From Paenibacillus azoreducens (GTDB lineage Bacteria; Bacillota; Bacilli; Paenibacillales; Paenibacillaceae): DNA of 64,000 nt. The notes under the pieces were generated by a model. The model had not been told where the DNA came from. It ran no database searches and saw only the letters and a list, made by a program, of their open reading frames with translations. Numbering within the stretch: position 1 is the first letter of the stretch; every line of letters begins with the position of its first letter. A program made the translations under genes and the position numbers. The stretch lies in assembly GCF_021654775.1 (NCBI RefSeq), contig NZ_AP025343.1:3377501-3441500 (forward strand), read 5' to 3'. Positions 1 to 64,000 of the stretch are shown here, piece by piece.

Positions 1-645
1 CGGAAACAAGAGCAGGCTTTGGCATCCGTTCAAATTCAAATAATCGGCAGCGGCTCCCAATTGGGAAAGCAGGTAATCTTCGAATTGCGGGCCGGCATTT
101 TCAAAAAATTCTTTCTCAAATTCAAGCAGCAGCATTCCCTGATAGCGATCAGGCAGATCCGGCAAAAGATCCTGGACGGAAGCGGGTTCCCCGATGCCGT
201 TGACCAGCGTAAAAAGAATATGCTTTTTCACATAGGCTCGGGTCATTTGCGAGGTTTCATCCTGCTGCTGCTGCTGGGTTAATTCGCCGATAACTTTGCT
301 TATCGTCGCCTCAAATGCCTCCACATTCACCGGTTTAAGCAAGTAATCGGAGACGCCAAGCGTAATCGCGGTTTTGGCATATTCGAATTCAGCATAACCG
401 CTGAAGATAATCACCTTGGTTTTTGGGTGGAGTTGTAGTACCTGCCGGGTTAGCTGCAACCCATCCATCTGCGGCATTCTGACATCCGTAAACAAAATAT
501 CGACAGCATGCTGCTGCAAATATTCGAGCGCTTTTCGTCCGTTCTCGGCCACCTGCAGCTTGAGGGGGAATCCCAACTCCTGAAGGAGAAAAGCAATCCC
601 TTCACGTTCTTCCTTATGATCGTCTACCACCAATATCGTTAACAT
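1..645 (-). CDS. YesN-like two-component response regulator, C-terminus off the left edge
   Basis: Response regulator of the YesN type, which in Bacillales usually controls carbohydrate uptake genes together with a YesM-like sensor kinase. Only the first 215 residues are inside the window. The receiver domain is complete: acidic pair D8-D9, phospho-acceptor D54 in the context FTDVRMPQ, and K104 in the context YLLKP. After about residue 125 comes the linker; an AraC-type DNA-binding domain is expected beyond the window but is not visible. The start at 645 is supported by a GGGAGGAC ribosome binding site just upstream. It is transcribed away from the sugar-binding lipoprotein gene at 1008, which is a natural regulatory target. 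The kinase is not in the window. Confidence 0.85.
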   Translation of the reverse strand, partial: MLTILVVDDHKEEREGIAFLLQELGFPLKLQVAENGRKALEYLQQHAVDILFTDVRMPQMDGLQLTRQVLQLHPKTKVIIFSGYAEFEYAKTAITLGVSDYLLKPVNVEAFEATISKVIGELTQQQQQDETSQMTRAYVKKHILFTLVNGIGEPASVQDLLPDLPDRYQGMLLLEFEKEFFENAGPQFEDYLLSQLGAAADYLNLNGCQSLLLFP

Positions 646-1007
646 GTATGTCCTCCCACGATCAAAGTTCGCTTTTGCCCTAGCTTCATCCAACTGAAGC
701 GTTTTGAATAACGCACATCGGAAGCATAGGCTTCGGTGCTGAAAACCGATCTATTTGAGCACTATGTACTAATAGCATCATTTTATTATAGCACCTGTAA
801 GTTGGGCAATTTGACTTCGCGAAAGAGAGTATTTTTTGATATAAAACGTAATTATTTGGCGTTTACGATTGAAAGGAAAGAGGCATAAAATATAGAGGCA
901 ATCTATGATGCGAGGTTTTAAGCAGGCCGGCGCTTTGAAACCGTATTCCTTAATGGCATTACTTAATGACATTAAATATTAAACAGATAAATTAGGGAGG
1001 TCTCTTC
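646..1007. other. intergenic region between divergent regulator and transporter genes
   Basis: This 362-bp stretch separates the regulator from the divergently transcribed sugar-transport operon and must hold both promoters. A weak sigma-A-like pair reading right (TTTACG, 18-bp spacer, TAAAAT) lies around 857-886. Just before the operon there are repeated TTAATG/CATTA blocks around 950-975 that could be regulator-binding sites. A 64-codon open frame on the minus strand at 778-972 has no recognisable domain or ribosome binding site and is not called. Confidence 0.4.
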
Positions 1008-2720
1008 ATGTTATTAAAAACGAAGCGTACCTGCTCCGTCGTGTTTGCCGCTTTACTGGCCGCTTCTCTGGTCGGTTGCCAAAACTCCGATAATGCAGAC
1101 AGCACTTCTTCGAAGGCCAACTTGGATGACCCTGCTTGGAAAGAAGCTGTAACGACACCATTTGGCAAATATCCTGAAACGGTTACGTTTTCGGTCGGGC
1201 AAATGGCAACGAATTATACTTCGCTGGCGGGTACGCCATATGCGAAGGACAATGCTACGAATAATGTCTGGACCCGATATTTTAAGGACAAGCTTAACGT
1301 GCAGAACACGACCAAGTTTGAAGCCAATGACGGCGCGGACTATGGCCAAAAGGTTTCGATGGCGATCGTCAGCGGCGAAATTCCGGATGTGATGGTCGTT
1401 CCGGACTACGCAACCCTGCAGCAGCTGTACGAAAACGATCTGATTGCAGATCTTACGGATGCTTATGACAAAACGGCAAGCGACCGGATTAAAGAGATCT
1501 ATGATTCTTACGGCGGCCGCGTGCTGGACAGCGCGAAATTTGACGGCAAGCTGATGGCTATCCCAACGACGGAAATCTCGCACGGTCCCGGGATCCTGTG
1601 GTTGCGGAAGGACTGGATGGATCAATTGGGGCTTAAAGAGCCGAAAACTATGGAAGACGTAGAAAACATCGTTAGCCAATTTATCGAAAAAGATCCGGGT
1701 AAAAACGGACCGGGTAAAACGGTAGGCCTTGTGGTGGATAATGAAAACGTGGCCGACATTTCGGGCGGTCAATATTCGCTCAATAATATTTTTGCTTTGT
1801 ACGGCGCATTTCCTAAGCAGTGGATTGACGACGGCAGCGGAAAAGCGGTATACGGTTCGGTACAGCCGGAAATGAAACCTGCGCTTGCCAAATTGGCTGA
1901 CATGTACAAAAAGGGCCTGATCGATCGTCAATTCGCCGTTCGTACGGGCGATGACCGCAAAGCGCTCTTGACCGGCGGAAAAAGCGGTTCCTTCCTGGAT
2001 AACTGGTGGGGCAGCTGGACGGTGGCGGACTCCCTGAAGCTGAATAAGGATGCCCAATGGGTGTCTTATGTCGCTCCTAAGGCCGAAGACGGTTCGCTGA
2101 CGATGTTCACCGGCAACCCGACAAGCAGCTATCTGGTTGTCCGCAAAGGTTTCGAACATCCGGAACTTGCAGTTAAAATGATCAGTCTCCAATACGATTA
2201 TCAGCGTTACCAAGAGAAAGACGAAGCGACTTTAAAAGCTTTTGACGATTACAGCGCACATAACGTATCCGGCTCTCCGATCATCGTCAACATCGATTAT
2301 TACGATGCCTTTTACCGCAATGTCGACACGATGAAACAGGCTTTGGAAACGGGTGATACAAGCAAACTCATCAGCAACATGGATATCAGCAACTATAACT
2401 CTTACAAGAAATATGTGGATAGCGAGAAAAAAGGAGAAGCTCCCGATCCTAATGCATGGGCCGGATATACAGCCAGCATTACGACAGCGAGCATGGTTAA
2501 AGATGCCAGCATCAAGGAAATCAACCCGTTATTTTTCGGAACGACGCCTTCGATGTCACTCAAATGGCCGACATTAACCAAAATGGAGCTTGAAATGTAT
2601 TTGAAGATCATTACCGGTGAACAAACGCCGGATGCATTCGATAAATTCGTCGATAGCTGGAAAAAGACCGGCGGCGACATCATCACGAAGGAAGTAAACG
2701 ATGCGCTTGCTTCCAAATGA
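1008..2720 (+). CDS. family-1 extracellular sugar-binding lipoprotein (LplA-like)
   Basis: Substrate-binding lipoprotein of a carbohydrate ABC importer, 570 residues, the long form typical of LplA/YtcQ-type proteins in Paenibacillus. A signal peptide ends in a lipobox LVGC with the lipidated cysteine at C24, followed by a Ser/Thr/Asn-rich linker. The body has the usual family-1 binding-protein pattern, with an aromatic-rich WWGSW segment near residues 335-340. The ATG has a GGGAGG ribosome binding site. It is the first gene of an operon with two permeases and a cytosolic glucosidase, so the ligand is probably an oligosaccharide that this hydrolase attacks. The ATPase is absent, as usual for this transporter class, which shares an MsmX-type ATPase encoded elsewhere. 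Confidence 0.9.
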   Translation: MLLKTKRTCSVVFAALLAASLVGCQNSDNADSTSSKANLDDPAWKEAVTTPFGKYPETVTFSVGQMATNYTSLAGTPYAKDNATNNVWTRYFKDKLNVQNTTKFEANDGADYGQKVSMAIVSGEIPDVMVVPDYATLQQLYENDLIADLTDAYDKTASDRIKEIYDSYGGRVLDSAKFDGKLMAIPTTEISHGPGILWLRKDWMDQLGLKEPKTMEDVENIVSQFIEKDPGKNGPGKTVGLVVDNENVADISGGQYSLNNIFALYGAFPKQWIDDGSGKAVYGSVQPEMKPALAKLADMYKKGLIDRQFAVRTGDDRKALLTGGKSGSFLDNWWGSWTVADSLKLNKDAQWVSYVAPKAEDGSLTMFTGNPTSSYLVVRKGFEHPELAVKMISLQYDYQRYQEKDEATLKAFDDYSAHNVSGSPIIVNIDYYDAFYRNVDTMKQALETGDTSKLISNMDISNYNSYKKYVDSEKKGEAPDPNAWAGYTASITTASMVKDASIKEINPLFFGTTPSMSLKWPTLTKMELEMYLKIITGEQTPDAFDKFVDSWKKTGGDIITKEVNDALASK

Positions 2721-2741
2721 AGTTGAAAGAGATGATCATTC

Positions 2742-3632
2742 ATGAGGAATAAAAAAGATCAGGCAGCTTTCCACTTCATGATGTTGCCTGGCATGATATT
2801 TCTGATTATATTCTCGTTTATTCCGATGTTCGGGATTGTGATGGCTTTTCAAAATTACATTCCTGCCAAAGGGATCAGCGGGTCGTCGTGGGTGGGGCTC
2901 GATAATTTCAAGTTTATGCTCCAAATCCCCGACAGTAAGCAGATTTTTGCCAATACAATCATCATTGCCGTGTGGAAAATTATCGTAGGAACTTTGGTAT
3001 CTATCATCTTTGCTCTCTTGCTCAACGAGATCCGGGTACGTTTTGCCAAACGCTTCATGCAAACCGTAGTATATCTGCCGAATTTCCTGTCCTGGGCCAT
3101 TCTGGCTACCGTCGTGATGAATATCTTTTCATACGAAGGTCCGATCAATGCGTTCTTGGGATGGTTTGGCATTGACCCGATCCTGTTTATGGCCAGCAAT
3201 GACTGGTTCAGACCGATGCTGGTGCTCACGGATGTGTGGAAAGGTTTCGGTTACGGTTCCATCATTTATCTGGCGTCACTGACATCGATCGACCCGGGGC
3301 AATACGAAGCGGCTTCCATCGATGGAGCCAACCGGTTCAAGCAGCTATGGTACATTACCTTGCCTGGTTTGATGCCGACAATTATCCTGGTAACGACTCT
3401 AAACCTGCCTAATGTGCTGAATGCCGGTTTTGACCAAATCTTTAATCTTTACAATCCTTTGGTTTATCAATCGGCTGATATTATTGACACCTATGTTTAT
3501 CGGGTAGGGCTTGTGGAAAGACAATACAGTTTGGGTACGGCAGTAGGCCTGTTGCGGTCGGTAGTCGGCATTATTCTGATTCTTTCCGCGAATAAGCTGG
3601 CCCAGAAATTTACCGATTACCGTATTTTCTAA
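2742..3632 (+). CDS. sugar ABC transporter permease (LplB/YteP-like)
   Basis: Integral membrane subunit of the importer, 296 residues with about six hydrophobic segments. Most of its length belongs to the binding-protein-dependent transport permease fold. The coupling-loop region around residues 188-205 reads EAASIDGANRFKQLW, matching the EAA motif that docks with the ATPase. The N-terminal DQAAFHFMMLPGM start is typical of the LplB group. It lies 21 bp after the binding-protein gene and 9 bp before the second permease, so it is co-transcribed. Confidence 0.9.
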   Translation: MRNKKDQAAFHFMMLPGMIFLIIFSFIPMFGIVMAFQNYIPAKGISGSSWVGLDNFKFMLQIPDSKQIFANTIIIAVWKIIVGTLVSIIFALLLNEIRVRFAKRFMQTVVYLPNFLSWAILATVVMNIFSYEGPINAFLGWFGIDPILFMASNDWFRPMLVLTDVWKGFGYGSIIYLASLTSIDPGQYEAASIDGANRFKQLWYITLPGLMPTIILVTTLNLPNVLNAGFDQIFNLYNPLVYQSADIIDTYVYRVGLVERQYSLGTAVGLLRSVVGIILILSANKLAQKFTDYRIF

Positions 3633-3641
3633 AAGAAGGGG

Positions 3642-4529
3642 GTGGCTCCCATTACCGCTCAAACGATAAAAAGCCGCATTGCAGATGTAATCATTTGGAT
3701 TTTAGTGTTGGCCTTTACTTTATCATGCCTGGTGCCGCTGCTTAACCTGGTGGCGATTTCGTTCAGTGATAACGCGGCGGCTTCCGCCAACCTGGTAAGT
3801 ATTTTTCCAGTCAATTTTACGTTCAGCTCCTATGAAAAATTGTTGTCGGATTCCCAGTTTTGGCGTTCATTTATGATTTCCGTCGAACGGGTGGCATTAG
3901 GTCTGCTCGTGAACATGACGTTAATGATTTTGACCGCGTACCCGCTATCGAAAAGCTCGAAACAGTTTCGCGGCCAGAAAGTTTATATGAATCTCGTCAT
4001 TTTCGCCATGTTATTCTCCGGGGGTCTGATCCCGACGTTTATGGTGGTCAAGCAGCTTCATCTGCTGGACTCCATCTGGTCGTTGATTTTGCCCGGAGCC
4101 GTACCGATCGGGAATGTAATTCTGCTTATGAACGCATTCCGCGGGGTGCCGAAGTCTTTGGAGGAAGCGGCTACGATTGACGGGGCTTCGCAATGGACAA
4201 TCCTTGGCAGAATTTATCTACCGGTCGTGCTGCCTACGCTTGCAACCGTCATGTTGTTTACGATTGTCGGCCACTGGAATGATTACTTCGGTGCGTTGGT
4301 GTATATCAATAAAGCTTCGAACTATCCGCTGCAAACGTATATCCAGCAGCTGAGCGTAGAGGTTCAGAACGTTACCGATCCGGAGAAATTGATGGAACTT
4401 GCCAAAATCTCCGACCGGACGCTGAATGCCGCCAAAATCGTCGTTTCGACGCTGCCGCTGCTTTTGATTTATCCTTTTATGCAAAAATATTTCGTTTCAG
4501 GTATTGTGGTAGGTTCGGTTAAAGAATAA
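3642..4529 (+). CDS. sugar ABC transporter permease (LplC/YtcP-like)
   Basis: Second membrane subunit of the importer, 295 residues. The EAA loop reads EEAATIDGASQWTILGRI around residues 175-192, and the C-terminus ends in YFVSGIVVGSVKE as in LplC-type proteins. The start is unclear. The GTG at 3642 lies inside the purine-rich AAGGGGGTG block, leaving no normal spacing to a ribosome binding site. An ATT codon nine bases further (3651) has that block at an ideal 6-base spacing and is in frame. I keep the GTG because ATT starts are rare. It follows the first permease closely. Confidence 0.88.
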   Translation: MAPITAQTIKSRIADVIIWILVLAFTLSCLVPLLNLVAISFSDNAAASANLVSIFPVNFTFSSYEKLLSDSQFWRSFMISVERVALGLLVNMTLMILTAYPLSKSSKQFRGQKVYMNLVIFAMLFSGGLIPTFMVVKQLHLLDSIWSLILPGAVPIGNVILLMNAFRGVPKSLEEAATIDGASQWTILGRIYLPVVLPTLATVMLFTIVGHWNDYFGALVYINKASNYPLQTYIQQLSVEVQNVTDPEKLMELAKISDRTLNAAKIVVSTLPLLLIYPFMQKYFVSGIVVGSVKE

Positions 4530-4612
4530 AATACAATCCTTGGATATGGGGCCGCTGTGAACATTCATGGCGGCCTTGTATTTAACGGCTAGAATTTAGG
4601 AGGTTAATATCT

Positions 4613-6847
4613 ATGAATCATTCCATCAAGTCGCCGGTTTTGGATGCGATGAAGATCCATGTACCCGCCAAGGCCAATCGCGCCATCTCTTTTACAAATA
4701 AAGAGGCCGCCTATTATTTTACGCAGTCTCATAACACGAATCATGTGGAGCATGCCCATTTTGCAGGGCTGAATATTGCCAAAAACCGGATTTTTGGCGG
4801 ATATACGCTTTTCGCTGATCAATATATGCTGGGTCAACTTGAATCTGAGGTTTGGGTATCTCCTTATAAAATGGAACGGACCTATCCTGGGGATTTGACC
4901 GAAGAGCTGTGGATGTTCGATTACCGGAACATATTGGAGATTGATCTTGCAGGTGCGAAGACAGAGACCGGAATTCGTCTAGAAGGTGAGGATATTAAAC
5001 TTTTGGGCGGCGGAGAAACTGCTGTCTTCTTCCGATCGATGGAGGGGGATTGGGTCATCGCTGTAAGCGCTAAGGACGGTCAGCCTGTCCGGTTCGAAGG
5101 GCAAATACTAACGACCGGCGCAAGTGCCGGCGGTTTTTATATCGCTGCAGGCAAAACGGAAGATGAAGCAGCTGCTCTGATCCAAGACACAAGAGATCAT
5201 AATCTCAAGCTGAAAAAAGAACGAATCAAACGGATGGAAGACTTTTTGCAGCAAAACGTGTATTTGAAAAGCGATGATCAAGAACTTGCTTTAGCTTTGA
5301 ACTGGCTGAACATCACGATGGATCAATTGGTAACCCGGCAGCAAGGGGACGGAATATACGCCGGCCTGCCTTGGTTTAATGAATATTGGGGACGGGATCA
5401 ATTTATATCCCTGCCGGGAGCGGCTTTGGTTACGGGACAGTTCGAAACGGCGAGAAATATTTTGCTCTCGTTCGCCGAGTTCCAGAACACGGATGAAGAT
5501 TCCGTCTTTTTCGGCAGAGTGCCCAATATCCTGGCTCCTGAAAATATCGACTACCATACAACGGATGGCACCCCTCGTTTTATTATTCAATTGCAGGACT
5601 ATGTTAAATACTCCGGGGACACGGCGATTATTAAGGAGCTTTACCCGGCTGTACTGAGCAGCATCGAAGGTTCGATCAAGCATTGGGTCGATGATAAAGG
5701 CTATCTTATGCATGCGGATAATGAAACCTGGATGGATGCAAGGGATGCGAATCTGAATTCCTATTCTCCGCGGGATACCCGTGCCAACGACATTCAGGCT
5801 CTTTGGTACAATCAACTGCGTGCCGGTGTTTATTTTGCCGAGTATATGCAGGATACGGAAAATGCGGAGAAATGGAGCGGGATCGCCGAGAAATTGCAGC
5901 ATCACTTCGAATTGGATTTCCGGGATTCATTGCATCCCTATTTGGCGGACCGCTTGGATGCAGAGGATCGTCCGGAATTTTCCCTGCGGCCAAACCAATT
6001 ATTTGCTTTTGACATGTTCGAGGACCATACCTTCAAATGCCTAGCGACTCGTACGGCGTGGGAAGAGCTTGTATACCCTTGGGGCGTTGCTTCGCTGGAC
6101 CGGCATCATCCATTGTTCCATCCTTTTCATTTGACGCATCATTATCACAAGGACGCGGCTTATCATAACGGCGCTGTCTGGCTTTGGCTCAATGGAATTG
6201 CGATGCAGCGGATGATTGAGCTCGGACAGGAGGAAACCGCATATGAATTGTTTAAAAATATGAACCGCCAGGCTTTGAATTTGGGTGTTGTCGGCGGACT
6301 TTGCGAAAATATGGACGCTTATCCGCATGAAGGCGAGAATTGGGCGAAACTGACGGGAGCGTATTTGCAGGCATGGTCCAATGCCGAACACTTGCGTGTG
6401 TGGTACCAATACTTTTTGGGTATTCGTCCTGATTTGATTCGCCATACGGTCACGATTGCTCCCCGAATTCCCGAAGAGCTGCAAGCTCTTGACTACCATG
6501 TGAAGGTTGGGAAGGGAAGAATCGCAGTAAATTACAACCGCAAAGCAGAAAGAACATACAGGTATACTTTTATTAACATCGGGACCGAAGCGGTCATTGA
6601 CATATCGCCATTCGAAATGGTTAAGATTGAAGTTGAACCTCATTCGGAGCTTATCATCACTCAAACCGATAACAGTTTGAAAATCAACCTACTGGACCAA
6701 AACGGCACGGTCATGAAGGAATTCAACGCCGCCAGATCAGGGGCCCGGGCTGCGCAAATGGATGTGAATAATCAACTGCTTCATGATGTTAAATTTTGCG
6801 TCCCGCTTGGACTGGAGCATCATCCGATAGTGCAAGATTTAATATAA
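4613..6847 (+). CDS. GDE_C-type glucosidase (amylo-alpha-1,6-glucosidase-like glycoside hydrolase)
   Basis: Cytosolic glycoside hydrolase of 744 residues, without a signal peptide. Residues from about 200 to 640 carry the (alpha/alpha)6-barrel pattern of the glycogen-debranching C-terminal family: WFNEYWGRDQFISLPG, then DGTPRF, ETWMDARD, NDIQALWYN, RPNQLFAF, YPWGVASL, YHNGAVWLWLNG and a C-terminal QAWSNAEHL. The acidic residues in GRDQ and WMDA are candidate catalytic positions. An N-terminal beta-rich domain (about 1-200) and a C-terminal beta-sandwich follow family habit. TAGGAGG precedes the start. As last gene of the lipoprotein-permease operon it probably cleaves the imported oligosaccharide. 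The exact linkage cannot be told from sequence. Confidence 0.8.
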   Translation: MNHSIKSPVLDAMKIHVPAKANRAISFTNKEAAYYFTQSHNTNHVEHAHFAGLNIAKNRIFGGYTLFADQYMLGQLESEVWVSPYKMERTYPGDLTEELWMFDYRNILEIDLAGAKTETGIRLEGEDIKLLGGGETAVFFRSMEGDWVIAVSAKDGQPVRFEGQILTTGASAGGFYIAAGKTEDEAAALIQDTRDHNLKLKKERIKRMEDFLQQNVYLKSDDQELALALNWLNITMDQLVTRQQGDGIYAGLPWFNEYWGRDQFISLPGAALVTGQFETARNILLSFAEFQNTDEDSVFFGRVPNILAPENIDYHTTDGTPRFIIQLQDYVKYSGDTAIIKELYPAVLSSIEGSIKHWVDDKGYLMHADNETWMDARDANLNSYSPRDTRANDIQALWYNQLRAGVYFAEYMQDTENAEKWSGIAEKLQHHFELDFRDSLHPYLADRLDAEDRPEFSLRPNQLFAFDMFEDHTFKCLATRTAWEELVYPWGVASLDRHHPLFHPFHLTHHYHKDAAYHNGAVWLWLNGIAMQRMIELGQEETAYELFKNMNRQALNLGVVGGLCENMDAYPHEGENWAKLTGAYLQAWSNAEHLRVWYQYFLGIRPDLIRHTVTIAPRIPEELQALDYHVKVGKGRIAVNYNRKAERTYRYTFINIGTEAVIDISPFEMVKIEVEPHSELIITQTDNSLKINLLDQNGTVMKEFNAARSGARAAQMDVNNQLLHDVKFCVPLGLEHHPIVQDLI

Positions 6848-6877
6848 GAAGGCACGAAGTAAAAATAGAGCATGATG

Positions 6878-6903
6878 AAAACCGCCAGAAATGGCGGTTT
6901 TTT
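6878..6903 (+). terminator. Rho-independent terminator of the sugar-transport operon
   Basis: Stem AAACCGCC (6879-6886) pairs with GGCGGTTT (6893-6900) around a six-base loop and runs into Ts. It ends the operon about 30 bp after the glucosidase gene. Flanking bases recur near 10470 (see findings). Confidence 0.85.
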
Positions 6904-7147
6904 GTATGACCTGTGTGAGTATATCCGAAGCAAATCGGTTTCTTAAAGAGGGTCCAAAAGTTGCATTCGACCTATTCGAATTTCCGAGCATAGCGGATTC
7001 CCAGCGAAGGACTGCTAAGAATGTGCAAATTTTAGAGGGATCGAAGGCATCGTGACGTACTTCATGAATGTATGGACTCTTCGGAATTCATCATCAAGCT
7101 TACGGACAGGATAGTTGAAAAAATAAAATCCGTCAGGGTAAACGCTA
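6904..7147. other. intergenic stretch without a recognised gene
   Basis: No gene with a start and ribosome binding site. A short open stretch reading ...IIKLTDRIVEKIKSVR around 7085-7140 could be the tail of a lost gene, but it is too short to assign. Confidence 0.35.
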
Positions 7148-7176
7148 TTGACAAAGCAACTACTACGTGTTACTTT
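7148..7176 (+). promoter_or_regulatory. sigma-A promoter of the padR-DUF1048-ABC operon
   Basis: TTGACA at 7148-7153, a 17-bp spacer, and an extended -10 (TG at 7168-7169 then TACTTT at 7171-7176). The padR start follows about 55 bp downstream. Confidence 0.65.
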
Positions 7177-7212
7177 ATAGCAGTAGTAAGTAATACTTCA
7201 TACCAGTAACAC
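7167..7212. promoter_or_regulatory. inverted repeat overlapping the padR promoter, candidate PadR operator
   Basis: GTGTTACT (7167-7174) and AGTAACAC (7205-7212) form a perfect 8-bp inverted repeat. A second pair, TACTAC (7161-7166) and GTAGTA (7183-7188), is nested with it. The left arm covers the -10 element, where a repressor would block transcription. PadR proteins are usually autoregulatory, so this is the likely operator; the assignment is inferred. Confidence 0.5.
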
Positions 7213-7231
7213 AGAATAGCAAGGAGCGATT

Positions 7232-7561
7232 ATGTTGGAAAATCTAACGGAAATGCTCAAAGGCGTGCTTGAGGGCTGCGTCCTTGAGATTATAAGCCGC
7301 CAAGAAACCTATGGCTACGAAATCACCCGGCGGCTGAACGCCCTCGGTTTCACAGATGTTGTGGAGGGAACGGTCTACACCATCCTGATCCGGCTTGAAA
7401 AAAACAAATTGGTGGAGATCACCAAGAAGCCCTCCGACATGGGGCCGCCGCGAAAGTTTTTCGCGATTAACGACGCGGGGCGCGAGGAGCTGCGGAAGTT
7501 CTGGGAAAAATGGGAGTTCGTATCATCAAAAATGAATGAGTTAAAGGAGAGAAAACAATGA
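7232..7561 (+). CDS. PadR-family transcriptional regulator
   Basis: Small PadR repressor, 109 residues. The winged helix runs from about residue 12 to 85 with the family landmarks LEGCVLEII, YGYEITRRL, GTVYTILIRLEKNKLV and GPPRKFFAINDAGREEL. The short C-terminal helix serves dimerisation in this family. AAGGAG precedes the ATG. Its last codons overlap the next start (ATGA), so regulator and targets are translationally coupled. It probably senses a toxic compound and controls the ABC exporter downstream. Confidence 0.9.
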   Translation: MLENLTEMLKGVLEGCVLEIISRQETYGYEITRRLNALGFTDVVEGTVYTILIRLEKNKLVEITKKPSDMGPPRKFFAINDAGREELRKFWEKWEFVSSKMNELKERKQ

Positions 7562-7905
7562 ACTTTTGGGAAAAAATCACCGGCAGCGACATGACCAAGG
7601 AAATGAAAGCTTTTGAAGCGCGAGCGAAAAAACTGCCGGCTGAATATCAAACGGCATGGGAAAAAATCAATGCCAATCTTTGGCCGCACTCCGATTTCAC
7701 CGGTCGCAACCTCATGCCAATTCTTGACGGTGTGCTTGGCCTGCTCGAAGAAGCGGCGGCGGACGGTCAGAATGTCCAAGAGGTTTTGGGTGACGATATC
7801 AAAGGCTTCTGTTTAGCGCTGGCCGGCATCGATGGGGCAAAGTCTTACCGCGACAAGTGGCGCGAGCAACTCAACAATAATATCGCTAAAAAATTAGGCA
7901 AATAG
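7558..7905 (+). CDS. DUF1048 family protein, first copy
   Basis: Small, mostly helical cytosolic protein of 115 residues belonging to DUF1048, which in Firmicutes sits between PadR regulators and drug-export ABC genes. Typical features are the N-terminal NFWEKITGSDMTKEMKAF helix, LPAEYQTAWEKI, and the EEAAADGQNVQEVLGDDIKGFC segment. No catalytic motif is visible and the function is unknown. The start overlaps the padR stop by four bases. The paralogue at 7918 shares the same plan, indicating a tandem duplication. Confidence 0.8.
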   Translation: MNFWEKITGSDMTKEMKAFEARAKKLPAEYQTAWEKINANLWPHSDFTGRNLMPILDGVLGLLEEAAADGQNVQEVLGDDIKGFCLALAGIDGAKSYRDKWREQLNNNIAKKLGK

Positions 7906-7917
7906 GAGGAGGATAAC

Positions 7918-8268
7918 ATGAGAATACGAGATATCATCGAAGGCAAAAAAGAGTGGCGTGCGCATGTAGCGCGTGTCAAAGCGCTCCCGCAAGATTATCA
8001 GACCGTGTATAAAGAGATTCAAAAATATCTCTTTAAGGTCGGCCCGGTTGAACTAACCGAAGGAACAGATTTACTCTCGGGGATTGTCGATCTTTTTGAA
8101 GAGGGCGCGGCCTTGGGGAAAGGCGTGCTCGAAGTGACGGGCCATGACGTAGCGGCTTTTTGCGACGATCTAATCAAAGATTCAAAAACTTACGCTGACA
8201 TCTATCAAGAATCCGTTGACCAAAAAGTTTACGAGGCCATAAAAAAGATGACGGATGAAACAAAGTAA
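7918..8268 (+). CDS. DUF1048 family protein, second copy
   Basis: Second DUF1048 protein of the cassette, 116 residues. It shows the same order of elements as the first copy (KEWRAHVARVKALPQDYQTVYKEI, then a GAALGKGVLEVTGHDVAAFCDDL helix pair) but is clearly diverged, so the duplication is old. GGAGGAGG precedes the start, 12 bp after the first copy. Function unknown; its place suggests an accessory role in sensing or export with the ABC pair. Confidence 0.8.
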   Translation: MRIRDIIEGKKEWRAHVARVKALPQDYQTVYKEIQKYLFKVGPVELTEGTDLLSGIVDLFEEGAALGKGVLEVTGHDVAAFCDDLIKDSKTYADIYQESVDQKVYEAIKKMTDETK

Positions 8269-8283
8269 AAGGGGGGGATCAGG

Positions 8284-9042
8284 ATGGAAAAAGCAATTCA
8301 AGTCAAAGGTCTGCGAAAATCCTTCAAAGACAAGGAAGTCCTAAAGGGCGTCGATTTTGAAGTGAAGCGAGGTGAAATTTTCGCTCTGCTTGGCTCCAAC
8401 GGAGCGGGCAAGACGACGATTGTCAGAATCCTCACCACGCTGCTCAAACAGGGCGGAGGCACCGCCGTCGTAAACGGATTTGACGTCGCGTCAAAACCCG
8501 AGCATGTGCGGCATGCGATCAGTCTGACCGGGCAATTTGCCGCCGTGGACGAGATTTTGACCGGGCGAGAAAATCTTATTATGATCGCCAAGCTGCGGCA
8601 TCTTAAAAATCCGCGTCAGGTTGCGGATAACATGCTTAAACGCTTCGGCCTGACAGACGCCGCGGACCGCAAGGCATCTACTTATTCGGGGGGCATGCGC
8701 CGCAGGCTCGACATTGCCTTGAGCCTTGTAGGAAATCCGCAGATCATTTTCCTCGACGAGCCAACTACCGGGCTTGACCCCGAGGCTCGGATCGAGGTTT
8801 GGAGGACCGTCAAGGAACTGTCGGACGGCGGTACGACGATATTTCTAACCACTCAGTATCTGGATGAGGCCGAGCAACTTGCCGACCGAATCGCCATTCT
8901 TCACGAAGGCAGGATTATCGCGAATGGCACGCTTTCGGAGCTGAAAAAGCTGTTCCCGCAAGCGAAGGTGGAATATGTGGAAAAACAACCTTCATTGGAG
9001 GAGATCTTCCTCGCAATCATCGGTAATAAGGAGGCAATGTAA
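8284..9042 (+). CDS. drug-export ABC transporter ATP-binding protein (DrrA-like)
   Basis: ATPase subunit of an ABC-2 type exporter, 252 residues. The Walker A motif GSNGAGKTT lies near residue 37, the Q-loop at GQFAAVDE, the signature YSGGMRRR near 138, Walker B IIFLDEPTTGLDPEAR near 155, and the H-loop is replaced by TTQYLDEAEQLADR near 195. A glutamine at this position is characteristic of the DrrA group. The stop is followed directly by the permease ATG, so the two are coupled. Probably exports antibiotics or other hydrophobic compounds under PadR control. Confidence 0.9.
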   Translation: MEKAIQVKGLRKSFKDKEVLKGVDFEVKRGEIFALLGSNGAGKTTIVRILTTLLKQGGGTAVVNGFDVASKPEHVRHAISLTGQFAAVDEILTGRENLIMIAKLRHLKNPRQVADNMLKRFGLTDAADRKASTYSGGMRRRLDIALSLVGNPQIIFLDEPTTGLDPEARIEVWRTVKELSDGGTTIFLTTQYLDEAEQLADRIAILHEGRIIANGTLSELKKLFPQAKVEYVEKQPSLEEIFLAIIGNKEAM

Positions 9043-9810
9043 ATGGAGACGGTTAAACATCACTTTTTTAGCGATATGGGCGTCATGCTCGGGCGTTCCA
9101 TGCGCCATATTTTCCGCAGCATGGACACCATCATCACGGTCTGCATCACTCCGATTGCGATGATGCTGCTGTTCGTCTATGTGTTCGGCGGCGCTATTCA
9201 AACCGGTACGGATAACTATGTGAACTATCTGTTGCCCGGCATCCTGCTGATTGCGATTGCAAGCGGTATATCCTATACGGCTTACCGCCTGTTTTTGGAT
9301 AAGCAGCGGGGCATCATTGAGCGGTTCCACTCCATGCCGATTGCGCGTTCCGCCGTCCTGTGGGGGCACGTGCTGACCTCGGTGGTATCCAACGTCATTT
9401 CTCTTGTCGTCATCATTCTCGTAGCGCTGGTTATGGGCTTTCGTTCGTCGGCGGGAATCCTGCCATGGCTTGCCGTAGCCGGTATACTTGTGCTGTTTAC
9501 GCTGGCTTTGACTTGGGTCGCGGCGATTGCCGGACTGTCCGCAAAATCGGTGGAAGGTGCGAGCGCGTTTTCCTATCCGCTTATCTTCCTGCCATTTATC
9601 AGTTCGGCCTTTGTGCCGACTGAATCCATGCCGAAGGTCGTTCGCGCCTTTGCCGAAAACCAGCCGGTGACCTCGATCGTGGAAGCCATTCGTGCGCTGC
9701 TGTCAGGTCGGCCAGTGGGCAATGATATATGGATCGCTCTTGCGTGGTGCTTCGGAATTATGCTCGTGGCTTATATCTTTGCGATGAGGGCGTATAAGAA
9801 GCGGGTGTGA
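9043..9810 (+). CDS. ABC-2 type exporter permease (DrrB-like)
   Basis: Membrane subunit of 255 residues with six hydrophobic segments, belonging to the ABC-2 permease family. The pattern after the first helix (YVNYLLPGILLIAIASG) and the ERFHSMPIARSAVLWGH loop are typical of DrrB proteins. It starts immediately after the ATPase stop and has a TAAGGAGG site inside the end of that gene. Last gene of the PadR cassette. Confidence 0.88.
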   Translation: METVKHHFFSDMGVMLGRSMRHIFRSMDTIITVCITPIAMMLLFVYVFGGAIQTGTDNYVNYLLPGILLIAIASGISYTAYRLFLDKQRGIIERFHSMPIARSAVLWGHVLTSVVSNVISLVVIILVALVMGFRSSAGILPWLAVAGILVLFTLALTWVAAIAGLSAKSVEGASAFSYPLIFLPFISSAFVPTESMPKVVRAFAENQPVTSIVEAIRALLSGRPVGNDIWIALAWCFGIMLVAYIFAMRAYKKRV

Positions 9811-9914
9811 AATGGTTAAAAAGAAGTAAGCTGAAATCTAGAACTTTATTTTCACGATAGCTGCTGATTTCTATTTCAGTGATCAGACTAAAACCTAGGT
9901 GTGGTTTAAAGGAA

Positions 9915-9959
9915 ACGCCAAGCCGGTAGACATAATCATAGGCATGGCGTATTTTTTTT
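9915..9959 (+). terminator. Rho-independent terminator after the ABC exporter genes
   Basis: CGCCAAGCC (9916-9924) pairs with GGCATGGCG (9941-9949), one mismatch, followed by eight Ts (9952-9959). It closes the padR operon about 105 bp after the permease stop. Confidence 0.75.
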
Positions 9960-10028
9960 GGCAATATGAGACACCGAGTAGGAGAAGGGCTTCAGTTGAC
10001 AGATGGAATTATCAGATTATACTGTTAA

Positions 10029-10202
10029 GGAAATTTCTTGGTTATTCTTATCGATGAGTATCGACTCATGGTATTCCCTATTGTGGTGGGGAGTGGAAAG
10101 CGTCTTTTTAGGGACCATAATGAAAGTAAGGTTTTAAAACATGTTGAAACACAAACATTCGGCTCAGGAGTTGCTGTTTTAACCTATCAGCCTCACCGGT
10201 AA
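10029..10202 (+). pseudogene. C-terminal remnant of a dihydrofolate reductase (RibD C-terminal) family protein
   Basis: The frame reads DEYRLMVFPIVVGSGKRLF followed by a normal-looking tail to the TAA at 10200-10202. This is the conserved C-terminal strand region of the DHFR-like RibD_C reductases common in Bacillales. Upstream in the same frame is a stop (10026-10028), and the expected N-terminal two-thirds, including the nucleotide-binding part, are missing. It is a relic of about 57 codons with no start signal. Confidence 0.7.
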
Positions 10203-10216
10203 TAATCTGAGGAGAG

Positions 10217-10241
10217 CCCTCCAATGTTGGGAGGAGTTTTT
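10217..10241 (+). terminator. terminator hairpin after the reductase remnant
   Basis: CCCTCC (10217-10222) pairs with GGGAGG (10229-10234) and is followed by five Ts. Its position 15 bp after the remnant's stop suggests it is the original terminator of that gene. Confidence 0.6.
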
Positions 10242-10350
10242 GTACGCAAATTCCGTCCCGTCGTCTTATTTAATATCGGATGGATTGGAACGTAAAGTTG
10301 AGCAGTGATGCTGTATTGTGAAATTGCACCATAAAAAGATAAGTGAAAGT

Positions 10351-10388
10351 GGAGCGGGCCTACGCGAAAACGTAGAGCTCGCTTTTTT
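10351..10388 (+). terminator. terminator hairpin with six-T tail
   Basis: The inner stem TACG/CGTA around CGAAAA is extended by GAGCGGGC facing GAGCTCGC with some mismatches, then six Ts (10383-10388). No intact gene lies directly upstream. Confidence 0.5.
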
Positions 10389-10650
10389 CACAAATTTCCA
10401 CGTTCCATAAATAAAATTATGTTAACTTTCTTGTAAGGACGAAAAAGTCTATTAGGCAAGAGAAAAGATAGCATGATGAAGATCGCCGGAGATGGAGGTT
10501 TTTTGTATGGCGGATGTGAGCTTTTCCGAAGTATTGATAGGTTAGCCATTTCCACGTATCAAGCGTAGTTTCGAACCGAGTTTTTTTAAAAGGACTCCCT
10601 GCAACCGTTAAATTAATCCGTTTAGTGGTGGAAGACAAACAGAGATACAT

Positions 10651-10685
10651 TATAATCTTATTGAGTGAGAATGAATATCATTATC
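10651..10685 (+). promoter_or_regulatory. promoter -10 with overlapping Fur box for the siderophore importer
   Basis: A consensus TATAAT lies at 10651-10656. At 10667-10685, over the expected transcription start, the 19 bases match the classical Fur box at 16 positions (GAGAATGA then ATATCATTATC). With iron, Fur would cover the start site and shut off the importer. No good -35 element is seen. Confidence 0.75.
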
Positions 10686-10742
10686 ATAACATCAGACCTT
10701 ATGGATCTGATCGAACATCATTTTAGAAAGAGGAGAATCGGA

Positions 10743-11702
10743 TTGAAGAGTAAAACAATGTTCAACATTATATTGGTTTTGGTTATGACTGGCCTGATCG
10801 CTGGTTGCGGCGGAACTAGTCCGGAACATGCGAAAACGGATGAGGGCAAGGCGTCGACTTCTACAAGCTATGGCGATGGAGGCTCTTATCCTAGAACGAT
10901 TACTCATTTGAAAGGTGAAACCGTAGTTAAAGAAAAACCGCTCAAGATTGCGGCACCCTATATCTCTTTTGTCGATTATCTTGCTGTATTGGATGAATAT
11001 CCGGTGGCTGCACAGGGAGTCGAAATCATCAGCCGCAATTTTCCGAATCTAAGTAAACGCATAGCGGGGAAAGATATCATGGATCTAGGAATGCAGGTCG
11101 ATCTCGAGAAGTTGTTGGCTGCTGAACCGGATATAATCATTGCGGCGGATGATATGAAAGACCAGTATGAAAAGCTGACGCAAATCGCACCGACGGTTAT
11201 TTTTCCGCAAGCCGATGATTGGCGGAAAACGCTAAGGCAAATTGCCGAGGTGATAGGTAAAGAAGATAAAGCGGACAGTGTTCTTGCTGAGTTTGACCGC
11301 AAGTCTACGGAATATAAGGAAAAGTTGGCGTTTCGAAGTGGGGAGTCTGTCATGTTTGTGATGTACAGCGGCAAGGAGCAATTTATAACCTGGAACGATG
11401 GACGATTTGACCCATTTTACAAAGGGCTTGGACTAAAGCCAGTGAATGGTGCAGCTGACGGGCAATTGTCGTTGGAAAGTTTGGCTGCGCTCAATCCAGA
11501 TCATCTATTTGTCATTAACAATTGGCAAAACCCGATTCAAGGGGGAGTCAAAAAGGCTCTCGAAGCGAGTAAAGTATGGAACAGCATGAACTCTGTTAAA
11601 AACAACCATGTGTATGAACTAGCCGATCCTTCATTGCCCGGTCCAATGGCGCTTGCCAAGATCGACGGTATTGAAGAAATCATGAAGGCATTGGGGAGAT
11701 AA
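10743..11702 (+). CDS. iron-siderophore ABC transporter substrate-binding lipoprotein
   Basis: Periplasmic-binding-protein-like lipoprotein (PF01497 type, FhuD/FeuA/YfiY group) of 319 residues. The TTG start at 10743 has AGAGGAG at 7-base spacing. A longer GTG frame from 10665 would begin inside the Fur box and push a charged leader in front of the signal peptide, so it is rejected. The lipobox is LIAGC with C22. Downstream motifs include VDYLAVLDEYPVAAQGV, EKLLAAEPDIIIAADD and DHLFVINNW. It is first in an operon with two FecCD permeases and probably binds a ferric siderophore outside the membrane. Confidence 0.88.
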   Translation: MKSKTMFNIILVLVMTGLIAGCGGTSPEHAKTDEGKASTSTSYGDGGSYPRTITHLKGETVVKEKPLKIAAPYISFVDYLAVLDEYPVAAQGVEIISRNFPNLSKRIAGKDIMDLGMQVDLEKLLAAEPDIIIAADDMKDQYEKLTQIAPTVIFPQADDWRKTLRQIAEVIGKEDKADSVLAEFDRKSTEYKEKLAFRSGESVMFVMYSGKEQFITWNDGRFDPFYKGLGLKPVNGAADGQLSLESLAALNPDHLFVINNWQNPIQGGVKKALEASKVWNSMNSVKNNHVYELADPSLPGPMALAKIDGIEEIMKALGR

Positions 11703-11730
11703 TCAAGATTGGTATGTAAAGGTGGCTTAC

Positions 11731-12795
11731 ATGAGTCTAAGCAAGATAAAAATGAACCTGAAGCAACAGGATGAAGACGTTAAAACCGTCTCGCTCAGTT
11801 CACGTCCCTGGGCAGCAACGATCATCCTTGTCGGGGGCGTGATTGCGCTTCTCCTCAGTATTGGCTTCTCGGTATCTTTTGGGGCGGCAGACATTAAGTT
11901 CATAGCCGTATGGGAAGCGGTATTTCACAACAATCCGGATCTGACGCAACATCAGATCATTCAAGAACTTCGCCTGCCGCGCGTGCTCGGCGCTGCGATG
12001 GTCGGCACTTCCTTTGCAGTGGCCGGGGCAATAATGCAAGGAATGACACGTAATCCTCTCGCGGATTCGGGTCTTCTTGGTTTGAACGCAGGCGCGGGAT
12101 TCGCCTTGGCGCTGTGCTTCGCTTTCTTTCCGGGCCTGCCGTTCCTGTTTTTGATTTTGTATTCATTTTTGGGTGCGGGTCTTGGCGCCGGGCTTGTTTA
12201 TGGCATTGGTTCGATGGTCCGGGGAGGTTTGACACCTCTGCGTCTGGTTTTGGCCGGGGCAGCTGTATCCGCATTATTGTCAGCACTTAGCGAAGGCATA
12301 GCTCTTTATTTCCATATAGGGCAGGATCTCGCTTTCTGGTATGCAGGCGGAATCGCGGGCACGAACTGGCTGCAGCTCAAAATCATGTTCCCTTGGGTGC
12401 TAGCGGCAGTTTTTGGGGCGATTATTTTGTCACGTTCGATAACGATGCTGAGCTTAGGCGATGAATTAGCGAAAGGACTTGGACTGCGAAGCGGGACCGT
12501 CAAGCTGGCTGGCACTATCATCGTGCTCATTTTGGCAGGGGCCGCCGTTTCGGTCGTGGGAGCGGTCGGTTTTGTAGGGCTGATTATCCCGCATCTGACA
12601 CGGAAACTGGTCGGAGTTGATTACCGCTTAATCATTCCTTGCTCTGCAGTGCTTGGCGCACTTCTCGTGGTATGTGCCGATTTGGCGGCGAGAATGGTTA
12701 ATCCGCCATATGAGACACCGCTTGGCGCTTTGGTTGCTCTCATCGGTGTGCCTTTCTTTCTGTACATCTCGCGTAAGGAAGGGAGGGGGCTGTAA
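11731..12795 (+). CDS. FecCD-type siderophore ABC transporter permease, first subunit
   Basis: BtuC/FecCD-family permease of 354 residues with about nine to ten hydrophobic helices. Family landmarks are LRLPRVLGAAMVGTSFAVAG, the MQGMTRNPLADSGLLGLNAGAG loop, and the C-terminal VGFVGLIIPHLTRKLVG motif that contacts the ATPase. The ATG at 11731 has AAAGGTGG upstream; a GTG nine bases earlier overlaps that site. It forms the channel together with the next gene. Confidence 0.9.
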   Translation: MSLSKIKMNLKQQDEDVKTVSLSSRPWAATIILVGGVIALLLSIGFSVSFGAADIKFIAVWEAVFHNNPDLTQHQIIQELRLPRVLGAAMVGTSFAVAGAIMQGMTRNPLADSGLLGLNAGAGFALALCFAFFPGLPFLFLILYSFLGAGLGAGLVYGIGSMVRGGLTPLRLVLAGAAVSALLSALSEGIALYFHIGQDLAFWYAGGIAGTNWLQLKIMFPWVLAAVFGAIILSRSITMLSLGDELAKGLGLRSGTVKLAGTIIVLILAGAAVSVVGAVGFVGLIIPHLTRKLVGVDYRLIIPCSAVLGALLVVCADLAARMVNPPYETPLGALVALIGVPFFLYISRKEGRGL

Positions 12796-13833
12796 ATGTT
12801 GCAACCGAGCAAAATGTCGCCTGAAGATTGGCGGAAACAAAAGCGGGATATCACCGTTATGATTTCACTCGGACTACTGATCGTCATGGCCTTTGTGCTG
12901 AGCATGAATACAGGATTTATCCGACTTTCGCCGCTGGATACGCTCCGCACCTTGTTTGGAGGAGGAACAGCCAAGGAAGAATTGATTTTATTCGACTTCC
13001 GATTGCCGCGTATCGTCATTTCGGTTTTGATCGGGGCAGGATTAGCGGTGTCGGGATGCATTATGCAGGGAATTTCCCGCAATGCGCTTGCAGATCCTGG
13101 AATTCTCGGCATTAATGCCGGGGCAGGGCTGGTTGTACTACTATTCGTTGCAATCTATCCGACTACAGAAGCAGCACCGGTGTTTATGCTGCCCATATTG
13201 GCGTGGATCGGAGCGGGATTGACAGCTGCTCTTATATTTTCATTATCATACAAGCGTCATAAAGGCTTGCTGCCGACACGTCTGCTGCTAACCGGCATAG
13301 CCGTCGCTGCAGGCATCAGCGCTGCTACGATCGTGTTGACGCTTCGCATTAGTCCGGAAAAATACCAGTTTGTAGCGACCTGGATGGCAGGGAGTATCTG
13401 GGGGACAAACTGGAATTTTGTTCTGGCGCTGCTCCCGTTTATTGCGGTTTTGCTACCGTTCGTATTCTGCAAAGCGAGAATGATGAATGTGCTGAATCTG
13501 GGAGAGGCGAATGCGATCGCTTTGGGCGCACGTGTGTCCAGGGAACAGATTGTTCTGCTTATGGCAGCCGTTGGACTCGCAGGCTCCTGTGTTGCAGTTA
13601 GCGGCGGCATCGGTTTCGTCGGCCTGATCGGGCCGCATGTGGCCAGACGGCTCGTTGGTCCGAAACATCAAGTGCTGCTTCCGACTTCCGCACTAACCGG
13701 TTCGCTCATGGTCATTGTTGCCGATATGCTTGGCCGCTTGATTTTGCAGCCATCCGAAATCCCGGTGGGGATCATCGTGGCTATCATCGGAGCGCCATAC
13801 TTTCTGTATTTGCTCGCCCGTCCATCTTCTTAG
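12796..13833 (+). CDS. FecCD-type siderophore ABC transporter permease, second subunit
   Basis: Second BtuC/FecCD-family permease, 345 residues, starting directly after the first permease's stop. It has the same landmarks: FRLPRIVISVLIGAGLAVSG, MQGISRNALADPGILGINAGAG and GGIGFVGLIGPHVARRLVG. No ATP-binding gene follows, so the importer must use an ATPase encoded elsewhere, as the FeuABC system of Bacillus subtilis does with YusV. Confidence 0.9.
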   Translation: MLQPSKMSPEDWRKQKRDITVMISLGLLIVMAFVLSMNTGFIRLSPLDTLRTLFGGGTAKEELILFDFRLPRIVISVLIGAGLAVSGCIMQGISRNALADPGILGINAGAGLVVLLFVAIYPTTEAAPVFMLPILAWIGAGLTAALIFSLSYKRHKGLLPTRLLLTGIAVAAGISAATIVLTLRISPEKYQFVATWMAGSIWGTNWNFVLALLPFIAVLLPFVFCKARMMNVLNLGEANAIALGARVSREQIVLLMAAVGLAGSCVAVSGGIGFVGLIGPHVARRLVGPKHQVLLPTSALTGSLMVIVADMLGRLILQPSEIPVGIIVAIIGAPYFLYLLARPSS

Positions 13834-13844
13834 AAACGATCGAC

Positions 13845-13890
13845 TGCCGCAATACTTCCTGCATACCTGCATAAAGGAAATATTGCGGCA
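13845..13890. terminator. long hairpin after the siderophore importer
   Basis: TGCCGCAATACTTCC (13845-13859) pairs with GGAAATATTGCGGCA (13876-13890), 14 of 15 positions, around a 16-base loop. No T-run follows on either strand, so it is either a processing or retroregulatory hairpin or an atypical terminator. Confidence 0.5.
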
Positions 13891-13955
13891 TGTCAGAATT
13901 GTTGCTGGGGCATACGGTACCGTTACATTTTGGGTGGGTGATGAGGATACCGACA

Positions 13956-13979
13956 AATGATTAAAATAATGATTAAAAT
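13956..13979 (+). repeat. two perfect tandem 12-bp repeats upstream of the recombinase
   Basis: AATGATTAAAAT occurs twice head to tail (13956-13967 and 13968-13979), just upstream of the recombinase promoter. Possible regulatory or recombinase arm-type binding site; not tested. Confidence 0.6.
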
Positions 13980-13995
13980 TACGTAAAATAATAAT

Positions 13996-14024
13996 TTGAC
14001 GAATAAATATTAATAAGTTATTAT
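13996..14024 (+). promoter_or_regulatory. sigma-A promoter of the XerS-type recombinase gene
   Basis: TTGACG (13996-14001), 17-bp spacer, TATTAT (14019-14024), 25 bp before the start codon. Confidence 0.7.
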
Positions 14025-14048
14025 GAATGATAGGGGGATTGGTAATAA

Positions 14049-15119
14049 GTGGATAAAAGTGCAAGGCTGCATTATATGAACCGCGTGGATGACAAATGCG
14101 CCGAGCTTCCTTGGTATGTTACCGAATACATCGATAGCCGCAAACGAAAGCTGTCACACACCACGCTGTTGAATTACTGCCATGATTATCTGATCTTTTT
14201 CGATTGGCTTGTGGCAGAAAAACTGGCTGCTGATCATCGCAAAGACATCGAATTATCCGTACTTGAATCGCTGACCGTTCGCGAAGTGGAAAATTTCCTG
14301 TCATTTTTGGAATATCAGCTCGGCAACAACAAATATACGATCAACCGTAAACTGTCTGCATTAAAATCGCTGTTTGATTATTTGCAGAACAAGGCCGAAA
14401 CCCGGGATCTAAAGCCGTATATACAGCGTAATGTCATGGCCAAGATCGACTTTAATTCCATTAAGGAAAGCCAGGAAACGATCGCTAATCGGATTGAAGG
14501 AAAAATTTTGCGTGAAGACGATTTTGAAAAGTTCCGCCAGTTTGTGGCTCATGATTTTGGTGAACTAAAGAAATCCAATAAACGCATGGCGCGATTTCAT
14601 GAAATTAACCGCGAACGTGATACTGCGATTGTATCGCTGATACTTGGATCCGGACTGCGGTTATCCGAAGTAGCGGGAATTAATGTTGAGGATTTGGATA
14701 TGAATAAAGGCCAGGTGCGCGTGCTGCGTAAAGGAAATAAGGAACAATATGTATATTTTAGCCAACAAGCGCTGTTGGACCTGGAGAGTTATTTGAAGAT
14801 CCGGGAAACACGATATGTACCGGAAAAATCGGAAAATTATTTGTTTATAGCAGCGCCAATCGGCCGTAAAGGCAAAAGCCGGCGGCTGACGCCAAGATCA
14901 ATTGAAAAGCTGATCGAAAAATACGCTGCAGCATTTGGCAAGCCGGCATTGACTGTGCATTCCTTGAGGCATTCTTTTGCGACTCGTTACCATCTGGAGA
15001 ATAACGATGTGCCGAAGCTGAAGAATCAGCTGGGGCATTCGTCGATCCAGACGACGATGATCTATACGCATTTAACAGATGAAGAGATGAGAAAAGCCGT
15101 TAATAATATGGATAAATAA
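14049..15119 (+). CDS. xerS: tyrosine recombinase, XerS type
   Basis: Site-specific tyrosine recombinase of 356 residues. The N-terminal SAM-like core-binding domain (about 15-130) begins with the PWYVTEYIDSRKRKLSHTTLLNY pattern of XerS proteins. The catalytic domain has all key residues: R204 in GSGLRLSEV, H304 and R307 in HSLRHSF, H330 in LGHSS and the nucleophile Y339 in MIYTH. The GTG start has AGGGGG upstream at a rather long spacing; the ATG at 14076 is an alternative. XerS resolves chromosome dimers alone in streptococci, but Bacillales normally use XerC/XerD-type pairs, so its role here is open. It borders the AT-rich island at 15.2-29.5 kb, and might act on that island. Confidence 0.85.
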   Translation: MDKSARLHYMNRVDDKCAELPWYVTEYIDSRKRKLSHTTLLNYCHDYLIFFDWLVAEKLAADHRKDIELSVLESLTVREVENFLSFLEYQLGNNKYTINRKLSALKSLFDYLQNKAETRDLKPYIQRNVMAKIDFNSIKESQETIANRIEGKILREDDFEKFRQFVAHDFGELKKSNKRMARFHEINRERDTAIVSLILGSGLRLSEVAGINVEDLDMNKGQVRVLRKGNKEQYVYFSQQALLDLESYLKIRETRYVPEKSENYLFIAAPIGRKGKSRRLTPRSIEKLIEKYAAAFGKPALTVHSLRHSFATRYHLENNDVPKLKNQLGHSSIQTTMIYTHLTDEEMRKAVNNMDK

Positions 15120-15136
15120 AAAAATGGGAAAATGCG

Positions 15137-15165
15137 AAAATGGCCGTCGTTGGACGGTTTTCTTT
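15137..15165 (+). terminator. Rho-independent terminator of the recombinase gene
   Basis: CCGTC (15144-15148) pairs with GACGG (15153-15157), framed by A-rich and T-rich flanks. Confidence 0.75.
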
Positions 15166-15225
15166 AATACATTTTCACAAAACTCGTATTTTGTACATAT
15201 GTATATAACTCGCGATTGTTGTTGT

Positions 15226-15274
15226 CTAATGACACAAATGTGACTACATTAATGACACAAATTTGGGTACATTA
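15226..15274 (+). repeat. left copy of a 49-bp direct repeat bounding the AT-rich island
   Basis: This 49-bp block matches 29411-29459 at 48 of 49 positions in the same orientation. It contains two copies of an AATGACACAAA unit and ends in GGGTACATTA. Similar units form the ends of the short elements at 29247 and 29369, so it looks like the right end of a transposable element. Confidence 0.85.
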
Positions 15275-15319
15275 TCTTCTAATAAAAAATTCACCTTTTT
15301 TTTCATTTGATTTCTCCTC

Positions 15320-16504
15320 TCATTTTAATGGTTTCCAAAGATAAATTGGAACCGAGGCAAGAAAGATGTTTCCTTTAGAACTCTTTACGCTTGTCAAATA
15401 CCCCTTCTCCATTTTGTAAATATTACCTAAAGTCCACCCAGTGGCATCACCTCCATTCATAATTACCGATACTTCTCCCGTCTCTTCTGAAAATGCGTAG
15501 AAGTTAACATGATCTTTAAGAAGCATACTTATCGATGTACTGTTATTTACTTCCTTCCAATCTTTCAGCTTCAGATTGTAGATTCTTAAAGAATTGTCTT
15601 TAAAAAGGCAAAGTATATTGTCATTAATTACTTGAACCTGTGCCAGTTTGTCAGGAAGAGAAATGTTTATCCATTCCGCACTCTTATTAGAAATCAATAT
15701 TTTTTGACTATTCGTTGCTAGAAATATTTGTCCAATATTATTAATTTGAACTGCCCGTGATAACTCAGGAACTTTCATCTTTGTCCAGTTCATTCCGTAA
15801 TCTATGGATGAATAAACGAATCCATCTTCAGTCAAAAACGCAATTTTTCCATTCGTAGTACAATCAATTCCAGTAATATTACTATTCACTGATAAAAGGA
15901 ATTTCTGAGTATTATCGAGCCCCAAAATATATATTTCATTATTTGTAGATGCGATAATCTTACTTTCATCTGTTATCCAAGCATTATTTATAATTAATTT
16001 AGAATCTAAAAGGGTCCAAGACTCTCCATTGTTTCGACTTATTTCAATAAATGGATCATGAGCCATATTAAATTCCGTAGGATGTTTATCTCCCCAAATG
16101 ACTACTAAGTCATTTTTTGTAGTGACTCCCCGCACAGCCATGCTGTCATGTGATGAAACTGTTTTTTTCGTCTTCAGATTTAATCCCATGAATTCCCCAC
16201 CATACGCGACTTTATGTTGAGCATCTATTTCTTTCCCGCTACGCGTGTCATAATAAATCTTTGTAAATTGTTTTTGTTGATCTAAACATATAATTGTAAG
16301 TGTGGGGAGACCGTCAATATAATCAGCAGTAAAATGATATCCAGTTGCCCAATCTTCGCCAGGTTGTAAATGATATTTCTCCTTTGCTTTCTTCAATAAA
16401 TCAGAATTATCATACTTGATATCATTAATTGAAAATGTCTGTCCATTGATAGGCCCCTGGTATGGCCCTGATAAATCTGCATTACCTTTAGTGATTTTCA
16501 CCAT
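15320..16504 (-). pseudogene. beta-propeller (BNR-like) protein, C-terminal part of a frameshifted gene
   Basis: 394 codons of a repetitive beta-strand protein with sialidase-like turns (SRNNGESWTLLDS, SSIDYGMNWTKM) separated by about 40-residue blades, so a six- or seven-bladed propeller is likely. The frame opens at ATGGTGA, overlapping the stop of the membrane-anchored part at 16498. Joining the two with one extra base gives a smooth YFSDPKKW-VKITKGNADLSG sequence. I therefore read 15320-16815 as one gene broken by a one-base deletion. Extracellular location follows from the membrane anchor in the other piece. No ligand or partner is known. Confidence 0.65.
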
Positions 16505-16815
16505 TTCTTAGGATCTGAAAAATAGAGGTTCCAAATATATCTTTTTCCAGTCTCTCCACGTGTCCCCCCCATGGTTTCATCTTGACTTATTATCTTCAAT
16601 AAATTTGCCTCTTTACTCCATTCCTTCACTTTAACCCTACCTATTTCAATAGCCTCGTTCATTGTTAACTCAGTAGCAACCTTAGACTCAGCCTCATTTT
16701 TAATAGTTTCCCTAAAAAAGTATTTGTAAGAAATAAAAACTATCAATATGATAACCACCGTTAGGATCATCCATTGAATTTTCTTTTTTGAAATCATTGA
16801 AAACCTCTCTCTCAA
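16498..16815 (-). pseudogene. membrane-anchored N-terminal part of the frameshifted propeller gene
   Basis: 105 codons: a short basic N-terminus, one membrane helix at about residues 14-32 (WMILTVVIILIVFISYKYFF), then a helical linker. AGAGAGG lies upstream on the minus strand. The last residues FSDPKKW run into a TGA that overlaps the start of the 394-codon frame by seven bases. A true two-gene overlap is possible, but a frameshift in one gene is more natural because neither piece looks complete alone. Confidence 0.6.
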
Positions 16816-16941
16816 TATAAATCTAAAAAATGGTGAATATATAATAACTCTTCCATTAAAAGGTATGTGATATATTCAAATTACTATATATGATAAATTA
16901 TGTATATGATTCTAATGTTCTAAACTTCCGACAAAATTCAT

Positions 16942-17169
16942 TTAAGTTTGACAGTGTGCTTGATATAGAAACACATTCTCTCCTTCACGAAAGCCGTTAA
17001 CATGCTCAGTAACTAGGCCAGTGCCTGCACCAAATTCAAGACATGAATCAACATTTAAACGATTTATTTGAGTATTGATAAAATTTACTATCATCGAACC
17101 TATCTCATTAGAATAACCGCCCTTTAAATTATAGACTTTTGCTATTTGATTGAAATTAGTACTACTCAT
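16942..17169 (-). pseudogene. N-terminal fragment of a SAM-dependent methyltransferase
   Basis: 75 codons that begin properly (AAGGGGGCGG before the ATG). They contain motif I of class I methyltransferases (CLEFGAGTGLVTEHV) near residue 42, then end soon after in unrelated residues. Intact relatives are over 200 residues, so at least two-thirds of the enzyme is missing. It lies 84 bp after the two Nudix genes on the same strand. Confidence 0.7.
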
Positions 17170-17253
17170 TCTTCCGCCCCCTTCATTTTTAACTCACATG
17201 GTGTACTGTTTTTTCTTGCAATTTCATTAAATTTCCTAAGTTAGTACTATGGT

Positions 17254-17691
17254 TTACTTTAACTTATAGTTTTTAGTTTCTTGCTTGCACATTACAACAT
17301 TACCAGAATAATCAGCGGCATCTTTAATTCGTTGGATAGTAAAATTTGATATAGGTGAGGGCAGTTGATCCAACGGAAAGAAACCAATTTGGTCAATTTC
17401 TACGCCATCTGGAATAGGTGAACCAAACCATTTCCCTAAAAAAATAAATACATATGAGTTATTCCTAAAATACATTCCTGATAATAAAACATCTGATAAA
17501 GAAATATTAATGCCTATTTCCTCTTTACATTCTCGTATTGCAGTTTCCCATGCAGGTTCCCCGCTTTCTTGAAGTCCACCAGGAATTCCCCATTTTTTTT
17601 CACCATATGTCCGATGTACTAACAGGACTCGCCCAAGCTCATCAAACAAAACGAACCCTGCTGCATCTCTCTGAATACTCAATATGTACAA
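17254..17691 (-). CDS. Nudix hydrolase, second of a tandem pair
   Basis: Nudix-fold pyrophosphohydrolase of 145 residues. The Nudix box is complete: GG-X-QESGEPAWETA-I-REC-KEEIGI, with the REXXEE glutamates that bind magnesium. The substrate is not predictable. The upstream neighbour at 17708 is a paralogue sharing AGFVLFD, VLLVH-TYGEKKW-IPGG and PIPDGVEID. GGAGG precedes the start and only 16 bp separate the two, so they are one transcript that arose by tandem duplication. Confidence 0.85.
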   Translation of the reverse strand: MYILSIQRDAAGFVLFDELGRVLLVHRTYGEKKWGIPGGLQESGEPAWETAIRECKEEIGINISLSDVLLSGMYFRNNSYVFIFLGKWFGSPIPDGVEIDQIGFFPLDQLPSPISNFTIQRIKDAADYSGNVVMCKQETKNYKLK

Positions 17692-17707
17692 CCTCCTAAA
17701 TAGGTGG

Positions 17708-18166
17708 TTATTTTATGATCTTGAAATCATTCAAATGATGATTTTTAAAAAAAACAGAAGGAGAGATCATTTCTTTAGCATCCCTTATTCGTTCAACTAC
17801 AAAATTCTCGATAGGTGTTGGCAATTCATTAACATCAAAGAATCTAACTTCATCAATTTCTATTCCATCAGGAATTGGAGTGCCATGCCACTCTAAGGCC
17901 TTAAAAATAAAGACATAAGCATTTCTGTGTGGTAAGAAATACATTCCGCTTAAGATAATTTTTGCTGGATCAATATCAATATTTATTTCTTCCTTACATT
18001 CTCTTAGCGCAGTATCCCAAGCAGATTCTGTATCCTCTTGAATACCACCAGGAATATGCCACTTTTTTTCTCCGTAAGTTTGATGAACAAGCAAAACCCT
18101 GTCTTGGTCATCAAATAAAACGAACCCCGCTGAATCCCTTGATCGAGCATAGTTTGTGTTGATCAC
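17708..18166 (-). CDS. Nudix hydrolase, first of a tandem pair
   Basis: Nudix protein of 152 residues, paralogue of the one downstream. The box reads IPGGIQEDTESAWDTALREC with KEE intact, but the final glycine of the consensus is an asparagine (KEEINI). The metal-binding residues remain, so activity is plausible. GAGGTG precedes the start. The C-terminal tails of the two copies differ most, which suggests different substrates or relaxed constraint. Confidence 0.82.
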   Translation of the reverse strand: MINTNYARSRDSAGFVLFDDQDRVLLVHQTYGEKKWHIPGGIQEDTESAWDTALRECKEEINIDIDPAKIILSGMYFLPHRNAYVFIFKALEWHGTPIPDGIEIDEVRFFDVNELPTPIENFVVERIRDAKEMISPSVFFKNHHLNDFKIIK

Positions 18167-18785
18167 AATAACACCTCGAGCTTCCCAATTTAACTTTCCT
18201 AAGATAGCATTTTTGTTGTTAACGATGCTATTAAGATCTTATGTCATTTGTCACAATTATTTGTATACATTTTGTTATTATTTTTTGTCGTTGTATTTCA
18301 GCGATCTTACATTCGACTCAGTCCTGTTGCTTGCAGAGGGAGTGGTATACCCATGAGAAGTCGAATACCGTATCGACAATATTTTCAACTCTGCACTGAA
18401 TTAAAGCTTCGAGCTCATCTTATTAAGTCTGTTATTAAGCACAATGCATTCCGTACAGGAACCCGAATCTCCTTTAGGCGATACTGATTTTTTCCTGGAA
18501 ATTAGGTGGAAGAACACACATAATACACTTTTTCGTACGCTGCTATCGGTTGTGTTTCGAATACAATTAATCCCTCGGGTGAAAAGAGATGGTAAAGCCG
18601 AGTTCTTGTCCTAACGAAAGTTTAAGTGGATTTCAATGCAAAACCTCGAAAACATCTCCTTCAATAAAACTAATGCTTCCACCGAGGGTCTGCTTTTTTG
18701 TATGAAGGATCGATATGCAATTTATTAAAGCCGTTTCGCTAATTAGAGTAACGCTCATGCTGTACCCCTTCCTGAATTGAAAGAA
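18167..18785. other. 619-bp AT-rich stretch without a recognised gene
   Basis: No open frame here has a ribosome binding site, a domain or family-like composition. Two overlapping short frames on the plus strand (18156-18487) look like chance. I see no clear repeat or terminator. Confidence 0.4.
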
Positions 18786-19796
18786 TTACTTGTCTCGATT
18801 TTCCCAAAGTACTTTAGGAAGGGTCGGATTGTTTTCCCAGAAAGCAACGTCAATTGATGCTCCGACGGATAGTTGCAAATCTCGTACATCTTCATCACTG
18901 ATATGGATCCGATATGGGACATCGTCCATTCTTATGTACATTCTCGTATTCTCTCCAGCACTTTTGAAAGGCTCATATTGCTCAACGAACCAAATTTGAC
19001 CGTCCTTCTCCAAAATGCAGTTATTGTACTGGATTCTGTTCGGTTGCGGGAGCGCTACTTTTTCCTCGACCTCAAATACGTGTCTTGCAGATGTGGTGCT
19101 GTTGCCTTCATGTTTTGCGGTTCCAGAAGTACCCTCGGCTATTACTTGTTCCCTGTTCTCGTCTGTCGGATTGATGTTCTTTGCGGTCTCGGAGGTACTT
19201 TTAATCAATCCATGTCCATTGTTCTCTGGAGCCTTTTTCAAATCCGCCGAGCTAATGGACACAAGATCCACGCTGTTCAATTCAGCTGAAGATACTGTAG
19301 TATCTAGCGAGATGCCGTGGGAATTGGACAAGAGTCTAGCTTTTTCGAGGGACGTGAAATGAAGAAATAAGCGATCGAGTTGATTTCGTAAGTTCCAGAT
19401 GTCTGCAGCAGTAATTGTTTCCGAAGCATTATGAACTTGTTTTGAGAAGGTGATCCACATGTCATCTCCTTCGCGCTTCATTTGGTCGATATGATTTGTA
19501 AGCTCTCTCTGATATAAATCGTGAAGAGCTGTTTCAACAGTTCTCTTCAATTTATGAAATGCGAGAGATTTATCATGACTCGTAACGTTCTCAAGACTCC
19601 AGTACGGATTCTCTTCAACGTCATAAAGATTGTTCCATTCACGCTCTAGGGCATCAAGAATCAATGTGTCCCAACCCTCTGTGTTCCAAATGCTAGTTAG
19701 GTCGCTCAGTCCGTTACGAATATAGGGGTCCCGCCAACATTTATACGAAAATGGAGTTTGTTCACTAAAAAAGGCGCAAAAAAGCTCCCCCAACAA
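18786..19796 (-). CDS. unknown protein, probably 5'-truncated by the adjacent insertion sequence
   Basis: Open frame of 336 codons. The first visible residues FCAFFSEQTPFSYKCWRDPYIRNG look like the middle of a protein. The only start candidate is a TTG without a ribosome binding site, 48 bp from the IS110-family remnant. A helical N-terminal half (to about 150) is followed by a Ser/Thr/Asn-rich linker (about 160-250) and a beta-rich C-terminal domain (about 255-336; NCILEKDGQIWFVEQYEPF, IRMDDVPYRIHISDEDVR). I do not recognise the family. Composition and codon use look genuine, so it is probably the remaining part of a larger gene. Confidence 0.55.
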   Translation of the reverse strand: MLGELFCAFFSEQTPFSYKCWRDPYIRNGLSDLTSIWNTEGWDTLILDALEREWNNLYDVEENPYWSLENVTSHDKSLAFHKLKRTVETALHDLYQRELTNHIDQMKREGDDMWITFSKQVHNASETITAADIWNLRNQLDRLFLHFTSLEKARLLSNSHGISLDTTVSSAELNSVDLVSISSADLKKAPENNGHGLIKSTSETAKNINPTDENREQVIAEGTSGTAKHEGNSTTSARHVFEVEEKVALPQPNRIQYNNCILEKDGQIWFVEQYEPFKSAGENTRMYIRMDDVPYRIHISDEDVRDLQLSVGASIDVAFWENNPTLPKVLWENRDK

Positions 19797-19844
19797 TCGA
19801 AATTACAATTTTTAGGTCACTACGCAGGTTCTTGTTCTTGGATC

Positions 19845-20572
19845 TTAACCTGGTCCTTGTTTCTGAATTTGTTGGATCCAATATTCTAGGTTTCTTTCCT
19901 TCTTTGGTAAGTAATCCTCGCCAAGTTCCATGTACGGAGTGTGGTTTTTTAGCATTTCATAAATAATCCGCAGCATGAGGTGGGCCAACGCCATATTTGC
20001 TTTTTTCGGTCCTCGTCGTTTAACTAAACGATAATAAAAAGCTGATAGGCGTGTACCCCTCGTTCGTGTAGCTGCCCACGCCGCTTGACAAAGAATGGAC
20101 TTCAAATATTTATTTCCTTTACTCGAGTGCTTCTTTTTTTGCCTGCGCTCTCGTTATTCCCAGGACTTAGCCCTCCCCATGAAGCTAAATGTCCTTCAGA
20201 TGGAAAATTTGACATGTTGGCACTAATCTCGGCTAGAATGCTCGCCGCGGCATCCTTTTTGATCCCCGGAATAGTTACCAATAAATCCGTCTCTTTTTGA
20301 TAAGGAGAAAGTAACTTATCGATTAATGTTTCTAAATCTTGAATATGAGTTTCTAAGTACTTCAAATGGTCATAATGCATACGAATCATTTGACGATGAT
20401 GGTTACGCACACGTCCGTTTAAGGCGTCAATTAATTGGGGGACTTTCAGTCTTAATTTTGTTTTAACCATTGATATAAGTATACTTGCCTTTGAATTCGT
20501 TCCTTTACTTTGGAATGCAGTCATGGTACAAAAACGATGCAAAGGTGCCTTTCCTGTATCCAATTTATTCAA
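19845..20572 (-). pseudogene. IS110-family transposase remnant, frameshifted and lacking its RuvC-like half
   Basis: The piece at 20102-20572 carries the C-terminal Transposase_20 (IS116/IS110/IS902) region: PYQKETDLLVTIPGIKKDAAASILAEI then HLASWGGLSPGNNESAGKK. The same protein continues one frame away at 19845-20105 with KSILCQAAWAATRTRGTRLSAFYYRL and KKANMALAHLMLRIIYEML. The shift falls at a run of seven As, where a one-base change restores HSSKGNKYLKSIL. The N-terminal DEDD catalytic domain is missing: upstream sequence is unrelated. Together these make it inactive. It probably inserted into the gene now ending at 19796. Confidence 0.8.
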
Positions 20573-20747
20573 TGGATTACTTTTTCTTTTGGTTGTAGCT
20601 TTGTTTTATGCGCCATTCGAAGCACTTTTGTTGTATGTTGGCCTTGATTCGGCGATCATTCGCTCACTCGGAGGTACAGTGTTTTTTGCCATTTGCATTA
20701 TCTTGTATATGTTCTTCCGTTTCCGGAAAAAGACAGGGGCCCGTTAA
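20523..20747 (+). pseudogene. fragment of a small membrane protein between two transposase remnants
   Basis: Two strong hydrophobic segments (LLFLLVVALFYAPFEALLLYV and FFAICIILYMFF) followed by a basic tail FRFRKKTGAR look like the C-terminal end of a membrane protein. The first dozen codons overlap the transposase remnant on the other strand and are not part of it. No family is recognised. Confidence 0.35.
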
Positions 20748-20844
20748 AATAGCGATGGTAATGTATAACAGCAGTGTCCGTTTAAGGATTGTTGGGGTGA
20801 AAATATTCTTACATAATTCTCTTTATAACAGGTGAAAACGATGA

Positions 20845-21256
20845 AATGGCTTATACGCTCAGAAATTGCTTGCTATTCGAGGCGTAAATGTAACCAGCCT
20901 AGCCGGTGTGTTAGGTGAAGCCGGAGATCTTAGCGGCTATGTTCACGGAAATGCCTTGCTTCGCCATGCGGGTCTAAACTTGGCTGAGGCCAGCTCTGGG
21001 AAATGGCGTGGAAAAATGGTACTCAGCAAACGCGGCCGCCCTCGTCTCCGGCGTTTTCTTTATCTCATGACAATGTGTATGGTGATGACCAATCCGGAGA
21101 ATGCGAGCCTTACACCACCGCAATGTTGAGGAAAAGAAGCAAAAGAGGATGAAATCCATTATGAAATTGTGCGGTAAAGTGGCGCGTATGCTTGTGGGTC
21201 TTGCTAATAACAACAAACCATACGACTCGTCCAAAGTCGTTCCACAAGCAGCCTAA
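20845..21256 (+). pseudogene. second IS110-family transposase remnant, C-terminal part with a frameshift
   Basis: Starting after a stop, the frame reads YAQKLLAIRGVNVTSLAGVLGEAGDLSGYVHGNALLRHAGL and then SKRGRPRLRRFLYLMTM. This is the C-terminal half of an IS110-family transposase of a different subgroup from the one at 19845. Near 21098 one extra base throws the frame. The correct tail continues in the next frame as ALHHRNVEEKKQKRMKSIM to SSKVVPQAA and a stop at 21254-21256. The N-terminal catalytic half is absent. Confidence 0.8.
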
Positions 21257-21540
21257 AGCGAAGCTTTCCTCACCAGCTCATGCATTCGCAGGATGGACAA
21301 GAAGCACGGAGTATCGGCAGATGTTAAACAAAAGGGCTCGGACCCGTTCCGTTAGAAAAACCGACCTCCACCCCCTAGCCAGATGTGACGAAGGAATGAT
21401 AGGGCAGCGACCCGTTGAGACATGGGAGTGAGAATCGCTAGGGTGACGTGGAGACGTGCATGATATGGAACAAAGTGGGTATTGGACACAACACCCCTTG
21501 TTCCCGCATGCCCTTTCTATAGTCCCCAGCCACCGACTCC
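21257..21540 (+). other. non-coding tail of the second IS110-family remnant
   Basis: About 280 bp of higher GC content than its surroundings follow the transposase stop and contain no credible gene. IS110/IS1111-family elements carry a non-coding end that encodes a structured bridge RNA; in the IS1111 branch this lies downstream of the transposase. This segment could be such an end, but no fold was computed. The rest, 21541-21664, shows nothing. Confidence 0.3.
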
Positions 21541-21664
21541 CCCTGGATTCTTTTCTTTCATGATTAGCTCAGGGTGAAATCCTGCGAATTCATGAGTCTG
21601 AGTGAGGAAATTGAATTATTTCGAGGGAGTTTAACGCACCTTCAGACTAACCATTTGTTTCAGA

Positions 21665-21976
21665 TCATCTATCCGTTTCGTTAAATTGTATTGATTGCAC
21701 CTCTTCGGTTTTTGAGTTGAAAATAATCGAAACATAAACGCCGAATTCTGCTTGATCTCTCCGACGGAGCCAAAGCCTGAATTTCTCCTCTGTCTGCACC
21801 GGTGAAATAACTGAACGACCCATGTGCAAATAATCGATGATGGATGCATTTGGGTAACGTTTTTGCGTTTCCCGCATGGCTATTTTCCCAAACTTCGTGT
21901 AATCAGGGGCAGCATGAACATAACAAGGAGTCAACAGAACCATTGAGACGATAAAACAAAGTAAAGAACGGCGCAT
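21665..21976 (-). CDS. secreted DUF3889 family protein (YqzG-like)
   Basis: Small exported protein of 103 residues. The ATG at 21976 has GGAGGT five bases upstream; an ATG 12 bases earlier lies inside that site and is rejected. A signal peptide with cleavage after HAA (about residue 23) precedes a domain with the DUF3889 pattern FGKIAMRETQKRYPNASIIDYLHMGR, EKFRLWL and FGVYVSIIFNSKTEEV. The family is common in Bacillales and its function is unknown. Confidence 0.72.
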   Translation of the reverse strand: MRRSLLCFIVSMVLLTPCYVHAAPDYTKFGKIAMRETQKRYPNASIIDYLHMGRSVISPVQTEEKFRLWLRRRDQAEFGVYVSIIFNSKTEEVQSIQFNETDR

Positions 21977-22128
21977 ACTTACCTCCATGCAAGCATGAAA
22001 TTTTCAATCCATCGTTACTTTCCCCTTCAAGGATCCGCTTTATCCTGTCCGTTAGCATAATGCCTGAAGCCAGTTTAGCTCTGTAACTCCGTTAGGTACT
22101 AACCGTTGCCCTCCATCATATATAGAAG

Positions 22129-22155
22129 AAGCCGCTCTGACATATGGAGCGGCTT
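22129..22155 (-). terminator. terminator hairpin downstream of the nucleotidyltransferase gene
   Basis: Perfect 9-bp stem AAGCCGCTC (22129-22137) / GAGCGGCTT (22147-22155), 24 bp beyond the gene's stop on the minus strand. The T-run is weak (CTTCTTCT). Confidence 0.6.
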
Positions 22156-22178
22156 TCTGTGAGTAATTTGTTCAATGC

Positions 22179-22715
22179 TCAATCTAACTCTGTTATTATA
22201 CTATGCAGTATTTTCTTGCTAACTTCGTCCTTGGATCGAGGTTCCCTACCAATTTGTTTGTAAATCTCCTTTTCCTCCAAAAGTTGCCTCGGGCTCAAGA
22301 CATGTGCCGATATTCCGTTTAATATGAGGCTTTGTGGTAACAACGAATCATGTCGCCATACCCACTCTGGTAAGTCATTCATAATAATGCTTCCATCATC
22401 GGTATTGGTTATGTAGCCAAATGTAATTTCTACGTCACCCTTACGAAAATCAGACTGCCTCGCACGAAACTGTTCCCTCACTGACGTTTGCTCATAACCA
22501 GCTTCAGCAAGAGCGAATTCTAACTGCTCTCTGTTTTGTATCCATGTTATCAAGTCTATATCGTCATGTGGACGGGTGACTTTCCCGATTAAAAAATCGA
22601 TTGCCCATCCACCACGCAACCAGAATATGCATTCAATTCTTGCGCAAATTGCACTGATTTCACATAATACCCTTAATTGTGACTCTGTCTGATTTCCAAA
22701 CATTGGCTCTTTCAT
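22179..22715 (-). CDS. aminoglycoside-type nucleotidyltransferase family protein
   Basis: Nucleotidyltransferase of 178 residues of the PF10706-like group that includes the ANT(2'')-type adenylyltransferases. The signature is LRGGWAIDFLIGKVTRPHDDIDL around residues 33-55, where the two aspartates of DDIDL bind the metal. Such enzymes transfer AMP onto small molecules including aminoglycosides, but many chromosomal members have no known resistance role, and the substrate cannot be told here. AAGGGG precedes the start. It stands alone between decayed genes, which fits acquisition by transfer. Confidence 0.7.
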   Translation of the reverse strand: MKEPMFGNQTESQLRVLCEISAICARIECIFWLRGGWAIDFLIGKVTRPHDDIDLITWIQNREQLEFALAEAGYEQTSVREQFRARQSDFRKGDVEITFGYITNTDDGSIIMNDLPEWVWRHDSLLPQSLILNGISAHVLSPRQLLEEKEIYKQIGREPRSKDEVSKKILHSIITELD

Positions 22716-22936
22716 GATAATCCCCTTCTACAAATGAAATTCCTACCTCTTTGCACTATTCCAGATGCTGGCGTTACTCTATTATATCGTTATCCGTTTA
22801 AAACCTCATAATTGAGTCACTTAGATATTTTTGTTCCTCAACTCCAACCAAATTCTAATATAATCTAATTGTAGTCAAAATGAATTAATTGCGTAAAATA
22901 AAAAAACGGTTTTAATTAAACTTTACCTGTTAAGCA

Positions 22937-22966
22937 AAAGGCAGTTGGCTTTGGGTCAGCTGCCTT
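22937..22966 (-). terminator. terminator after the hydrolase pseudogene
   Basis: AAGGCAG (22938-22944) pairs with CTGCCTT (22960-22966). On the minus strand the stem is followed by TTTT. Confidence 0.6.
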
Positions 22967-22996
22967 CAAATATCTTCATTGAGCTACAGTCTCCCG

Positions 22997-23592
22997 TTAG
23001 TTCAATATCCAGTTGGTCCAATAATCCCAAGTTTTTGAACGAAGTACTTTCCCGTGACCAACGCCATCAACGGTCAGGAATTGAGAATTAGCTTCACTGC
23101 CACCAGATATTAATGTGTTATAAAACCTTTCGGTATGATAAGAACGAATAGTTTTATCTTCCTTGCCATGTATTAAAAGCAACCTACGATTGAGTAGGTT
23201 TTTAATATGGGGGAGTGGATTTAGAGTAGACTTCCGGATTAAAAAGTTATTCCATTCATTACCATCTATATTTCGAAACACATTTTCATGACACCGCCTT
23301 AGGTATGGCAGCAATGTGATTAGTTGCTTTCAGGTTCAGTTGATTTTTCATTTTGTTTTGTTGTTTCAAGCAAGGAACAGAATAAAACCGCAGAATCAGC
23401 TAATTCAGTCAATCCAAGAGCGCATGCTGCTACACCGCCACCATAACTACTACCAACTAATACAATCCGATTAATTGACCATAACACCTCTTTTTCAGTT
23501 GCTAAATCTACGGCTATGCCTTTTGAAAGAAGCTCCACTCCCTTTATAGCACCTTCTATGGATGTAGATGGACCAAATTTCCCATTTCCCAT
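22997..23592 (-). pseudogene. alpha/beta hydrolase broken by a frameshift and truncated at its N-terminus
   Basis: The upstream piece (23320-23592) holds the nucleophile elbow GSSYGGG. The downstream piece (22997-23314) holds the acid and base loops LLLIHGKEDKTIRSYHTERFY and VDGVGHGKVL. The serine, aspartate and histidine of a prolyl-oligopeptidase-like hydrolase are thus split over two frames, with the stop and several further stops between them. The N-terminal strand region is replaced near 23590 by an unrelated protein fragment. Not functional as it stands. Confidence 0.75.
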
Positions 23593-23888
23593 AGCTTTGC
23601 CAGCTCGAAAGTATGCTTGTGAACTCCGTTTACATAAAACTTAACCTTATAAGTAGAACCGGAATCGAGCAAAAGTTGCAAACTAATATTGACTTTGTCG
23701 CCACCTTTGAACTCTCCCAAAGTTCCACCTGCATCTGTTCCAGGAACGCTAGAACTTCGCAAACCACTTCCATCATTCTGAAAGGTTCGGTCTTTTGTTT
23801 GGAAATAAAGGAACAACGGAACTGATCCGAAAACTAATACGAGAACTACTAAAAAGGAGCCTAAGGAGGTCCCTTTAATGTAACACTT
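23556..23888 (-). pseudogene. fragment of a membrane-anchored unknown protein
   Basis: The open frame starts after a stop near 23891. It encodes a membrane helix (LGSFLVVLVLVFGSVPLFLYF), then a beta-rich extracellular segment with Gly/Ser turns (GGTLGEFKGGDKVNISLQLLLDSG). It breaks off at the hydrolase fragment near 23590. No start codon with a ribosome binding site is seen. The family is not recognised. Confidence 0.4.
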
Positions 23889-24057
23889 TTACTTCACTTC
23901 ACGAATGTTATTGATGAGCTAATAGTTAATGAATACCGTCGTGATGTTGTTAGCTTAGGTAGAGAAGTTGACGATCGGAGTAAGCTTAGTTCTTTTTACG
24001 CCAAATTTTTAATTTGCGGCTTACTTAAGCTTTTAAAAAATTAAAGCGATGCTAACT

Positions 24058-25077
24058 CTAGTCTGAAATAACTGAGTAGTTGTTAATAATACCGCCATCC
24101 TTGGCCCAAATTTTTGTGATCTTGTCTCTAATGGAATCGTATTGATAAAGATATTTTTGCTTAGCCTTTGTTCCATGGTCATCTTGAAGAACATTGTATT
24201 TCTTCGGTATTCCAATAAAATAAACATACCTTCCGTCTGAAGAAAACTGAGGTTGTTGGAGGCTCAATAAATCTTTGGTATGTGAAGAGAGTATAGTGTT
24301 GAAAGTTCCCTTTTCGGCATTTAATTCATAAATTAAAAAATTAGAATCATCAGATTCGGGTTTCTCATTTACTGAGAACAGAATTTTGCCTTTATTAACT
24401 GAGAAGTCCTGGATGTGTTTTTCAACAGAACCCACATCTTTTAATTTAAATCCGTTTGAATTGTAAATGCTGAAGGTATACCTAGCTGGCTTAAAGGAAC
24501 CCTGATTTTGATTGAAATCATTAATCTTTTGATGTGACTCTTTTTCTGAAAAGCTAAGGACGTAGACCTTACCGTCTTGATTTAAATCAAAATCCTTTAC
24601 ACTTGTATCTAAATCATTCTGATTCCAAATGTCCACTTTTTTTGAATCAAGATCATATACTGCGATATGAAAATTTCGCGCACCATTTATTAATACGCGC
24701 ATATATATCTTTTTTCTTAATTCATCTAATTTTAAGAAATCAATAGAAGAGAAACCATTCGTTAACTGTTGTTCTTCTTTATTTTTAAGATTTATTTCAA
24801 AAAGCTGCGTGTTATTATCAGAATCAAAATCAGTAAAATATAAAGTTTCATCATCTTTTGATAAAACAGAAGTGGGGTAATCTGAAGCATTTTTACTGTA
24901 TAGAGCATGATTTTTTCCATTGTGAAAATTATAATATGTAACTTTAAGTTCTTGGTCTGTAAACGTGATTAACAGCTTGTCGTTACTTAATTGCTTTGTA
25001 GTACTTTTATCAAATATAAACCAAGCAGTCGATACTAAGAGTAATAAGCAAAGGGTCGTAGATAAAGCTCTTTTCAC
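24058..25077 (-). CDS. exported or membrane-anchored TolB-like beta-propeller protein
   Basis: 339 residues with one N-terminal hydrophobic helix (LSTTLCLLLLVSTAWFIF) acting as signal anchor, then about seven strand-rich blades containing TolB-like turns such as VLSKDDETLYFTDFD, LNQDGKVYVLSFS and FSSDGRYVYFIG. The GTG start has AAGGCGGG upstream. No enzymatic motif is visible; such propellers usually bind proteins or glycans. It seems intact, unlike the propeller at 15320, which it resembles only in general fold. Confidence 0.6.
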   Translation of the reverse strand: MKRALSTTLCLLLLVSTAWFIFDKSTTKQLSNDKLLITFTDQELKVTYYNFHNGKNHALYSKNASDYPTSVLSKDDETLYFTDFDSDNNTQLFEINLKNKEEQQLTNGFSSIDFLKLDELRKKIYMRVLINGARNFHIAVYDLDSKKVDIWNQNDLDTSVKDFDLNQDGKVYVLSFSEKESHQKINDFNQNQGSFKPARYTFSIYNSNGFKLKDVGSVEKHIQDFSVNKGKILFSVNEKPESDDSNFLIYELNAEKGTFNTILSSHTKDLLSLQQPQFSSDGRYVYFIGIPKKYNVLQDDHGTKAKQKYLYQYDSIRDKITKIWAKDGGIINNYSVISD

Positions 25078-25146
25078 AGTATTTCCCGCCTTTTTAAAAA
25101 CAGAAGTAAAGAGGAATCATCCTCATTACTTCTGCATAGTTTATGG

Positions 25147-25627
25147 TTATTGGTATTGTTTTAATAGGAATTCTTGGATCGCTATCGATTGATCTGCTTC
25201 ATCGATCATGACGACGCGTTCGATGGAAAATGGCGTTTTGTATAGTCGTGTTGAAAAAGTAATTGTAGCCGACGAATCAGATACTTGTTCAACCTGATAT
25301 TGCCATGGCACTTGGCAGGCTTCACCATGAAAATTGTGCATCACGCCATGACAGAAGCTGTCTTTCTCCTGCATTAGGGAACAGAATTTGCCAGCCTCCT
25401 GGGTAGCACTGCAGCCATCGCTCCTTTGAAGTATGACAGTAATCGACTCGATGGCCAAGCTTCGCAATTCCCCAAGGACTTTCCCACAGGATGTTGTTGT
25501 CATGTATACAGATTTTATAGATATCTCCGCCTTTTTCAGGTAGAAACTCCACCAACAATCCGTTTCCGATGACTTGCAAAACCTCCATTTGACCTGGATT
25601 TGTAATTATTTTGATATCCAAGGCCAT
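25147..25627 (-). pseudogene. frameshifted aldose 1-epimerase-like (galactose mutarotase fold) gene
   Basis: The N-terminal part (25322-25627) reads FLPEKGGDIYKI and LQCYPGGWQILFPNAGE, typical of mutarotase-fold proteins. The same sequence continues one frame away as HGEACQVPWQYQVEQV and FSIERVVMIDEADQS. Removing one T from the run near 25337 joins them. The product ends after about 160 residues, whereas relatives reach around 300, so it also lacks its C-terminal half. GGAAGGGG precedes the start. Non-functional. Confidence 0.7.
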
Positions 25628-26190
25628 TTCCCCTTCCTACAAAATTCCGAATTTTTGGAATATATAATGAAATATTTTGGGGCAAGATTCTTTGTAAAAT
25701 TGAACAATCGTTCTAGCTGGGATTCCAGAAGCTACAGCTATTGCTTAAAGTGGTGCCACATTGGTCCGTACTCATTTTCCAACCTCTCCAAAAAGATTGC
25801 AGAATAAAGTCCTTTGATCCCACCACCGTCAATAGGAAAGAATTTCATACTTTTTTTAGTCAATTAACTTCCCCTTTCTGGTTTCCAAACCGTATAAACA
25901 TAAGGTTCGTGACTATTATAATACTCCAGCATATGGGATTACACCAATTTTCAACCTCCTACCAGTTCGTATATCTAGTACATTGGTCTTCGCGGAAGTT
26001 AGATACTTATCTAACCGGTTATCGGAACATGTTCTTGTCCTTTTTGGCAATCGGTACAAGAACTTGTACTAAAATAAGAAAGCCGCTTTAATAGCGACTT
26101 TCAATGGGTCAATGTTTTTGTCCTCAGACAACTAAGTATTGTCTTGCGTTTTTGCGGTAGCCTATTTCATGGATATTACTTGAGGTACAA
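25628..26190. other. AT-rich stretch with a dispersed repeat, no gene recognised
   Basis: Apart from the repeat listed at 26026-26125 I see no coding signal. The two open frames on the plus strand (25574-26091) lack ribosome binding sites and family-like content. Confidence 0.4.
26026..26125. repeat. dispersed repeat of the GTTCTTGTCC family, copy 1
   Basis: Begins with ATGTTCTTGTCC, carries GGTACAAGAACTTGTAC in the middle, then a hairpin of the form AAAGCCGCT...AGCGACTTT, and ends with TGTTTTTGTCC. The second half matches 39755-39808 closely. A related left-end block lies at 29894-29935. Probably a non-autonomous insertion element or a pair of element ends. Confidence 0.7.
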
Positions 26191-26403
26191 TTACTGTTCA
26201 AGTCCTACAAAATTGCATCGCCAATCAGACACCCACGCAGGAAAATACCCTAATCGGTGAGCTACTATCTGTGAAGCAATGTTACTTGCGATTACGTCAT
26301 AACTCGGTATCTCACCACGTTCCAAAATTTCAAAAGTTAACCTGTTTACAAGATAACTATCCAATCCCAAATTGCTATGCCAATTTGTCACAGTTTTTAG
26401 CAT
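26191..26403 (-). CDS. small hypothetical protein
   Basis: 70 codons (DSYLVNRLTFEILERGEIPSYDVIASNIASQIV), predicted helical and soluble. I do not recognise it. It is the last of four small frames on the minus strand (26191-27384) that may be pieces of one mobile-element gene set. Confidence 0.3.
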   Translation of the reverse strand: MLKTVTNWHSNLGLDSYLVNRLTFEILERGEIPSYDVIASNIASQIVAHRLGYFPAWVSDWRCNFVGLEQ

Positions 26404-26458
26404 ATTTCACTTGCTCCTGCCACACCAACAACTTCCCCGTCTTGCTTCGCAAGCACAG

Positions 26459-26692
26459 CTAGATCAGTCTGTCAAGGAAGATAAGATTCGTATCATAAAT
26501 AATAGCTTCATTGAGTCTTGTGACATCAAATAAACTAACCACTTCTTCTCGCTTAATCAGTTCAAATGAAAAAAATTCGGTGGTGCCATTGGCTTTATTT
26601 TTTTTCAGGTAGAAAATGCAAGTAAAGACCTCTGATAAATGGTAAGGAGAATACGGTATCCCTGTCTTTGCCCTACATCTATGTTTTAGCAA
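26459..26692 (-). CDS. small hypothetical protein or fragment
   Basis: 77 codons. The central part TTEFFSFELIKREEVVSLFDVTRLNEAII looks like real protein with alternating strand and helix, but the first residues look random, so this may be the C-terminal end of a larger gene. No family recognised. Confidence 0.3.
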   Translation of the reverse strand: MLKHRCRAKTGIPYSPYHLSEVFTCIFYLKKNKANGTTEFFSFELIKREEVVSLFDVTRLNEAIIYDTNLIFLDRLI

Positions 26693-26719
26693 TTGACAAC
26701 CGTTCGGGTGTAGCCGACA

Positions 26720-26974
26720 CTACAATTGATTTTCCCATAGACACAATTTCGAAAAATGTGCCTTCCTCGGAAATGGTCTTCGTCCAGGATTTTCTTTAGC
26801 TTCAACAAAAATAATGCTATCCTTCTCAGCGTTCAGGTCATCGATCGAGCATTCCAGGTCAATTTCAAGCTGTGTCTTTACAAATTCTCTTTTCAGCCAA
26901 TAATGATTCTGATACGCAATATACTGTTCCATCCGTATCAGTAAATCGACCAACTCAGGCTTAGTAAGCTGCAT
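26720..26974 (-). CDS. small hypothetical protein
   Basis: 84 codons, starting MQLTKPELVDLLIRMEQYIAYQNHYWLKREFV: an amphipathic helix followed by a charged region. The N-terminus looks genuine, while the tail (PGRRPFPRKAHFSKLCLWENQL) looks like read-through into non-coding sequence, so it may be truncated. Function unknown. Confidence 0.4.
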   Translation of the reverse strand: MQLTKPELVDLLIRMEQYIAYQNHYWLKREFVKTQLEIDLECSIDDLNAEKDSIIFVEAKENPGRRPFPRKAHFSKLCLWENQL

Positions 26975-27096
26975 ATAGCGCTGTCGAACTCGATCTATGT
27001 CACGCGATCCTGTTTAATGTGCTTGAATGCATCTAAATCATCGTCTAAGGCCTTGTGTGACCTTTTGCGAGGCCTATAAGCCTTAGTAGTACTATG

Positions 27097-27384
27097 TTAA
27101 AGAAAATGATTATGAAGCTCTTGGTTCTTTCGGATTGTATTTTGGTGTATACCTATTCCGTCTGGATTAATTTCTTTAGATTTGTCCGATACAGTTCGGT
27201 ACGAAACCATTTTACCCTCTTTGATAAGCGTATCAATCGCTTTTACACCAAGTTCAAATGAACGGTTCTTTCTCTTGTCGTAAGATGCTTGAAGCCATTC
27301 AAGTTCATTTGTTTGAGGAGATACAAATTTCCGGTGCATATGTCTCATCCTTTTGAGATTTCTGAACCCAAATTCATTCAACAC
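27097..27384 (-). CDS. hypothetical protein, possibly a transposon accessory protein
   Basis: Up to 95 codons. The coherent part runs from MHRKFVSPQTNELEWLQASYDKRKNRSFELGVKAIDTLIKEG through YRTVSDKSKEINPDGIGIHQNTIRKNQELH. The second half has the shape of a helix-turn-helix segment (SYRTVSDKSKEI...HQNTIRKN), similar in style to the small TnpC-type proteins of Tn554-like elements. The start is uncertain: an internal ATG with AAAAGG upstream suits better than the first TTG. The assignment is tentative. Confidence 0.4.
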   Translation of the reverse strand: MLNEFGFRNLKRMRHMHRKFVSPQTNELEWLQASYDKRKNRSFELGVKAIDTLIKEGKMVSYRTVSDKSKEINPDGIGIHQNTIRKNQELHNHFL

Positions 27385-27700
27385 ATAGGGTTAATGATTG
27401 TCATCACAACTACTGTCTGCAAATTGGTAGGTACTCTGGATGATGTTTTCATTGATCACGTAGCTCTTGTAGTTAATGAAAAAAACATTACATTTGATTA
27501 TGTGAAATCGTTTATTTTGAAATAGCAGTAGAGAAATAAGCCACGAACGAGAACCGTACTGCCCCACGCTTCTTTACTTCAAAACCCAAAAGAGTACGGT
27601 CTATTTTTCTAAATAGAGAACGTAGGTAATCTAGATTTTTATTCCATCTAAGTTTCTTGAGACGATGCAGTCTCCTACAGCAATCATGCCCATATCTAAG

Positions 27701-27725
27701 AGCCGAAGACCGTCGATCTTCGGCT
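27701..27725. terminator. hairpin downstream of the AbiGi-like gene
   Basis: AGCCGAAGA (27701-27709) pairs perfectly with TCTTCGGCT (27717-27725). No T-run follows. It lies about 40 bp past the stop of the gene at 27765. Confidence 0.45.
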
Positions 27726-27764
27726 AAAATATGTCGCGAGAAAAAAAGTATAAGAAAAAGCTGT

Positions 27765-28409
27765 TTAGAAAATAACTGGGTGCAGCATAATAATTCCTCT
27801 AATTTTATTCTGAATCTCTTCGCTGGCATGTTTCACGAAATATCGATACGAAAAAGATTCATCTAAGAGTATATATACATCCTCATACTCAAAGGTGAAC
27901 TCGTCTGTCTTTAATCTCCATTCACGTTCATGTGTAAAATCCTTTAAATCGGCTGGGTTACTTAAATCCATATGTACAACCCGCCAATGTTCCGATGAGT
28001 CAAGCTTTTCAAGAAAACTCCTCTTGTCTTCATAAATAACTGGCCTTGCGCCCTTGTCCCATAATGTTTTCTTGGTAAATAACAGGCCAAATGGGACGTA
28101 TCTGGCATTTTCTTTGTATGAAATATATCCTGGCTTTGCGTTTAGATCAACACCTTCATAATATGCGTTTTGTGATACACTGTACAAAGGTAGATCCTGA
28201 AAACAAATAACCTTACTATTCCCAGCGACAAAGGCTTTTTTGTCTGTACCGACTAGCTTCTTTTCATTTAGGATTTTAATAAGCACATCCTTGGGGTCCA
28301 TCATCTTACCATCCTCCCCCTTTTGAGGTTTCGTAAGATGAGTTAAAAAAGCGGATAGATCGCTTCGATTCATGATCCTTTTCGCTCTATCGGTGAAATC
28401 GTATACCAT
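27765..28409 (-). CDS. AbiGi-like/DUF2971-like protein, possible phage-defence component
   Basis: 214 residues, cytosolic. The order of motifs RSDLSAFLTHLTK, ILIKILNEKKLVG, KVICFQDLPL, RYVPFGLLFTKKTLWDKGARPVIYE and FTHEREWRL matches what I know of the AbiGi (PF10899) and DUF2971-type families, which are found in abortive-infection and other defence loci. The pattern of H-T near the N-terminus and H-E-R-E-W-R near the C-terminus recalls ADP-ribosyltransferase-like folds, but that is speculation. It appears full length. No partner toxin or antitoxin is next to it; its neighbours are remnants. Confidence 0.5.
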   Translation of the reverse strand: MVYDFTDRAKRIMNRSDLSAFLTHLTKPQKGEDGKMMDPKDVLIKILNEKKLVGTDKKAFVAGNSKVICFQDLPLYSVSQNAYYEGVDLNAKPGYISYKENARYVPFGLLFTKKTLWDKGARPVIYEDKRSFLEKLDSSEHWRVVHMDLSNPADLKDFTHEREWRLKTDEFTFEYEDVYILLDESFSYRYFVKHASEEIQNKIRGIIMLHPVIF

Positions 28410-28898
28410 ATAAAAACACCCCCATAAAATTTCTCACCATTCAAGTTTATCATCATCTTGATAAAGTGGCACTGCGTAATCGATAATATTCATTAATTTA
28501 CTACTGCAATTATATCTAGACTGATTTGATATTTTGTGCCGTACTTCATATTAAATTCTAAGGCAGTTGGATTAAATCTAGAAATTTATCTTTGTTTTGT
28601 ACGCTCAATGTTCTCGTATGGTTATCTAAGGACAAACATATTGTATACTTAAGTAATCAATCACGGTGATACTTACTTTTTCTGAATTCTTGAATAGATC
28701 GAAGAATCTCGTCGCGCATAAGATCAGGATAAATTTCTCATAAGTATTTAGGTTCGCCATCAGTTAATCTATTTTGATAGGTCTTATTTCAGTTTCGTTA
28801 TTTCTATAACGACTTGTTTATTTCGTTGCTCATTAACTCCGTTTTGAATATCAATATACGTTAGTAAGGTTTATTATGATGATAAGATTAAATAGTTA

Positions 28899-29057
28899 GA
28901 CTTTAGCTTAGAGTCCCAAAAATTCGAAGCGATTTATAAAGAATGCCTAGAACATTTGAAAATTATTAACGCGCTTCAAATAAAAATTTTAGTTGTTAAA
29001 GTAGCGATCTTATCTCTTATAGCTGCAATTGTTGGAATGGCAATTACTGCTTACTAA
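28899..29057 (+). pseudogene. C-terminal tail of an unknown small membrane protein
   Basis: 53 codons without a start codon: a charged helix (LESQKFEAIYKECLEHLKIINA) followed by one hydrophobic helix (ILVVKVAILSLIAAIVGMAI). The look is that of a real small membrane protein whose 5' end is lost. Family unknown. Confidence 0.35.
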
Positions 29058-29246
29058 GTTTAAGGAAAAAGAGAGCTTTAATTCTGGTCTCCTTGTACTG
29101 CTACTTTTTTGAATCAACATTTGTTACGAACCACTGACAAGAAATCGCACCGCGGGTTCTAGAAAAATGTGGATTTCCGTTCCGTTAGCATTCAATTTCA
29201 TCTCAACTAAGCTGATTTATGGTTCTTCTTGATGTGCTCTCCACAA

Positions 29247-29321
29247 TGTAGCCACATTTGTGTCAAAATCCTACAATGTGGTCACTTTTGTGCATTTTTT
29301 AATGACACAATTTTGGGTACA
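29247..29321 (+). mobile_element. 75-bp MITE-like unit with 19-bp imperfect terminal inverted repeats
   Basis: Starts TGTAGCCACATTTGTGTCA and ends with the inverse of TGTACCCAAAATTGTGTCA, 16 of 19 positions alike, with an internal subterminal copy (GTGGTCACTTTTGTG). Ends of the TGTA...TACA form with repeated TGTGTCA units resemble those of IS21-family elements. It contains no transposase. Confidence 0.6.
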
Positions 29322-29368
29322 TTAAAATAAAAAAGCCCCGATAAATCAGGTTTCTCAATTTTATTTAA

Positions 29369-29456
29369 TGTAGCCACTTTTGTGTCATAAGACAATAATC
29401 TATCTAATGACTAATGACACAAATGTGACTATATTAATGACACAAATTTGGGTACA
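29369..29456 (+). mobile_element. 88-bp MITE-like unit related to the one at 29247
   Basis: Starts TGTAGCCACTTTTGTGTCA and ends with the inverse of TGTACCCAAATTTGTGTCA. Its right half is the 49-bp block (29411-29459) that also occurs at 15226-15274 with one mismatch. No coding capacity. Confidence 0.65.
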
Positions 29457-29459
29457 TTA
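29411..29459 (+). repeat. right copy of the 49-bp direct repeat bounding the AT-rich island
   Basis: Identical to 15226-15274 except one base, in the same orientation, 14.2 kb away. Confidence 0.85.
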
Positions 29460-29893
29460 CCTCCTCTTTTATTGTAAAGCATCGAATCCGGCCTCATGTT
29501 ATCCATAATCTATCTAATCTAAATTGATTTTTCGGGTAAACCTTTTGTATTGACCTGCTGATCCGAATATTTACGCAGTTATCGATGATAACGGTACTTC
29601 TCAATTATCGCTCTGACTTCAGAAGTTATTTTCCCCAATAGACTCATCCTCCCTCATTACATTAAATCCATATTCCACAACATATTATTAAGTAAAAATA
29701 TGGACAAGCAAATGTGGATTACGCCCTATTTTAAAGAATGAGTCTGTCATTCAACTTTATTTCTCAGTCTAGAAATTTATTTTCTCCTTACACTTATCGC
29801 ACTCGGTGCTTCTTTCGACCCTGCTCATCCAATGTATTATAAAATGCTAAAAACTACATCTGTTATGAGAATCCTTATCAACTACGGTTAACT

Positions 29894-29935
29894 ATATGTT
29901 CTTGTCTTTTTCGGCAAACGATATATGTTCTTGTC
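29894..29935 (+). repeat. GTTCTTGTCC-family repeat, copy 2 (left-end block)
   Basis: ATATGTTCTTGTC occurs twice (29894-29906 and 29923-29935) with TTTTTCGGCAAACG between. The same order of ATGTTCTTGTC, T-run and GGCAA is found at 26029. Confidence 0.6.
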
Positions 29936-30045
29936 GTCTTACATATGTTTATGGATTGTAATGTTTTTTTTCCTCACATTTTGTATTTCCAGTTTGTCTT
30001 GTTTTGAAAGCTATGAAAAGGAAAAATCCATTGAACCGCCGGCCT

Positions 30046-30083
30046 TGGCCACCTGGCTTCCAGAGCCAGGTGGCCAACTTTTT
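30046..30083 (+). terminator. strong Rho-independent terminator
   Basis: Perfect 13-bp stem TGGCCACCTGGCT (30046-30058) / AGCCAGGTGGCCA (30064-30076), five-base loop, five Ts. No intact gene lies upstream on this strand, so it may mark a lost one. Confidence 0.8.
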
Positions 30084-30265
30084 GAGGTTCATACAAGCAA
30101 AAACGAGCATGGCATGCGTTGAGAGTAAATTCGTTTGTTCTGTTCCGTACGGCGGAGGTGGTCTGCCTCCTCCAAGTAATCAGCCCAGACGTGGTGACTA
30201 ATTTGCTTCGTAAAGTATTTTTTTTCGCTGAAGATCATCCAGATTATAAACTGCATCAAACCCCT

Positions 30266-30868
30266 TTAAATGAATGTTGAGCAAAGGTGTTCCAAAATTT
30301 CATCGGGTGAATAGCCACGAACATCCCTTTGATAAAAATATGAATCAATACTTATGGCGATCAGCAGCATATCTGCTTTAAATATACTATTTGGGCTTGG
30401 ATGATCCGCTGTTGCCATCTCATCGAATAACTCGACTGCGATTTGATGCATTTTGTTATAGAGCGGATTCTGTGATTGATACGGAAGTCGCTTAGCTGAC
30501 GCGGATCCCTTGCCTCCTGTTAACAGTTGTGCTTTCTTCTCAATGAAAGGCATGTAAATTTTGAGAATTCCTTTTAACCGTTGATCCGGCGGCTCTTGCT
30601 GATGCTGCAATAGATACTGCTCAATATCTTCGAAGAACCGAAGGACACTGTCTTTTATTAAATCCAAACACAATTCACCTTTATTGGCATAACGACGATA
30701 TAGGGTGCCCGGACCTATCTGGGCTTCCGCTGCGATCTGGTTCATACTTACCTGGTCCACGCCGTTCTGCTCAAAAAGTTTATGGGCTGCGACCAATATT
30801 CGTTGACGATTCTCGGCGGCATCACGTCGTTCAATTCGCGACTGAATTACCTTGATTTCCTCAGACAT
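30266..30868 (-). CDS. TetR-family transcriptional repressor of the adjacent efflux gene
   Basis: 200 residues. The N-terminal TetR helix-turn-helix covers about residues 18-65 (RQRILVAAHKLFEQNGVDQVSMNQIAAEAQIGPGTLYRRYANKGELC). The C-terminal half is the variable ligand-binding and dimerisation domain. AGGGGTG precedes the start. It is divergent from the MFS gene at 31009 with a 140-bp shared promoter region holding two palindromes, the standard arrangement for TetR control of an exporter. Confidence 0.88.
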   Translation of the reverse strand: MSEEIKVIQSRIERRDAAENRQRILVAAHKLFEQNGVDQVSMNQIAAEAQIGPGTLYRRYANKGELCLDLIKDSVLRFFEDIEQYLLQHQQEPPDQRLKGILKIYMPFIEKKAQLLTGGKGSASAKRLPYQSQNPLYNKMHQIAVELFDEMATADHPSPNSIFKADMLLIAISIDSYFYQRDVRGYSPDEILEHLCSTFI

Positions 30869-30900
30869 GTTAACACCCCTAATACTAAACTTGGTTCATA

Positions 30901-30947
30901 TTGACATGTGGAGACTTCTCCGCTTAATATAAAGAGGAGAGCTCTCC
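30901..30947 (+). promoter_or_regulatory. MFS promoter with two palindromic operators
   Basis: Promoter TTGACA (30901-30906), 18-bp spacer, TAATAT (30925-30930). GGAGACTTCTCC (30910-30921) lies in the spacer and the perfect palindrome GGAGAGCTCTCC (30936-30947) lies just after the -10, 26 bp centre to centre. Both are followed by G-Y-TTAAT. They are the likely TetR-family operator sites. Confidence 0.75.
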
Positions 30948-31008
30948 GTTTAATGTTAATCTAAATTTAGTGCAAATTCAACAGAATTATGGTCGAAGGA
31001 GATTGAGG

Positions 31009-32352
31009 ATGGATTCTATCGCAAAACCTATAAACGAAAAAGCATTACTGGCCCTATTATTAATTGCCTCATCATTGGCCACGATGAATGTCTATATGTT
31101 CAATATTGCTGTTCCATTTATTATTAAAGACTTGCATCTGTCCACTTCCGAAAGCAGTCTGGTAACGACGCTGTATGCAGTTGTACTAGCAGCAGGTTCG
31201 GGTACGTATGGAAAGCTTACCGACCGTTTCTCTGCACGGTCATTAATACTAATAGGGATAGCCCTTTTCACTCTGGGTTCGCTAATGGGGGTTTTTTCGA
31301 GCTCTTTTCCGGCCGTTGTAACCGCAAGAATTATTCAAGCAGCTGGTGCTGCGGCTATTCCCTCCCTAGCGTATGTAGTTCCGCCTAAATATTTCAAACC
31401 CGAGAACAGAGGCAAAGCATTAAGCCTTGTGTCTACTACTTACGCGCTGATGGGTGGAGTAGCCCCGGTCCTCAGTGGATTTATTATTCAACTGTTTGGT
31501 TGGCACGGTCTTTTTGTTGTTTCTCTCTTGATCGTATTTATTATCCCATTTGTTGTGAAACACTTCCCTACTAATGTTGCACAAGGGGAGAAATTCGATG
31601 TCTTAGGAGCTATATTATTCTCCTTGGCAGTAGGCATTCTGGTACTAGGTATCAGCCTAAATCCTTATCTTTTAATAATTGCTGTCCTGATGCTTATTGC
31701 GTTTTCATTCCACATACGCGGGAAGAACGCACCTTTTATCACCATCTCTTTACTCGCTAACAAAAACTACAGAAATTCCTTGCTCTCTGTATTTGCAGGC
31801 ACATCTGCATATCCGGCCGCTTTATTTTTATTGCCCTTGGTTCTAAAACAGGGCGGTAACTTGCAAGCAAGCCTGATCGGCATCGTCATGTTCCCAGGCG
31901 CACTGATTGGTTCGTTGTTCGGCCCTTACATGGGAGCACTTTCTCGCAAGTACAATGGCAGGATCATTATCCTAGCTGGTCATGGTTTTATGATTCTGGG
32001 AGCACTGCTTATGGCGGTTTTGCAAGACATGCCCATCGGCATTGGGATAGTCATGTTCATCTTTGCGCTCGGCTATACCACATTAGTATCATCCGCTGCC
32101 AATGTTGTGCCATCGACCTTGAAAAAGACGGAGATTGGTATCGGGATGGGAATCTTCACGCTTTTAAGTATTTTAGGAGGTGCATTTGGTCCTTCTATTT
32201 TAAGTCGATTTTTATCCTTCAATACTAACTTTACAATCTCCTTTATCATTGTCATCGTTATGTCAGTTATCGGCATTTTTCTAATACTCGCAACGCGAGC
32301 AGATCATTCCCAAGATGATCTGAACAGGCATCCGGCCAATGGCTTAAGGTGA
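31009..32352 (+). CDS. MFS multidrug-type efflux transporter (DHA2-like)
   Basis: Proton-driven membrane exporter of 447 residues with 12 to 14 hydrophobic helices. Motif A after the second helix reads GKLTDRFSARSLILIG, and the GGVAPVLSGFI segment corresponds to the antiporter motif C. The general plan resembles the TetA(L)/YebQ group. The ATG at 31009 has AAGGAG seven bases upstream; an upstream in-frame start at 30970 is not supported. Controlled by the divergent TetR repressor. Substrate not predictable. Confidence 0.85.
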   Translation: MDSIAKPINEKALLALLLIASSLATMNVYMFNIAVPFIIKDLHLSTSESSLVTTLYAVVLAAGSGTYGKLTDRFSARSLILIGIALFTLGSLMGVFSSSFPAVVTARIIQAAGAAAIPSLAYVVPPKYFKPENRGKALSLVSTTYALMGGVAPVLSGFIIQLFGWHGLFVVSLLIVFIIPFVVKHFPTNVAQGEKFDVLGAILFSLAVGILVLGISLNPYLLIIAVLMLIAFSFHIRGKNAPFITISLLANKNYRNSLLSVFAGTSAYPAALFLLPLVLKQGGNLQASLIGIVMFPGALIGSLFGPYMGALSRKYNGRIIILAGHGFMILGALLMAVLQDMPIGIGIVMFIFALGYTTLVSSAANVVPSTLKKTEIGIGMGIFTLLSILGGAFGPSILSRFLSFNTNFTISFIIVIVMSVIGIFLILATRADHSQDDLNRHPANGLR

Positions 32353-32458
32353 ATTTAGGGATATCCCAGTGTACGTAGGAACGCTATCAAAAAGGCCTTC
32401 CCGCAACTCAACTGTGACTCATGGAAACAAAATACAGCAGAAGGAAAAATGCCGGCTG

Positions 32459-32617
32459 AAAGTGGGAAGGTTTGACCCCCTGCTCCGCCGCTCGCCTTTC
32501 CCGCAGCGCAAGACCCTAATGCACCTGATCGTGAAGAGGATCACGCTGGACGACAGGAAGCACATCGGCAGCGTCGAGCTCGCCTTCAACGAGGAGACCG
32601 AAAAGTATTTTTTAAGC
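32459..32617 (+). pseudogene. C-terminal remnant of a large serine recombinase
   Basis: About 53 codons reading PFPQRKTLMHLIVKRITLDDRKHIGSVELAFNEETEKYF, the typical coiled-coil and beta end of Firmicute large serine recombinases (resolvase/recombinase families). It is clearly more GC-rich than the surroundings. The catalytic and DNA-binding parts are missing. Confidence 0.6.
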
Positions 32618-32619
32618 TT

Positions 32620-32656
32620 AGCCCCTTCCGCTGAAACAATAGCGCAAGGGGCTTTT
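32620..32656 (+). terminator. Rho-independent terminator after the recombinase remnant
   Basis: AGCCCCTTCCGCT (32620-32632) pairs with AGCGCAAGGGGCT (32641-32653) at 12 of 13 positions, followed by TTTT. Confidence 0.75.
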
Positions 32657-32772
32657 CCTTTATCCTGATAGGTCTTACCTTTCTTAATAATTCTGAGCAA
32701 AAACTTCGCCCTACTTGTGATAAGGTTCACCGCGCTGTCTGTAACGACAAGTTTTTTCACTGCTTTTCAAAT

Positions 32773-32806
32773 AAAGCCCCCTTTCGCAAGGAGGCTTTCA
32801 ATTTTT
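32773..32806 (+). terminator. second terminator-like hairpin
   Basis: AAAGCCCCCTT (32773-32783) pairs with AAGGAGGCTTT (32788-32798), one mismatch, TCGC loop, followed by CAATTTTT. On the other strand it could serve the dehydrogenase remnant ending at 32833. Confidence 0.65.
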
Positions 32807-32832
32807 CAGGAGAATAAACATGCCAGCCATCA

Positions 32833-33136
32833 TCACCTGGCGGTTAGTTCCTCATGCATACGCCACAATCGTTTTCGCACTTCTTCATCAAAATTAGCCT
32901 TAACAGGCACCACCTTCATTTTGTCGTTAATAAAGGCTCCATTCATGTTCTGAATTTCTTGTGCTGCTGCGGCGTAAACCCCCGGTTTGCAATCGGAGGA
33001 ACGTGCCCTTGCATTCATTACTTAAATACCAAGGAGCATTACTGGTCAGATTGGATTTTACCCATCCCGGATGAAATGCAAATTATGAAACTCCTGTTCC
33101 TTCGATTCCTCGTGCCAATTCGAAAGCAAAATAAGT
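32833..33136 (-). pseudogene. C-terminal part of a decayed short-chain dehydrogenase (retinol-dehydrogenase type)
   Basis: On the minus strand the frame reads YFAFELARGIEGTGVS, then a stop, then FAFHPGWVKSNLTSNAPW. After a further frame change it continues VYAAAAQEIQNMNGAFINDK to FDEEVRKRLWRMHEELTAR and a stop. Together this is the C-terminal half of an SDR enzyme of the kind annotated as retinol or protochlorophyllide reductase-like. The nucleotide-binding half and the catalytic YxxxK are gone. The intact SDR at 33221 lies just upstream on the same strand. Confidence 0.7.
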
Positions 33137-33220
33137 TCTGGCGAATAACCGTTTGGGGTAAAACACACTTACCGCTAAATTGGTTTACAAGCTGTAGATC
33201 CTCAAAAGAACCGGATCCCG

Positions 33221-34021
33221 CTATCCGTGTCTTTTTGGCCTTGACATGCGTTCCATGAACAAGGCTACCCTGCGCCTGCTAAAAAATCGAATCATTTGAC
33301 CCATAAGGTAATTGTTACGGCCATCGATGATATAGCTGCGTCCCTGATCAATCCCGCGAAATCCGGCCTGTACAACCTTCTCCGGGGTCGAGAGCTTTTG
33401 GCCCGCCCCCATTTCCTCACTGCCGACCGCATCGAAAAACCCCGTCTCGGTTGCACCTGGACACAGTGCGAGCACGCGAACGCCTCTCCCGCGCGTTTCC
33501 GCCCATAGCGCCTCGGAGAAGGACAATACAAATGCTTTGGTAGCCCCATAAACGGCTGAATAAGCACAAGGCATGAACGCGGCCATCGATGCCACGTTAA
33601 CGATGACTCCGTCCTTTCGCCTCAGCATATCGGGCAGCAACCGATGCGTAAGATCGACTAACGCAGCCGTGTTCAGCATGATCTCCTCCTGCTCGCGCTC
33701 CGGGTCTATTTCTTCGAAACGGCCATAGGTGCCAACGCCTGCGTTGTTGATGAGAATATCCACGGACAAGCCCAGTTCGGAAATTTGTTTGGCCAATTGG
33801 CGCGAGGCGTTCGCTTTGGACAAATCGCAAGCCAATGCATAAGCCTGTACGCCATACTGGCGGTTGATTTCCTTGGCCATTGAATCCAGTTTGTCCTTGG
33901 AGCGCGCTGCCAGAACAACATGACAGCCTTGTGCCGCCAGTTCGTTGGCATACGCTTTCCCTATTCCGGATGAAGCACCGGTGACTACTGCTAGCTTGTT
34001 ACGATAAGTATACTTGATCAA
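33221..34021 (-). CDS. short-chain dehydrogenase/reductase (SDR), classical type
   Basis: NAD(P)-dependent oxidoreductase of 266 residues. The Rossmann motif TGASSGIG is at about residues 14-21, NNAGVG near 91, the catalytic serine in NVASMAAF, and Y-x-x-x-K as YGATK near residue 158. The length and the DLSKANASRQLAKQI region resemble DltE/YqjQ-like SDRs. The C-terminal FSRRRVALFMERMSRPKRHG is basic. AGGAGG lies just upstream of the start. Divergent from the XRE regulator at 34265, which may control it. Confidence 0.88.
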   Translation of the reverse strand: MIKYTYRNKLAVVTGASSGIGKAYANELAAQGCHVVLAARSKDKLDSMAKEINRQYGVQAYALACDLSKANASRQLAKQISELGLSVDILINNAGVGTYGRFEEIDPEREQEEIMLNTAALVDLTHRLLPDMLRRKDGVIVNVASMAAFMPCAYSAVYGATKAFVLSFSEALWAETRGRGVRVLALCPGATETGFFDAVGSEEMGAGQKLSTPEKVVQAGFRGIDQGRSYIIDGRNNYLMGQMIRFFSRRRVALFMERMSRPKRHG

Positions 34022-34264
34022 GAAAAAAACCTCCTATTTAGAACTTATCTGACATAAATTATCTTCATCGTACTGTCGATAGGCATGGGTTAACCACATC
34101 ATGTTTATACTATTAGCGGGATTAATAGCCTCAGTACTCGTTATGGTTCTCTTTTGTAGAAACGGCATTCAACAGAGACTATAATAATCATGTATAGAGT
34201 GCTTTTGGTCTATTTGGTTAATAGCGATATGTATCTTCCATATGAGTAAATAGAGGTGACCCAC

Positions 34265-35119
34265 TTGAAAATGAATCGTTCCTCATCCGCATTGGGTGAC
34301 TTCCTTAAATCGCGCAGAGAACGGTTGCAGCCTTCGGAGGCCGGGATTCAGCCGCTGCCCGGACGAAGACGCACTCCGGGACTTCGAAGAGAAGAAGTCT
34401 CTTATCTTGCCAATATAAGCGTGACTTACTATGCCTGGCTGGAGCAAGGCAAAGAGGTTAATCCTTCGCCGGAAGTGCTGCTAAGTATCAGCAAAGCGCT
34501 TCAGCTTGACGAAGACGAGCAGAAGCATCTATTCGATCTGGCCAATGTAGATGTGGCGAGCGTCGTCACAGTGCCAAATAACGGTGGGCCGGATACGGGA
34601 GTTCTGCAGAAAATCGTAAATCAACTGCATTATCCTTCTTTTATCACAGACGAAGGTACGGATGTTATCGTCTGGAATCGGGCGGCTGAACTGATCGTAG
34701 CCGATTTCGGCAGTCTGCCGGACAACGAACGGAATATGATGGACATTATGTTTTTAAAGCCTGATTACCGCAACAGACTGGTGAATTGGGAAGGAGCTGC
34801 CCGTTACTCTGTAGCCGTTCTGCGGGCAGGCTTCGATCTTTACAAGAACAACCCGTTATATATGGAACGGTTTGAACGCTTGACGCGGGAAAGCGTGGAG
34901 TTCGTACATTTCTGGGAGCTATATGAAATCAAACAAAAACGCGTAGCCACTGCTTTATTCCTTGTTCCTGACGCACAGGAGATGGAGTTCGAGCTCCATT
35001 CCGCGGCTGTAATCGATAATGACCCGGGACTGCACTGGTGTTTCTTTGTTCCGGTGCCCGGTTCAGGCACCGAGGAAAGATTATTGCGTTTACTTGAGCA
35101 GGACAGGCAGCTACCGTAG
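34265..35119 (+). CDS. XRE-family regulator with MmyB-like ligand-binding domain
   Basis: About 285 residues. The N-terminal helix-turn-helix (about 8-75) has the MmyB-type pattern LGDFLKSRRERLQP, RRTPGLRREEVSYLANISVTYYAWLEQGKEVNPSPEVL. The C-terminal PAS-like MmyB ligand-binding domain (about 105-280) contains VWNRAAELIVADFG and NWEGAARYSVAVLRA. The TTG at 34265 has GAGGTG at proper spacing; ATG 34271 is the alternative. In Actinobacteria and Paenibacillus such regulators commonly sit beside SDR genes they control, and here SDR genes lie on both sides. Confidence 0.85.
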   Translation: MKMNRSSSALGDFLKSRRERLQPSEAGIQPLPGRRRTPGLRREEVSYLANISVTYYAWLEQGKEVNPSPEVLLSISKALQLDEDEQKHLFDLANVDVASVVTVPNNGGPDTGVLQKIVNQLHYPSFITDEGTDVIVWNRAAELIVADFGSLPDNERNMMDIMFLKPDYRNRLVNWEGAARYSVAVLRAGFDLYKNNPLYMERFERLTRESVEFVHFWELYEIKQKRVATALFLVPDAQEMEFELHSAAVIDNDPGLHWCFFVPVPGSGTEERLLRLLEQDRQLP

Positions 35120-35215
35120 ACTGTTACTCCTGTTAATAGAATAGGCGTGCTGTGGCTAGCACCCTCCAGTTGTTTGTATGATTCAGTGGAAGACAACGAT
35201 TGGAGGGTATTTAGT

Positions 35216-36088
35216 ATGCAAACATGGTTCATTACAGGAGCGTCAGGAGGCTTGGCTTCACGTATAACTCGCCGGTTGCTTGATAGAGGGGACCGTGTAG
35301 CCGCAACGGTACGCAAGCCGGGGGTGCTGGATGATCTGCAGGCACAGTATGGCTCTGGGCTATGGCAGGCTAATTTAGATCTGACAAACCCTCAGCAAAT
35401 TGCTGAAGTCGTGGAACGTGCATTTTCAGAACTGGGCACGATCGATGTGTTTGTCAATAATGCAGCCTATGGCTTGTATGGCGCAGTGGAAGAAGCAAGC
35501 GACAGGCAAATTGAGCATCAGTTTATGACCAATGTGCTTGGCTCCCTGCGTGCAGCGCGTGCAGTCCTGCCCTTTTTCCGCAAGCAGGGCGGCGGTCACA
35601 TAGTACAGATTTCGAGTATGGCGGGTTATTATTCTATTCCGGGTATGGGACTGTATTGCTCTTCGAAATGGGCGGTCGAAGGAGCCTTTGAAGCGCTAGC
35701 TAAGGAAGTGGCTCCGTTCAATATTAAGACCACTATGGTGGAGCCCGGCGGAATCCGAACGAATTTCATTACAAGCAACGCCGTATTCGGCGAGCGGATG
35801 GACGAATACCGGGATACGGAGGCGGGCCGATTCGTTAGCCTGATGAAGGGAGAACTGCCTGGTATAGATATGGGCATGTTCAATCAAATGGTTGTCGGCG
35901 ATCCGGATAAAATGGCGCAGCAGATTATCCGTCGTGTCGACCAGGGAGAGGGTCCGATACGTATGGCGTTGGGCAGTGACGCCTATGAGCAAATCCGGGC
36001 AGCCCTGCTAGACAGACTGGCCGCTCTGGAAGCACAGAAAGAGCTGGCTTACTCCACTGATTCAGTTGATGTGGTAAAACAATTTTAA
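35216..36088 (+). CDS. short-chain dehydrogenase/reductase (SDR)
   Basis: 290 residues. The ATG at 35216 has GGAGGG eight bases upstream; an earlier in-frame GTG at 35147 is unsupported. The cofactor motif is TGASGGLA, where the last glycine of TGxxxGxG is alanine. NNAAYGLYG follows near residue 85, the catalytic Ser in QISSMAG, and YCSSK near 153. It belongs to the larger SDR type that includes oxidoreductases with an EGAFEALAKEVAPFNIKTTMVEPGGIRTNF segment. It follows the XRE regulator by about 100 bp and is probably its target. Confidence 0.86.
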   Translation: MQTWFITGASGGLASRITRRLLDRGDRVAATVRKPGVLDDLQAQYGSGLWQANLDLTNPQQIAEVVERAFSELGTIDVFVNNAAYGLYGAVEEASDRQIEHQFMTNVLGSLRAARAVLPFFRKQGGGHIVQISSMAGYYSIPGMGLYCSSKWAVEGAFEALAKEVAPFNIKTTMVEPGGIRTNFITSNAVFGERMDEYRDTEAGRFVSLMKGELPGIDMGMFNQMVVGDPDKMAQQIIRRVDQGEGPIRMALGSDAYEQIRAALLDRLAALEAQKELAYSTDSVDVVKQF

Positions 36089-36450
36089 TTTTAAAGGACA
36101 CCAAAGAATTCGACATCCACGGCAACTGATATATACTCCTCTGAAGTAGCCGGTTTATTTATTAAACCTGCTTACTTAAAGGGGAGCATTTTTAAAACTT
36201 GCCGTTACTTATGATACAGTTCTCCGTTTCACTTATAGAACAAGATTAAAAGACATCCGCTCGGATGTCTTGATTCATGCCGAATAAGACTTCTGATTGC
36301 CTTCCTATACTAAACTCTTGGAGAAGATTCAAGCTGCTTTGAATGCTGGCTCCGATAATCAATTAACAGTTGCTGCATCTTATCCACCGTGCCATCTGGA
36401 TGAGGAACATGAATAGAAACGATCAAATTAGAATCGTTCAAGTATAGAAA
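36089..36450. other. intergenic stretch between the SDR gene and an SDR remnant
   Basis: Apart from the hairpin at 36250 no feature is seen. The AT-rich part to 36450 has no coding signal. Confidence 0.35.
36250..36271 (+). terminator. hairpin after the SDR gene
   Basis: AAGACATCC (36250-36258) pairs perfectly with GGATGTCTT (36263-36271) around GCTC. The tail is poor in T. Confidence 0.5.
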
Positions 36451-36666
36451 CATAACGATTAATTGCTGTAGCACCTGGACCTACAAATACCGAGCTTTTC
36501 ACGGTTGGCAAAACACCCGAACAAATCCAGGGACTAGCCAACATGAACGCCTTTGGATGTCTCGGAGAGACCGAGGACACTGCAGGTGTGATCCTCTTTC
36601 TAGCGAGCGAAGAATCGCAGTGGGTTACGGGGACAAACCATCCGTGTGAATGGTGGATTCATTTAG
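36451..36666 (+). pseudogene. C-terminal remnant of a classical short-chain dehydrogenase
   Basis: Reads AVAPGPTNTELFTVGKTPEQIQGLANM, then LGETEDTAGVILFLASEESQWVTG, then after a one-base shift QTIRVNGGFI and a stop at 36664-36666. This is the highly conserved end of glucose-1-dehydrogenase-like SDRs. Another one-base shift lies just before AVAPG. The first two-thirds are missing. Confidence 0.75.
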
Positions 36667-36881
36667 GACGTGTCTGAAAACTAAATCGATTTATGGTATG
36701 ATTTGAGAAAACGATTAGAGCATTCTATCATGATTGTACACCCTACGGTTTTTGCAACGGTCTAGTTGCGGCATGGCATTCACCTGCAAATAGTATAGTT
36801 AAAATATTTCATTTATGCCAGTGTACCACACCAGCTTGAGGGATATAATGACGATGTATTAAGAAGAGGAGGGAAATCATT

Positions 36882-38039
36882 TTGACTATTGAACGTTTTC
36901 AAATTCAGGTCTCTGATGAAATCCTTAACGATCTGCAATACAGAATCCATCACATCCGTTGGCCGGATCAATTGGAAAATGCGGATTGGGAACGGGGCAC
37001 GGAATTAAATTACTTAAAATCGTTAGTTTCGTATTGGAGAGACCATTATGATTGGCGCGCACAAGAAGCCAAGTTGAACCGCTTCTCCCAGTTTCGCTGC
37101 AAGATCGATGGGATCGACGTGCACTTCGTACATGAACGCGGTAAAGGTCCTAACCCTTTGCCCCTGATTCTTACTCACGGATGGCCCGACAGTTACCTTC
37201 GTTACCAAAAAATCATTCCGCTGCTTACGGATCCGGCCAGCCATGGCGGCAACCCCGAGGACTCTTTTGACGTAATCGTCCCTTCATTACCTGGCTTTGG
37301 ATTCTCCAGCCGCCCTAAACATCCCGGGGTCAACAATTTTCGTGTCGCCGAAATGTGGGTTAAGCTCATGACCGAAGAATTAGGCTACAGTAAATTCGCT
37401 GCCGCCGGTGGGGACATGGGCTCCGGTGTGACCAGATACCTGGCGGCAAACCATCCCGAACGGTTATACGGAATCCATCTGACCGATATCGGGATTATCC
37501 GAGATCTCATAGCTTCATCTGATCAGGCCACGCTTTCGGAAGAAGAGCGGCAATACCAGAACAATGCTTCGGCATGGATGGCTCAGGAGGGCGGCTATAT
37601 GTCCATTCAATCGACGCGCCCCCAAACCCTCGCATATGGACTTTCCGACTCGCCCGTAGGTTTGGCCGGTTGGATGACGGAGAAATTCCGATCATGGAGC
37701 GATTGTAACGGCGATCTTGCGCAAAAATTCAGCGAGGATGAACTCCTTACGCATATTATGGTGTATTGGGTGACGAACACCATAGGATCGACAGCGCATA
37801 TGTATTATGATAATGCGCATTCTTTGCCGCCAATCGGCTACATCGAGGTTCCGACTGGCCTTGCCCTATTCCCGGCGGATATCCTGTTGCCGCCCAAGGA
37901 ATGGGCCATGCGCAACCTGAATGTAACCCGCTGGACTTCGATGCCCCGCGGCGGACATTTTACCGCTCTGGAGGAACCAGAGCTTTTTGCCGATGACATT
38001 CGCGCATTCTTCAGACCTTTTAGAACGAAAAGCTGGTGA
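36882..38039 (+). CDS. epoxide hydrolase family protein (EHN domain plus alpha/beta hydrolase)
   Basis: 385 residues, soluble. The N-terminal EHN domain (about 1-110; FQIQVSDEILNDLQYRIHHIRWPDQ) is typical of microsomal-type epoxide hydrolases. In the alpha/beta hydrolase core the oxyanion-hole motif HGWP is near residue 99, the nucleophile aspartate is in GGDMGS near 177, and the catalytic histidine is in PRGGHFTALEEPE near 360. Such enzymes hydrolyse epoxides to diols. The TTG start has GAGGAGGG eight bases upstream. No obvious operon partner. Confidence 0.87.
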   Translation: MTIERFQIQVSDEILNDLQYRIHHIRWPDQLENADWERGTELNYLKSLVSYWRDHYDWRAQEAKLNRFSQFRCKIDGIDVHFVHERGKGPNPLPLILTHGWPDSYLRYQKIIPLLTDPASHGGNPEDSFDVIVPSLPGFGFSSRPKHPGVNNFRVAEMWVKLMTEELGYSKFAAAGGDMGSGVTRYLAANHPERLYGIHLTDIGIIRDLIASSDQATLSEEERQYQNNASAWMAQEGGYMSIQSTRPQTLAYGLSDSPVGLAGWMTEKFRSWSDCNGDLAQKFSEDELLTHIMVYWVTNTIGSTAHMYYDNAHSLPPIGYIEVPTGLALFPADILLPPKEWAMRNLNVTRWTSMPRGGHFTALEEPELFADDIRAFFRPFRTKSW

Positions 38040-38681
38040 ATCAGAACCGTTTCGAAATAAAGTAGGGGGAACCACTGGGATGGTCGTGAATCATCGCAAC
38101 TCGCAAGCGTTGTCTCACTATCCATCCATGTCGTAGAGCTGTCGCTTGCATGCGTTGTAGGAACATCGGCTCCCTTGTCCGTATCTTTTGTTCTCCTCTA
38201 CGGCTTTGTACAGGTTTAGGAAGTAGTTTACCTTTCCTCGAATAATCGGGTTGGGTTCTATTCACGCAGTGAACACCAGGCCGGCCGTGCTCTAGGGCAT
38301 TAGGGATGGACCGCTTGGCTCCGCCGTTATCTCGCGCTTGGCTGTAGGGTCATTGTATTGGAAGCCGCCTCATAAATGTACTCTGGTTATGAATGAGGCG
38401 GCTAACGGCCCCTTCAGCAGCTTCGGATAATTCCGGACATAGTCCAGAAAATCGCCGGGGTGCCGACGAAACCTGCTTCAGCGAATTCACGGTAATTCCG
38501 AGCTTGGCCATGGCCGTATTCTTCGGACACTTTGATTCAACCAGATTTTATTCCCTTTATGAAAGAGGGTTTCTTGTTCATTCAAGCTCCTTTTTAGTTC
38601 TGTGCTTGGGACTTTGCCAATATACTCTTAAGATAAGATATCACAATGGCTTCTTCTATTTTCAGGAAGGAAGATAAGCAT
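38040..38681. other. intergenic stretch of about 640 bp without a recognised gene
   Basis: Holds the hairpin at 38363-38403. The segment 38380-38520 is GC-rich and on the minus strand gives short open pieces in several frames, as expected of a decayed gene, but I cannot name it. Neither of the open frames (38041-38265 minus and 38393-38677 plus) has a start signal. Confidence 0.35.
38363..38403. terminator. hairpin with 11-bp perfect stem
   Basis: AGCCGCCTCAT (38363-38373) pairs with ATGAGGCGGCT (38393-38403) around 19 bases. No T-run follows on either strand. Confidence 0.45.
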
Positions 38682-39617
38682 ATGCCGATAAGTCCTCCAA
38701 TCTTGCAGAGGGGCGATACTGTTGGAGTCGTTACCTTGGGCAGCCCGCTCGCTGCAGACGTAATTAATGCACGGATCGAAATTTTGAGAGCAATGGAGTT
38801 CAATGTTGTATTGGGTCAATATGTATATGCGCAAAACGGGTTTCTTGCCGGCACAGACGAGCAGCGGGCTTCTGATTTGATGATGATGTTTCAAGACGAG
38901 CGGGTTAAAATGATACTACCCACCAGAGGCGGTACAGGAGTGGCCGGAATTCTTCCTTACATTGATTATACTGTGATCCGAAATAATCCAAAAATTGTTA
39001 CAGGTTACAGCGATATAACGGTACTATTAAACGTACTGCATCAATATGTGGATTTAATAACATTCCATAGTCTGCTGCTTATTGACTTCAAATCCGAAAC
39101 GCCCGCTTATAGTTTCGATCAGTTTTTTTCCGCGACATCCGTATATTCATTAGCTCGGACAATCTTGAATCCGCCGGGGATGCCGCTGATAAGCCGTGTT
39201 CCGGGCAACGTTACTGGGCAACTTGTGGGCGGTAATCTGACATCCTTTGTCGATACGTTGGGCACGCCTTTCGAAATCGATACAAGAGGTAAAATTCTCG
39301 TTCTTGAAGAAACACATGAACCTACCAATACCGTCTACAGGTACTTGAATCATTTGAAGCTTGCCGGAAAATTTCGTGACTGCATCGGCATTATTATGGG
39401 AGAGTGCTCAGGCTGCCAGGCGGCTTATGGTAAATCCTATGAGGATTTAATCAATGAATTTGTTGTACCTCTCGGTAAGCCGATGATAACGAACCTTGCC
39501 ACAGGTCATGGCTTTTATAAAGCCGCATTGCCGATTGGCGCAACCGTTAATCTCGATTCAGTCAATACTAGAATAACTATAGTTGAACCTACCATCAGCG
39601 TTAGCCGATCGTTATGA
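38682..39617 (+). CDS. S66-family peptidase (LD-carboxypeptidase/MccF-like)
   Basis: 311 residues from the ATG at 38682, which has AGGAAGG upstream; the earlier in-frame start at 38646 has none. The nucleophile is S110 in VTGYSDITVLL, the elbow of S66 peptidases. The glutamate in LVLEETHEP and the histidine in ATGHGFYKAALPIG complete the triad. LPTRGGTG and GQLVGGNLT are family landmarks. Members cleave L,D-peptide bonds of cell-wall muropeptides or inactivate microcin C-like aminoacyl-nucleotides; which applies here is not decidable. It appears monocistronic. Confidence 0.87.
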   Translation: MPISPPILQRGDTVGVVTLGSPLAADVINARIEILRAMEFNVVLGQYVYAQNGFLAGTDEQRASDLMMMFQDERVKMILPTRGGTGVAGILPYIDYTVIRNNPKIVTGYSDITVLLNVLHQYVDLITFHSLLLIDFKSETPAYSFDQFFSATSVYSLARTILNPPGMPLISRVPGNVTGQLVGGNLTSFVDTLGTPFEIDTRGKILVLEETHEPTNTVYRYLNHLKLAGKFRDCIGIIMGECSGCQAAYGKSYEDLINEFVVPLGKPMITNLATGHGFYKAALPIGATVNLDSVNTRITIVEPTISVSRSL

Positions 39618-39949
39618 CCAACTACCAGCATGTCTTTATTAGCTAACATTCCCCGTTAGGTTAATGAAAGAGCTGTCGAATTATAATTAGATATGTGTCA
39701 AATCGGCAATCGGTACAAGTTCTTGTTCTCGGCTCGGGACAAGAGCTTGTACCGTTAAAACAAAAAAAGCCGCTAATAGCGACTTTAAATGGGACCATGT
39801 TCTTGTCCCTCGACAGCCCACCTCTCCATGTAAAATCGCTGTCTTTAAGGTTCAGCATAACAGACAATAGGCGAAAAATGTAAAAGGAGCTGTCGCGGTG
39901 CGACAAGCTCCTAGAAATCCATATGACTAAGTTTTAATATAATCTAAGA
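39618..39949. other. intergenic region holding a dispersed repeat
   Basis: 332 bp between convergent genes, largely occupied by the repeat at 39702-39808, whose central hairpin may also serve as terminator. No coding signal. Confidence 0.5.
39702..39808. repeat. dispersed repeat of the GTTCTTGTCC family, copy 3
   Basis: Contains CGGCAATCGGTACAAGTTCTTGT, a second GACAAGAGCTTGTACC block, a hairpin AAAGCCGCT...AGCGACTTT and the end ATGTTCTTGTCC. The last 60 bp are nearly the same as 26066-26123. Confidence 0.7.
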
Positions 39950-40711
39950 CTACGCTTTGGCCAGCAAGTAAAACCGGTGCTGTGTCACCTCAAAGTAACC
40001 TTGCCGTTCAATAAGCAGATGAACACTGTATAGTTCTTCTCTGTATTTATCGACCTCGAAACCCGGAATCTGCCACGGAATGGCCTTCAAATAATAGACC
40101 AGTGCGCCGACATCATAGAATCGTTGACTAAGAAATTGCTCAGACTGTTTCACGACTTCAAAGTGATTCTCCCGCACTCCGCGCATAGCAGCATCGAGCT
40201 TCCATTCCGCAAATTCACTATTTAACGGCACGCCGAACCGTTCGTTGATCTCGTGACAATCAGTGCCTCCCGACTGTTGAGTGAGGAAGTAGCCGCCATC
40301 GGTGAGCACCCGCCGAACCTCTCGCGGCGAATACGATTCATGCTTGTTCAGCACCAGATCGAACTGGCCGGTCTCAAAAGGAAGATGCTCATCATCATCC
40401 ACAGAAAGGACAGTCACACCTAGCGGCTCCAATCGTTCCTTGGCGAGGGACAAATTCGGCCGATAGCCTTCGGTAGCGCAAACGGATTTCGGCCACGGCC
40501 TCAACATCGACAACAGCTCGCCTCCACCAGTCCCCATATCCAGCATCGACTCGGCATCCTGCATGAGAGGCATAGCCATACTTCCGAATGACCATGCCAA
40601 GCAGTCGCTATTCATTCGCCCCGTTTCCACAATATAAGAAAAATCCCATCCCGAGAACGGCTGGCTCGCTTGTCCGATCCAATGTTCAAATTGCTTGTCT
40701 TCTCTTCTCAT
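39950..40711 (-). CDS. class I SAM-dependent methyltransferase
   Basis: 253 residues. Motif I is MLDMGTGGGEL near residue 57, the acidic residue ending strand 2 is in ATEGYRPNLS, then VDDDEHLPFETGQFDLVLNKHESYSPREVRRVLTDGGYFLTQ covers motifs II to IV. The C-terminal part is specific to a small-molecule methyltransferase subgroup found in Bacillales. Substrate unknown. The start has AGGGAC upstream, a weak ribosome binding site. Stands alone. Confidence 0.82.
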   Translation of the reverse strand: MRREDKQFEHWIGQASQPFSGWDFSYIVETGRMNSDCLAWSFGSMAMPLMQDAESMLDMGTGGGELLSMLRPWPKSVCATEGYRPNLSLAKERLEPLGVTVLSVDDDEHLPFETGQFDLVLNKHESYSPREVRRVLTDGGYFLTQQSGGTDCHEINERFGVPLNSEFAEWKLDAAMRGVRENHFEVVKQSEQFLSQRFYDVGALVYYLKAIPWQIPGFEVDKYREELYSVHLLIERQGYFEVTQHRFYLLAKA

Positions 40712-41026
40712 CTACAAGTCCCTCCAATATCGTGGTCTACAAATCGAGTATTCTTCCATTTACAGATACCCGTCCGGTGGACCACGCGCATAAGGAGATA
40801 GGACTTAGTATTCGTGCTCGATCGATCGCATAGAAGTGCTCCTCTCATTTCATACAGTCACTACCTGCCTCCAACAATATGGACGATATTACCCTTCCCA
40901 GCCCTCCAACGAAGCATACACTCCGCCCTCGGCAATTTCAGCTTTTTGTGTAACGATTATATCATATTCGTGACCTCTTGCACCTGATAGATGAAAAGGA
41001 AACTATTACTTCAAATATTTTATTAA

Positions 41027-41353
41027 TTAAACTCTATCTTGATTTGGTCCGTCATAGTTGGTGTTTAATTCAACACCATCAATTTTCTTATCTCCCTTTT
41101 CAATTTCAAAACCCATTTTAATATGGTAAGCAATCGATACTTTGTTAACAGGAGACGTTACACAACGGACAATATTACGGTCATTTTGTTTGACAACATT
41201 AAAAATATAGTTTCCCCAATAATCCCCTTCTGTTGATGAACTCCTAAATCTGTATTTGTCATAATGACAGCACCGTTCTCTAAATATGGATACGCCTACG
41301 CCCCAACCAGATGAGGAAATTTTGCGTCCACGGAATGCTATAAACAAATCCAT
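41027..41353 (-). pseudogene. GNAT acetyltransferase remnant
   Basis: The second half is a clean GNAT C-terminus: [46 protein letters not shown] then [10 protein letters not shown] and a stop. The first 45 codons do not look like GNAT sequence and probably represent another frame. The acetyl-CoA-binding loop is not found intact. Likely inactive. Confidence 0.65.
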
Positions 41354-41531
41354 GCAAATAATGACCCGTTGCTTCTTCCCGGTATGTTGATGAACCCCTC
41401 CATTCCATGGGAATTTTTATCCTCAAAACGGTTTGGAGGAAATAGCATAGGTATGCCCTGAATCATCAGCCTCCCTTTCCTCCTTCATACTTGATTCTCC
41501 TCCATCGGAAAGGCAAGTATATTAGGGAATC

Positions 41532-43307
41532 TCATTTTCCCATCATAATGTTTCGAATGGCCCCAAGCGGTGCTTTGGGTTCTCTATCATAAGTAAGCAA
41601 GCCATTGATTTCCTGCTCGACGTCCGTCAGCTGCGTATAGCAATATCCTTTGATCACCGGGGATGATAACATCGGATCAACCACTGCCTTGAGCTTGCGC
41701 AGAAAATCCTCTTCATTCTCTGCTCCTGAATAACCCCAGCCCTCCCATTCGCTCTTCTTGAATGCAATACCGCCAAACTCCGATACGAGTATGGGCTGAC
41801 CTTGATAGGAGGCTCCGCCGACAAAAATTCGGCGGTTGGCAGGCATCGCATGCACCGCAGATTCTGCTGTAGCATATCTGTCTTCCAACACTTCTTGACG
41901 ACTCTCGTAATCATGAATGGTTACCAGGTCAGTTGTCATCTGCTCCCATCCATCGTTATACACAACCGGTCTTGTCTCATCCAGGGACTTGGTCAGATGA
42001 TACATGGCTAGTCCATGCTGTTGCTGACGCTTATCGACCTGAACATTCGGAATCCCCCAGCTTTCATTCAGCGGAACCCATGTAACAATACATGGATGGT
42101 TATAGTCACGCTCGATGATTTCCAGCCATTCTTTAGTGAAACGACCAACATATTCTTCCGAAAAATCGTATGCATTCGCCGCCTCGCTCCACAGTAGCAG
42201 GCCCAGTTTATCGCACCAATATAGAAACCGTGGATCCTCGGTCTTCTGATGCTTTCTCACTCCGTTAAATCCCATGTCCTTCGCCAGTTTAACATCGCGT
42301 TTCAATGCATCGTCCGTTGGTGCCGTTAGAATTCCTTCGGGGAAGTATCCTTGGTCCAGCACGAGTCTCTGAAAATATGGACGGTTATTCAGACAGAGCT
42401 TACCATCTTCAATCGAAACCTTCCGCATGCCAAAATAACTCACAACATCATCAATTACCTCTTGGTCCCGAATGAGTCGAAATTGAATGTCATACAGATT
42501 CGGATGCTCGGGACTCCATAAACGGCCAAGACCATGTTCCGTGAAATCATTCAATCCGATTGTTCGGAGCTCTTCCACATATCTGATCGTAAATTGATCC
42601 TTAGCAACCTGTTCACCCTTATACGATACCGTCATTTGCAGCTTAAGATTATCTGAGATCTTGAAGCCCTCTAAATAAGTCCGAATCCGAATTTCATTAC
42701 GGTCAATATCCGGCGTGAGCGTTACCTTACTTAAATGCACAGTAGCCAGCGGCTCTAGCCAAACGCTCTGCCATATTCCAGTTGTGCGAGTATAGAAAAT
42801 ACTTGCGGAATTCTCAAGCCAATATTGCTTACCCCGCGGCAAGGTCACATCGCGGCTGAAATCTTCCGCCCGAAGTACTATAGTATTGCTGCCTTCTACG
42901 AGAGAAGGTGTAATATCTGCCTGGAACGGCGTATGTCCGCCCTCATGCATTGCCACAAGTTGGCCGTTAACCCAAACTTTTGCTGAATAGTCAACTGCGC
43001 CAAAATGAATCACAATCCTTTTTCCATTCCACTTCTCCGGGATTTCGAAGGTTCTGCGATACCATACGACATCGTGAAAAGAAGGGTCTTCTATGCCGCT
43101 TAATTTACTTTGAAACGTAAAAGGTACATTGATTTTCCGGGTGAATGGAGCGATGATATCCCCAAGATACCAACGTTCGTTTTCACCAACTACCTCATCA
43201 TCAAAAGAAAAATCCCATTCTCCATTTAAACTTAACCATTCCTGGCGAACAAACTGAGGCCGCGGATATTCCGGACGCGGTGTGGGGATGCTGCTTAGCT
43301 CTGTCAT
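41532..43307 (-). CDS. glycoside hydrolase family 2 enzyme
   Basis: 591 residues without a signal peptide, so cytosolic. The N-terminal sugar-binding jelly roll (about 20-190; LNGEWDFSFDDE, WYRRTFEIP, VWVNGQLV-HEGGHTPF) is followed by an immunoglobulin-like domain and a TIM barrel from about 290. The acid/base is E415 in PLNESWG and the nucleophile E510 in LVSEFGG. The catalytic residues are both present. It acts on beta-linked glycosides such as galactosides, glucuronides or arabinosides. Last gene of a minus-strand set with GH43 and a sugar-binding lipoprotein, which suggests plant arabinan or arabinoglycan side chains. Confidence 0.9.
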   Translation of the reverse strand: MTELSSIPTPRPEYPRPQFVRQEWLSLNGEWDFSFDDEVVGENERWYLGDIIAPFTRKINVPFTFQSKLSGIEDPSFHDVVWYRRTFEIPEKWNGKRIVIHFGAVDYSAKVWVNGQLVAMHEGGHTPFQADITPSLVEGSNTIVLRAEDFSRDVTLPRGKQYWLENSASIFYTRTTGIWQSVWLEPLATVHLSKVTLTPDIDRNEIRIRTYLEGFKISDNLKLQMTVSYKGEQVAKDQFTIRYVEELRTIGLNDFTEHGLGRLWSPEHPNLYDIQFRLIRDQEVIDDVVSYFGMRKVSIEDGKLCLNNRPYFQRLVLDQGYFPEGILTAPTDDALKRDVKLAKDMGFNGVRKHQKTEDPRFLYWCDKLGLLLWSEAANAYDFSEEYVGRFTKEWLEIIERDYNHPCIVTWVPLNESWGIPNVQVDKRQQQHGLAMYHLTKSLDETRPVVYNDGWEQMTTDLVTIHDYESRQEVLEDRYATAESAVHAMPANRRIFVGGASYQGQPILVSEFGGIAFKKSEWEGWGYSGAENEEDFLRKLKAVVDPMLSSPVIKGYCYTQLTDVEQEINGLLTYDREPKAPLGAIRNIMMGK

Positions 43308-43425
43308 ATGTCGTTCACTCCTCTAATCGATCGTTGACTAAGTCTGATGCTCAGACCCTTTGACCAATGGAAACCTCATTATCTACTCCAATTACCGAAC
43401 AAGTAGTGGAACTTTTTCATATATA

Positions 43426-45429
43426 TTACTTTACGTAAAATGTAGCGTCTTTCTGATCCAAATCAGTCGAAACCGGAGAGATTTCTAACATACCGTCCCG
43501 GTGTCTAATAAATGTCCCGGTCATGTTAAACGACTCAAAGGAAGCCGCCCATGGGCTCGAGAAACCGGTACGCAATTTCCAAGTCGCATCCTGTTTGAAC
43601 AAAGTGGTATTATTGTTTGGCTCAAGCCAAATCTTACCGTCACGATGCCTTAGATATTGGCCTGGAAAGGACACGGATTCGATGGAGACTGCGGATGGAT
43701 CCGCCAGTCCTTTAACGATTCTCCATTGCGATTCGGCGCTGTACTGCCCTCCGTCAATCTTTCCTCGGCCATCATGATAACGAACAAAACTATTCCCGAT
43801 GTTGAAACTTTCCAACTGATTAACGGGAATATCCACATCCGTACGTACCGTCTTCCAGTTCTGCGTATCCAAACCATTGGCCGTCCATTGGATCACTTGG
43901 GTGCCAGCTGGCGATCCGCCTCCCGCATTGTACAGCATCAATCCGCTGTGTTCGTTCATGCTGGTGTAGTATCCGTTGCCCTTGTACACAAATTTCCACC
44001 TCTGTGTGTCCAATTCATTATTCGTCCACATAATGACGTTCGCGCCCGGCGTCGTGGACCCGTTGGGATTATCCAGGATCAGGCTATTGTTTACATTCAT
44101 GGCCCGGAAAAAGCCGCTGTTCCTGTAATCCAATCGCCACCACTGGGTATCCGCTCCGAGATCGTTCCACTGGATGACCTTGGTCCCGGCCGGCGAGCCG
44201 CCGCCGGCATTATCCAGAAGGAGCTGGTTGTTCTGATTGATCAGCTTATAGGTCCCACCGGAAACAATGGAGGATTCTTTGTCCACCTGGGCTACATTAG
44301 CACGGATTTCATTCCGATTCCCCACTTTTACGGTATTAACTTCCAGGAGCAATGACGGATTAAGCGGCAACAGCGTCCCGCTCCAGGCTGCCGGCGTGCT
44401 CTGGTTTGTCCCTTTTACGGTTAGTGGCGCGTCCATTTCTGTCCAGGTCGCTCCGTAATCTCCGCTCGTGAACATTTTGTTAGCAGAAGAAACCACGTCC
44501 GTCATGCCCCGAACGTAAAATCTGCCATTGGCTGTTCCATCATCGATGTAGGCAACCTCCGGGGTCTGGGATGCGCGATATATCCCCGTTCCTACAACGT
44601 TCCCCAGGTCCGTCGGACTTCCCCAGTTGATGCCGTCGGGTGAGGTTTTGAAGCGAACTGCAAAGTTAGGAGCTGCCCCCAGCATCTCAAAAAACATGAA
44701 ATAGCTTCCATTCTTCGCTTGTAATACCCGGGGCATCCCCGGACGCCAGTTCCAATCTGCCTGATTTCCCACAATGATGCTGTAGTCCCCCCAAGTCAGA
44801 CCGCCATCGCTGGAAATTTCCTGCGCGATCGCCTGGTTATAACCTGGCTTGCGTTCATCCGAGTAATAGCAGATCAATCGGCCATCATCTGTTACCGCAA
44901 ACTCCGGTTCCCACGTACGCTGGGTTCCTGCGGTTCCCCTTGCCGCCAAGTTGCTGTGGAACTGCCATGTGGCGCCATTGTCTGTGCTTCTCCAGATATG
45001 AATCGTATACGATGCGGAGTTGTCCCAATCTGTAGATGCGAATAATAAGGTTCCTGCCGGATAATCTCCAACCTGCTGCGGCAATACATACAGTGTTGTC
45101 ATACCTTGCTGACTCCGGTTCAGACCATAATCATTGGGATCAATTTCACTGAATAGGGACCAGGTTAATCCGCTGTCAGTGCTCTTGTAAAAGGGAAAGG
45201 GTTTCATTCCGCTCCATCCTGCGTTTCCGGGAAACCGGGGTGTGAAGGTGGTCAGAATATCGCCATTATCAAGCTTGACCGCTCTTACATAGTAAGGCTC
45301 CGGTTCAGCCGGATTACTAAATACGACCGAACCAGTTGCAGCCGCCTGTGCAAGCGGTACTGCCATAGATGACATGAGCAGCATAACGGTTACTGCAAGC
45401 AGCCCAATGCGTTTCAACCTATTTTTCAT
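43426..45429 (-). CDS. secreted sialidase-fold enzyme with ricin-type and AbfB carbohydrate-binding domains
   Basis: 667 residues from the ATG at 45429, which follows GGGGGGATCGAG; upstream ATGs give no signal peptide at the N-terminus. A signal peptide ends at AQAA (about residue 30). Residues 33-370 form a BNR/sialidase-like propeller (STDSGLTWSLF, STDNGATWQFH, SSDGGLTWGDY, SGDYGATWTEM). Residues about 375-520 are a ricin-type lectin with three repeats (DNAGGGSPAGTKVIQWNDLGADTQWW and relatives). The last 140 residues are an AbfB (CBM42-like) arabinose-binding domain with three YLRHRDG-type repeats. Probably an exo-acting enzyme on arabinose-containing polysaccharide outside the cell. Confidence 0.85.
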   Translation of the reverse strand: MKNRLKRIGLLAVTVMLLMSSMAVPLAQAAATGSVVFSNPAEPEPYYVRAVKLDNGDILTTFTPRFPGNAGWSGMKPFPFYKSTDSGLTWSLFSEIDPNDYGLNRSQQGMTTLYVLPQQVGDYPAGTLLFASTDWDNSASYTIHIWRSTDNGATWQFHSNLAARGTAGTQRTWEPEFAVTDDGRLICYYSDERKPGYNQAIAQEISSDGGLTWGDYSIIVGNQADWNWRPGMPRVLQAKNGSYFMFFEMLGAAPNFAVRFKTSPDGINWGSPTDLGNVVGTGIYRASQTPEVAYIDDGTANGRFYVRGMTDVVSSANKMFTSGDYGATWTEMDAPLTVKGTNQSTPAAWSGTLLPLNPSLLLEVNTVKVGNRNEIRANVAQVDKESSIVSGGTYKLINQNNQLLLDNAGGGSPAGTKVIQWNDLGADTQWWRLDYRNSGFFRAMNVNNSLILDNPNGSTTPGANVIMWTNNELDTQRWKFVYKGNGYYTSMNEHSGLMLYNAGGGSPAGTQVIQWTANGLDTQNWKTVRTDVDIPVNQLESFNIGNSFVRYHDGRGKIDGGQYSAESQWRIVKGLADPSAVSIESVSFPGQYLRHRDGKIWLEPNNNTTLFKQDATWKLRTGFSSPWAASFESFNMTGTFIRHRDGMLEISPVSTDLDQKDATFYVK

Positions 45430-45508
45430 CTCGATCCCCCCAAAAATAAATAATTGGTGACTCGATGCAATCATGCTCATAGAATTCATTGATCACTGAA
45501 TTCATTGA

Positions 45509-46465
45509 TCACTCTCCTGATGGCACGGGGAGACGATGCGTATCGCTCCAAGGAATTCCGAAATCAGGCGTACCATCAGGATTCCAACCAAATTTCTGTA
45601 TACGTGTCGAGCGGACGCTCGTATCGGAATCGGGTGCCGGAAGCGCATGGAATACGATCCAATCCTCAGTGTCATCCGGAGATCTCGTAAAGCTGTTGTG
45701 GCCGGTCGCATAGACTCCGTTCTCGCTACTTTTGCGAAATACAGGCTGCATCGATTTTTGCCATGAAGACGGATCCATCGGATCGGCATCTTCATCCATC
45801 GTCAGCATACCTAGAGCATAATCCTCAGACCAGGTGGTGCTGGCTGAATAAATCAAAAAAATGCGGCCGTTCCTATACAACGTGACGGGACCTTCATTTA
45901 TTGCCATTCCGCCTTGTTTTTCCCAAGAAAGTGTTGGAGCCGTCAGCAAGTTGTGTTCCCCTGTCAATGTCCAAGGATCAGCCATTTGCGCAATATAGAT
46001 AGCAGATCCATAATCGGGAAAATGCCCGTAACCGGCATACAGAAAATAAAGTTGGTTCCTTACCGTCATTACAGTGCCGTCCAATCCAGGGACAGGAGTT
46101 TTCAGCGCCCCTTTCCAAATCCACTCGCCTTCGAGCGGATCACTATTTTCATTCTCCAATACACATAAACGACGCGAATCGTCTCCTCCGCCGTCGTTAG
46201 CGGTATAGTAGATGTACCATTTGTTATTCAAATAATGTATTTCCGGTGCCCACATATTATAGCTGTAGGGACCTCCCGGTTCCGGAGACCAGATTGTCTT
46301 CTTTCGGCCCTCAGCAAGTCTGGTCAAGCTGGAAGATTTGGTAAGTTCCAGGAAACCCGGTTGTGTTGACATAAAGTAATAACAGCCATCTGTGTGCTTC
46401 AGCACCCAAGGATCGGCTGCGTTTGCTACGATTGGATTGCAAAACGTTGTAGTGTTGTTTAACAT
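45509..46465 (-). CDS. glycoside hydrolase family 43 enzyme
   Basis: 318 residues, no signal peptide. Five-bladed propeller with the GH43 triad: base D18 in NAADPWVLK, transition-state aspartate D129 in GLDGTV and acid E191 in NEGPV. The ending HNSFTRSPDDTEDWIVFHA is also typical. Members act as alpha-L-arabinofuranosidases, beta-xylosidases or arabinanases. It follows the collapsed permease genes and the sugar-binding lipoprotein, so it probably handles the imported oligosaccharide. AAAGGAGAGAG precedes the start. Confidence 0.9.
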   Translation of the reverse strand: MLNNTTTFCNPIVANAADPWVLKHTDGCYYFMSTQPGFLELTKSSSLTRLAEGRKKTIWSPEPGGPYSYNMWAPEIHYLNNKWYIYYTANDGGGDDSRRLCVLENENSDPLEGEWIWKGALKTPVPGLDGTVMTVRNQLYFLYAGYGHFPDYGSAIYIAQMADPWTLTGEHNLLTAPTLSWEKQGGMAINEGPVTLYRNGRIFLIYSASTTWSEDYALGMLTMDEDADPMDPSSWQKSMQPVFRKSSENGVYATGHNSFTRSPDDTEDWIVFHALPAPDSDTSVRSTRIQKFGWNPDGTPDFGIPWSDTHRLPVPSGE

Positions 46466-46478
46466 GTTCTCTCTCCTT

Positions 46479-46752
46479 TTATCCCTTCATTCCAGTCAAG
46501 GTAATGCCTTCAACGAAGTACTTTTGCGAAAAGAAAAATAACAGTATTCAGAAGCGTTTTCCAGAACAGTTCATCTTTGACGAGTTTCACATAGTTATCC
46601 CCGCCGTTAAATACGGGCGCTGTATAGCCGCTGTAATCTGTGAAACTCACATAGACGGAATAACTGAGCGGAATAAGCGCAAACAACATGAATCCGAGAA
46701 TTGGCGCAGCCACGAATAAATACGCCCAAATATATTCTTTACGTTTCATCAT
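46479..46752 (-). pseudogene. collapsed pair of sugar ABC permease genes (deletion fusion)
   Basis: The first about 70 codons are the N-terminus of a MalF-type permease (KEYIWAYLFVAAPILGFMLFALIPLSYSVYVSFTDY to FWKTLLNTVIF). Immediately after, in another frame, come the last 20 or so codons of a MalG-type permease (FFSQKYFVEGITLTGMKG and a stop at 46479-46481). Everything between, about 1.6 kb in a normal operon, is missing. The original frame ends at AKVLR. No transport channel can be made. The binding lipoprotein upstream and GH43 downstream remain intact. Confidence 0.85.
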
Positions 46753-46824
46753 TGTCCTCCGTTACGTAAAAACGAATGAAATGCGCGAGAATACCGGACT
46801 CTCCTTCGTCGGTTTCATTCAAGT

Positions 46825-48171
46825 TTATTTGAATAATTTGGGATTCCCTTCCTTAATGGCAGCATCAATTTTCGGCTTCAGCTCGTTTAATGTTTCCGCA
46901 GCGGTTTTTTTACCTTCACGCACAGGTGCCAGTCCTTGAGTGAGCATATCAAACCACTTCGCGTTCGGAAGACTTGTCCATGGACCCGCAACCTGCGTCT
47001 CAGCTGCCTTGATAAATACCTTTGCATGCTCCGGTTTTTGGTCAGGCTGCAAGAATACATCGGTGTTGGCCATTGATTTGAAGCTTGGGATGGAGAAGCC
47101 CATCAGTGACTGTTCTTTCTGGCCTTCCGGCCCGCCTAAAAATTCAACCAGTTTATAAGCAGCGTCCACCTGCTTGGTCTTGCTGTAAATGCCCAACCCC
47201 ACAGAGCCGCTCGTTCCTCCCCAATGGTCGGCTGGCAACGGGGCAACGTCCCAATCAAAGCCCAGTTTACGGAATTCCGGCACCATCCACCGTCCGGTAA
47301 TTATCATGGCCAGCTTGCCGCTTTTGAACATTTGACTGTCATTTAAGTCCTTTAAAGCTGCCGAACTTGGAACGACTCCGTGTTTATTCGTGAGATCTGA
47401 TATATATTGCAGCGCATCGATCGTCTCCTGACTATTGCCGACAAATTCCTGCTTGTTATCGCTGAGGAACTTACCACCCTTCGCCAAGATGAAGCCCTCC
47501 CACCAAATCGGTCCCATGCCGTACTGCGTTGTTTTGCCATTGTTGCTGACGGTCAGTTTCCTTGCGGTGTCAAGCAGCTGCTCCGAATTCATGGGTGTTT
47601 CCGAATCAGGAAATGGGACGTTCATTTTCTTGAACAAATCTTTATTGTAAAAAAGCACGGTTGGCCCGATATCCTTAGGCAGTGCATAAAGCGGTCCTTT
47701 TCCATTAGCCGCGCCATTGTAACGATACCGGTCAAGACCCGAACTCCACATATCAGCAGTATCGATCTTGCTACTCTTCACGAAATCCTCAATGGGTAGC
47801 AGCAGATCCTGACTGACCCATCTTCCAAAATCTCCATCCGGCACATAGAACACATCCGGAGCATTTCCTCCTGCAAGAATGGTATTCATTTTACCGACAT
47901 AATCACCTGGAATATGTAAGTAGTCGACTTTGATCGTCGGGTTTCTCTCTTCAAATGCTTTGATCAGTTTGGTGAATACTTCTTTTTCAGACGGATCTCC
48001 CCATCCTGCAAATTGGATCACGACATCCCTTTCTGACTTCGATTCACTGCCGGATCCTTGCGGCGCAGGTCCTGAGTCTCCTTTGGCGCATCCGATCAAA
48101 CTGCCCATGAGCAGGGTGAAAGATATGAACATAAGAAAGCTTTTGCCGTATCTACTTTTGAACAGACTCAT
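46825..48171 (-). CDS. family-1 extracellular sugar-binding lipoprotein
   Basis: 448 residues. The lipobox is LIGC with lipidated C28, followed by a Ser/Gly-rich linker, then the family-1 pattern (VVIQFAGWGDPSEKEVFTKLIKAFEERNPTIKVDY, GGNAPDVFYV, FYNKDLFKK). GGAGTG precedes the start. It would feed the permeases whose genes have collapsed at 46479, so it is now an orphan unless it works with another channel. The upstream AraC regulator and the inverted repeat at 48251 suggest induction by the sugar. Confidence 0.9.
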   Translation of the reverse strand: MSLFKSRYGKSFLMFISFTLLMGSLIGCAKGDSGPAPQGSGSESKSERDVVIQFAGWGDPSEKEVFTKLIKAFEERNPTIKVDYLHIPGDYVGKMNTILAGGNAPDVFYVPDGDFGRWVSQDLLLPIEDFVKSSKIDTADMWSSGLDRYRYNGAANGKGPLYALPKDIGPTVLFYNKDLFKKMNVPFPDSETPMNSEQLLDTARKLTVSNNGKTTQYGMGPIWWEGFILAKGGKFLSDNKQEFVGNSQETIDALQYISDLTNKHGVVPSSAALKDLNDSQMFKSGKLAMIITGRWMVPEFRKLGFDWDVAPLPADHWGGTSGSVGLGIYSKTKQVDAAYKLVEFLGGPEGQKEQSLMGFSIPSFKSMANTDVFLQPDQKPEHAKVFIKAAETQVAGPWTSLPNAKWFDMLTQGLAPVREGKKTAAETLNELKPKIDAAIKEGNPKLFK

Positions 48172-48250
48172 CTTTTCGACACTCCTTTTGGTTTATTTGT
48201 TTCTACCATCTCTAATTATCCGGGACTATTTCATGACAAACAATAATGAA

Positions 48251-48282
48251 AACGCTTTATCACACACGCGAAATAAAGCGTT
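48251..48282 (-). promoter_or_regulatory. inverted repeat upstream of the sugar-binding gene, candidate operator
   Basis: AACGCTTTAT (48251-48260) and ATAAAGCGTT (48273-48282) form a perfect 10-bp inverted repeat with a 12-bp spacer. Reading toward the lipoprotein gene, a possible promoter TTGTTT-17-GATAAT follows directly, so the repeat sits where an activator would bind. The left half with its flank (TGAAAACGCTTTAT) also resembles a catabolite-responsive (cre) site. Confidence 0.6.
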
Positions 48283-48303
48283 ATCAAGTCATTTTCGACG
48301 GTC

Positions 48304-48332
48304 GAAAAAAAGAACCGCCCTGTTGGACGGTC
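48304..48332 (-). terminator. Rho-independent terminator of the AraC regulator gene
   Basis: On the minus strand GGACCGTCC pairs with GGGCGGTTC and is followed by seven Ts (A-run at 48305-48311). Confidence 0.8.
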
Positions 48333-48349
48333 CTCATAAATCATTCTAT

Positions 48350-49183
48350 TCATTGATTTTTCTTACGCCATTCGAGTGGTGTGACTCCAGTCGATTTGAT
48401 AAAGAACTCGTAAAACCGACTGGAAGAGGTAAAGCCCACTTCGGCGGAAATCGATTCAATCGCTTTATTTGTTTGCTGTAATAACCGTTTTGACTCCATC
48501 AAACGAAGGCTGATGATATATTGCTTAGGAGAGACACCGAAAGATTCCGAGAACTTTTTGCGAAGGCTGCTTTCGGAAATAAAATGACGTGCTGCGAGTT
48601 CGTTTACCGTGATTTGAGTATGATATTTGCTATGAATTTCTTTTAATACCTCTTCTATTACTACATGATCGTTACCTGTTATTGGCATCCACGTTTCCCT
48701 ATTACGTTGGAATAATAGCAGTGTTGTCTCAAAGGCAATCCTCATAAGGTTGTAGGAGTCGATGTCCTGTCTCTCGGATTTCCATTCTTTCTCCAACTGA
48801 AAAAAACTGATTTCCGCCCATCGCATATCGTCATCGTGGAGATGTGCGCTGCGGATCCGATGTGGTTCACACTCTGCTTCATGAAAGAGATATTGGCAAT
48901 GGGCCGGAAGCTTATCGTGGAAGAAATGAACGGAAATCCCCTGCCAGGGTTTCGTACAAACGAAGCCGTGATGAAGACGGGGAGGTATAAGGATCAGATC
49001 GCCAGCAGCTACTTTGATATTCTGTTCAGAAGAGCTATAGTACCCTTCCCCTTCCAAAATAAGAGTCAACTCATCATATTCATGAGAATGTGACATGAAG
49101 AGGCCCTCACCCTGCTCTGCCTGAAATGTGTGAGGTTTAAAGCGATCCATACTGATCACAAAGCCCTTTTCACTGTTTTCCAT
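48350..49183 (-). CDS. AraC-family transcriptional regulator with cupin sensor domain
   Basis: 277 residues. The N-terminal cupin (about 15-100; HSHEYDELTLILEGEGYY, GDLILIPPRLHHGF) probably binds the inducing sugar. The C-terminal double helix-turn-helix (about 175-275) has VNELAARHFISESSLRKKFSESFGVSPKQYI and AIESISAEVGFTSSSRFYEFFIKSTGVTPLEWRK. It lies upstream of the sugar-binding lipoprotein gene with its own terminator between, and is the likely activator of that locus. The AGAGGATG-type ribosome binding site lies just upstream of the ATG. Confidence 0.88.
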   Translation of the reverse strand: MENSEKGFVISMDRFKPHTFQAEQGEGLFMSHSHEYDELTLILEGEGYYSSSEQNIKVAAGDLILIPPRLHHGFVCTKPWQGISVHFFHDKLPAHCQYLFHEAECEPHRIRSAHLHDDDMRWAEISFFQLEKEWKSERQDIDSYNLMRIAFETTLLLFQRNRETWMPITGNDHVVIEEVLKEIHSKYHTQITVNELAARHFISESSLRKKFSESFGVSPKQYIISLRLMESKRLLQQTNKAIESISAEVGFTSSSRFYEFFIKSTGVTPLEWRKKNQ

Positions 49184-49609
49184 GTTTTACATCCTCTTTC
49201 TTGACGATTCTTTCATAGACTCTTGGTGACAACTGACTGTCTCCCATTGAAGCAGTTCAGCAGGATGCGTAAACGCCTCTCTCGTTTCATTTTATGAAAC
49301 CCTCAACCCTCCGTCAATAAATAACGAGGTCCAATGCTTATTTCGAGCCGAAGCGATCGTTTGGCCAATGTCATATTATATGACCAGCAGGAGTCATGGA
49401 AGAAGGAATATGATGTCGCCTGTTTCATACACCGTTTTGGTTTTCCCCAGGACCTGTTTCTCCTTGTCGGTGTTCGACACGTTCTCCTGCCTCCCTTAAT
49501 TCGAATAGGGGTCCCGCCACATGCCCATCAAGCTAAAATAAATGTATATCCCCAAAACGGAAAAAAGCTATTCATTCTATAGAATCTTAATAAGGAAGGA
49601 TAACGCTTC

Positions 49610-49719
49610 TTGACGAAACTTTCGATTTCAGATGATTTAAAGCTCCTGTTTGAAGAATTACTGCAGTGTTTATGTCCTCAGGCTCTTCGCCAGCTTGCCA
49701 AAGAAGTAGAAAGAGCGTC
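49610..49719 (+). pseudogene. N-terminal remnant of an IS4-like transposase
   Basis: TTG start with AAGGAAGG upstream, then KLSISDDLKLLFEELLQ and PQALRQLAKEVER, the opening of a Paenibacillus-type IS4-family transposase. The frame then runs into a hairpin and the rest of the gene is missing. Confidence 0.5.
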
Positions 49720-49747
49720 TTTGCCGGCAGGCGGAGGCGCTCTTTCT
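49708..49747. terminator. hairpin with a perfect 10-bp stem
   Basis: AGAAAGAGCG (49708-49717) pairs with CGCTCTTTCT (49738-49747). It could end the racemase operon, which stops at 49885 on the minus strand, although it is 140 bp away. Confidence 0.5.
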
Positions 49748-49884
49748 GTTGGTATGTTGTTTCAGTTCCCCGTCCTTGTACCGGTTTAGTCGCAATGTAG
49801 GGTAATTCGTTTGAGTACAGGGGGATTATGACCGAAATCTTTTAGGTCTCAATCAAAAATGCCCTGCATCTACTATTATGCTTT

Positions 49885-50889
49885 TCACCCTAAAAGAAAT
49901 CCTTCTCCGAGCGGATCAGCAGGATCCACAATAAATTGGTGTGTGCCCGTGATGAAAGCTCTTCCTTTAATTTCGGGAATAACGGCTTCCTTATCGGCCA
50001 CATACGTCTTCTCTAGGATTCGTCCGGTGAATTGGCTATTCACGATGCTTTCATGGACAAAATCATCGCCGATGTCGAGATCCCCACGGGCATACAATGC
50101 CGCCATTCGTGCGCAGGTACCCGTTCCGCAGGGGGACCGGTCGATTTGTGCATCCGCAAAAATCGTCACATTACGCAAATGCGAACCATCCTTACGTGGC
50201 GAATCGGAGACGATGACGCCGTAAATACCCTGCAGTTCCGGTTCCAATGGATGCCTTACTGTAAGCGTGCTTTCAATGTATGCTTTAATCACAGAGCCCC
50301 AATATTGAAGGTTCGGAAGTTCGGCAATATCGACCGATGTCCCAATGTCTTCCGCTTTGACAATCGCATAGAAGGCGCCTCCAAAGGCAATATCAACCGT
50401 AAAGGATTTGCCCGCAATTATAATTGGATAATTCTGAGCGAACACGAAAGAAGGAACGTTTTGGAACGATACCGACTTCACTTCCGTTCCTTCGCGATCT
50501 GCATGCGCAATCACTTTGCCGGCAGGGCTGTCGATGACAATTTGAGAGCGTTCTGCGGTTTCCGGGAGAAGCCCCAATTCGAGAGCTGCCGTCACAACGG
50601 CAATAATGCCATGGCCGCACATCGTGCTGAAGCCTTCGTTATGCATGAACAAGACGCCAAAATCGGCGTCATGACTCACCGGCGGAGTAACGACGCAACC
50701 ATACATTCCATGATGTCCTCTCGGTTCATACATGAGCACTTTGCGAATGTAATCGTAATGTTCCCGGAAATACGCTCTTCTGGCAAGAATAGTATCGCCT
50801 TTTAATGGTGGAATGCCTCCCGTAATAATGCGCAGTGGTTCTCCGCCAGTATGCGCGTCAATCGTTGTATAGTACTGTTTCAGTTCCAT
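49885..50889 (-). CDS. proline racemase/4-hydroxyproline epimerase family protein, copy 2
   Basis: 334 residues. Cofactor-independent racemase fold with both catalytic cysteines: C91 in MCGHG and the second in DRSPCGTGT near residue 253. Enzymes that only dehydrate trans-3-hydroxyproline lack the first cysteine, so this one should be a racemase or 2-epimerase. It probably turns trans-4-hydroxy-L-proline into cis-4-hydroxy-D-proline, or L- into D-proline. Third gene of a minus-strand operon after a DadA-like dehydrogenase and a paralogue. GGAGGTC precedes the ATG. Confidence 0.85.
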
Positions 50890-50913
50890 TTTCGATGACC
50901 TCCTATGATTTGA

Positions 50914-51939
50914 TTACCCATGGTCTTCCGCTGGCGGAATTAATAAAAATCCTTCCGGATGTTCGTCGTCCTCATGCACAAAAAATGTGTGCATTCCCAT
51001 CAGCCAGGCGGAGCCTTCAATCTTCGTCGTCACTGCAGGAAAAGGGCCGACTTGCGTTGTGCTCACGATACGAGCCCGGAAGAGCGAGCCGACGATGCTT
51101 TCATGAACGAACTCTTCATTGATGCCTATTTCCCCGTTCGCAAACAAAACGGCAAGTTTCGCTGAAGTTCCCGTACCGCAGGGAGATCTATCAATGCCGC
51201 CAGGCGGGACAATGACGGTATTTTTTACGTCCGCTTCCGGGTGCGACGGGTCTGAATAAAATTCAACATGCGTTACTCCTTTCATGTACTGCGCTTCGGG
51301 ATGCATGACCTCGATCGATTGATTGATTGCTTTGCGTATGCTCACCGCTTTGGCCACGATATCGTCCGCATTGGATGGAACCAACTCGATGCCCAATTTT
51401 CTGGCATCCGTTATCGCATAAAAATTGCCACCGTAGGCGATATCGCAATCAACGCCCCCTACTCCTTCCACTTCCACATTCAGTCGTTTGTATAAAAAAG
51501 CAGGGACATTCTGAAAAGCCACTTTCAGCACTTTTCCATCCTGCACCGAAAGTTCCGCTTCTACCAGTCCGGCTGGGGTGTCGAGTTTCACATACGTTAT
51601 TGGTTCAGTAACGGTAATCATGCCGGTTTCAACCATCGCCGTGCATACACCAATGGTGTCGTGTCCGCACATCGGCAAATAGCCGCCAGTTTCGATATAG
51701 ATGACCCCTATATCCGCATCCGGCCGACAAGGCTCCACGAGTACTGCGCCCGACATTACGCCGTGTCCTCTTGGCTCGTACATCAATATTTTTCGAATCC
51801 AATCGTGTTCGGTTTTCATATGAAGCATTTTTTCCGACATCGTTGCTCCAGACAGCTTGGGAATGCCGCTGATAATGGTTCTTGTCGGATTTCCTCCGGT
51901 ATGCGAATCTACGGTCATAAACACTTTCCTGCTTTTCAT
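50914..51939 (-). CDS. proline racemase/4-hydroxyproline epimerase family protein, copy 1
   Basis: 341 residues, paralogue of the next gene in the operon. The cysteine pair is present (C91 in MCGHD and the second in DRSPCGTGT). The residue after the first motif is D-T-I-G instead of G-I-I-A, which probably changes substrate choice between the two copies. The start overlaps the dehydrogenase stop by four bases (ATGA), so translation is coupled. Together the copies may cover proline and hydroxyproline, or two hydroxyproline isomers. Confidence 0.85.
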   Translation of the reverse strand: MKSRKVFMTVDSHTGGNPTRTIISGIPKLSGATMSEKMLHMKTEHDWIRKILMYEPRGHGVMSGAVLVEPCRPDADIGVIYIETGGYLPMCGHDTIGVCTAMVETGMITVTEPITYVKLDTPAGLVEAELSVQDGKVLKVAFQNVPAFLYKRLNVEVEGVGGVDCDIAYGGNFYAITDARKLGIELVPSNADDIVAKAVSIRKAINQSIEVMHPEAQYMKGVTHVEFYSDPSHPEADVKNTVIVPPGGIDRSPCGTGTSAKLAVLFANGEIGINEEFVHESIVGSLFRARIVSTTQVGPFPAVTTKIEGSAWLMGMHTFFVHEDDEHPEGFLLIPPAEDHG

Positions 51940-53126
51940 GCGTGATTCACCTTCTTCCGAAATCTCTCGAATCTTAATGGCTCGGTTGGAATAACCGTAT
52001 TCGACTGTTCCGTTAAAATTTGGGTCATCAATTTGCCCGTTACCGCAGCTAAACTGATGCCGTCTCCTTCATGACCTGCAGCAATATAAAATCCGGGAAC
52101 CTCATCGACTGCCGACACGATCGGTAAATGATCCTGCGTCCATGGCCTGAGCCCTGTATAGGTACGGATGATCTGGAAATCGCCGATTTTTGGATAAAAG
52201 CGGAGCGCTCTTCTCGCCATCGTACGAATCGCTTCCATATTGACCGTCGTGTCAAAACCGACAAACTCCCTGCTGCTGCCGATCAGGAAATTTTGGCTCT
52301 CCGTGGGCTCAAATACGAGAGCTACGCCGTATTTCTCCGTTAATGGATCGACTTTACGCTCACCACCGAACTTGGAGATCAAATAGCCAAACTCCATCAC
52401 TTTGCGCATACCGACGGGTACTTGGCGGGAAGCTACAATCAAATGTCCTTTACGCGGCACGATCGGGATATCTATGCCAACCATTTGTCCGATAACTGGA
52501 GCCCATACCCCCGCTGCGTTCACGATTTTTCGGGCCGAAAAATCACCCTGCGTTGTGCAAATCTTGAATTCTGCCGTCAATGGATTTCTCAAGATCGACT
52601 TAACCTCGGTATTTAAACAGACACGAACCCCATATTTCTTTTGCGCATCGTCAAATAGGGCAAAGGTAAGCAGGTACGGGTTAACGGTGGAGTCCGTTCC
52701 ACACTCTAATCCTCCAGGAAGGTCGTCCGCAAGGTACGGCGATTCCTGCCGTATATCCCCACGATCCAGCATCCGGAATGAAAGCCCCAGCGCCTTCTGC
52801 CTGTTTACCCATAACTTAGCCGCCTCCATTTCCTCATCCGATTCACAGACGAGGATGCTGCCGGGCAATCTGTACTCGAACGGACTGCTGAGCTCCCGGC
52901 TTAGTTCATCGATAATGCGTTGGCTGGTAAGCGACATTTGGCTGTCAAATCCAGGGTCTTTGTCAATAGCGAGTATATTGCCGTCGCATCGCGATGAGGT
53001 TCCGCTGGCGAGTTCTCCTTTTTCAAGCACAATGACGTTCACCCCCTCCCTGCCCAAAAAGTATGCAATAGCTGCACCGATAATCCCGCCACCTATGATG
53101 ACGACCTCGGTATGGTTCACACCCAT
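51936..53126 (-). CDS. FAD-dependent D-amino-acid/D-hydroxyproline dehydrogenase (DadA-like)
   Basis: 396 residues. The N-terminal FAD-binding motif VVIIGGGIIGAAIAYFLGREG is at about residues 7-27, followed by VLEKGELASGTSSRCDGNI. The DAO-type end reads RTYTGLRPWTQDHLPIVSAVDEVPGFYIAAGHEGDGISLA. The ATG at 53126 has GGAAAGGAA upstream. A longer frame from 53195 would start upstream of the sigma-54 promoter at 53177-53192, so it is rejected. First gene of the operon with the two racemases. In hydroxyproline breakdown, such enzymes oxidise cis-4-hydroxy-D-proline to the pyrroline. The deaminase and semialdehyde dehydrogenase that complete the path are not in the window. Confidence 0.85.
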   Translation of the reverse strand: MGVNHTEVVIIGGGIIGAAIAYFLGREGVNVIVLEKGELASGTSSRCDGNILAIDKDPGFDSQMSLTSQRIIDELSRELSSPFEYRLPGSILVCESDEEMEAAKLWVNRQKALGLSFRMLDRGDIRQESPYLADDLPGGLECGTDSTVNPYLLTFALFDDAQKKYGVRVCLNTEVKSILRNPLTAEFKICTTQGDFSARKIVNAAGVWAPVIGQMVGIDIPIVPRKGHLIVASRQVPVGMRKVMEFGYLISKFGGERKVDPLTEKYGVALVFEPTESQNFLIGSSREFVGFDTTVNMEAIRTMARRALRFYPKIGDFQIIRTYTGLRPWTQDHLPIVSAVDEVPGFYIAAGHEGDGISLAAVTGKLMTQILTEQSNTVIPTEPLRFERFRKKVNHA

Positions 53127-53176
53127 AACCACGTTCCTTTCCAGTAGAATCATCAACTTCAAACTCATGTTCAAGT

Positions 53177-53192
53177 AGCAAGTTTTATGCCA
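53177..53192 (-). promoter_or_regulatory. sigma-54 promoter of the dehydrogenase-racemase operon
   Basis: On the minus strand TGGCATAAAACTTGCT matches the -24/-12 consensus TGGCAC-N5-TTGCW with the GG and GC dinucleotides correctly spaced. Expected transcription starts about 40 bp before the ATG at 53126. Confidence 0.82.
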
Positions 53193-53234
53193 CACCAGAA
53201 TGATCCGGTCTGATGTTTAAAGGAAGATCGCAAA

Positions 53235-53263
53235 TTTACAAGTTATAGGGCGGCGTGTATAAT
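53235..53263 (+). promoter_or_regulatory. sigma-A promoter of the sigma-54 activator gene
   Basis: TTTACA (53235-53240), 17-bp spacer, TATAAT (53258-53263), about 40 bp before the start. TTAAC and GTTAA (53264-53279) form a small inverted repeat over the start region that could allow autoregulation. Confidence 0.7.
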
Positions 53264-53303
53264 TTAACCAACATGTTAACCCATATAAAGCGAGGTAAGC
53301 CCA

Positions 53304-55052
53304 ATGAAGCACAAAGCTCCTGCCGTCACCGAACTTATCCGAACCAATTATTGTTTCATTGAAAATAATGACGATACCAGTCAGCATTTGGAGCGATATT
53401 TACCTTCCTTGCAATCGGACCGAGATATGATTCTATTTTTTAGGGATGGAAATCAGCTTTATGTTGATCCAGAAAGTGATGGGTCGAACGGAATGGACCT
53501 CGATCGCATCCCTTGGCAAACTGCAAGATCGGTCAGCAAAGAAGCGACGATGAATGACATCATTCCGCTCTTTCAAGAAAGCGATTACATCATGGTGACC
53601 GAATTGACAGGCCATCCTGTCGGTTATGTTACCGCCGCGGACGCACTTGCCGCTTGTTATCAGTCACACCAATACTTGGAAGCTTATTTTGAAGCCATGA
53701 TCGAAACGATGGATGCCTCGGTTTCCATGATCGATGATCAGGAAAATACAGTCGTATGGACACCAGGAGCCGAACGAATTTTTTCAATTAAGGCGAAGGA
53801 TATCTTAGGGAAACCGATGCCTGAATTTTTCCCCGTCGATATGCTGCAAATCTTAAAGACGCACAAGACCGGAGAAGGCGTCTTCCAAAAACTGCACCAG
53901 CCGCGGCCAGACATATATGTTCTGATCAACTCGAATCCGATTCGGCTCAATGGGAAAATTATCGGTTCCGTCGTTGCGGAAACCGACATCACCAGCGAGG
54001 TCAGATTGAATCAAGAATTGTTTAACGCAACATCCAAGGTTCATCAGCTCCAGCAGCAAATGGCTCACTTGAATCCCTCATCCGATCCGTTCAGCCAGAT
54101 CAAAGGAACAAGCAAAGCTATCAAGCGCACAGTCGATATGTGCAGAAAAATCGGATCGACCAAGGCTACCGTGCTTATTCTCGGTGAAAGCGGAGTTGGC
54201 AAAGAGCTTTTTGCCAAGGCTATTCATGATATTCGGGAGAAACCTGACGCTCCTTTCATAGCCATCAATTGCGGTGCTATTCCGCCATCCCTGTTTGAAA
54301 GCGAGCTTTTCGGTTATGAAAAGGGAGCATTCTCCGGGGCTGATCTTAATGGCAAAAAGGGAAAAATCCAGCTGGCCGCAGGCGGTACCTTATTCTTGGA
54401 CGAAATCGGTGAAATGCCTCTGGAGATGCAAGTCAAGCTTCTGCGTGTGCTTCAAGAGAAAAAGTTTTATGCGGTAGGCGGAACCAAGCAATTAAATGCC
54501 GACTTCCGGGTTATTGCCGCTACCAACCGCGATTTGGAAGAGCAGGTCAAAAAAGGAGACTTCCGCGAAGACTTGTATTATCGGTTGAATGTGGTTACAT
54601 TAGTTGTCCCCCCGCTTCGGGAAAGAAGAGAGGACATAATCGAACTGACTCATTGTTTCCTTAACGAGTTTGCCTTAAGCTATAACCGATTGATCCAAGA
54701 CATTCCGCAGGAAGTTCTCCTGGATTTGCTCCATTATCATTGGCCGGGCAATATCCGCGAGTTACGGAATACGATTGAGCGATTAGTCGTGTTTTCATCT
54801 GATGGCACGATAGAAAGGGATTATTTACCGTTATCGATCTTATCGAACAGAAACGGCAAGGATCTGCCGCAGGTTGTACCAACTACAGGAGCGTTTCAAA
54901 CGTTGCAAGAGGAGCTCGAAGCGCATGAAAAGCAAATCATCCTGTATGCACTGAAAATGGAAAACGGAAACAAGCTGGCTGCCGCCAAACGGCTTGGCCT
55001 ATCGCGGGCAACGCTGTACAACAAAATGAACAAGTTCGGTATATTCGATTAA
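53304..55052 (+). CDS. sigma-54-dependent enhancer-binding regulator with CBS-like and PAS sensor domains
   Basis: 582 residues, the activator proposed for this locus. An N-terminal region to about 120 has CBS-like character (PVGYVTAADALAA). A PAS domain covers about 125-235 (MDASVSMIDDQENTVVWTPGAERIF) and is probably the ligand sensor. The AAA+ domain has Walker A GESGVGKE near 295, the sigma-54 contact loop as GAFSGA near 342 (S replaces T of GAFTGA), Walker B GGTLFLDEIGE near 360 and the arginine-finger region RVIAATNRDLEEQVKKGDFREDLYYRLNV. The Fis-type helix-turn-helix is at the end (NKLAAAKRLGLSRATLYNKMNKFGI). It sits between the two divergent catabolic groups. Confidence 0.92.
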   Translation: MKHKAPAVTELIRTNYCFIENNDDTSQHLERYLPSLQSDRDMILFFRDGNQLYVDPESDGSNGMDLDRIPWQTARSVSKEATMNDIIPLFQESDYIMVTELTGHPVGYVTAADALAACYQSHQYLEAYFEAMIETMDASVSMIDDQENTVVWTPGAERIFSIKAKDILGKPMPEFFPVDMLQILKTHKTGEGVFQKLHQPRPDIYVLINSNPIRLNGKIIGSVVAETDITSEVRLNQELFNATSKVHQLQQQMAHLNPSSDPFSQIKGTSKAIKRTVDMCRKIGSTKATVLILGESGVGKELFAKAIHDIREKPDAPFIAINCGAIPPSLFESELFGYEKGAFSGADLNGKKGKIQLAAGGTLFLDEIGEMPLEMQVKLLRVLQEKKFYAVGGTKQLNADFRVIAATNRDLEEQVKKGDFREDLYYRLNVVTLVVPPLRERREDIIELTHCFLNEFALSYNRLIQDIPQEVLLDLLHYHWPGNIRELRNTIERLVVFSSDGTIERDYLPLSILSNRNGKDLPQVVPTTGAFQTLQEELEAHEKQIILYALKMENGNKLAAAKRLGLSRATLYNKMNKFGIFD

Positions 55053-55071
55053 GGTTCAAACTAACAAGTCC

Positions 55072-56070
55072 TTATGTCATGGGGATCTGCATGCCAACGC
55101 CAGCAGACAACGCCCGATCATAGATCGCTTTGGCAACGACGACATCCATAGCAGCCAGTCCTACTGATTTGAACACCGTTGTTTCGTCATGCCGCTCGCG
55201 GCCAGGCTTCAATCCGCAGACGATCTCCCCTAATTCTGCGTAAATAGAGGCCGGATCAAAGAGGCCCTGCTTTTCGGGGATAATGAAGTCGCCCGACTCC
55301 TCTAATGCCATTTCCCTGGATTCAACGACGATTTTGTCGGCATGGGCGATCAGATGAGTCGGCAGTTCTTGCATATCCGGACGGAAGGAACCGACCGCAT
55401 TCACATGGACGCCCGATGGGACCGCTTCTTTGCTGAAAACAGGATGTATGGAGTTCGTAGCGGTGACGATAATATCGGCTTCCCTTATGGCCTGGTCTGC
55501 ATCACTGGCAACCGTTATCTCCAGCATCCTTTGCTCCGCTTCGGCGGATTCCATCAGTTCGTGCGCCAATTCATAGGCTTTGTGCGCATGCCGATTATAC
55601 AATCGTATTTCCTCGATGGGACGTACTTCTCTTATTGCTTGAATGATTCCTCTGGATTGCGCCCCGGTTCCAATGACGCTTAGCACTTTCGCATTTTCCT
55701 TCGCCATGAGTTTGCTGGCCAGCCCTGATGCGGCACCAGTCCGGATTACCGTCAAATAAGACGCCTCCAGGATGGCTAGCGGCTCCCCCGTTTCTGTGTC
55801 TGCAAGTACCATCAAACCGTAAATCGTCTTTTTTCCCATGGCTGTATTGTTCGGAAACACCGAAACGAACTTCACGCCCAAACTGTTTGCCGCTTCAACA
55901 AATGACGGCATAAATAACGAAGTTCCCTCCGATTTTTTCAAATAGAGTGCTGTACGGATGGGAGTGATAGCGCGCTGCCCTGAATACTCGGACAAAGCAA
56001 CGCTGACCGCGTCAATGACTTCCCCCATTTTGATTACTTTGCGTTGATCATGCGAAGATAAAAATAGCAT
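55072..56070 (-). CDS. ornithine cyclodeaminase/mu-crystallin family reductase, likely pyrroline-2-carboxylate reductase
   Basis: 332 residues. The NAD(P)-binding motif is VIGTGAQSRGIIQAI near residue 132, preceded by RTGAASGLASKLMA. VNAVGSFRPDMQELP and KSVGLAAMDVVVAK are family landmarks. Some members cyclise ornithine; others reduce pyrroline-2-carboxylate to L-proline in hydroxyproline and D-proline breakdown (LhpI type). The context favours the latter. The ATG at 56070 has GGAAGGAG six bases upstream; another ATG at 56076 lies too near that site. A sigma-54-like promoter lies 58 bp upstream. Confidence 0.82.
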   Translation of the reverse strand: MLFLSSHDQRKVIKMGEVIDAVSVALSEYSGQRAITPIRTALYLKKSEGTSLFMPSFVEAANSLGVKFVSVFPNNTAMGKKTIYGLMVLADTETGEPLAILEASYLTVIRTGAASGLASKLMAKENAKVLSVIGTGAQSRGIIQAIREVRPIEEIRLYNRHAHKAYELAHELMESAEAEQRMLEITVASDADQAIREADIIVTATNSIHPVFSKEAVPSGVHVNAVGSFRPDMQELPTHLIAHADKIVVESREMALEESGDFIIPEKQGLFDPASIYAELGEIVCGLKPGRERHDETTVFKSVGLAAMDVVVAKAIYDRALSAGVGMQIPMT

Positions 56071-56127
56071 GGACATCTCCTTCCTCTCTGTTTATGAGTA
56101 GAGGGCTTTCCCCCTTTCCTTTCCTAA

Positions 56128-56143
56128 TGCAAAGAACATTCCA
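56128..56143 (-). promoter_or_regulatory. sigma-54-type promoter of the ornithine-cyclodeaminase-family gene
   Basis: On the minus strand TGGAATGTTCTTTGCA has correct GG-to-GC spacing and a full TTGCA -12 element; the -24 element has A in place of the C of TGGC. It is strikingly similar to the site at 62491-62506. Confidence 0.65.
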
Positions 56144-56164
56144 ACTCGTTTCGCGCTAATAAAC

Positions 56165-56221
56165 GACATATCATGTCTAATTCTCTATACAAAACACGGC
56201 TGTCATTTCAAATTTTAGACA
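56165..56221. promoter_or_regulatory. candidate enhancer (UAS) between two divergent sigma-54 promoters
   Basis: TGTCTAA (56174-56180) and TTAGACA (56215-56221) form a 7-bp inverted repeat, and GACATATCATGTC (56165-56177) is a palindrome. They lie midway between the promoters at 56128 and 56263, where a sigma-54 activator would bind. A further TTAGACA is at 62576. Assignment is inferred. Confidence 0.45.
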
Positions 56222-56262
56222 CTGACATTCACAAATAATATTGTTTTGCGTTGGCATAAAGC

Positions 56263-56278
56263 TGGCATTTTTTTTGCA
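56263..56278 (+). promoter_or_regulatory. sigma-54 promoter of the Xaa-Pro peptidase/oligopeptide-binding operon
   Basis: TGGCATTTTTTTTGCA: a perfect TGGCA -24 element and TTGCA -12 element at exact spacing, with the T-rich spacer typical of strong sigma-54 promoters. The GTG start is 50 bp downstream. Confidence 0.85.
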
Positions 56279-56327
56279 AGGAAAATAAATGTAGAAATCA
56301 ATTTGAAACAGATTGGGAGGAATTGAT

Positions 56328-57395
56328 GTGCAAACTAGGATTGAAAAGCTTAGGGAGGTTATGGAAACCCTCGAGCTGGACGGCATGCTGATCGAGAGCG
56401 CAAGCAACCGCCGTTATATCACCGGATTTACCGGTACCGCAGGCACTGTGCTGATCTCTAAAAATCAAGCGAAGCTGATCACTGATTTTCGTTACGTCGA
56501 GCAGGCCGGTGCTCAAGAAGCCGGATTTGAAATCGTTCGGGGGTCTAAAGCTTCGATGATCCAGCAAATTGCCGATGAAGCATCGAAGATGAACATGACC
56601 AAGTTGGGCTTCGAAAAAGAACATCTCACTTTTGGTACTTATCAGAAATTTCAAAATGAGATCGCTGCCGAGTTGGTCCCTGTTGCCGGAGTCTTAGAAA
56701 ACCTGCGTATGGTTAAATCCGAAACTGAAATCGGCTTGCTGCGCACTGCCGCGCAAATCGCTGACACTTCTTTCGCCGAAATTCTTGAATATATCCGTCC
56801 CGGACTTACCGAAAAAGAAATAGCCAATACCTTGGAATCAACTTTGCGCAAGCATGGGGCTGACAGCTCCGCATTCAATTTAATCGTCGTTTCCGGCCAC
56901 CGCTCCGCCCTTCCCCACGGCTTGGCCAGTGAGAAAATCATTGAAAACGGCGATATGCTTACGCTTGACTTCGGCGCATATTACAAAGGCTACCGCTCCG
57001 ATATAACGAGAACGATCGCCATCGGTGAGCCCGATGCACAATTGCAAGATATTTATCAGATTGTGCTGGAAGCAGAGATGAAGTGTATCGCCCTACTGAA
57101 ACCGGGGACATTATGCAGCGAAATAGACATCTTTACGCATCATTACATCGAATCGCTAGGATATGGCGATTACTTTGGTCACGGCACGGGTCATGGAATC
57201 GGATTGGATATTCACGAAGAACCATTCTTTTCGACAACTTCAGAAAAAATTCTGGCTCCAGGTATGGTCGTAACAGTCGAACCCGGGATTTACATCCCTA
57301 ACCTCGGAGGCGTCAGAATCGAGGACGATGTATTGATCACCGACTCGGGACATGAAATAATCACAACCGCTTCAAGAGAGCTTATTGTTTTGTAG
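56328..57395 (+). CDS. Xaa-Pro peptidase, M24 family
   Basis: 355 residues. The GTG at 56328 has GGGAGG seven bases upstream. An N-terminal creatinase-like domain (about 1-125) precedes the pita-bread catalytic domain. The metal ligands are all visible: D in LDFGAYY near residue 214 and D in YRSDITRT near 225, H in GHGTGHGIG, E in TVEPGIY and E in VRIEDD. Such enzymes split the Xaa-Pro bond that ordinary peptidases leave, so it suits proline-rich collagen peptides. First gene under the sigma-54 promoter at 56263, followed by the oligopeptide-binding lipoprotein. Confidence 0.92.
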   Translation: MQTRIEKLREVMETLELDGMLIESASNRRYITGFTGTAGTVLISKNQAKLITDFRYVEQAGAQEAGFEIVRGSKASMIQQIADEASKMNMTKLGFEKEHLTFGTYQKFQNEIAAELVPVAGVLENLRMVKSETEIGLLRTAAQIADTSFAEILEYIRPGLTEKEIANTLESTLRKHGADSSAFNLIVVSGHRSALPHGLASEKIIENGDMLTLDFGAYYKGYRSDITRTIAIGEPDAQLQDIYQIVLEAEMKCIALLKPGTLCSEIDIFTHHYIESLGYGDYFGHGTGHGIGLDIHEEPFFSTTSEKILAPGMVVTVEPGIYIPNLGGVRIEDDVLITDSGHEIITTASRELIVL

Positions 57396-57471
57396 ACAAA
57401 AATTGAAACCGCTGTCATCTTCACGGTCAGGCCCAATATTCATTCACAATGATGAGAAGGGTGATCGATTC

Positions 57472-59139
57472 ATGAAAATAAAAAAATCATTATTGCTGGC
57501 TTTAAGCCTTGCAATCTTAATGACAACAGCGTGTACCTACAAGTCTGCTCCAACGACGGAGTCAAAAACAAATCCGCCAGTGAAAGCAACGGAAGATGCC
57601 CAAAAGGAGGAACAGACCCTTAATCTGGCGGCGGGACAAGAAATTACGACGCTCAACAGCCTCGGACTCATCGACAATCCTACGATCGCGATTCAGAACA
57701 ACTTGTTTGAAGGCCTTTATCGGCTGGATAAGACAAGCAAGCCGACTCCAGGTATGGCCGAATCTTACGAAGTAAGTGAAGACGGGAAAGTGTATACCTT
57801 TCATCTGCGCGATGCCAAGTGGAGTAACGGAACACCGGTTACGGCCAAAGATTTTGATTATGCCTGGAGAAAAGCCCTCGATCCGGCAAATTTATCCCCC
57901 TATGCCTCCTTCTTTGACGATATCGTCAACGGCTTGGATATCCATAACAAAAAGAAGGGAATCGAAGAGCTTGGCGTAAAAGCCATTGACGATCATACGT
58001 TTCAAGTCGCGCTTTCCAAGAACGTCCCCTATTTTCTGGATTTGATAACAGCTCCTGTTTTCTTGCCGCAAAACAAAGAGTATGTGGAGGGCCAAGGAAA
58101 AGACTACGGACAGGAAGCGGATAAAGCGATTTATAACGGACCGTTCGTGCTGGATTCCTGGAAGCACGAAGAAGGCTACGTTCTCAAGAAAAACCCCGAC
58201 TATTGGGATGCGCAGACGGTGAAATTGGAAACGATCAATTTTAAAATCGTCAAAGACAACAGCACTAGAATGAACCTTTATGAAGCCGGCCAACTGGATA
58301 TGACCGGCTTAACATCCGAATATACCGAGCAGTACAAAGGGTCTCCCGAATACGTTGCCTATCCTGATCCTGGCATGCGCTTCTTGCGGATGAGCCAAAA
58401 AAATAAATATTTGAAAAACATCAATATACGCAAAGCATTGACGATGGGGTGGAACCGACAGGATATGACCGACGTCATCCTGAACAACGGCTCCACTCCG
58501 GCCAACTATCTTGTTCCGAAGAGTTTTGTTATGGGACCGGACGGCAAGGACTTCAGGGCCAAGCATGAAGAGGGTTTCAACACAGGCGGAATGGATGAAG
58601 CGAAGAAATATTGGGAGCAGGGTCTTAAAGAACTTGGCGAAACCAGCATCAAACTTGAATTGTTGAACTATGAAGGCGATGTATCCAAGACCATCGGCCA
58701 ATACCTGAAAAATCAATGGGAGAAAAACCTTCCCGGTCTTACCGTTACGATCAACCAGCAGCCGCAAAAACAAAAACTCGCACTGGAAAAAAAGGCAGAT
58801 TATGATGTAAGCTCTTCCGGCTGGGGACCGGATTACCCGGATCCAATGACATTCCTGGAGAACTTTACGTCAAACTCGCCCTACAACGAATCGGAGTACA
58901 AAAGCGCCAAATACGATCAACTTATTGATGATGTAAGAAATGCAACGGATCCTGCCGCACGCTGGACAACGATGCAAGAAGCAGAGCGCGTTCTCCTTGA
59001 AGAAGATGCGGCAATCATCCCGATGTATCAAGAAGCAATCGCCCGCTTGTCCAAATCTTATGTGAAAGATTATGTGACGCATCCCTTTGGCGTGTACTCC
59101 AGCTATAAATGGACCTATATCGAAGGCAAAAAGAAATAA
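57472..59139 (+). CDS. oligopeptide ABC transporter substrate-binding lipoprotein (OppA/DppE-like)
   Basis: 555 residues. The ATG at 57472 has AGAAGGGTGATC upstream; a longer frame overlaps the previous gene and lacks a signal. The signal peptide ends at MTTAC with lipidated C21. The family-5 signature YTFHLRDAKWSNGTPVTAKDFDYAWRKALDP is near residue 100 and YNGPFVLDSWKHEEGYVLKKNPDYWD near 225. It probably captures collagen-derived peptides for an Opp-type importer, of which only the OppF-type ATPase is seen in the window (62984). 76 bp after the Xaa-Pro peptidase, in the same operon. Confidence 0.9.
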   Translation: MKIKKSLLLALSLAILMTTACTYKSAPTTESKTNPPVKATEDAQKEEQTLNLAAGQEITTLNSLGLIDNPTIAIQNNLFEGLYRLDKTSKPTPGMAESYEVSEDGKVYTFHLRDAKWSNGTPVTAKDFDYAWRKALDPANLSPYASFFDDIVNGLDIHNKKKGIEELGVKAIDDHTFQVALSKNVPYFLDLITAPVFLPQNKEYVEGQGKDYGQEADKAIYNGPFVLDSWKHEEGYVLKKNPDYWDAQTVKLETINFKIVKDNSTRMNLYEAGQLDMTGLTSEYTEQYKGSPEYVAYPDPGMRFLRMSQKNKYLKNINIRKALTMGWNRQDMTDVILNNGSTPANYLVPKSFVMGPDGKDFRAKHEEGFNTGGMDEAKKYWEQGLKELGETSIKLELLNYEGDVSKTIGQYLKNQWEKNLPGLTVTINQQPQKQKLALEKKADYDVSSSGWGPDYPDPMTFLENFTSNSPYNESEYKSAKYDQLIDDVRNATDPAARWTTMQEAERVLLEEDAAIIPMYQEAIARLSKSYVKDYVTHPFGVYSSYKWTYIEGKKK

Positions 59140-59155
59140 TAATACGCCGACAAAA

Positions 59156-59207
59156 AACAGCCATTTCCCTAAACTGAAATCAATTGGGGAAATGGCTGTT
59201 TTTCTTT
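59156..59207. terminator. bidirectional terminator between convergent genes
   Basis: AACAGCCATTTCCC (59156-59169) pairs perfectly with GGGAAATGGCTGTT (59187-59200). T-runs follow on both strands, so it ends both the peptide-binding gene and the collagenase gene. Confidence 0.9.
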
Positions 59208-59218
59208 TATGGGACTAT

Positions 59219-62200
59219 TCAGTTGTTTTGCGTTTCAATTGGACTCGCTTCGTCAACGGATACCTTAATATTATATGCTCCGACATTGCTTGGCGTATTT
59301 GAATTCTTGTATACAAGCAGATAATATTTACCTGCAGGTGCATCGAATGTGTTCTCCTGAAGATTTCCATTCCTCCGCGAATCTTGCCAGTAGTTTTGAA
59401 GATCGCTCTCTTTATACAAAACCCAGGTTAAATCCATGCCGTTCGGTTGGGTGACAACGAGGTGGACCTTTCCGGCGTTCTCCAACTCGAAGTAAAAATA
59501 GCTTGCCGTATCGGATTGGTCCATCGTCGCAGGAAAATTGAAGTCAAATGGCAGCGGACCGTTTGCCAATTCAATTCTGTTGTTGGGCTTTATTTCCTTG
59601 TCAAGCTGACGAATCACAGCCGTCGTTGTTTGCTCTTCCGTTACTCCATTGCTGTCCGTTACTTTCAAGCTAATGTTGTAGGTACCAGTTTTTTTATAAA
59701 CATGAGTGGGATTAGGCAGCGAGCTTGTTGTGCCATCGCCGAAATTCCATTCATAATTGGTGATCGTCCCGTTTTGCGAGAATGTTCCTTCACTATTAAA
59801 TTGCAAAGCGTATCCGGCAGTTCCCTCATAGGGTCCATGGATATCAACCACTGGCGGGAGTGTGGGATTACTTGAGTCATCCGGCGATACACCATGAAAT
59901 ACGACATCAAAAACAAAATGATTATTTTGATCCAATCGGTGGTTTACGAAGTATCCCGTGATGGTTTTATAGCCGCTCCATGGCAAATGATCAAGCGCTT
60001 TTAATGAATTGTCAACGATTTCATTCATGGCTTTTCGATCTTCAATGATCCCCTTGCTTATCCCTCCGGTATAAGTTCCCCGGACCACGTAAGTATTAAG
60101 CAGTTCCGAAGAATGCTCTTCCGTCCGGATGTCGGTTAAGTTGATGGCCTGATTGATATCATTCAAAACGGTTGAACGCGGTCGAACAGGATGGCGTAGT
60201 AAATAGTCCTCTGCGACAAGCGGTATCGTTAATTGCCCCGCATCTGCCCTTTGGCGCAAATCTATAGCCGAGTCGATATAATTCTTATTTAGCTGTTCAT
60301 CTTGCCCCAAAACGTTCATGTATGCATCATAACCCGTTCCGTCATTGCTGCGGACCAAGTTTGCAATGTTTTCTAATACATCCGGCCGCTTTTCATAAAG
60401 ATAATATTGAAGCTGATAAGCAAAAGTATAGAATCGAAATCCATTGTATTTCGCGTGGACGACTTCATTCGCATTCATCCATGAAGTGACTGGATCATAT
60501 AAATACCCCTGGGACATGGACCTGCGAGGCAAAATACCGTTTTCCCTTGTTGAACCTGCTAGCAGTTCCGCACCTCCTTCTTCCACCCATGTAACTCGGT
60601 CATTCCGATAAATTTCGCTTTCTCCCCAAAAACCCGGAATGAGGTAACGGCCTTGCAGGAAATGGGTAAATTCATGCCGAAACAGTTCCTCCAAAGTGTA
60701 AACGCTTTCGGAAGGGGTTCTTTCCCACGTATAAAAAGTGCCCTGGGATTCAATATAAATTCCGCCATTTTGAGTTTCAAGACCGTTCAAGAGTAGATTG
60801 ATCTTATATTCTTCTTTGTTGTTGTAAATATAGATGCTGAGAATATCATCAGGATGGCCTTGCTCTAATGGAACATCTCTGCCGGTTATTCGGTAAAACT
60901 GCGCTCTAACTTCTTTTGACGCCCAATACAGGCGCTCTATTTTGTCGTCCGTTACGTCTTTTCCAGTGTACATGATCATTTGGCCGTCATCGAAGGTATA
61001 GCGTTTTGGAAAATAAAAATGTTTTGCTTCGTTCACAAGCTGGTCATAGTGAATCGCGATTCCTTTTGAATTCATACCGTTAAAAATTTGATTGATGGAG
61101 CTTGCCGCTTGCATATAAGCGTAGCTGTACTGGGGGAAAATCTCCATATCTCGCGTCAAGATTTCATTCACTGAGGAAGGGTTACTGCTGAATTTACTGA
61201 ACAGTCCGGAGTAATAAATAGTGTTATAGAGAAACCATTGGTGGTTTGGCGAGTAATTTGTGTGAAGGGAGAGTTTGCCGATTGCTTCAATAAAGGGGTC
61301 AAATGTACCGATATAATCCGGTTGCTTTGGAACATTTTGTTCGTCCAAAACATTGTTTAGAATAAAATTTATTCCTTTTAAAAGTTCATATACAGCGGAG
61401 AATTCTCCTCCGTTTGCATGATTGTAAGCATCAAATTTTTGCTCCGCCTGCAATAAAATTTTCGTGGCTCCATTGATCACTTCCGCATTGACAGCGGTAT
61501 TCCCAATCATTCTGCCAAATGCAGCAATGACGTTATTTTGCTCTGCCGTACCGATTTCGAAATTAGGGTTATCCTCAATGGCGATTAAAGCTGGGATGAT
61601 CTTCTTCCGATATTCCCACTCATTGATGTAACCCAAGGTATCCCGATTGTAGTAACCAAGATAATAAGCGGATCGGAGCACTTCCACGAGTGTATCGATT
61701 CCTTTGCTGTCGTCTTTCGTATAATCTCTTCCGGCATTTGCCAAAGCGGCGATAAGCGCCTCCATCCGGTTTCTGTCGCCATAAAATTCCGCAGTATCGT
61801 TATTATACGCGAATAATTCGGGAATATGGGTCCATCGCAGCTTTGGAAGAAGGGCAGTTAAGTCCGCGTAGCTCATTTTATTTAATTCCGCCATTGTATA
61901 ATTTCTTATCTCGACGGCCTTTAGCTGACTTTGGTTCCCTTGCACGTCTGTATCACGAAACGGCGCGCTTTGGCTTTGATGCGGCGATTGTACTTGTGGC
62001 GGAGCTCCTTCAGGAACAATGCCTGCAGGGTCCTTTGGAGAGCGGTCTCCTCCGAGGTCGCAAAGAGGCTCATCCGTTCCCTTGGGCTCCGTCAATTTAC
62101 CGGGAGGATTTAAACCCTTTGGCGCATGCATTTCTGCCTCCTGACCTCTATTCTGACTTGGTGCCTTACTTGCAGCCTTGCTTTCTGTCCGGTCTGCATT

Positions 62201-62338
62201 CAGACTTACTGTCTGCAGCATCCGGGACGATACATCTGGTGATTGTGCCAGAATTGTCGTTCCCAAACCATTCATTGCCAAAGCTGTAATCAAGCTAGTA
62301 ACAATGCAGATTCCAATTTTACGACCCATTAAGCCCAT
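59219..62338 (-). CDS. secreted M9-type collagenase
   Basis: 1039 residues from the ATG at 62338 (GGAAG upstream; a TTG seven codons earlier sits before that site). A signal peptide ends near LAQS (about residue 33), followed by a disordered Pro/Gln/Ser-rich propeptide to about 140. The activator domain starts at YTMAELNKMSYADLTALLPKL, a helical HEAT-like region of bacterial collagenases. The zinc site is H555-E556-x-x-H559 (HEFTH) and E587 in WVEEGGAE, with the same 28-residue spacing as clostridial ColG. A PKD domain follows near 830-910 (WNFGDGTTSSLPNPTHVYKKTGTY) and a PPC-type domain near 920-1035. It would cut native or denatured collagen outside the cell. Confidence 0.92.
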   Translation of the reverse strand: MGLMGRKIGICIVTSLITALAMNGLGTTILAQSPDVSSRMLQTVSLNADRTESKAASKAPSQNRGQEAEMHAPKGLNPPGKLTEPKGTDEPLCDLGGDRSPKDPAGIVPEGAPPQVQSPHQSQSAPFRDTDVQGNQSQLKAVEIRNYTMAELNKMSYADLTALLPKLRWTHIPELFAYNNDTAEFYGDRNRMEALIAALANAGRDYTKDDSKGIDTLVEVLRSAYYLGYYNRDTLGYINEWEYRKKIIPALIAIEDNPNFEIGTAEQNNVIAAFGRMIGNTAVNAEVINGATKILLQAEQKFDAYNHANGGEFSAVYELLKGINFILNNVLDEQNVPKQPDYIGTFDPFIEAIGKLSLHTNYSPNHQWFLYNTIYYSGLFSKFSSNPSSVNEILTRDMEIFPQYSYAYMQAASSINQIFNGMNSKGIAIHYDQLVNEAKHFYFPKRYTFDDGQMIMYTGKDVTDDKIERLYWASKEVRAQFYRITGRDVPLEQGHPDDILSIYIYNNKEEYKINLLLNGLETQNGGIYIESQGTFYTWERTPSESVYTLEELFRHEFTHFLQGRYLIPGFWGESEIYRNDRVTWVEEGGAELLAGSTRENGILPRRSMSQGYLYDPVTSWMNANEVVHAKYNGFRFYTFAYQLQYYLYEKRPDVLENIANLVRSNDGTGYDAYMNVLGQDEQLNKNYIDSAIDLRQRADAGQLTIPLVAEDYLLRHPVRPRSTVLNDINQAINLTDIRTEEHSSELLNTYVVRGTYTGGISKGIIEDRKAMNEIVDNSLKALDHLPWSGYKTITGYFVNHRLDQNNHFVFDVVFHGVSPDDSSNPTLPPVVDIHGPYEGTAGYALQFNSEGTFSQNGTITNYEWNFGDGTTSSLPNPTHVYKKTGTYNISLKVTDSNGVTEEQTTTAVIRQLDKEIKPNNRIELANGPLPFDFNFPATMDQSDTASYFYFELENAGKVHLVVTQPNGMDLTWVLYKESDLQNYWQDSRRNGNLQENTFDAPAGKYYLLVYKNSNTPSNVGAYNIKVSVDEASPIETQNN

Positions 62339-62671
62339 ACTGCACACACTTCCTTTCAAAATTGGTAGCAGATCATCTCCAAACGTCTTACAGTCGGATC
62401 CTGATCGTTTGAGCGAACCAAAAGCGTTAGCTCACCTTAAATTTACATGACGGTTTTCCCTCCTCTTTTTACCGGATACCTTCCCCAACATGCAAAATGC
62501 ATTCCAACCTTTACACCGGATTAGCGGCTAAAATGTGTCCATTTTTTGAACAGATCGCAACATGCATCCAACAATTTAGACAGTTCAATGACGCCGAAGG
62601 ATCAAAATAATTGGAAAAAAACAACAGCCATTCCTTCGCATGCAGCGCAGATAAATGGCCGTGAAATGAAT
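62339..62671. other. upstream region of the collagenase gene
   Basis: Holds a sigma-54-like promoter at 62491-62506 and, further upstream, TTAGACA at 62576-62582 and the small inverted repeat AAAATG-TGTC-CATTTT at 62532-62547. The leader is about 140 bases. No gene is seen. Confidence 0.55.
62491..62506 (-). promoter_or_regulatory. sigma-54-type promoter of the collagenase gene
   Basis: On the minus strand TGGAATGCATTTTGCA, with correct spacing of GG and GC. It shares TTGGAATG and TTTGCAT with the site at 56128-56143. The collagenase start lies about 150 bp downstream, so a long leader is expected. Confidence 0.62.
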
Positions 62672-62971
62672 TCAATGCATCAAGATGGAACACACATACG
62701 TGAAGATAAACAAAATTCCTCCCGACAGCAATAAAGGATAAGTCAACCTGAACTTGCCCCATTCCTTCCATCGTTTTTCTTCTCGGTGAAAGCGGGACGC
62801 ATACTCTCCCTGTTTGGTCGAGTGTTGGAAAAACCGCCTGCAGCTGTGCAAAAACCCGTTGAACAACCCGCCTTGCAGCACCAACATGCCGGCCCCCGCC
62901 ATCAGCAGCAGCAAAGAGATAATCGATAAAAGATTGACAAGTTCCATGAACAAAGAATCTTTTGCTTCCAT
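62672..62971 (-). CDS. DUF3899 family membrane protein
   Basis: 99 residues with two membrane helices (about 12-33 and 78-97) and a basic loop (CRRFFQHSTKQGEYASRFHREEKRWKEWGK) between. The pattern LLLMAGAGMLVLQGGLFNGFLHSCRRFF matches DUF3899, a Bacillales family whose genes often accompany oligopeptide transporter genes. It begins 12 bp after the OppF-type gene with GAGGAGGGAGG upstream, so it belongs to that operon. Function unknown. Confidence 0.75.
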   Translation of the reverse strand: MEAKDSLFMELVNLLSIISLLLLMAGAGMLVLQGGLFNGFLHSCRRFFQHSTKQGEYASRFHREEKRWKEWGKFRLTYPLLLSGGILFIFTYVCSILMH

Positions 62972-62983
62972 TGCCTCCCTCCT

Positions 62984-64000
62984 CTAAGTTCGAGCCTGAT
63001 GCTGCCGCAGCGCAGGCTCTACACCTTCATCCGTACAAGCAACCCAATGCCCCCGCTCCACTTCCCGGAAGACGCGGCTGGCATCATTTTTTGCGTACAT
63101 AGCATGATCAAATACGATTCGTTTGCGTTTACGTTCCACGACAGGATCGGGAACGGGGATAGCCGAAAGTAAAGATCGCGTATAGGGATGCAGCGGATTT
63201 TCATACAGCTCGGCACTGTCTGCCAATTCCACAATGCGTCCCCGATACATGACGGCTATCCTGTCGCTAATATGCTTCACCATGGACAAGTCGTGTGCGA
63301 TGAACAAATACGTGAGCCCTTTTTCCTTCTGTAAATGCTTGAGCAGGTTCACGACCTGAGCCTGCACGGATACATCCAGCGCGGAGATGGGCTCGTCAGC
63401 GATGATGAATTCCGGACTCACGGCCAATGCGCGGGCGATGCCGATCCGCTGACGCTGACCACCGCTGAACTCGTGAGGATACCTGTTCGCATGATCGCGG
63501 TTCAACCCCACCGCCTCCAGCAACTGATACACAAATTCCCGCCGCTGCCCGGCATCTTTGGCAAACCTGTGGATATCCACCCCTTCGGCAATGATATCCG
63601 CTACAGTCATCCGCGGATTTAATGTTGAGTAAGGATCCTGGAAAATCATCTGCATACGGCGGCTCATTTGCTGGCGTTTTTCCAGAGAATTCAGCCCGGA
63701 TATGTTTTCGCCTCCATACAGAACTTTGCCTGACGTGGCTGTGTACAAACCGATGAGGGTTCTTCCGGTCGTTGATTTGCCGCAGCCGGATTCCCCCACA
63801 AGCCCAAGTGTCTCGCCTTTGTAGATATCAAAAGTAAGACCGTCGACGGCTTTATGAATTTGACCTTTGCCTAGTGGAAAGTATTTTTTCAGATTCTCCA
63901 CGGCCACCAATTTCTCCCGGGCAGCCTGCAACGTTTTCGCTTTGTCAGGATCATGAAGATGCAGCTCCCGTTGGCTTGGGGATACATACGGACGGCTAAT
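62984..64000 (-). CDS. oligopeptide ABC transporter ATP-binding protein (OppF/DppF-like), start off the right edge
   Basis: ATPase subunit of a peptide importer. Walker A is GESGCGKST, the Q-loop is MIFQDPYSTLNPRM, the signature FSGGQRQR, Walker B FIIADEPISALDVS and the H-loop IAHDLSMVKHISD. The C-terminal oligopeptide-transport extension (NPLHPYTRSLLSAIPVPDP) is complete, ending HWVACTDEGVEPALRQHQ. The frame stays open to position 64000 with good-looking sequence (SRPYVSPSQRELHLHDPDK). No start codon with a ribosome binding site exists inside, so the true start lies outside. The permeases and OppD-type ATPase are presumably upstream of it. Last but one gene of its operon. Confidence 0.9.
   Translation of the reverse strand: MSRPYVSPSQRELHLHDPDKAKTLQAAREKLVAVENLKKYFPLGKGQIHKAVDGLTFDIYKGETLGLVGESGCGKSTTGRTLIGLYTATSGKVLYGGENISGLNSLEKRQQMSRRMQMIFQDPYSTLNPRMTVADIIAEGVDIHRFAKDAGQRREFVYQLLEAVGLNRDHANRYPHEFSGGQRQRIGIARALAVSPEFIIADEPISALDVSVQAQVVNLLKHLQKEKGLTYLFIAHDLSMVKHISDRIAVMYRGRIVELADSAELYENPLHPYTRSLLSAIPVPDPVVERKRKRIVFDHAMYAKNDASRVFREVERGHWVACTDEGVEPALRQHQART

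Follow-up and report, generated by a model that had tools for sequence, protein, structure and literature searches.

A putative sigma-54-dependent regulon for collagen and hydroxyproline utilisation with its own rpoN gene in Paenibacillus azoreducens

The locus described here raises the question of whether genes for a secreted collagenase, peptidases, a peptide importer and hydroxyproline-type enzymes, lying side by side in the Paenibacillus azoreducens genome, form one regulon, and which sigma factor would serve it. The window analysed is a stretch of 64,000 nucleotides of this genome. The first-pass annotation read its last part (49885 to 64000) as one regulon leading from extracellular collagen to intracellular proline and hydroxyproline, and this is still the best reading. 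The collagen/hydroxyproline regulon is real and looks inducible, its regulation being predicted from sequence, and it is likely to be self-contained and substrate-inducible. The core pathway has been described in Bacillus before; what looks new is its packaging with a private sigma factor.

Gene content and predicted pathway

The gene calls were checked by Pfam and NCBIfam scans, and all nine genes named in the first-pass annotation were found (Table 1). The locus had been thought to end at position 64000, but the genes continue beyond the window, and the gene set extends over approximately 25 kb. What had been taken for a stand-alone OppF-type ATPase is the C-terminal half of an OppD-OppF fusion that the end of the window interrupts. 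The adjoining sequence (L009) contains the rest of this fusion, OppC, OppB, prolidase 2, the Fer2_BFD, Fer2_4 and HcnB-like genes, an aldehyde dehydrogenase (the semialdehyde dehydrogenase), a DapA-family deaminase and rpoN_A. The Fer2_BFD, Fer2_4 and HcnB-like products are likely subunits of a D-hydroxyproline dehydrogenase.

Table 1. Features of the locus. Positions are those of the window unless preceded by L009 (window coordinate = L009 + 63500); species counts for aligned promoters include P. azoreducens itself.
Feature	Position	Strand	Evidence
Proline racemase superfamily protein 1 (Cys/Cys type)	49885..50889	-	PF05544 375.5 bits; motifs MCGHG, RSPCGTG
Proline racemase superfamily protein 2, likely 4-hydroxyproline 2-epimerase	50914..51939	-	PF05544 404.3 bits; MCGHD, RSPCGTG
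DAO-family FAD oxidoreductase, likely D-hydroxyproline dehydrogenase subunit	51936..53126	-	PF01266 233.3 bits
P1, -24/-12 promoter of oxidase-racemase operon, TGGCATAAAACTTGCT	53177..53192	-	17.1 bits; aligned in 4/4 species
Candidate enhancer TGTATAATTTAACCAACA (TGT-N12-ACA)	53256..53273		11.1 bits, second-best family-motif match in 82.5 kb
Sigma-54 activator EBP_A (PAS, AAA+, Fis-type HTH)	53304..55052	+	PF00158 233.1 bits; HTH_8; loop GAFSGA
Ornithine cyclodeaminase (OCD)/mu-crystallin family reductase, likely pyrroline-2-carboxylate reductase	55072..56076	-	PF02423 251.8 bits
P2, -24/-12 promoter of OCD-family gene, TGGAATGTTCTTTGCA	56128..56143	-	14.6 bits; aligned in 4/4 species
Candidate enhancer TGTCTAATTCTCTATACA between P2 and P3	56174..56191		12.3 bits, best family-motif match in 82.5 kb
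Second candidate enhancer, half-site TTTTAGACA, 30 bp from first	56204..56221		11.6 bits (module-B motif); conserved block
P3, -24/-12 promoter of prolidase 1 and oppA, TGGCATTTTTTTTGCA	56263..56278	+	18.3 bits
M24 Xaa-Pro peptidase 1 (prolidase 1)	56313..57395	+	PF00557 245.1 bits, PF01321 107.5 bits
Oligopeptide-binding lipoprotein OppA (SBP_bac_5)	57472..59139	+	PF00496 302.3 bits; lipobox-like LMTTAC
Secreted M9 collagenase, ColH/ColG type	59219..62359	-	PF01752, PF08453, PF18496, PKD, PPC
P4, -24/-12 promoter of collagenase, TGGAATGCATTTTGCA	62491..62506	-	14.6 bits; aligned in 3/3 species
Candidate enhancer half-site CATCCAACAATTTAGACA upstream of P4	62565..62582		10.6 bits (module-B motif); conserved in 3 species
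OppD-OppF fusion ATPase (664 aa), C-terminal part, OppF-like	62984..64000	-	rest in L009
P5	L009:4782	-	18.4 bits; identical in three species
P7	L009:4936	+	departs from consensus (TGGCGA)
P6, promoter-like site before rpoN	L009:10953	-	promoter scan

The collagenase has the M9_N, M9 and helper domains and the HExxH motif of M9B collagenases, and aligns with the ColH structure 9lrk (E 2.5e-231) over the stretches with HEFTH and WVEEGGAE. The start of prolidase 1 is probably near 56328. Both racemase-family proteins carry the Cys/Cys catalytic pair of 4-hydroxyproline 2-epimerase, a pair that proline racemases share, and neither reaches the NCBIfam cut-offs for these two names. Protein 2 is of the type that adjoins the oxidase in other Bacillales. 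The best NCBIfam match of protein 1 is trans-3-Hyp dehydratase (387.9 bits, below the cut-off of 540); this assignment was rejected, as the residues, with Cys at both places, do not support it. Because both proteins are of the Cys/Cys type, the dehydratase partner expected for the OCD-family reductase was not found in the cluster. The reductase itself scores 418.4 bits with NF006379 (cut-off 417). The oxidase, presumably SoxB/LhpB-like (names in part after PMC4941409), probably starts near 53126, because the frame listed from 53195 overlaps its own promoter.

In the proposed mechanism, the secreted collagenase would cut collagen or gelatin, an OppABC(DF) importer would take up the Pro/Hyp-rich peptides, and the two M24 prolidases would release proline and hydroxyproline. 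The Cys/Cys epimerase would convert trans-4-hydroxy-L-proline to its D-isomer, which the multi-subunit FAD/2Fe-2S dehydrogenase would oxidise; the DapA-family deaminase and the semialdehyde dehydrogenase would then lead from oxidised D-hydroxyproline to alpha-ketoglutarate. The OCD-family reductase may turn pyrroline-2-carboxylate into proline, to be burnt by a separate proline locus. EBP_A is predicted to sense an internal signal, to bind enhancers related to TGT-N12-ACA and to open seven sigma-54 promoters. One of them, P6, precedes rpoN, so activation would raise the regulon's own sigma factor in a positive loop. Taken together, these steps make up a full predicted route leading from collagen to alpha-ketoglutarate.

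Conservation of the gene set

The comparison set consisted of 80 named loci kept out of 526 found. In 64 of the 80, the regulator has racemase-family and oxidase genes next to it, and prolidase-family genes occur in 31 of these 64. An M9 collagenase, counted with 10-kb flanks, is present in only two of the 64, both close kin of the P. azoreducens genome, and such a collagenase in the cluster was seen only in this genome and two close relatives. The first-pass annotation had named missing co-conservation of the collagenase, peptidase and racemase genes with the regulator as evidence against one regulon; because the collagenase lies beside the regulator in just 2/64 loci, this is partly what was found, although the racemase, oxidase and, in part, prolidase genes do accompany the regulator.

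The cluster might alternatively serve primarily the utilisation of sarcosine and N-methyl amino acids, like the sox locus, with the collagenase and peptidases as unrelated neighbours. The solved structures closest to the oxidase, glycine and sarcosine oxidases, agree with this. Sarcosine use is not known to require an epimerase, a DapA-family deaminase or a semialdehyde dehydrogenase, yet the last two are encoded in 58/64 and 53/64 loci, respectively (many of these matches are only 32-37% identical to the proteins of the cluster, and the 53 include best matches to P5C dehydrogenase). Moreover, the collagenase and the transporter each have their own -24/-12 sites. According to the accessible part of the B. 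thuringiensis study, soxB and soxR mutants did not grow on sarcosine and kept growth on proline (PMC4941409); against this stands the 4HypE cluster of B. cereus ATCC 14579, where the neighbours of 4HypE are induced by trans-4-Hyp, as excerpted from PMC4113996. Sarcosine as the primary substrate is improbable on this evidence, and hydroxyproline is preferred.

Promoters of the -24/-12 type

The promoter scan used a position-weight matrix modelled on the published consensus; a site was counted if it scored 14 bits or more, and the listing was cut at 12 bits. The 64-kb window contains seven counted sites, compared with an average of 1.2 for the same length in ten first-order simulations; four lie within 49885-64000 and three outside the locus. 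This independent scan ranked the four promoters proposed in the first-pass annotation among the seven best sites. P3 is the best site of the window and is identical in 4/4 species. Three further promoter-like sites, one directly before rpoN, were found past the window, giving a -24/-12 site at every operon of the locus, seven in all (P1-P7), aligned in related species. The gene of EBP_A itself has no such site in the promoter scan. The strict consensus TGGCAC-N5-TTGCW has no match in the window; in the cluster, TGGCAT and TGGAAT take the place of TGGCAC. Searching the whole genome for TGGCAC-N5-TTGC and allowing one mismatch gave no useful discrimination (415 matches versus 384 for the reversed pattern).

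Sites of at least 14 bits recur in the other named loci when three close orthologues are excluded: they precede the oxidase in 57/65 (reverse strand 1/65), the Fer2_BFD gene in 51/62 (reverse 4/62) and the regulator in 1/77. Two sets of M24 genes have such sites in 8/18 and 6/16 cases; the reverse strand gave 1/18 and 6/16, and with the second set equal on both strands only the first is informative.

These counts bear on the possibility that sigma-54 controls the core hydroxyproline genes only, the collagenase and Opp genes being an inserted block on ordinary promoters and P4 and P5 arising by chance. P. mangrovi (G035) indeed has the cluster without the collagenase-Opp block, and P4, among the weaker sites, is degraded in G061, where a changed last base puts it under the 12-bit cut. 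Nevertheless, P5 with its 18.4 bits is the same in all three species, P4 is aligned in three, and the informative M24 set extends -24/-12 sites to peptidase genes elsewhere. An inserted block is unlikely, and a single regulon including the collagenase is the favoured reading.

Activator and candidate enhancers

EBP_A has the AAA+ domain with a GAFTGA-type loop and the C-terminal Fis HTH of enhancer-binding activators; its loop variant GAFSGA is counted as functional in the accessible part of PMC6615313. The best NCBIfam match of EBP_A is PrdR (NF041552), with 516.9 bits, below the curated cut-off of 795. Its oxidase and racemase-family neighbours and the -24/-12 promoters are those of the SoxR/hydroxyproline activator group of Bacillales, to which it probably belongs.

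A family motif, TGT-N12-ACA, was derived from loci outside the B. cereus group. It was counted 79 times across 61 intergenic regions between oxidase and regulator, versus 5.8 +/- 2.9 in shuffles, and is present in 53 of the 61. With 8.1-12.3 bits, the matches in the P. azoreducens cluster score below the training median of 22.1, and their use as enhancers is putative; the candidate at 56174..56191 is aligned in 4/4 species. The motif scan revealed no clear site at P6, and the best module-B-type match falls inside dapA. In the accessible part of PMC4941409, the 29-bp DNase footprint of B. thuringiensis SoxR contains no TGT-N12-ACA, so the motif is unconfirmed by the nearest studied regulator; this lowered our confidence in the regulon reading very slightly, and it is still considered likely.

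The pattern TGGMATNNNNNTTGCW has 41 matches in the genome, versus 11 when reversed. The two loci with rpoN genes account for just 10 of the 41, one of these being inside rpoN_A, so further targets elsewhere are possible. Among 20 examined of the 31 matches elsewhere, 16 fall in frames that run for 150 codons or more from stop to stop on one strand or the other, and four outside such frames. For at least one of the 16 in-frame matches (L196), a start codon lies 24 bases further on.

Linkage of rpoN to catabolic cassettes

In this genome rpoN is present twice, and there are two strong activator matches; the second rpoN lies at the proline locus together with an activator paralogous to EBP_A. The rpoN_A product contains PF00309, PF04963 and PF04552 (AID, core-binding and DNA-binding domains), all above cut-off, and the sequence SRRTVAKYRE, which we take to be the RpoN box. 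It is conceivable, at slightly less than an even chance, that the cis-linked rpoN is not dedicated and that both RpoN copies serve both loci interchangeably, which would be compatible with the regulon reading. The two loci have similar promoters, and three relatives carry the P5 16-mer unchanged at their proline locus; the enhancer half-sites overlap, and the RpoN boxes are one residue apart. On the other hand, the copies are just 43.9% identical, and the RpoN tree follows the cassette.

In the usual view, many activators share a single sigma-54. Among 100 sampled genomes of the genus, rpoN was found in 32, and every one of the 39 copies has an activator within 20 kb. Paenibacillus RpoN sequences group by cassette, not by genome. 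Within 300 bases of rpoN, a site scoring 14 bits or more occurs in 4/5 hydroxyproline-type Paenibacillus loci, compared with 0/18 proline-type, 1/10 Lev-type, 0/7 C-type and 0/19 other-Bacillales loci (two of these 19 had less than 40 bases of upstream sequence). An own promoter of rpoN as a general rule was rejected, the site being common just in the hydroxyproline type.

Within this Gram-positive genus, sigma-54 may be captive rather than general: each catabolic cassette would carry its own rpoN lineage and one activator, gained or lost as a unit, and the hydroxyproline cassette would drive its own rpoN, yielding a bistable, all-or-none collagen switch. This is put forward tentatively, as somewhat more doubtful than probable. 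The cassettes concerned include collagen/hydroxyproline, proline, a sorbose/mannose-type PTS, an acetoin-dehydrogenase-like operon and others. The sorting of rpoN by cassette makes it testable whether cis linkage and activator pairing can separate two sigma-54 copies with near-identical promoters.

Comparison with known systems

The first-pass annotation knew of no described system with precisely these genes under sigma-54 in Bacillales. This may hold for the collagenase/rpoN packaging; the core, in contrast, has the gene order of the B. thuringiensis HD73 sox locus, which depends on sigma-54 and SoxR (excerpts of PMC4941409 and PMC4428206). There, too, the regulator lies between two divergent units with -24/-12 promoters at both. 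As far as described in the part of PMC4941409 considered, oxidase, racemase-family, DHDPS-family and aldehyde dehydrogenase genes occupy one side in both loci, and two small proteins and an FAD subunit the other; the ten sox genes include no collagenase, Opp genes or rpoN, a carrier protein replacing Opp. The same part assigns the locus to sarcosine, for growth on which it was required, the tests having used sarcosine and not hydroxyproline, and gives a SoxR footprint unlike TGT-N12-ACA. The gene order suggests that the published 'sarcosine' locus may be a hydroxyproline locus.

The hydroxyproline catabolic clusters of the proline racemase superfamily likewise combine an epimerase, oxidase, DHDPS-family deaminase, semialdehyde dehydrogenase and OCD reductase, and t3HypD members of Bacilli stand beside ABC transporters and peptidases, as here; the word collagen is absent from the text of that paper, and any mention of sigma-54 from the portion consulted (PMC4113996). 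Judged by titles, no open-licence paper joining collagenase, sigma-54, hydroxyproline, proline racemase and Paenibacillus was found.

The nearest named regulator family is PrdR of Clostridiales, alike in its TGT-N10-12-ACA enhancer and proline-related targets, but its proline reductase genes are absent from the Paenibacillus cluster, and sigL was a single copy in each of 57 sigL-bearing genomes, versus two rpoN genes here (PMC6615313, in part). A similar arrangement is that of the alphaproteobacterium Cereibacter sphaeroides, in which several RpoN copies, each paired with an activator of its own, are specialised by activator and targets, as outlined in the accessible part of PMC11999139; the targets there are flagellar, nif and others, whereas in the Gram-positive genus Paenibacillus rpoN lies near or inside a catabolic cluster.

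Gene content and extent of the cluster

The first-pass annotation listed nine genes of a collagen and hydroxyproline cluster and four -24/-12 promoters; all nine genes were found in the window by Pfam and NCBIfam scans, and the four sites, ahead of the oxidase (P1), the OCD-family gene (P2), prolidase 1/oppA (P3) and the collagenase (P4), were recovered by a scan. The collagenase is near ColH and ColG across the collagenase module and the PKD and PPC domains, and its HEFTH motif is intact. The oligopeptide-binding protein contains a lipobox-like stretch. Each of the two racemase-family proteins has two catalytic cysteines, the type of racemases and epimerases, not of dehydratases (PMC4364671). 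The regulator comprises PAS, AAA+ and Fis-type HTH domains with the loop GAFSGA, and its top NCBIfam match, PrdR, is far under the cut-off.

The locus had been placed at 49885..64000, but the cluster extends into the stretch adjoining the window (L009; window coordinate = L009 + 63500) on the single 7.3-Mb contig of this genome, where the window occupies G000:C1:3377501-3441500. There, the aldehyde dehydrogenase, DHDPS-family and rpoN genes are almost contiguous on one strand. About 3.6 kb past rpoN lies a transposase-like reading frame, which we take to be of IS630 type. With the L009 genes added, a candidate gene is available for every step of the hydroxyproline route as presented in PMC4113996 and PMC4364671. 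A predicted regulon leading from collagen to alpha-ketoglutarate, the core of which is already known, is well supported by the sequence.

Positions of the features of the cluster, the proline locus (L010) and other rpoN cassettes
Feature	Position	Strand	Remark
Rest of OppD-OppF fusion, OppC, OppB, second M24 peptidase	L009		beyond window edge
P5	L009:4782	-	scan; precedes prolidase 2, oppB, oppC, oppDF
P7	L009:4936	+	precedes Fer2_BFD; 13.1 bits, TGGCGA
Fer2_BFD	L009:5003-5275		divergent from second M24 peptidase
Fer2_4	L009:5272-5604		
HcnB-like FAD protein	L009:5607-6809		
Aldehyde dehydrogenase	L009		top NCBIfam alpha-ketoglutaric semialdehyde dehydrogenase, 591 vs cut-off 770
DHDPS-family protein	L009		top NCBIfam dapA, 194 vs cut-off 206
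rpoN (rpoN_A)	L009:9573-10964		
P6	L009:10953	-	scan; precedes rpoN
IS630-type-transposase-like frame	L009:14557-15318		
Enhancer-motif matches, top two	56174; 53256		P2/P3 gap; P1/regulator gap
Enhancer-motif match	55015		within regulator gene's end
Enhancer-motif match	L009:4836		between P5 and P7
Enhancer-motif matches	49174; 20796		
Paired enhancer-like sites	L010:10576; L010:10607		after proline-module activator's stop, 3 kb from promoters
Proline module	L010:10637-17021		
Lyase-family gene adjoining the module	L010:17111-18292		-24/-12 site of its own
Acetoin-dehydrogenase-like operon (G098)	L085:6743-14918		at its end rpoN, followed by the activator
rpoN cassette	L084		glutamine-synthetase-like/M20 set
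rpoN cassette	L086		CoA-transferase/HMGL set
LevR-length activator	L088		sorbose-family PTS

Distribution of the cluster

Among the best 80 of 526 relatives of the regulator, whose neighbourhoods were kept, oxidase and racemase-family genes adjoin the regulator in 64, proline dehydrogenase is present in six and neither gene set in ten; an OppB relative occurs in 5 of those 64 loci and an OCD relative in 9. The genus sample comprised 100 genomes including P. azoreducens (G000). Collagenase was found in five of them, inside the cluster in three (G000, G003, G061); in G019 and G079 the cluster genes are not around it. In the G061 draft (L073, L074), the activator, dapA, prolidase 2 and oppC look broken, by sequencing error or decay. 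Racemase-family genes are present in eight genomes, including G020, G031, G046 and G067, which have neither rpoN nor activator. A one-strand row in G020 and G031 (L077, L078) contains a prolidase, an oxidase, two racemase-family proteins, a DapA-family protein, an aldehyde dehydrogenase and an HcnB-like protein, and the first catalytic Cys of its second racemase-family protein is replaced by Ser.

Sigma-54-type promoters

In the alignment with G003, G061 and G035 (P. mangrovi), P1, P2, P3, P6 and P7 have an aligned site in 4/4 species, and P4 and P5 in 3/3, G035 being without those genes; this conservation is weaker than it appears, because the products of the aligned species are mostly more than 90% identical. 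P4 of G061 scores below 12 bits. P7 is the weakest of the seven by consensus, yet it is identical in three relatives. In more distant loci, counted without the three close orthologues, sites scoring 14 bits or more were found upstream of the oxidase in 57/65 (reverse strand, 1), upstream of Fer2_BFD in 51/62 (reverse strand, 4) and upstream of the regulator in 1/77. A lone -24/-12-like site of 14.7 bits lies outside the cluster at window 32097-32112. Another lies 24 bases upstream of where a lipoprotein-like frame of 423 aa begins (L196, G000:C1:6974823) and is a possible further sigma-54 target.

Linked rpoN genes and two sigma-54 modules

The genome holds two rpoN genes. Two activator matches are strong, at 236 bits each; the seven other PF00158 matches reach at most 43.5 bits, above the Pfam cut-off. 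The second activator/rpoN pair sits with proline dehydrogenase, P5C dehydrogenase and a lyase-family gene in a locus with three -24/-12 sites. The two activators are 54.8% identical and the two RpoN 43.9%; the RpoN group as paralogues with a support of 92/88, and the activators likewise in a quick tree (SH-aLRT 94), in a group that also includes P. alkalitolerans and a long-branched Marinococcus row. The simplest reading would be that regulator and sigma factor were duplicated together.

Across the genus sample, rpoN matches at E <= 1e-30 amount to 39 copies, of which one is broken (G052), in 32/100 genomes, seven of them with two; for every copy, an activator is present on its contig at a distance of 1.5 to 19.6 kb. 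In the RpoN tree of 59 sequences, five cassette types, set by us from spacing and neighbours, cost 4 changes, as few as possible, where shuffling gives 32.8 on average; the other-Bacillales type doubles as a taxonomic group, and the C type mixes different pathways and is weakly supported as a single group (42/77). Five genomes contribute both copies (G000, G003, G035, G002, G047). The copies differ in cassette type in four; in G047 both are of the C type without being sisters.

An activator match without rpoN occurs in 21 genomes. Eight were examined, and in all seven with a readable loop (L171-L176, L178) it is degenerate (SAFIGN, GAFEGQ, GVLEGQ, GAFAGQ, GAYSGN), which suggests that these activator-like proteins are sigma-54-independent descendants. 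The loop is GAFSGA or GSFTGA in 29/29 loci L042-L070; one of these, L063, belongs to a draft of 900 contigs in which rpoN gave no match. Outside Paenibacillus, rpoN lies inside the fetched hydroxyproline cluster in 19/56 loci, with two additional weak matches, and is single-copy in 7/8 tested genomes of this kind. The six tested genomes with an rpoN-free fetched cluster have one copy at another place, which means that linkage is not a general feature of Bacillales.

Candidate enhancers

Counted over 61 intergenic regions between oxidase and regulator (this locus among them), the motif TGT-N12-ACA occurs 79 times, against 5.8 +/- 2.9 in 30 first-order resamplings; N14, the next commonest of the spacings 4-19 tried, occurs 24 times. 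For a motif trained on 78 sites, the window's orthologues excluded, the top two matches in the 82.5-kb own contig lie at 56174 and 53256; four more reach at least 8 bits, against 1.0 expected per 82.5 kb by simulation, and the scores are far under the training median of 22.1. The SoxR footprint of B. thuringiensis, as given in PMC4941409, is an 11-bp inverted repeat with a 7-bp spacer, without TGT-N12-ACA, which counts against the candidate motif here.

The candidate enhancers of the proline locus (module B) resemble TGTCTAAAATTTTAGACA and are located just after the regulator stop codon. Among six module-B loci measured, five have at least one site of at least 9 bits within 70 bases past the stop, and four have a pair 31 bases apart. 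Such paired sites past the proline-module activator were seen in several relatives too. In the hydroxyproline cluster, the sites at 56174 and 56204, 30 bases apart, have half-sites similar to the module-B motif, and a half-site of this type lies upstream of P4. The strongest match to the module-B motif in the own contig, however, falls within dapA; eight matches reach at least 10 bits where 1.9 are expected, and just three of the eight are located at promoters.

Comparison with known systems

The sigma-54 gene of Firmicutes is described as adjoining yhbJ and glycolysis genes, and several rpoN are noted for four named proteobacteria "and a few others" (PMC3162934). One sigL each is reported for 57 Clostridiales (PMC6615313). 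Cereibacter has four RpoN copies, and each copy studied pairs with its own activator (PMC11999139). In the open-licence literature, searched by title listings, no report of a pathway-bound rpoN in Paenibacillus was found. The parts that merit experiment are the linked rpoN, the sigma-54-type promoter ahead of it and the way in which RpoN sequences sort by cassette.

B. cereus-group loci are not represented among the 80 loci fetched. In layout, this cluster matches the sox locus of B. thuringiensis HD73; sigma-54 and SoxR are required there at two promoters, and a SoxR binding site acts on a promoter 1.7 kb distant (PMC4941409). B. cereus ATCC 14579 is reported to grow on hydroxyproline with induction of epimerase-cluster genes (PMC4113996). 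Judging by gene order, we infer that the sox locus would be the same as the B. cereus epimerase cluster.
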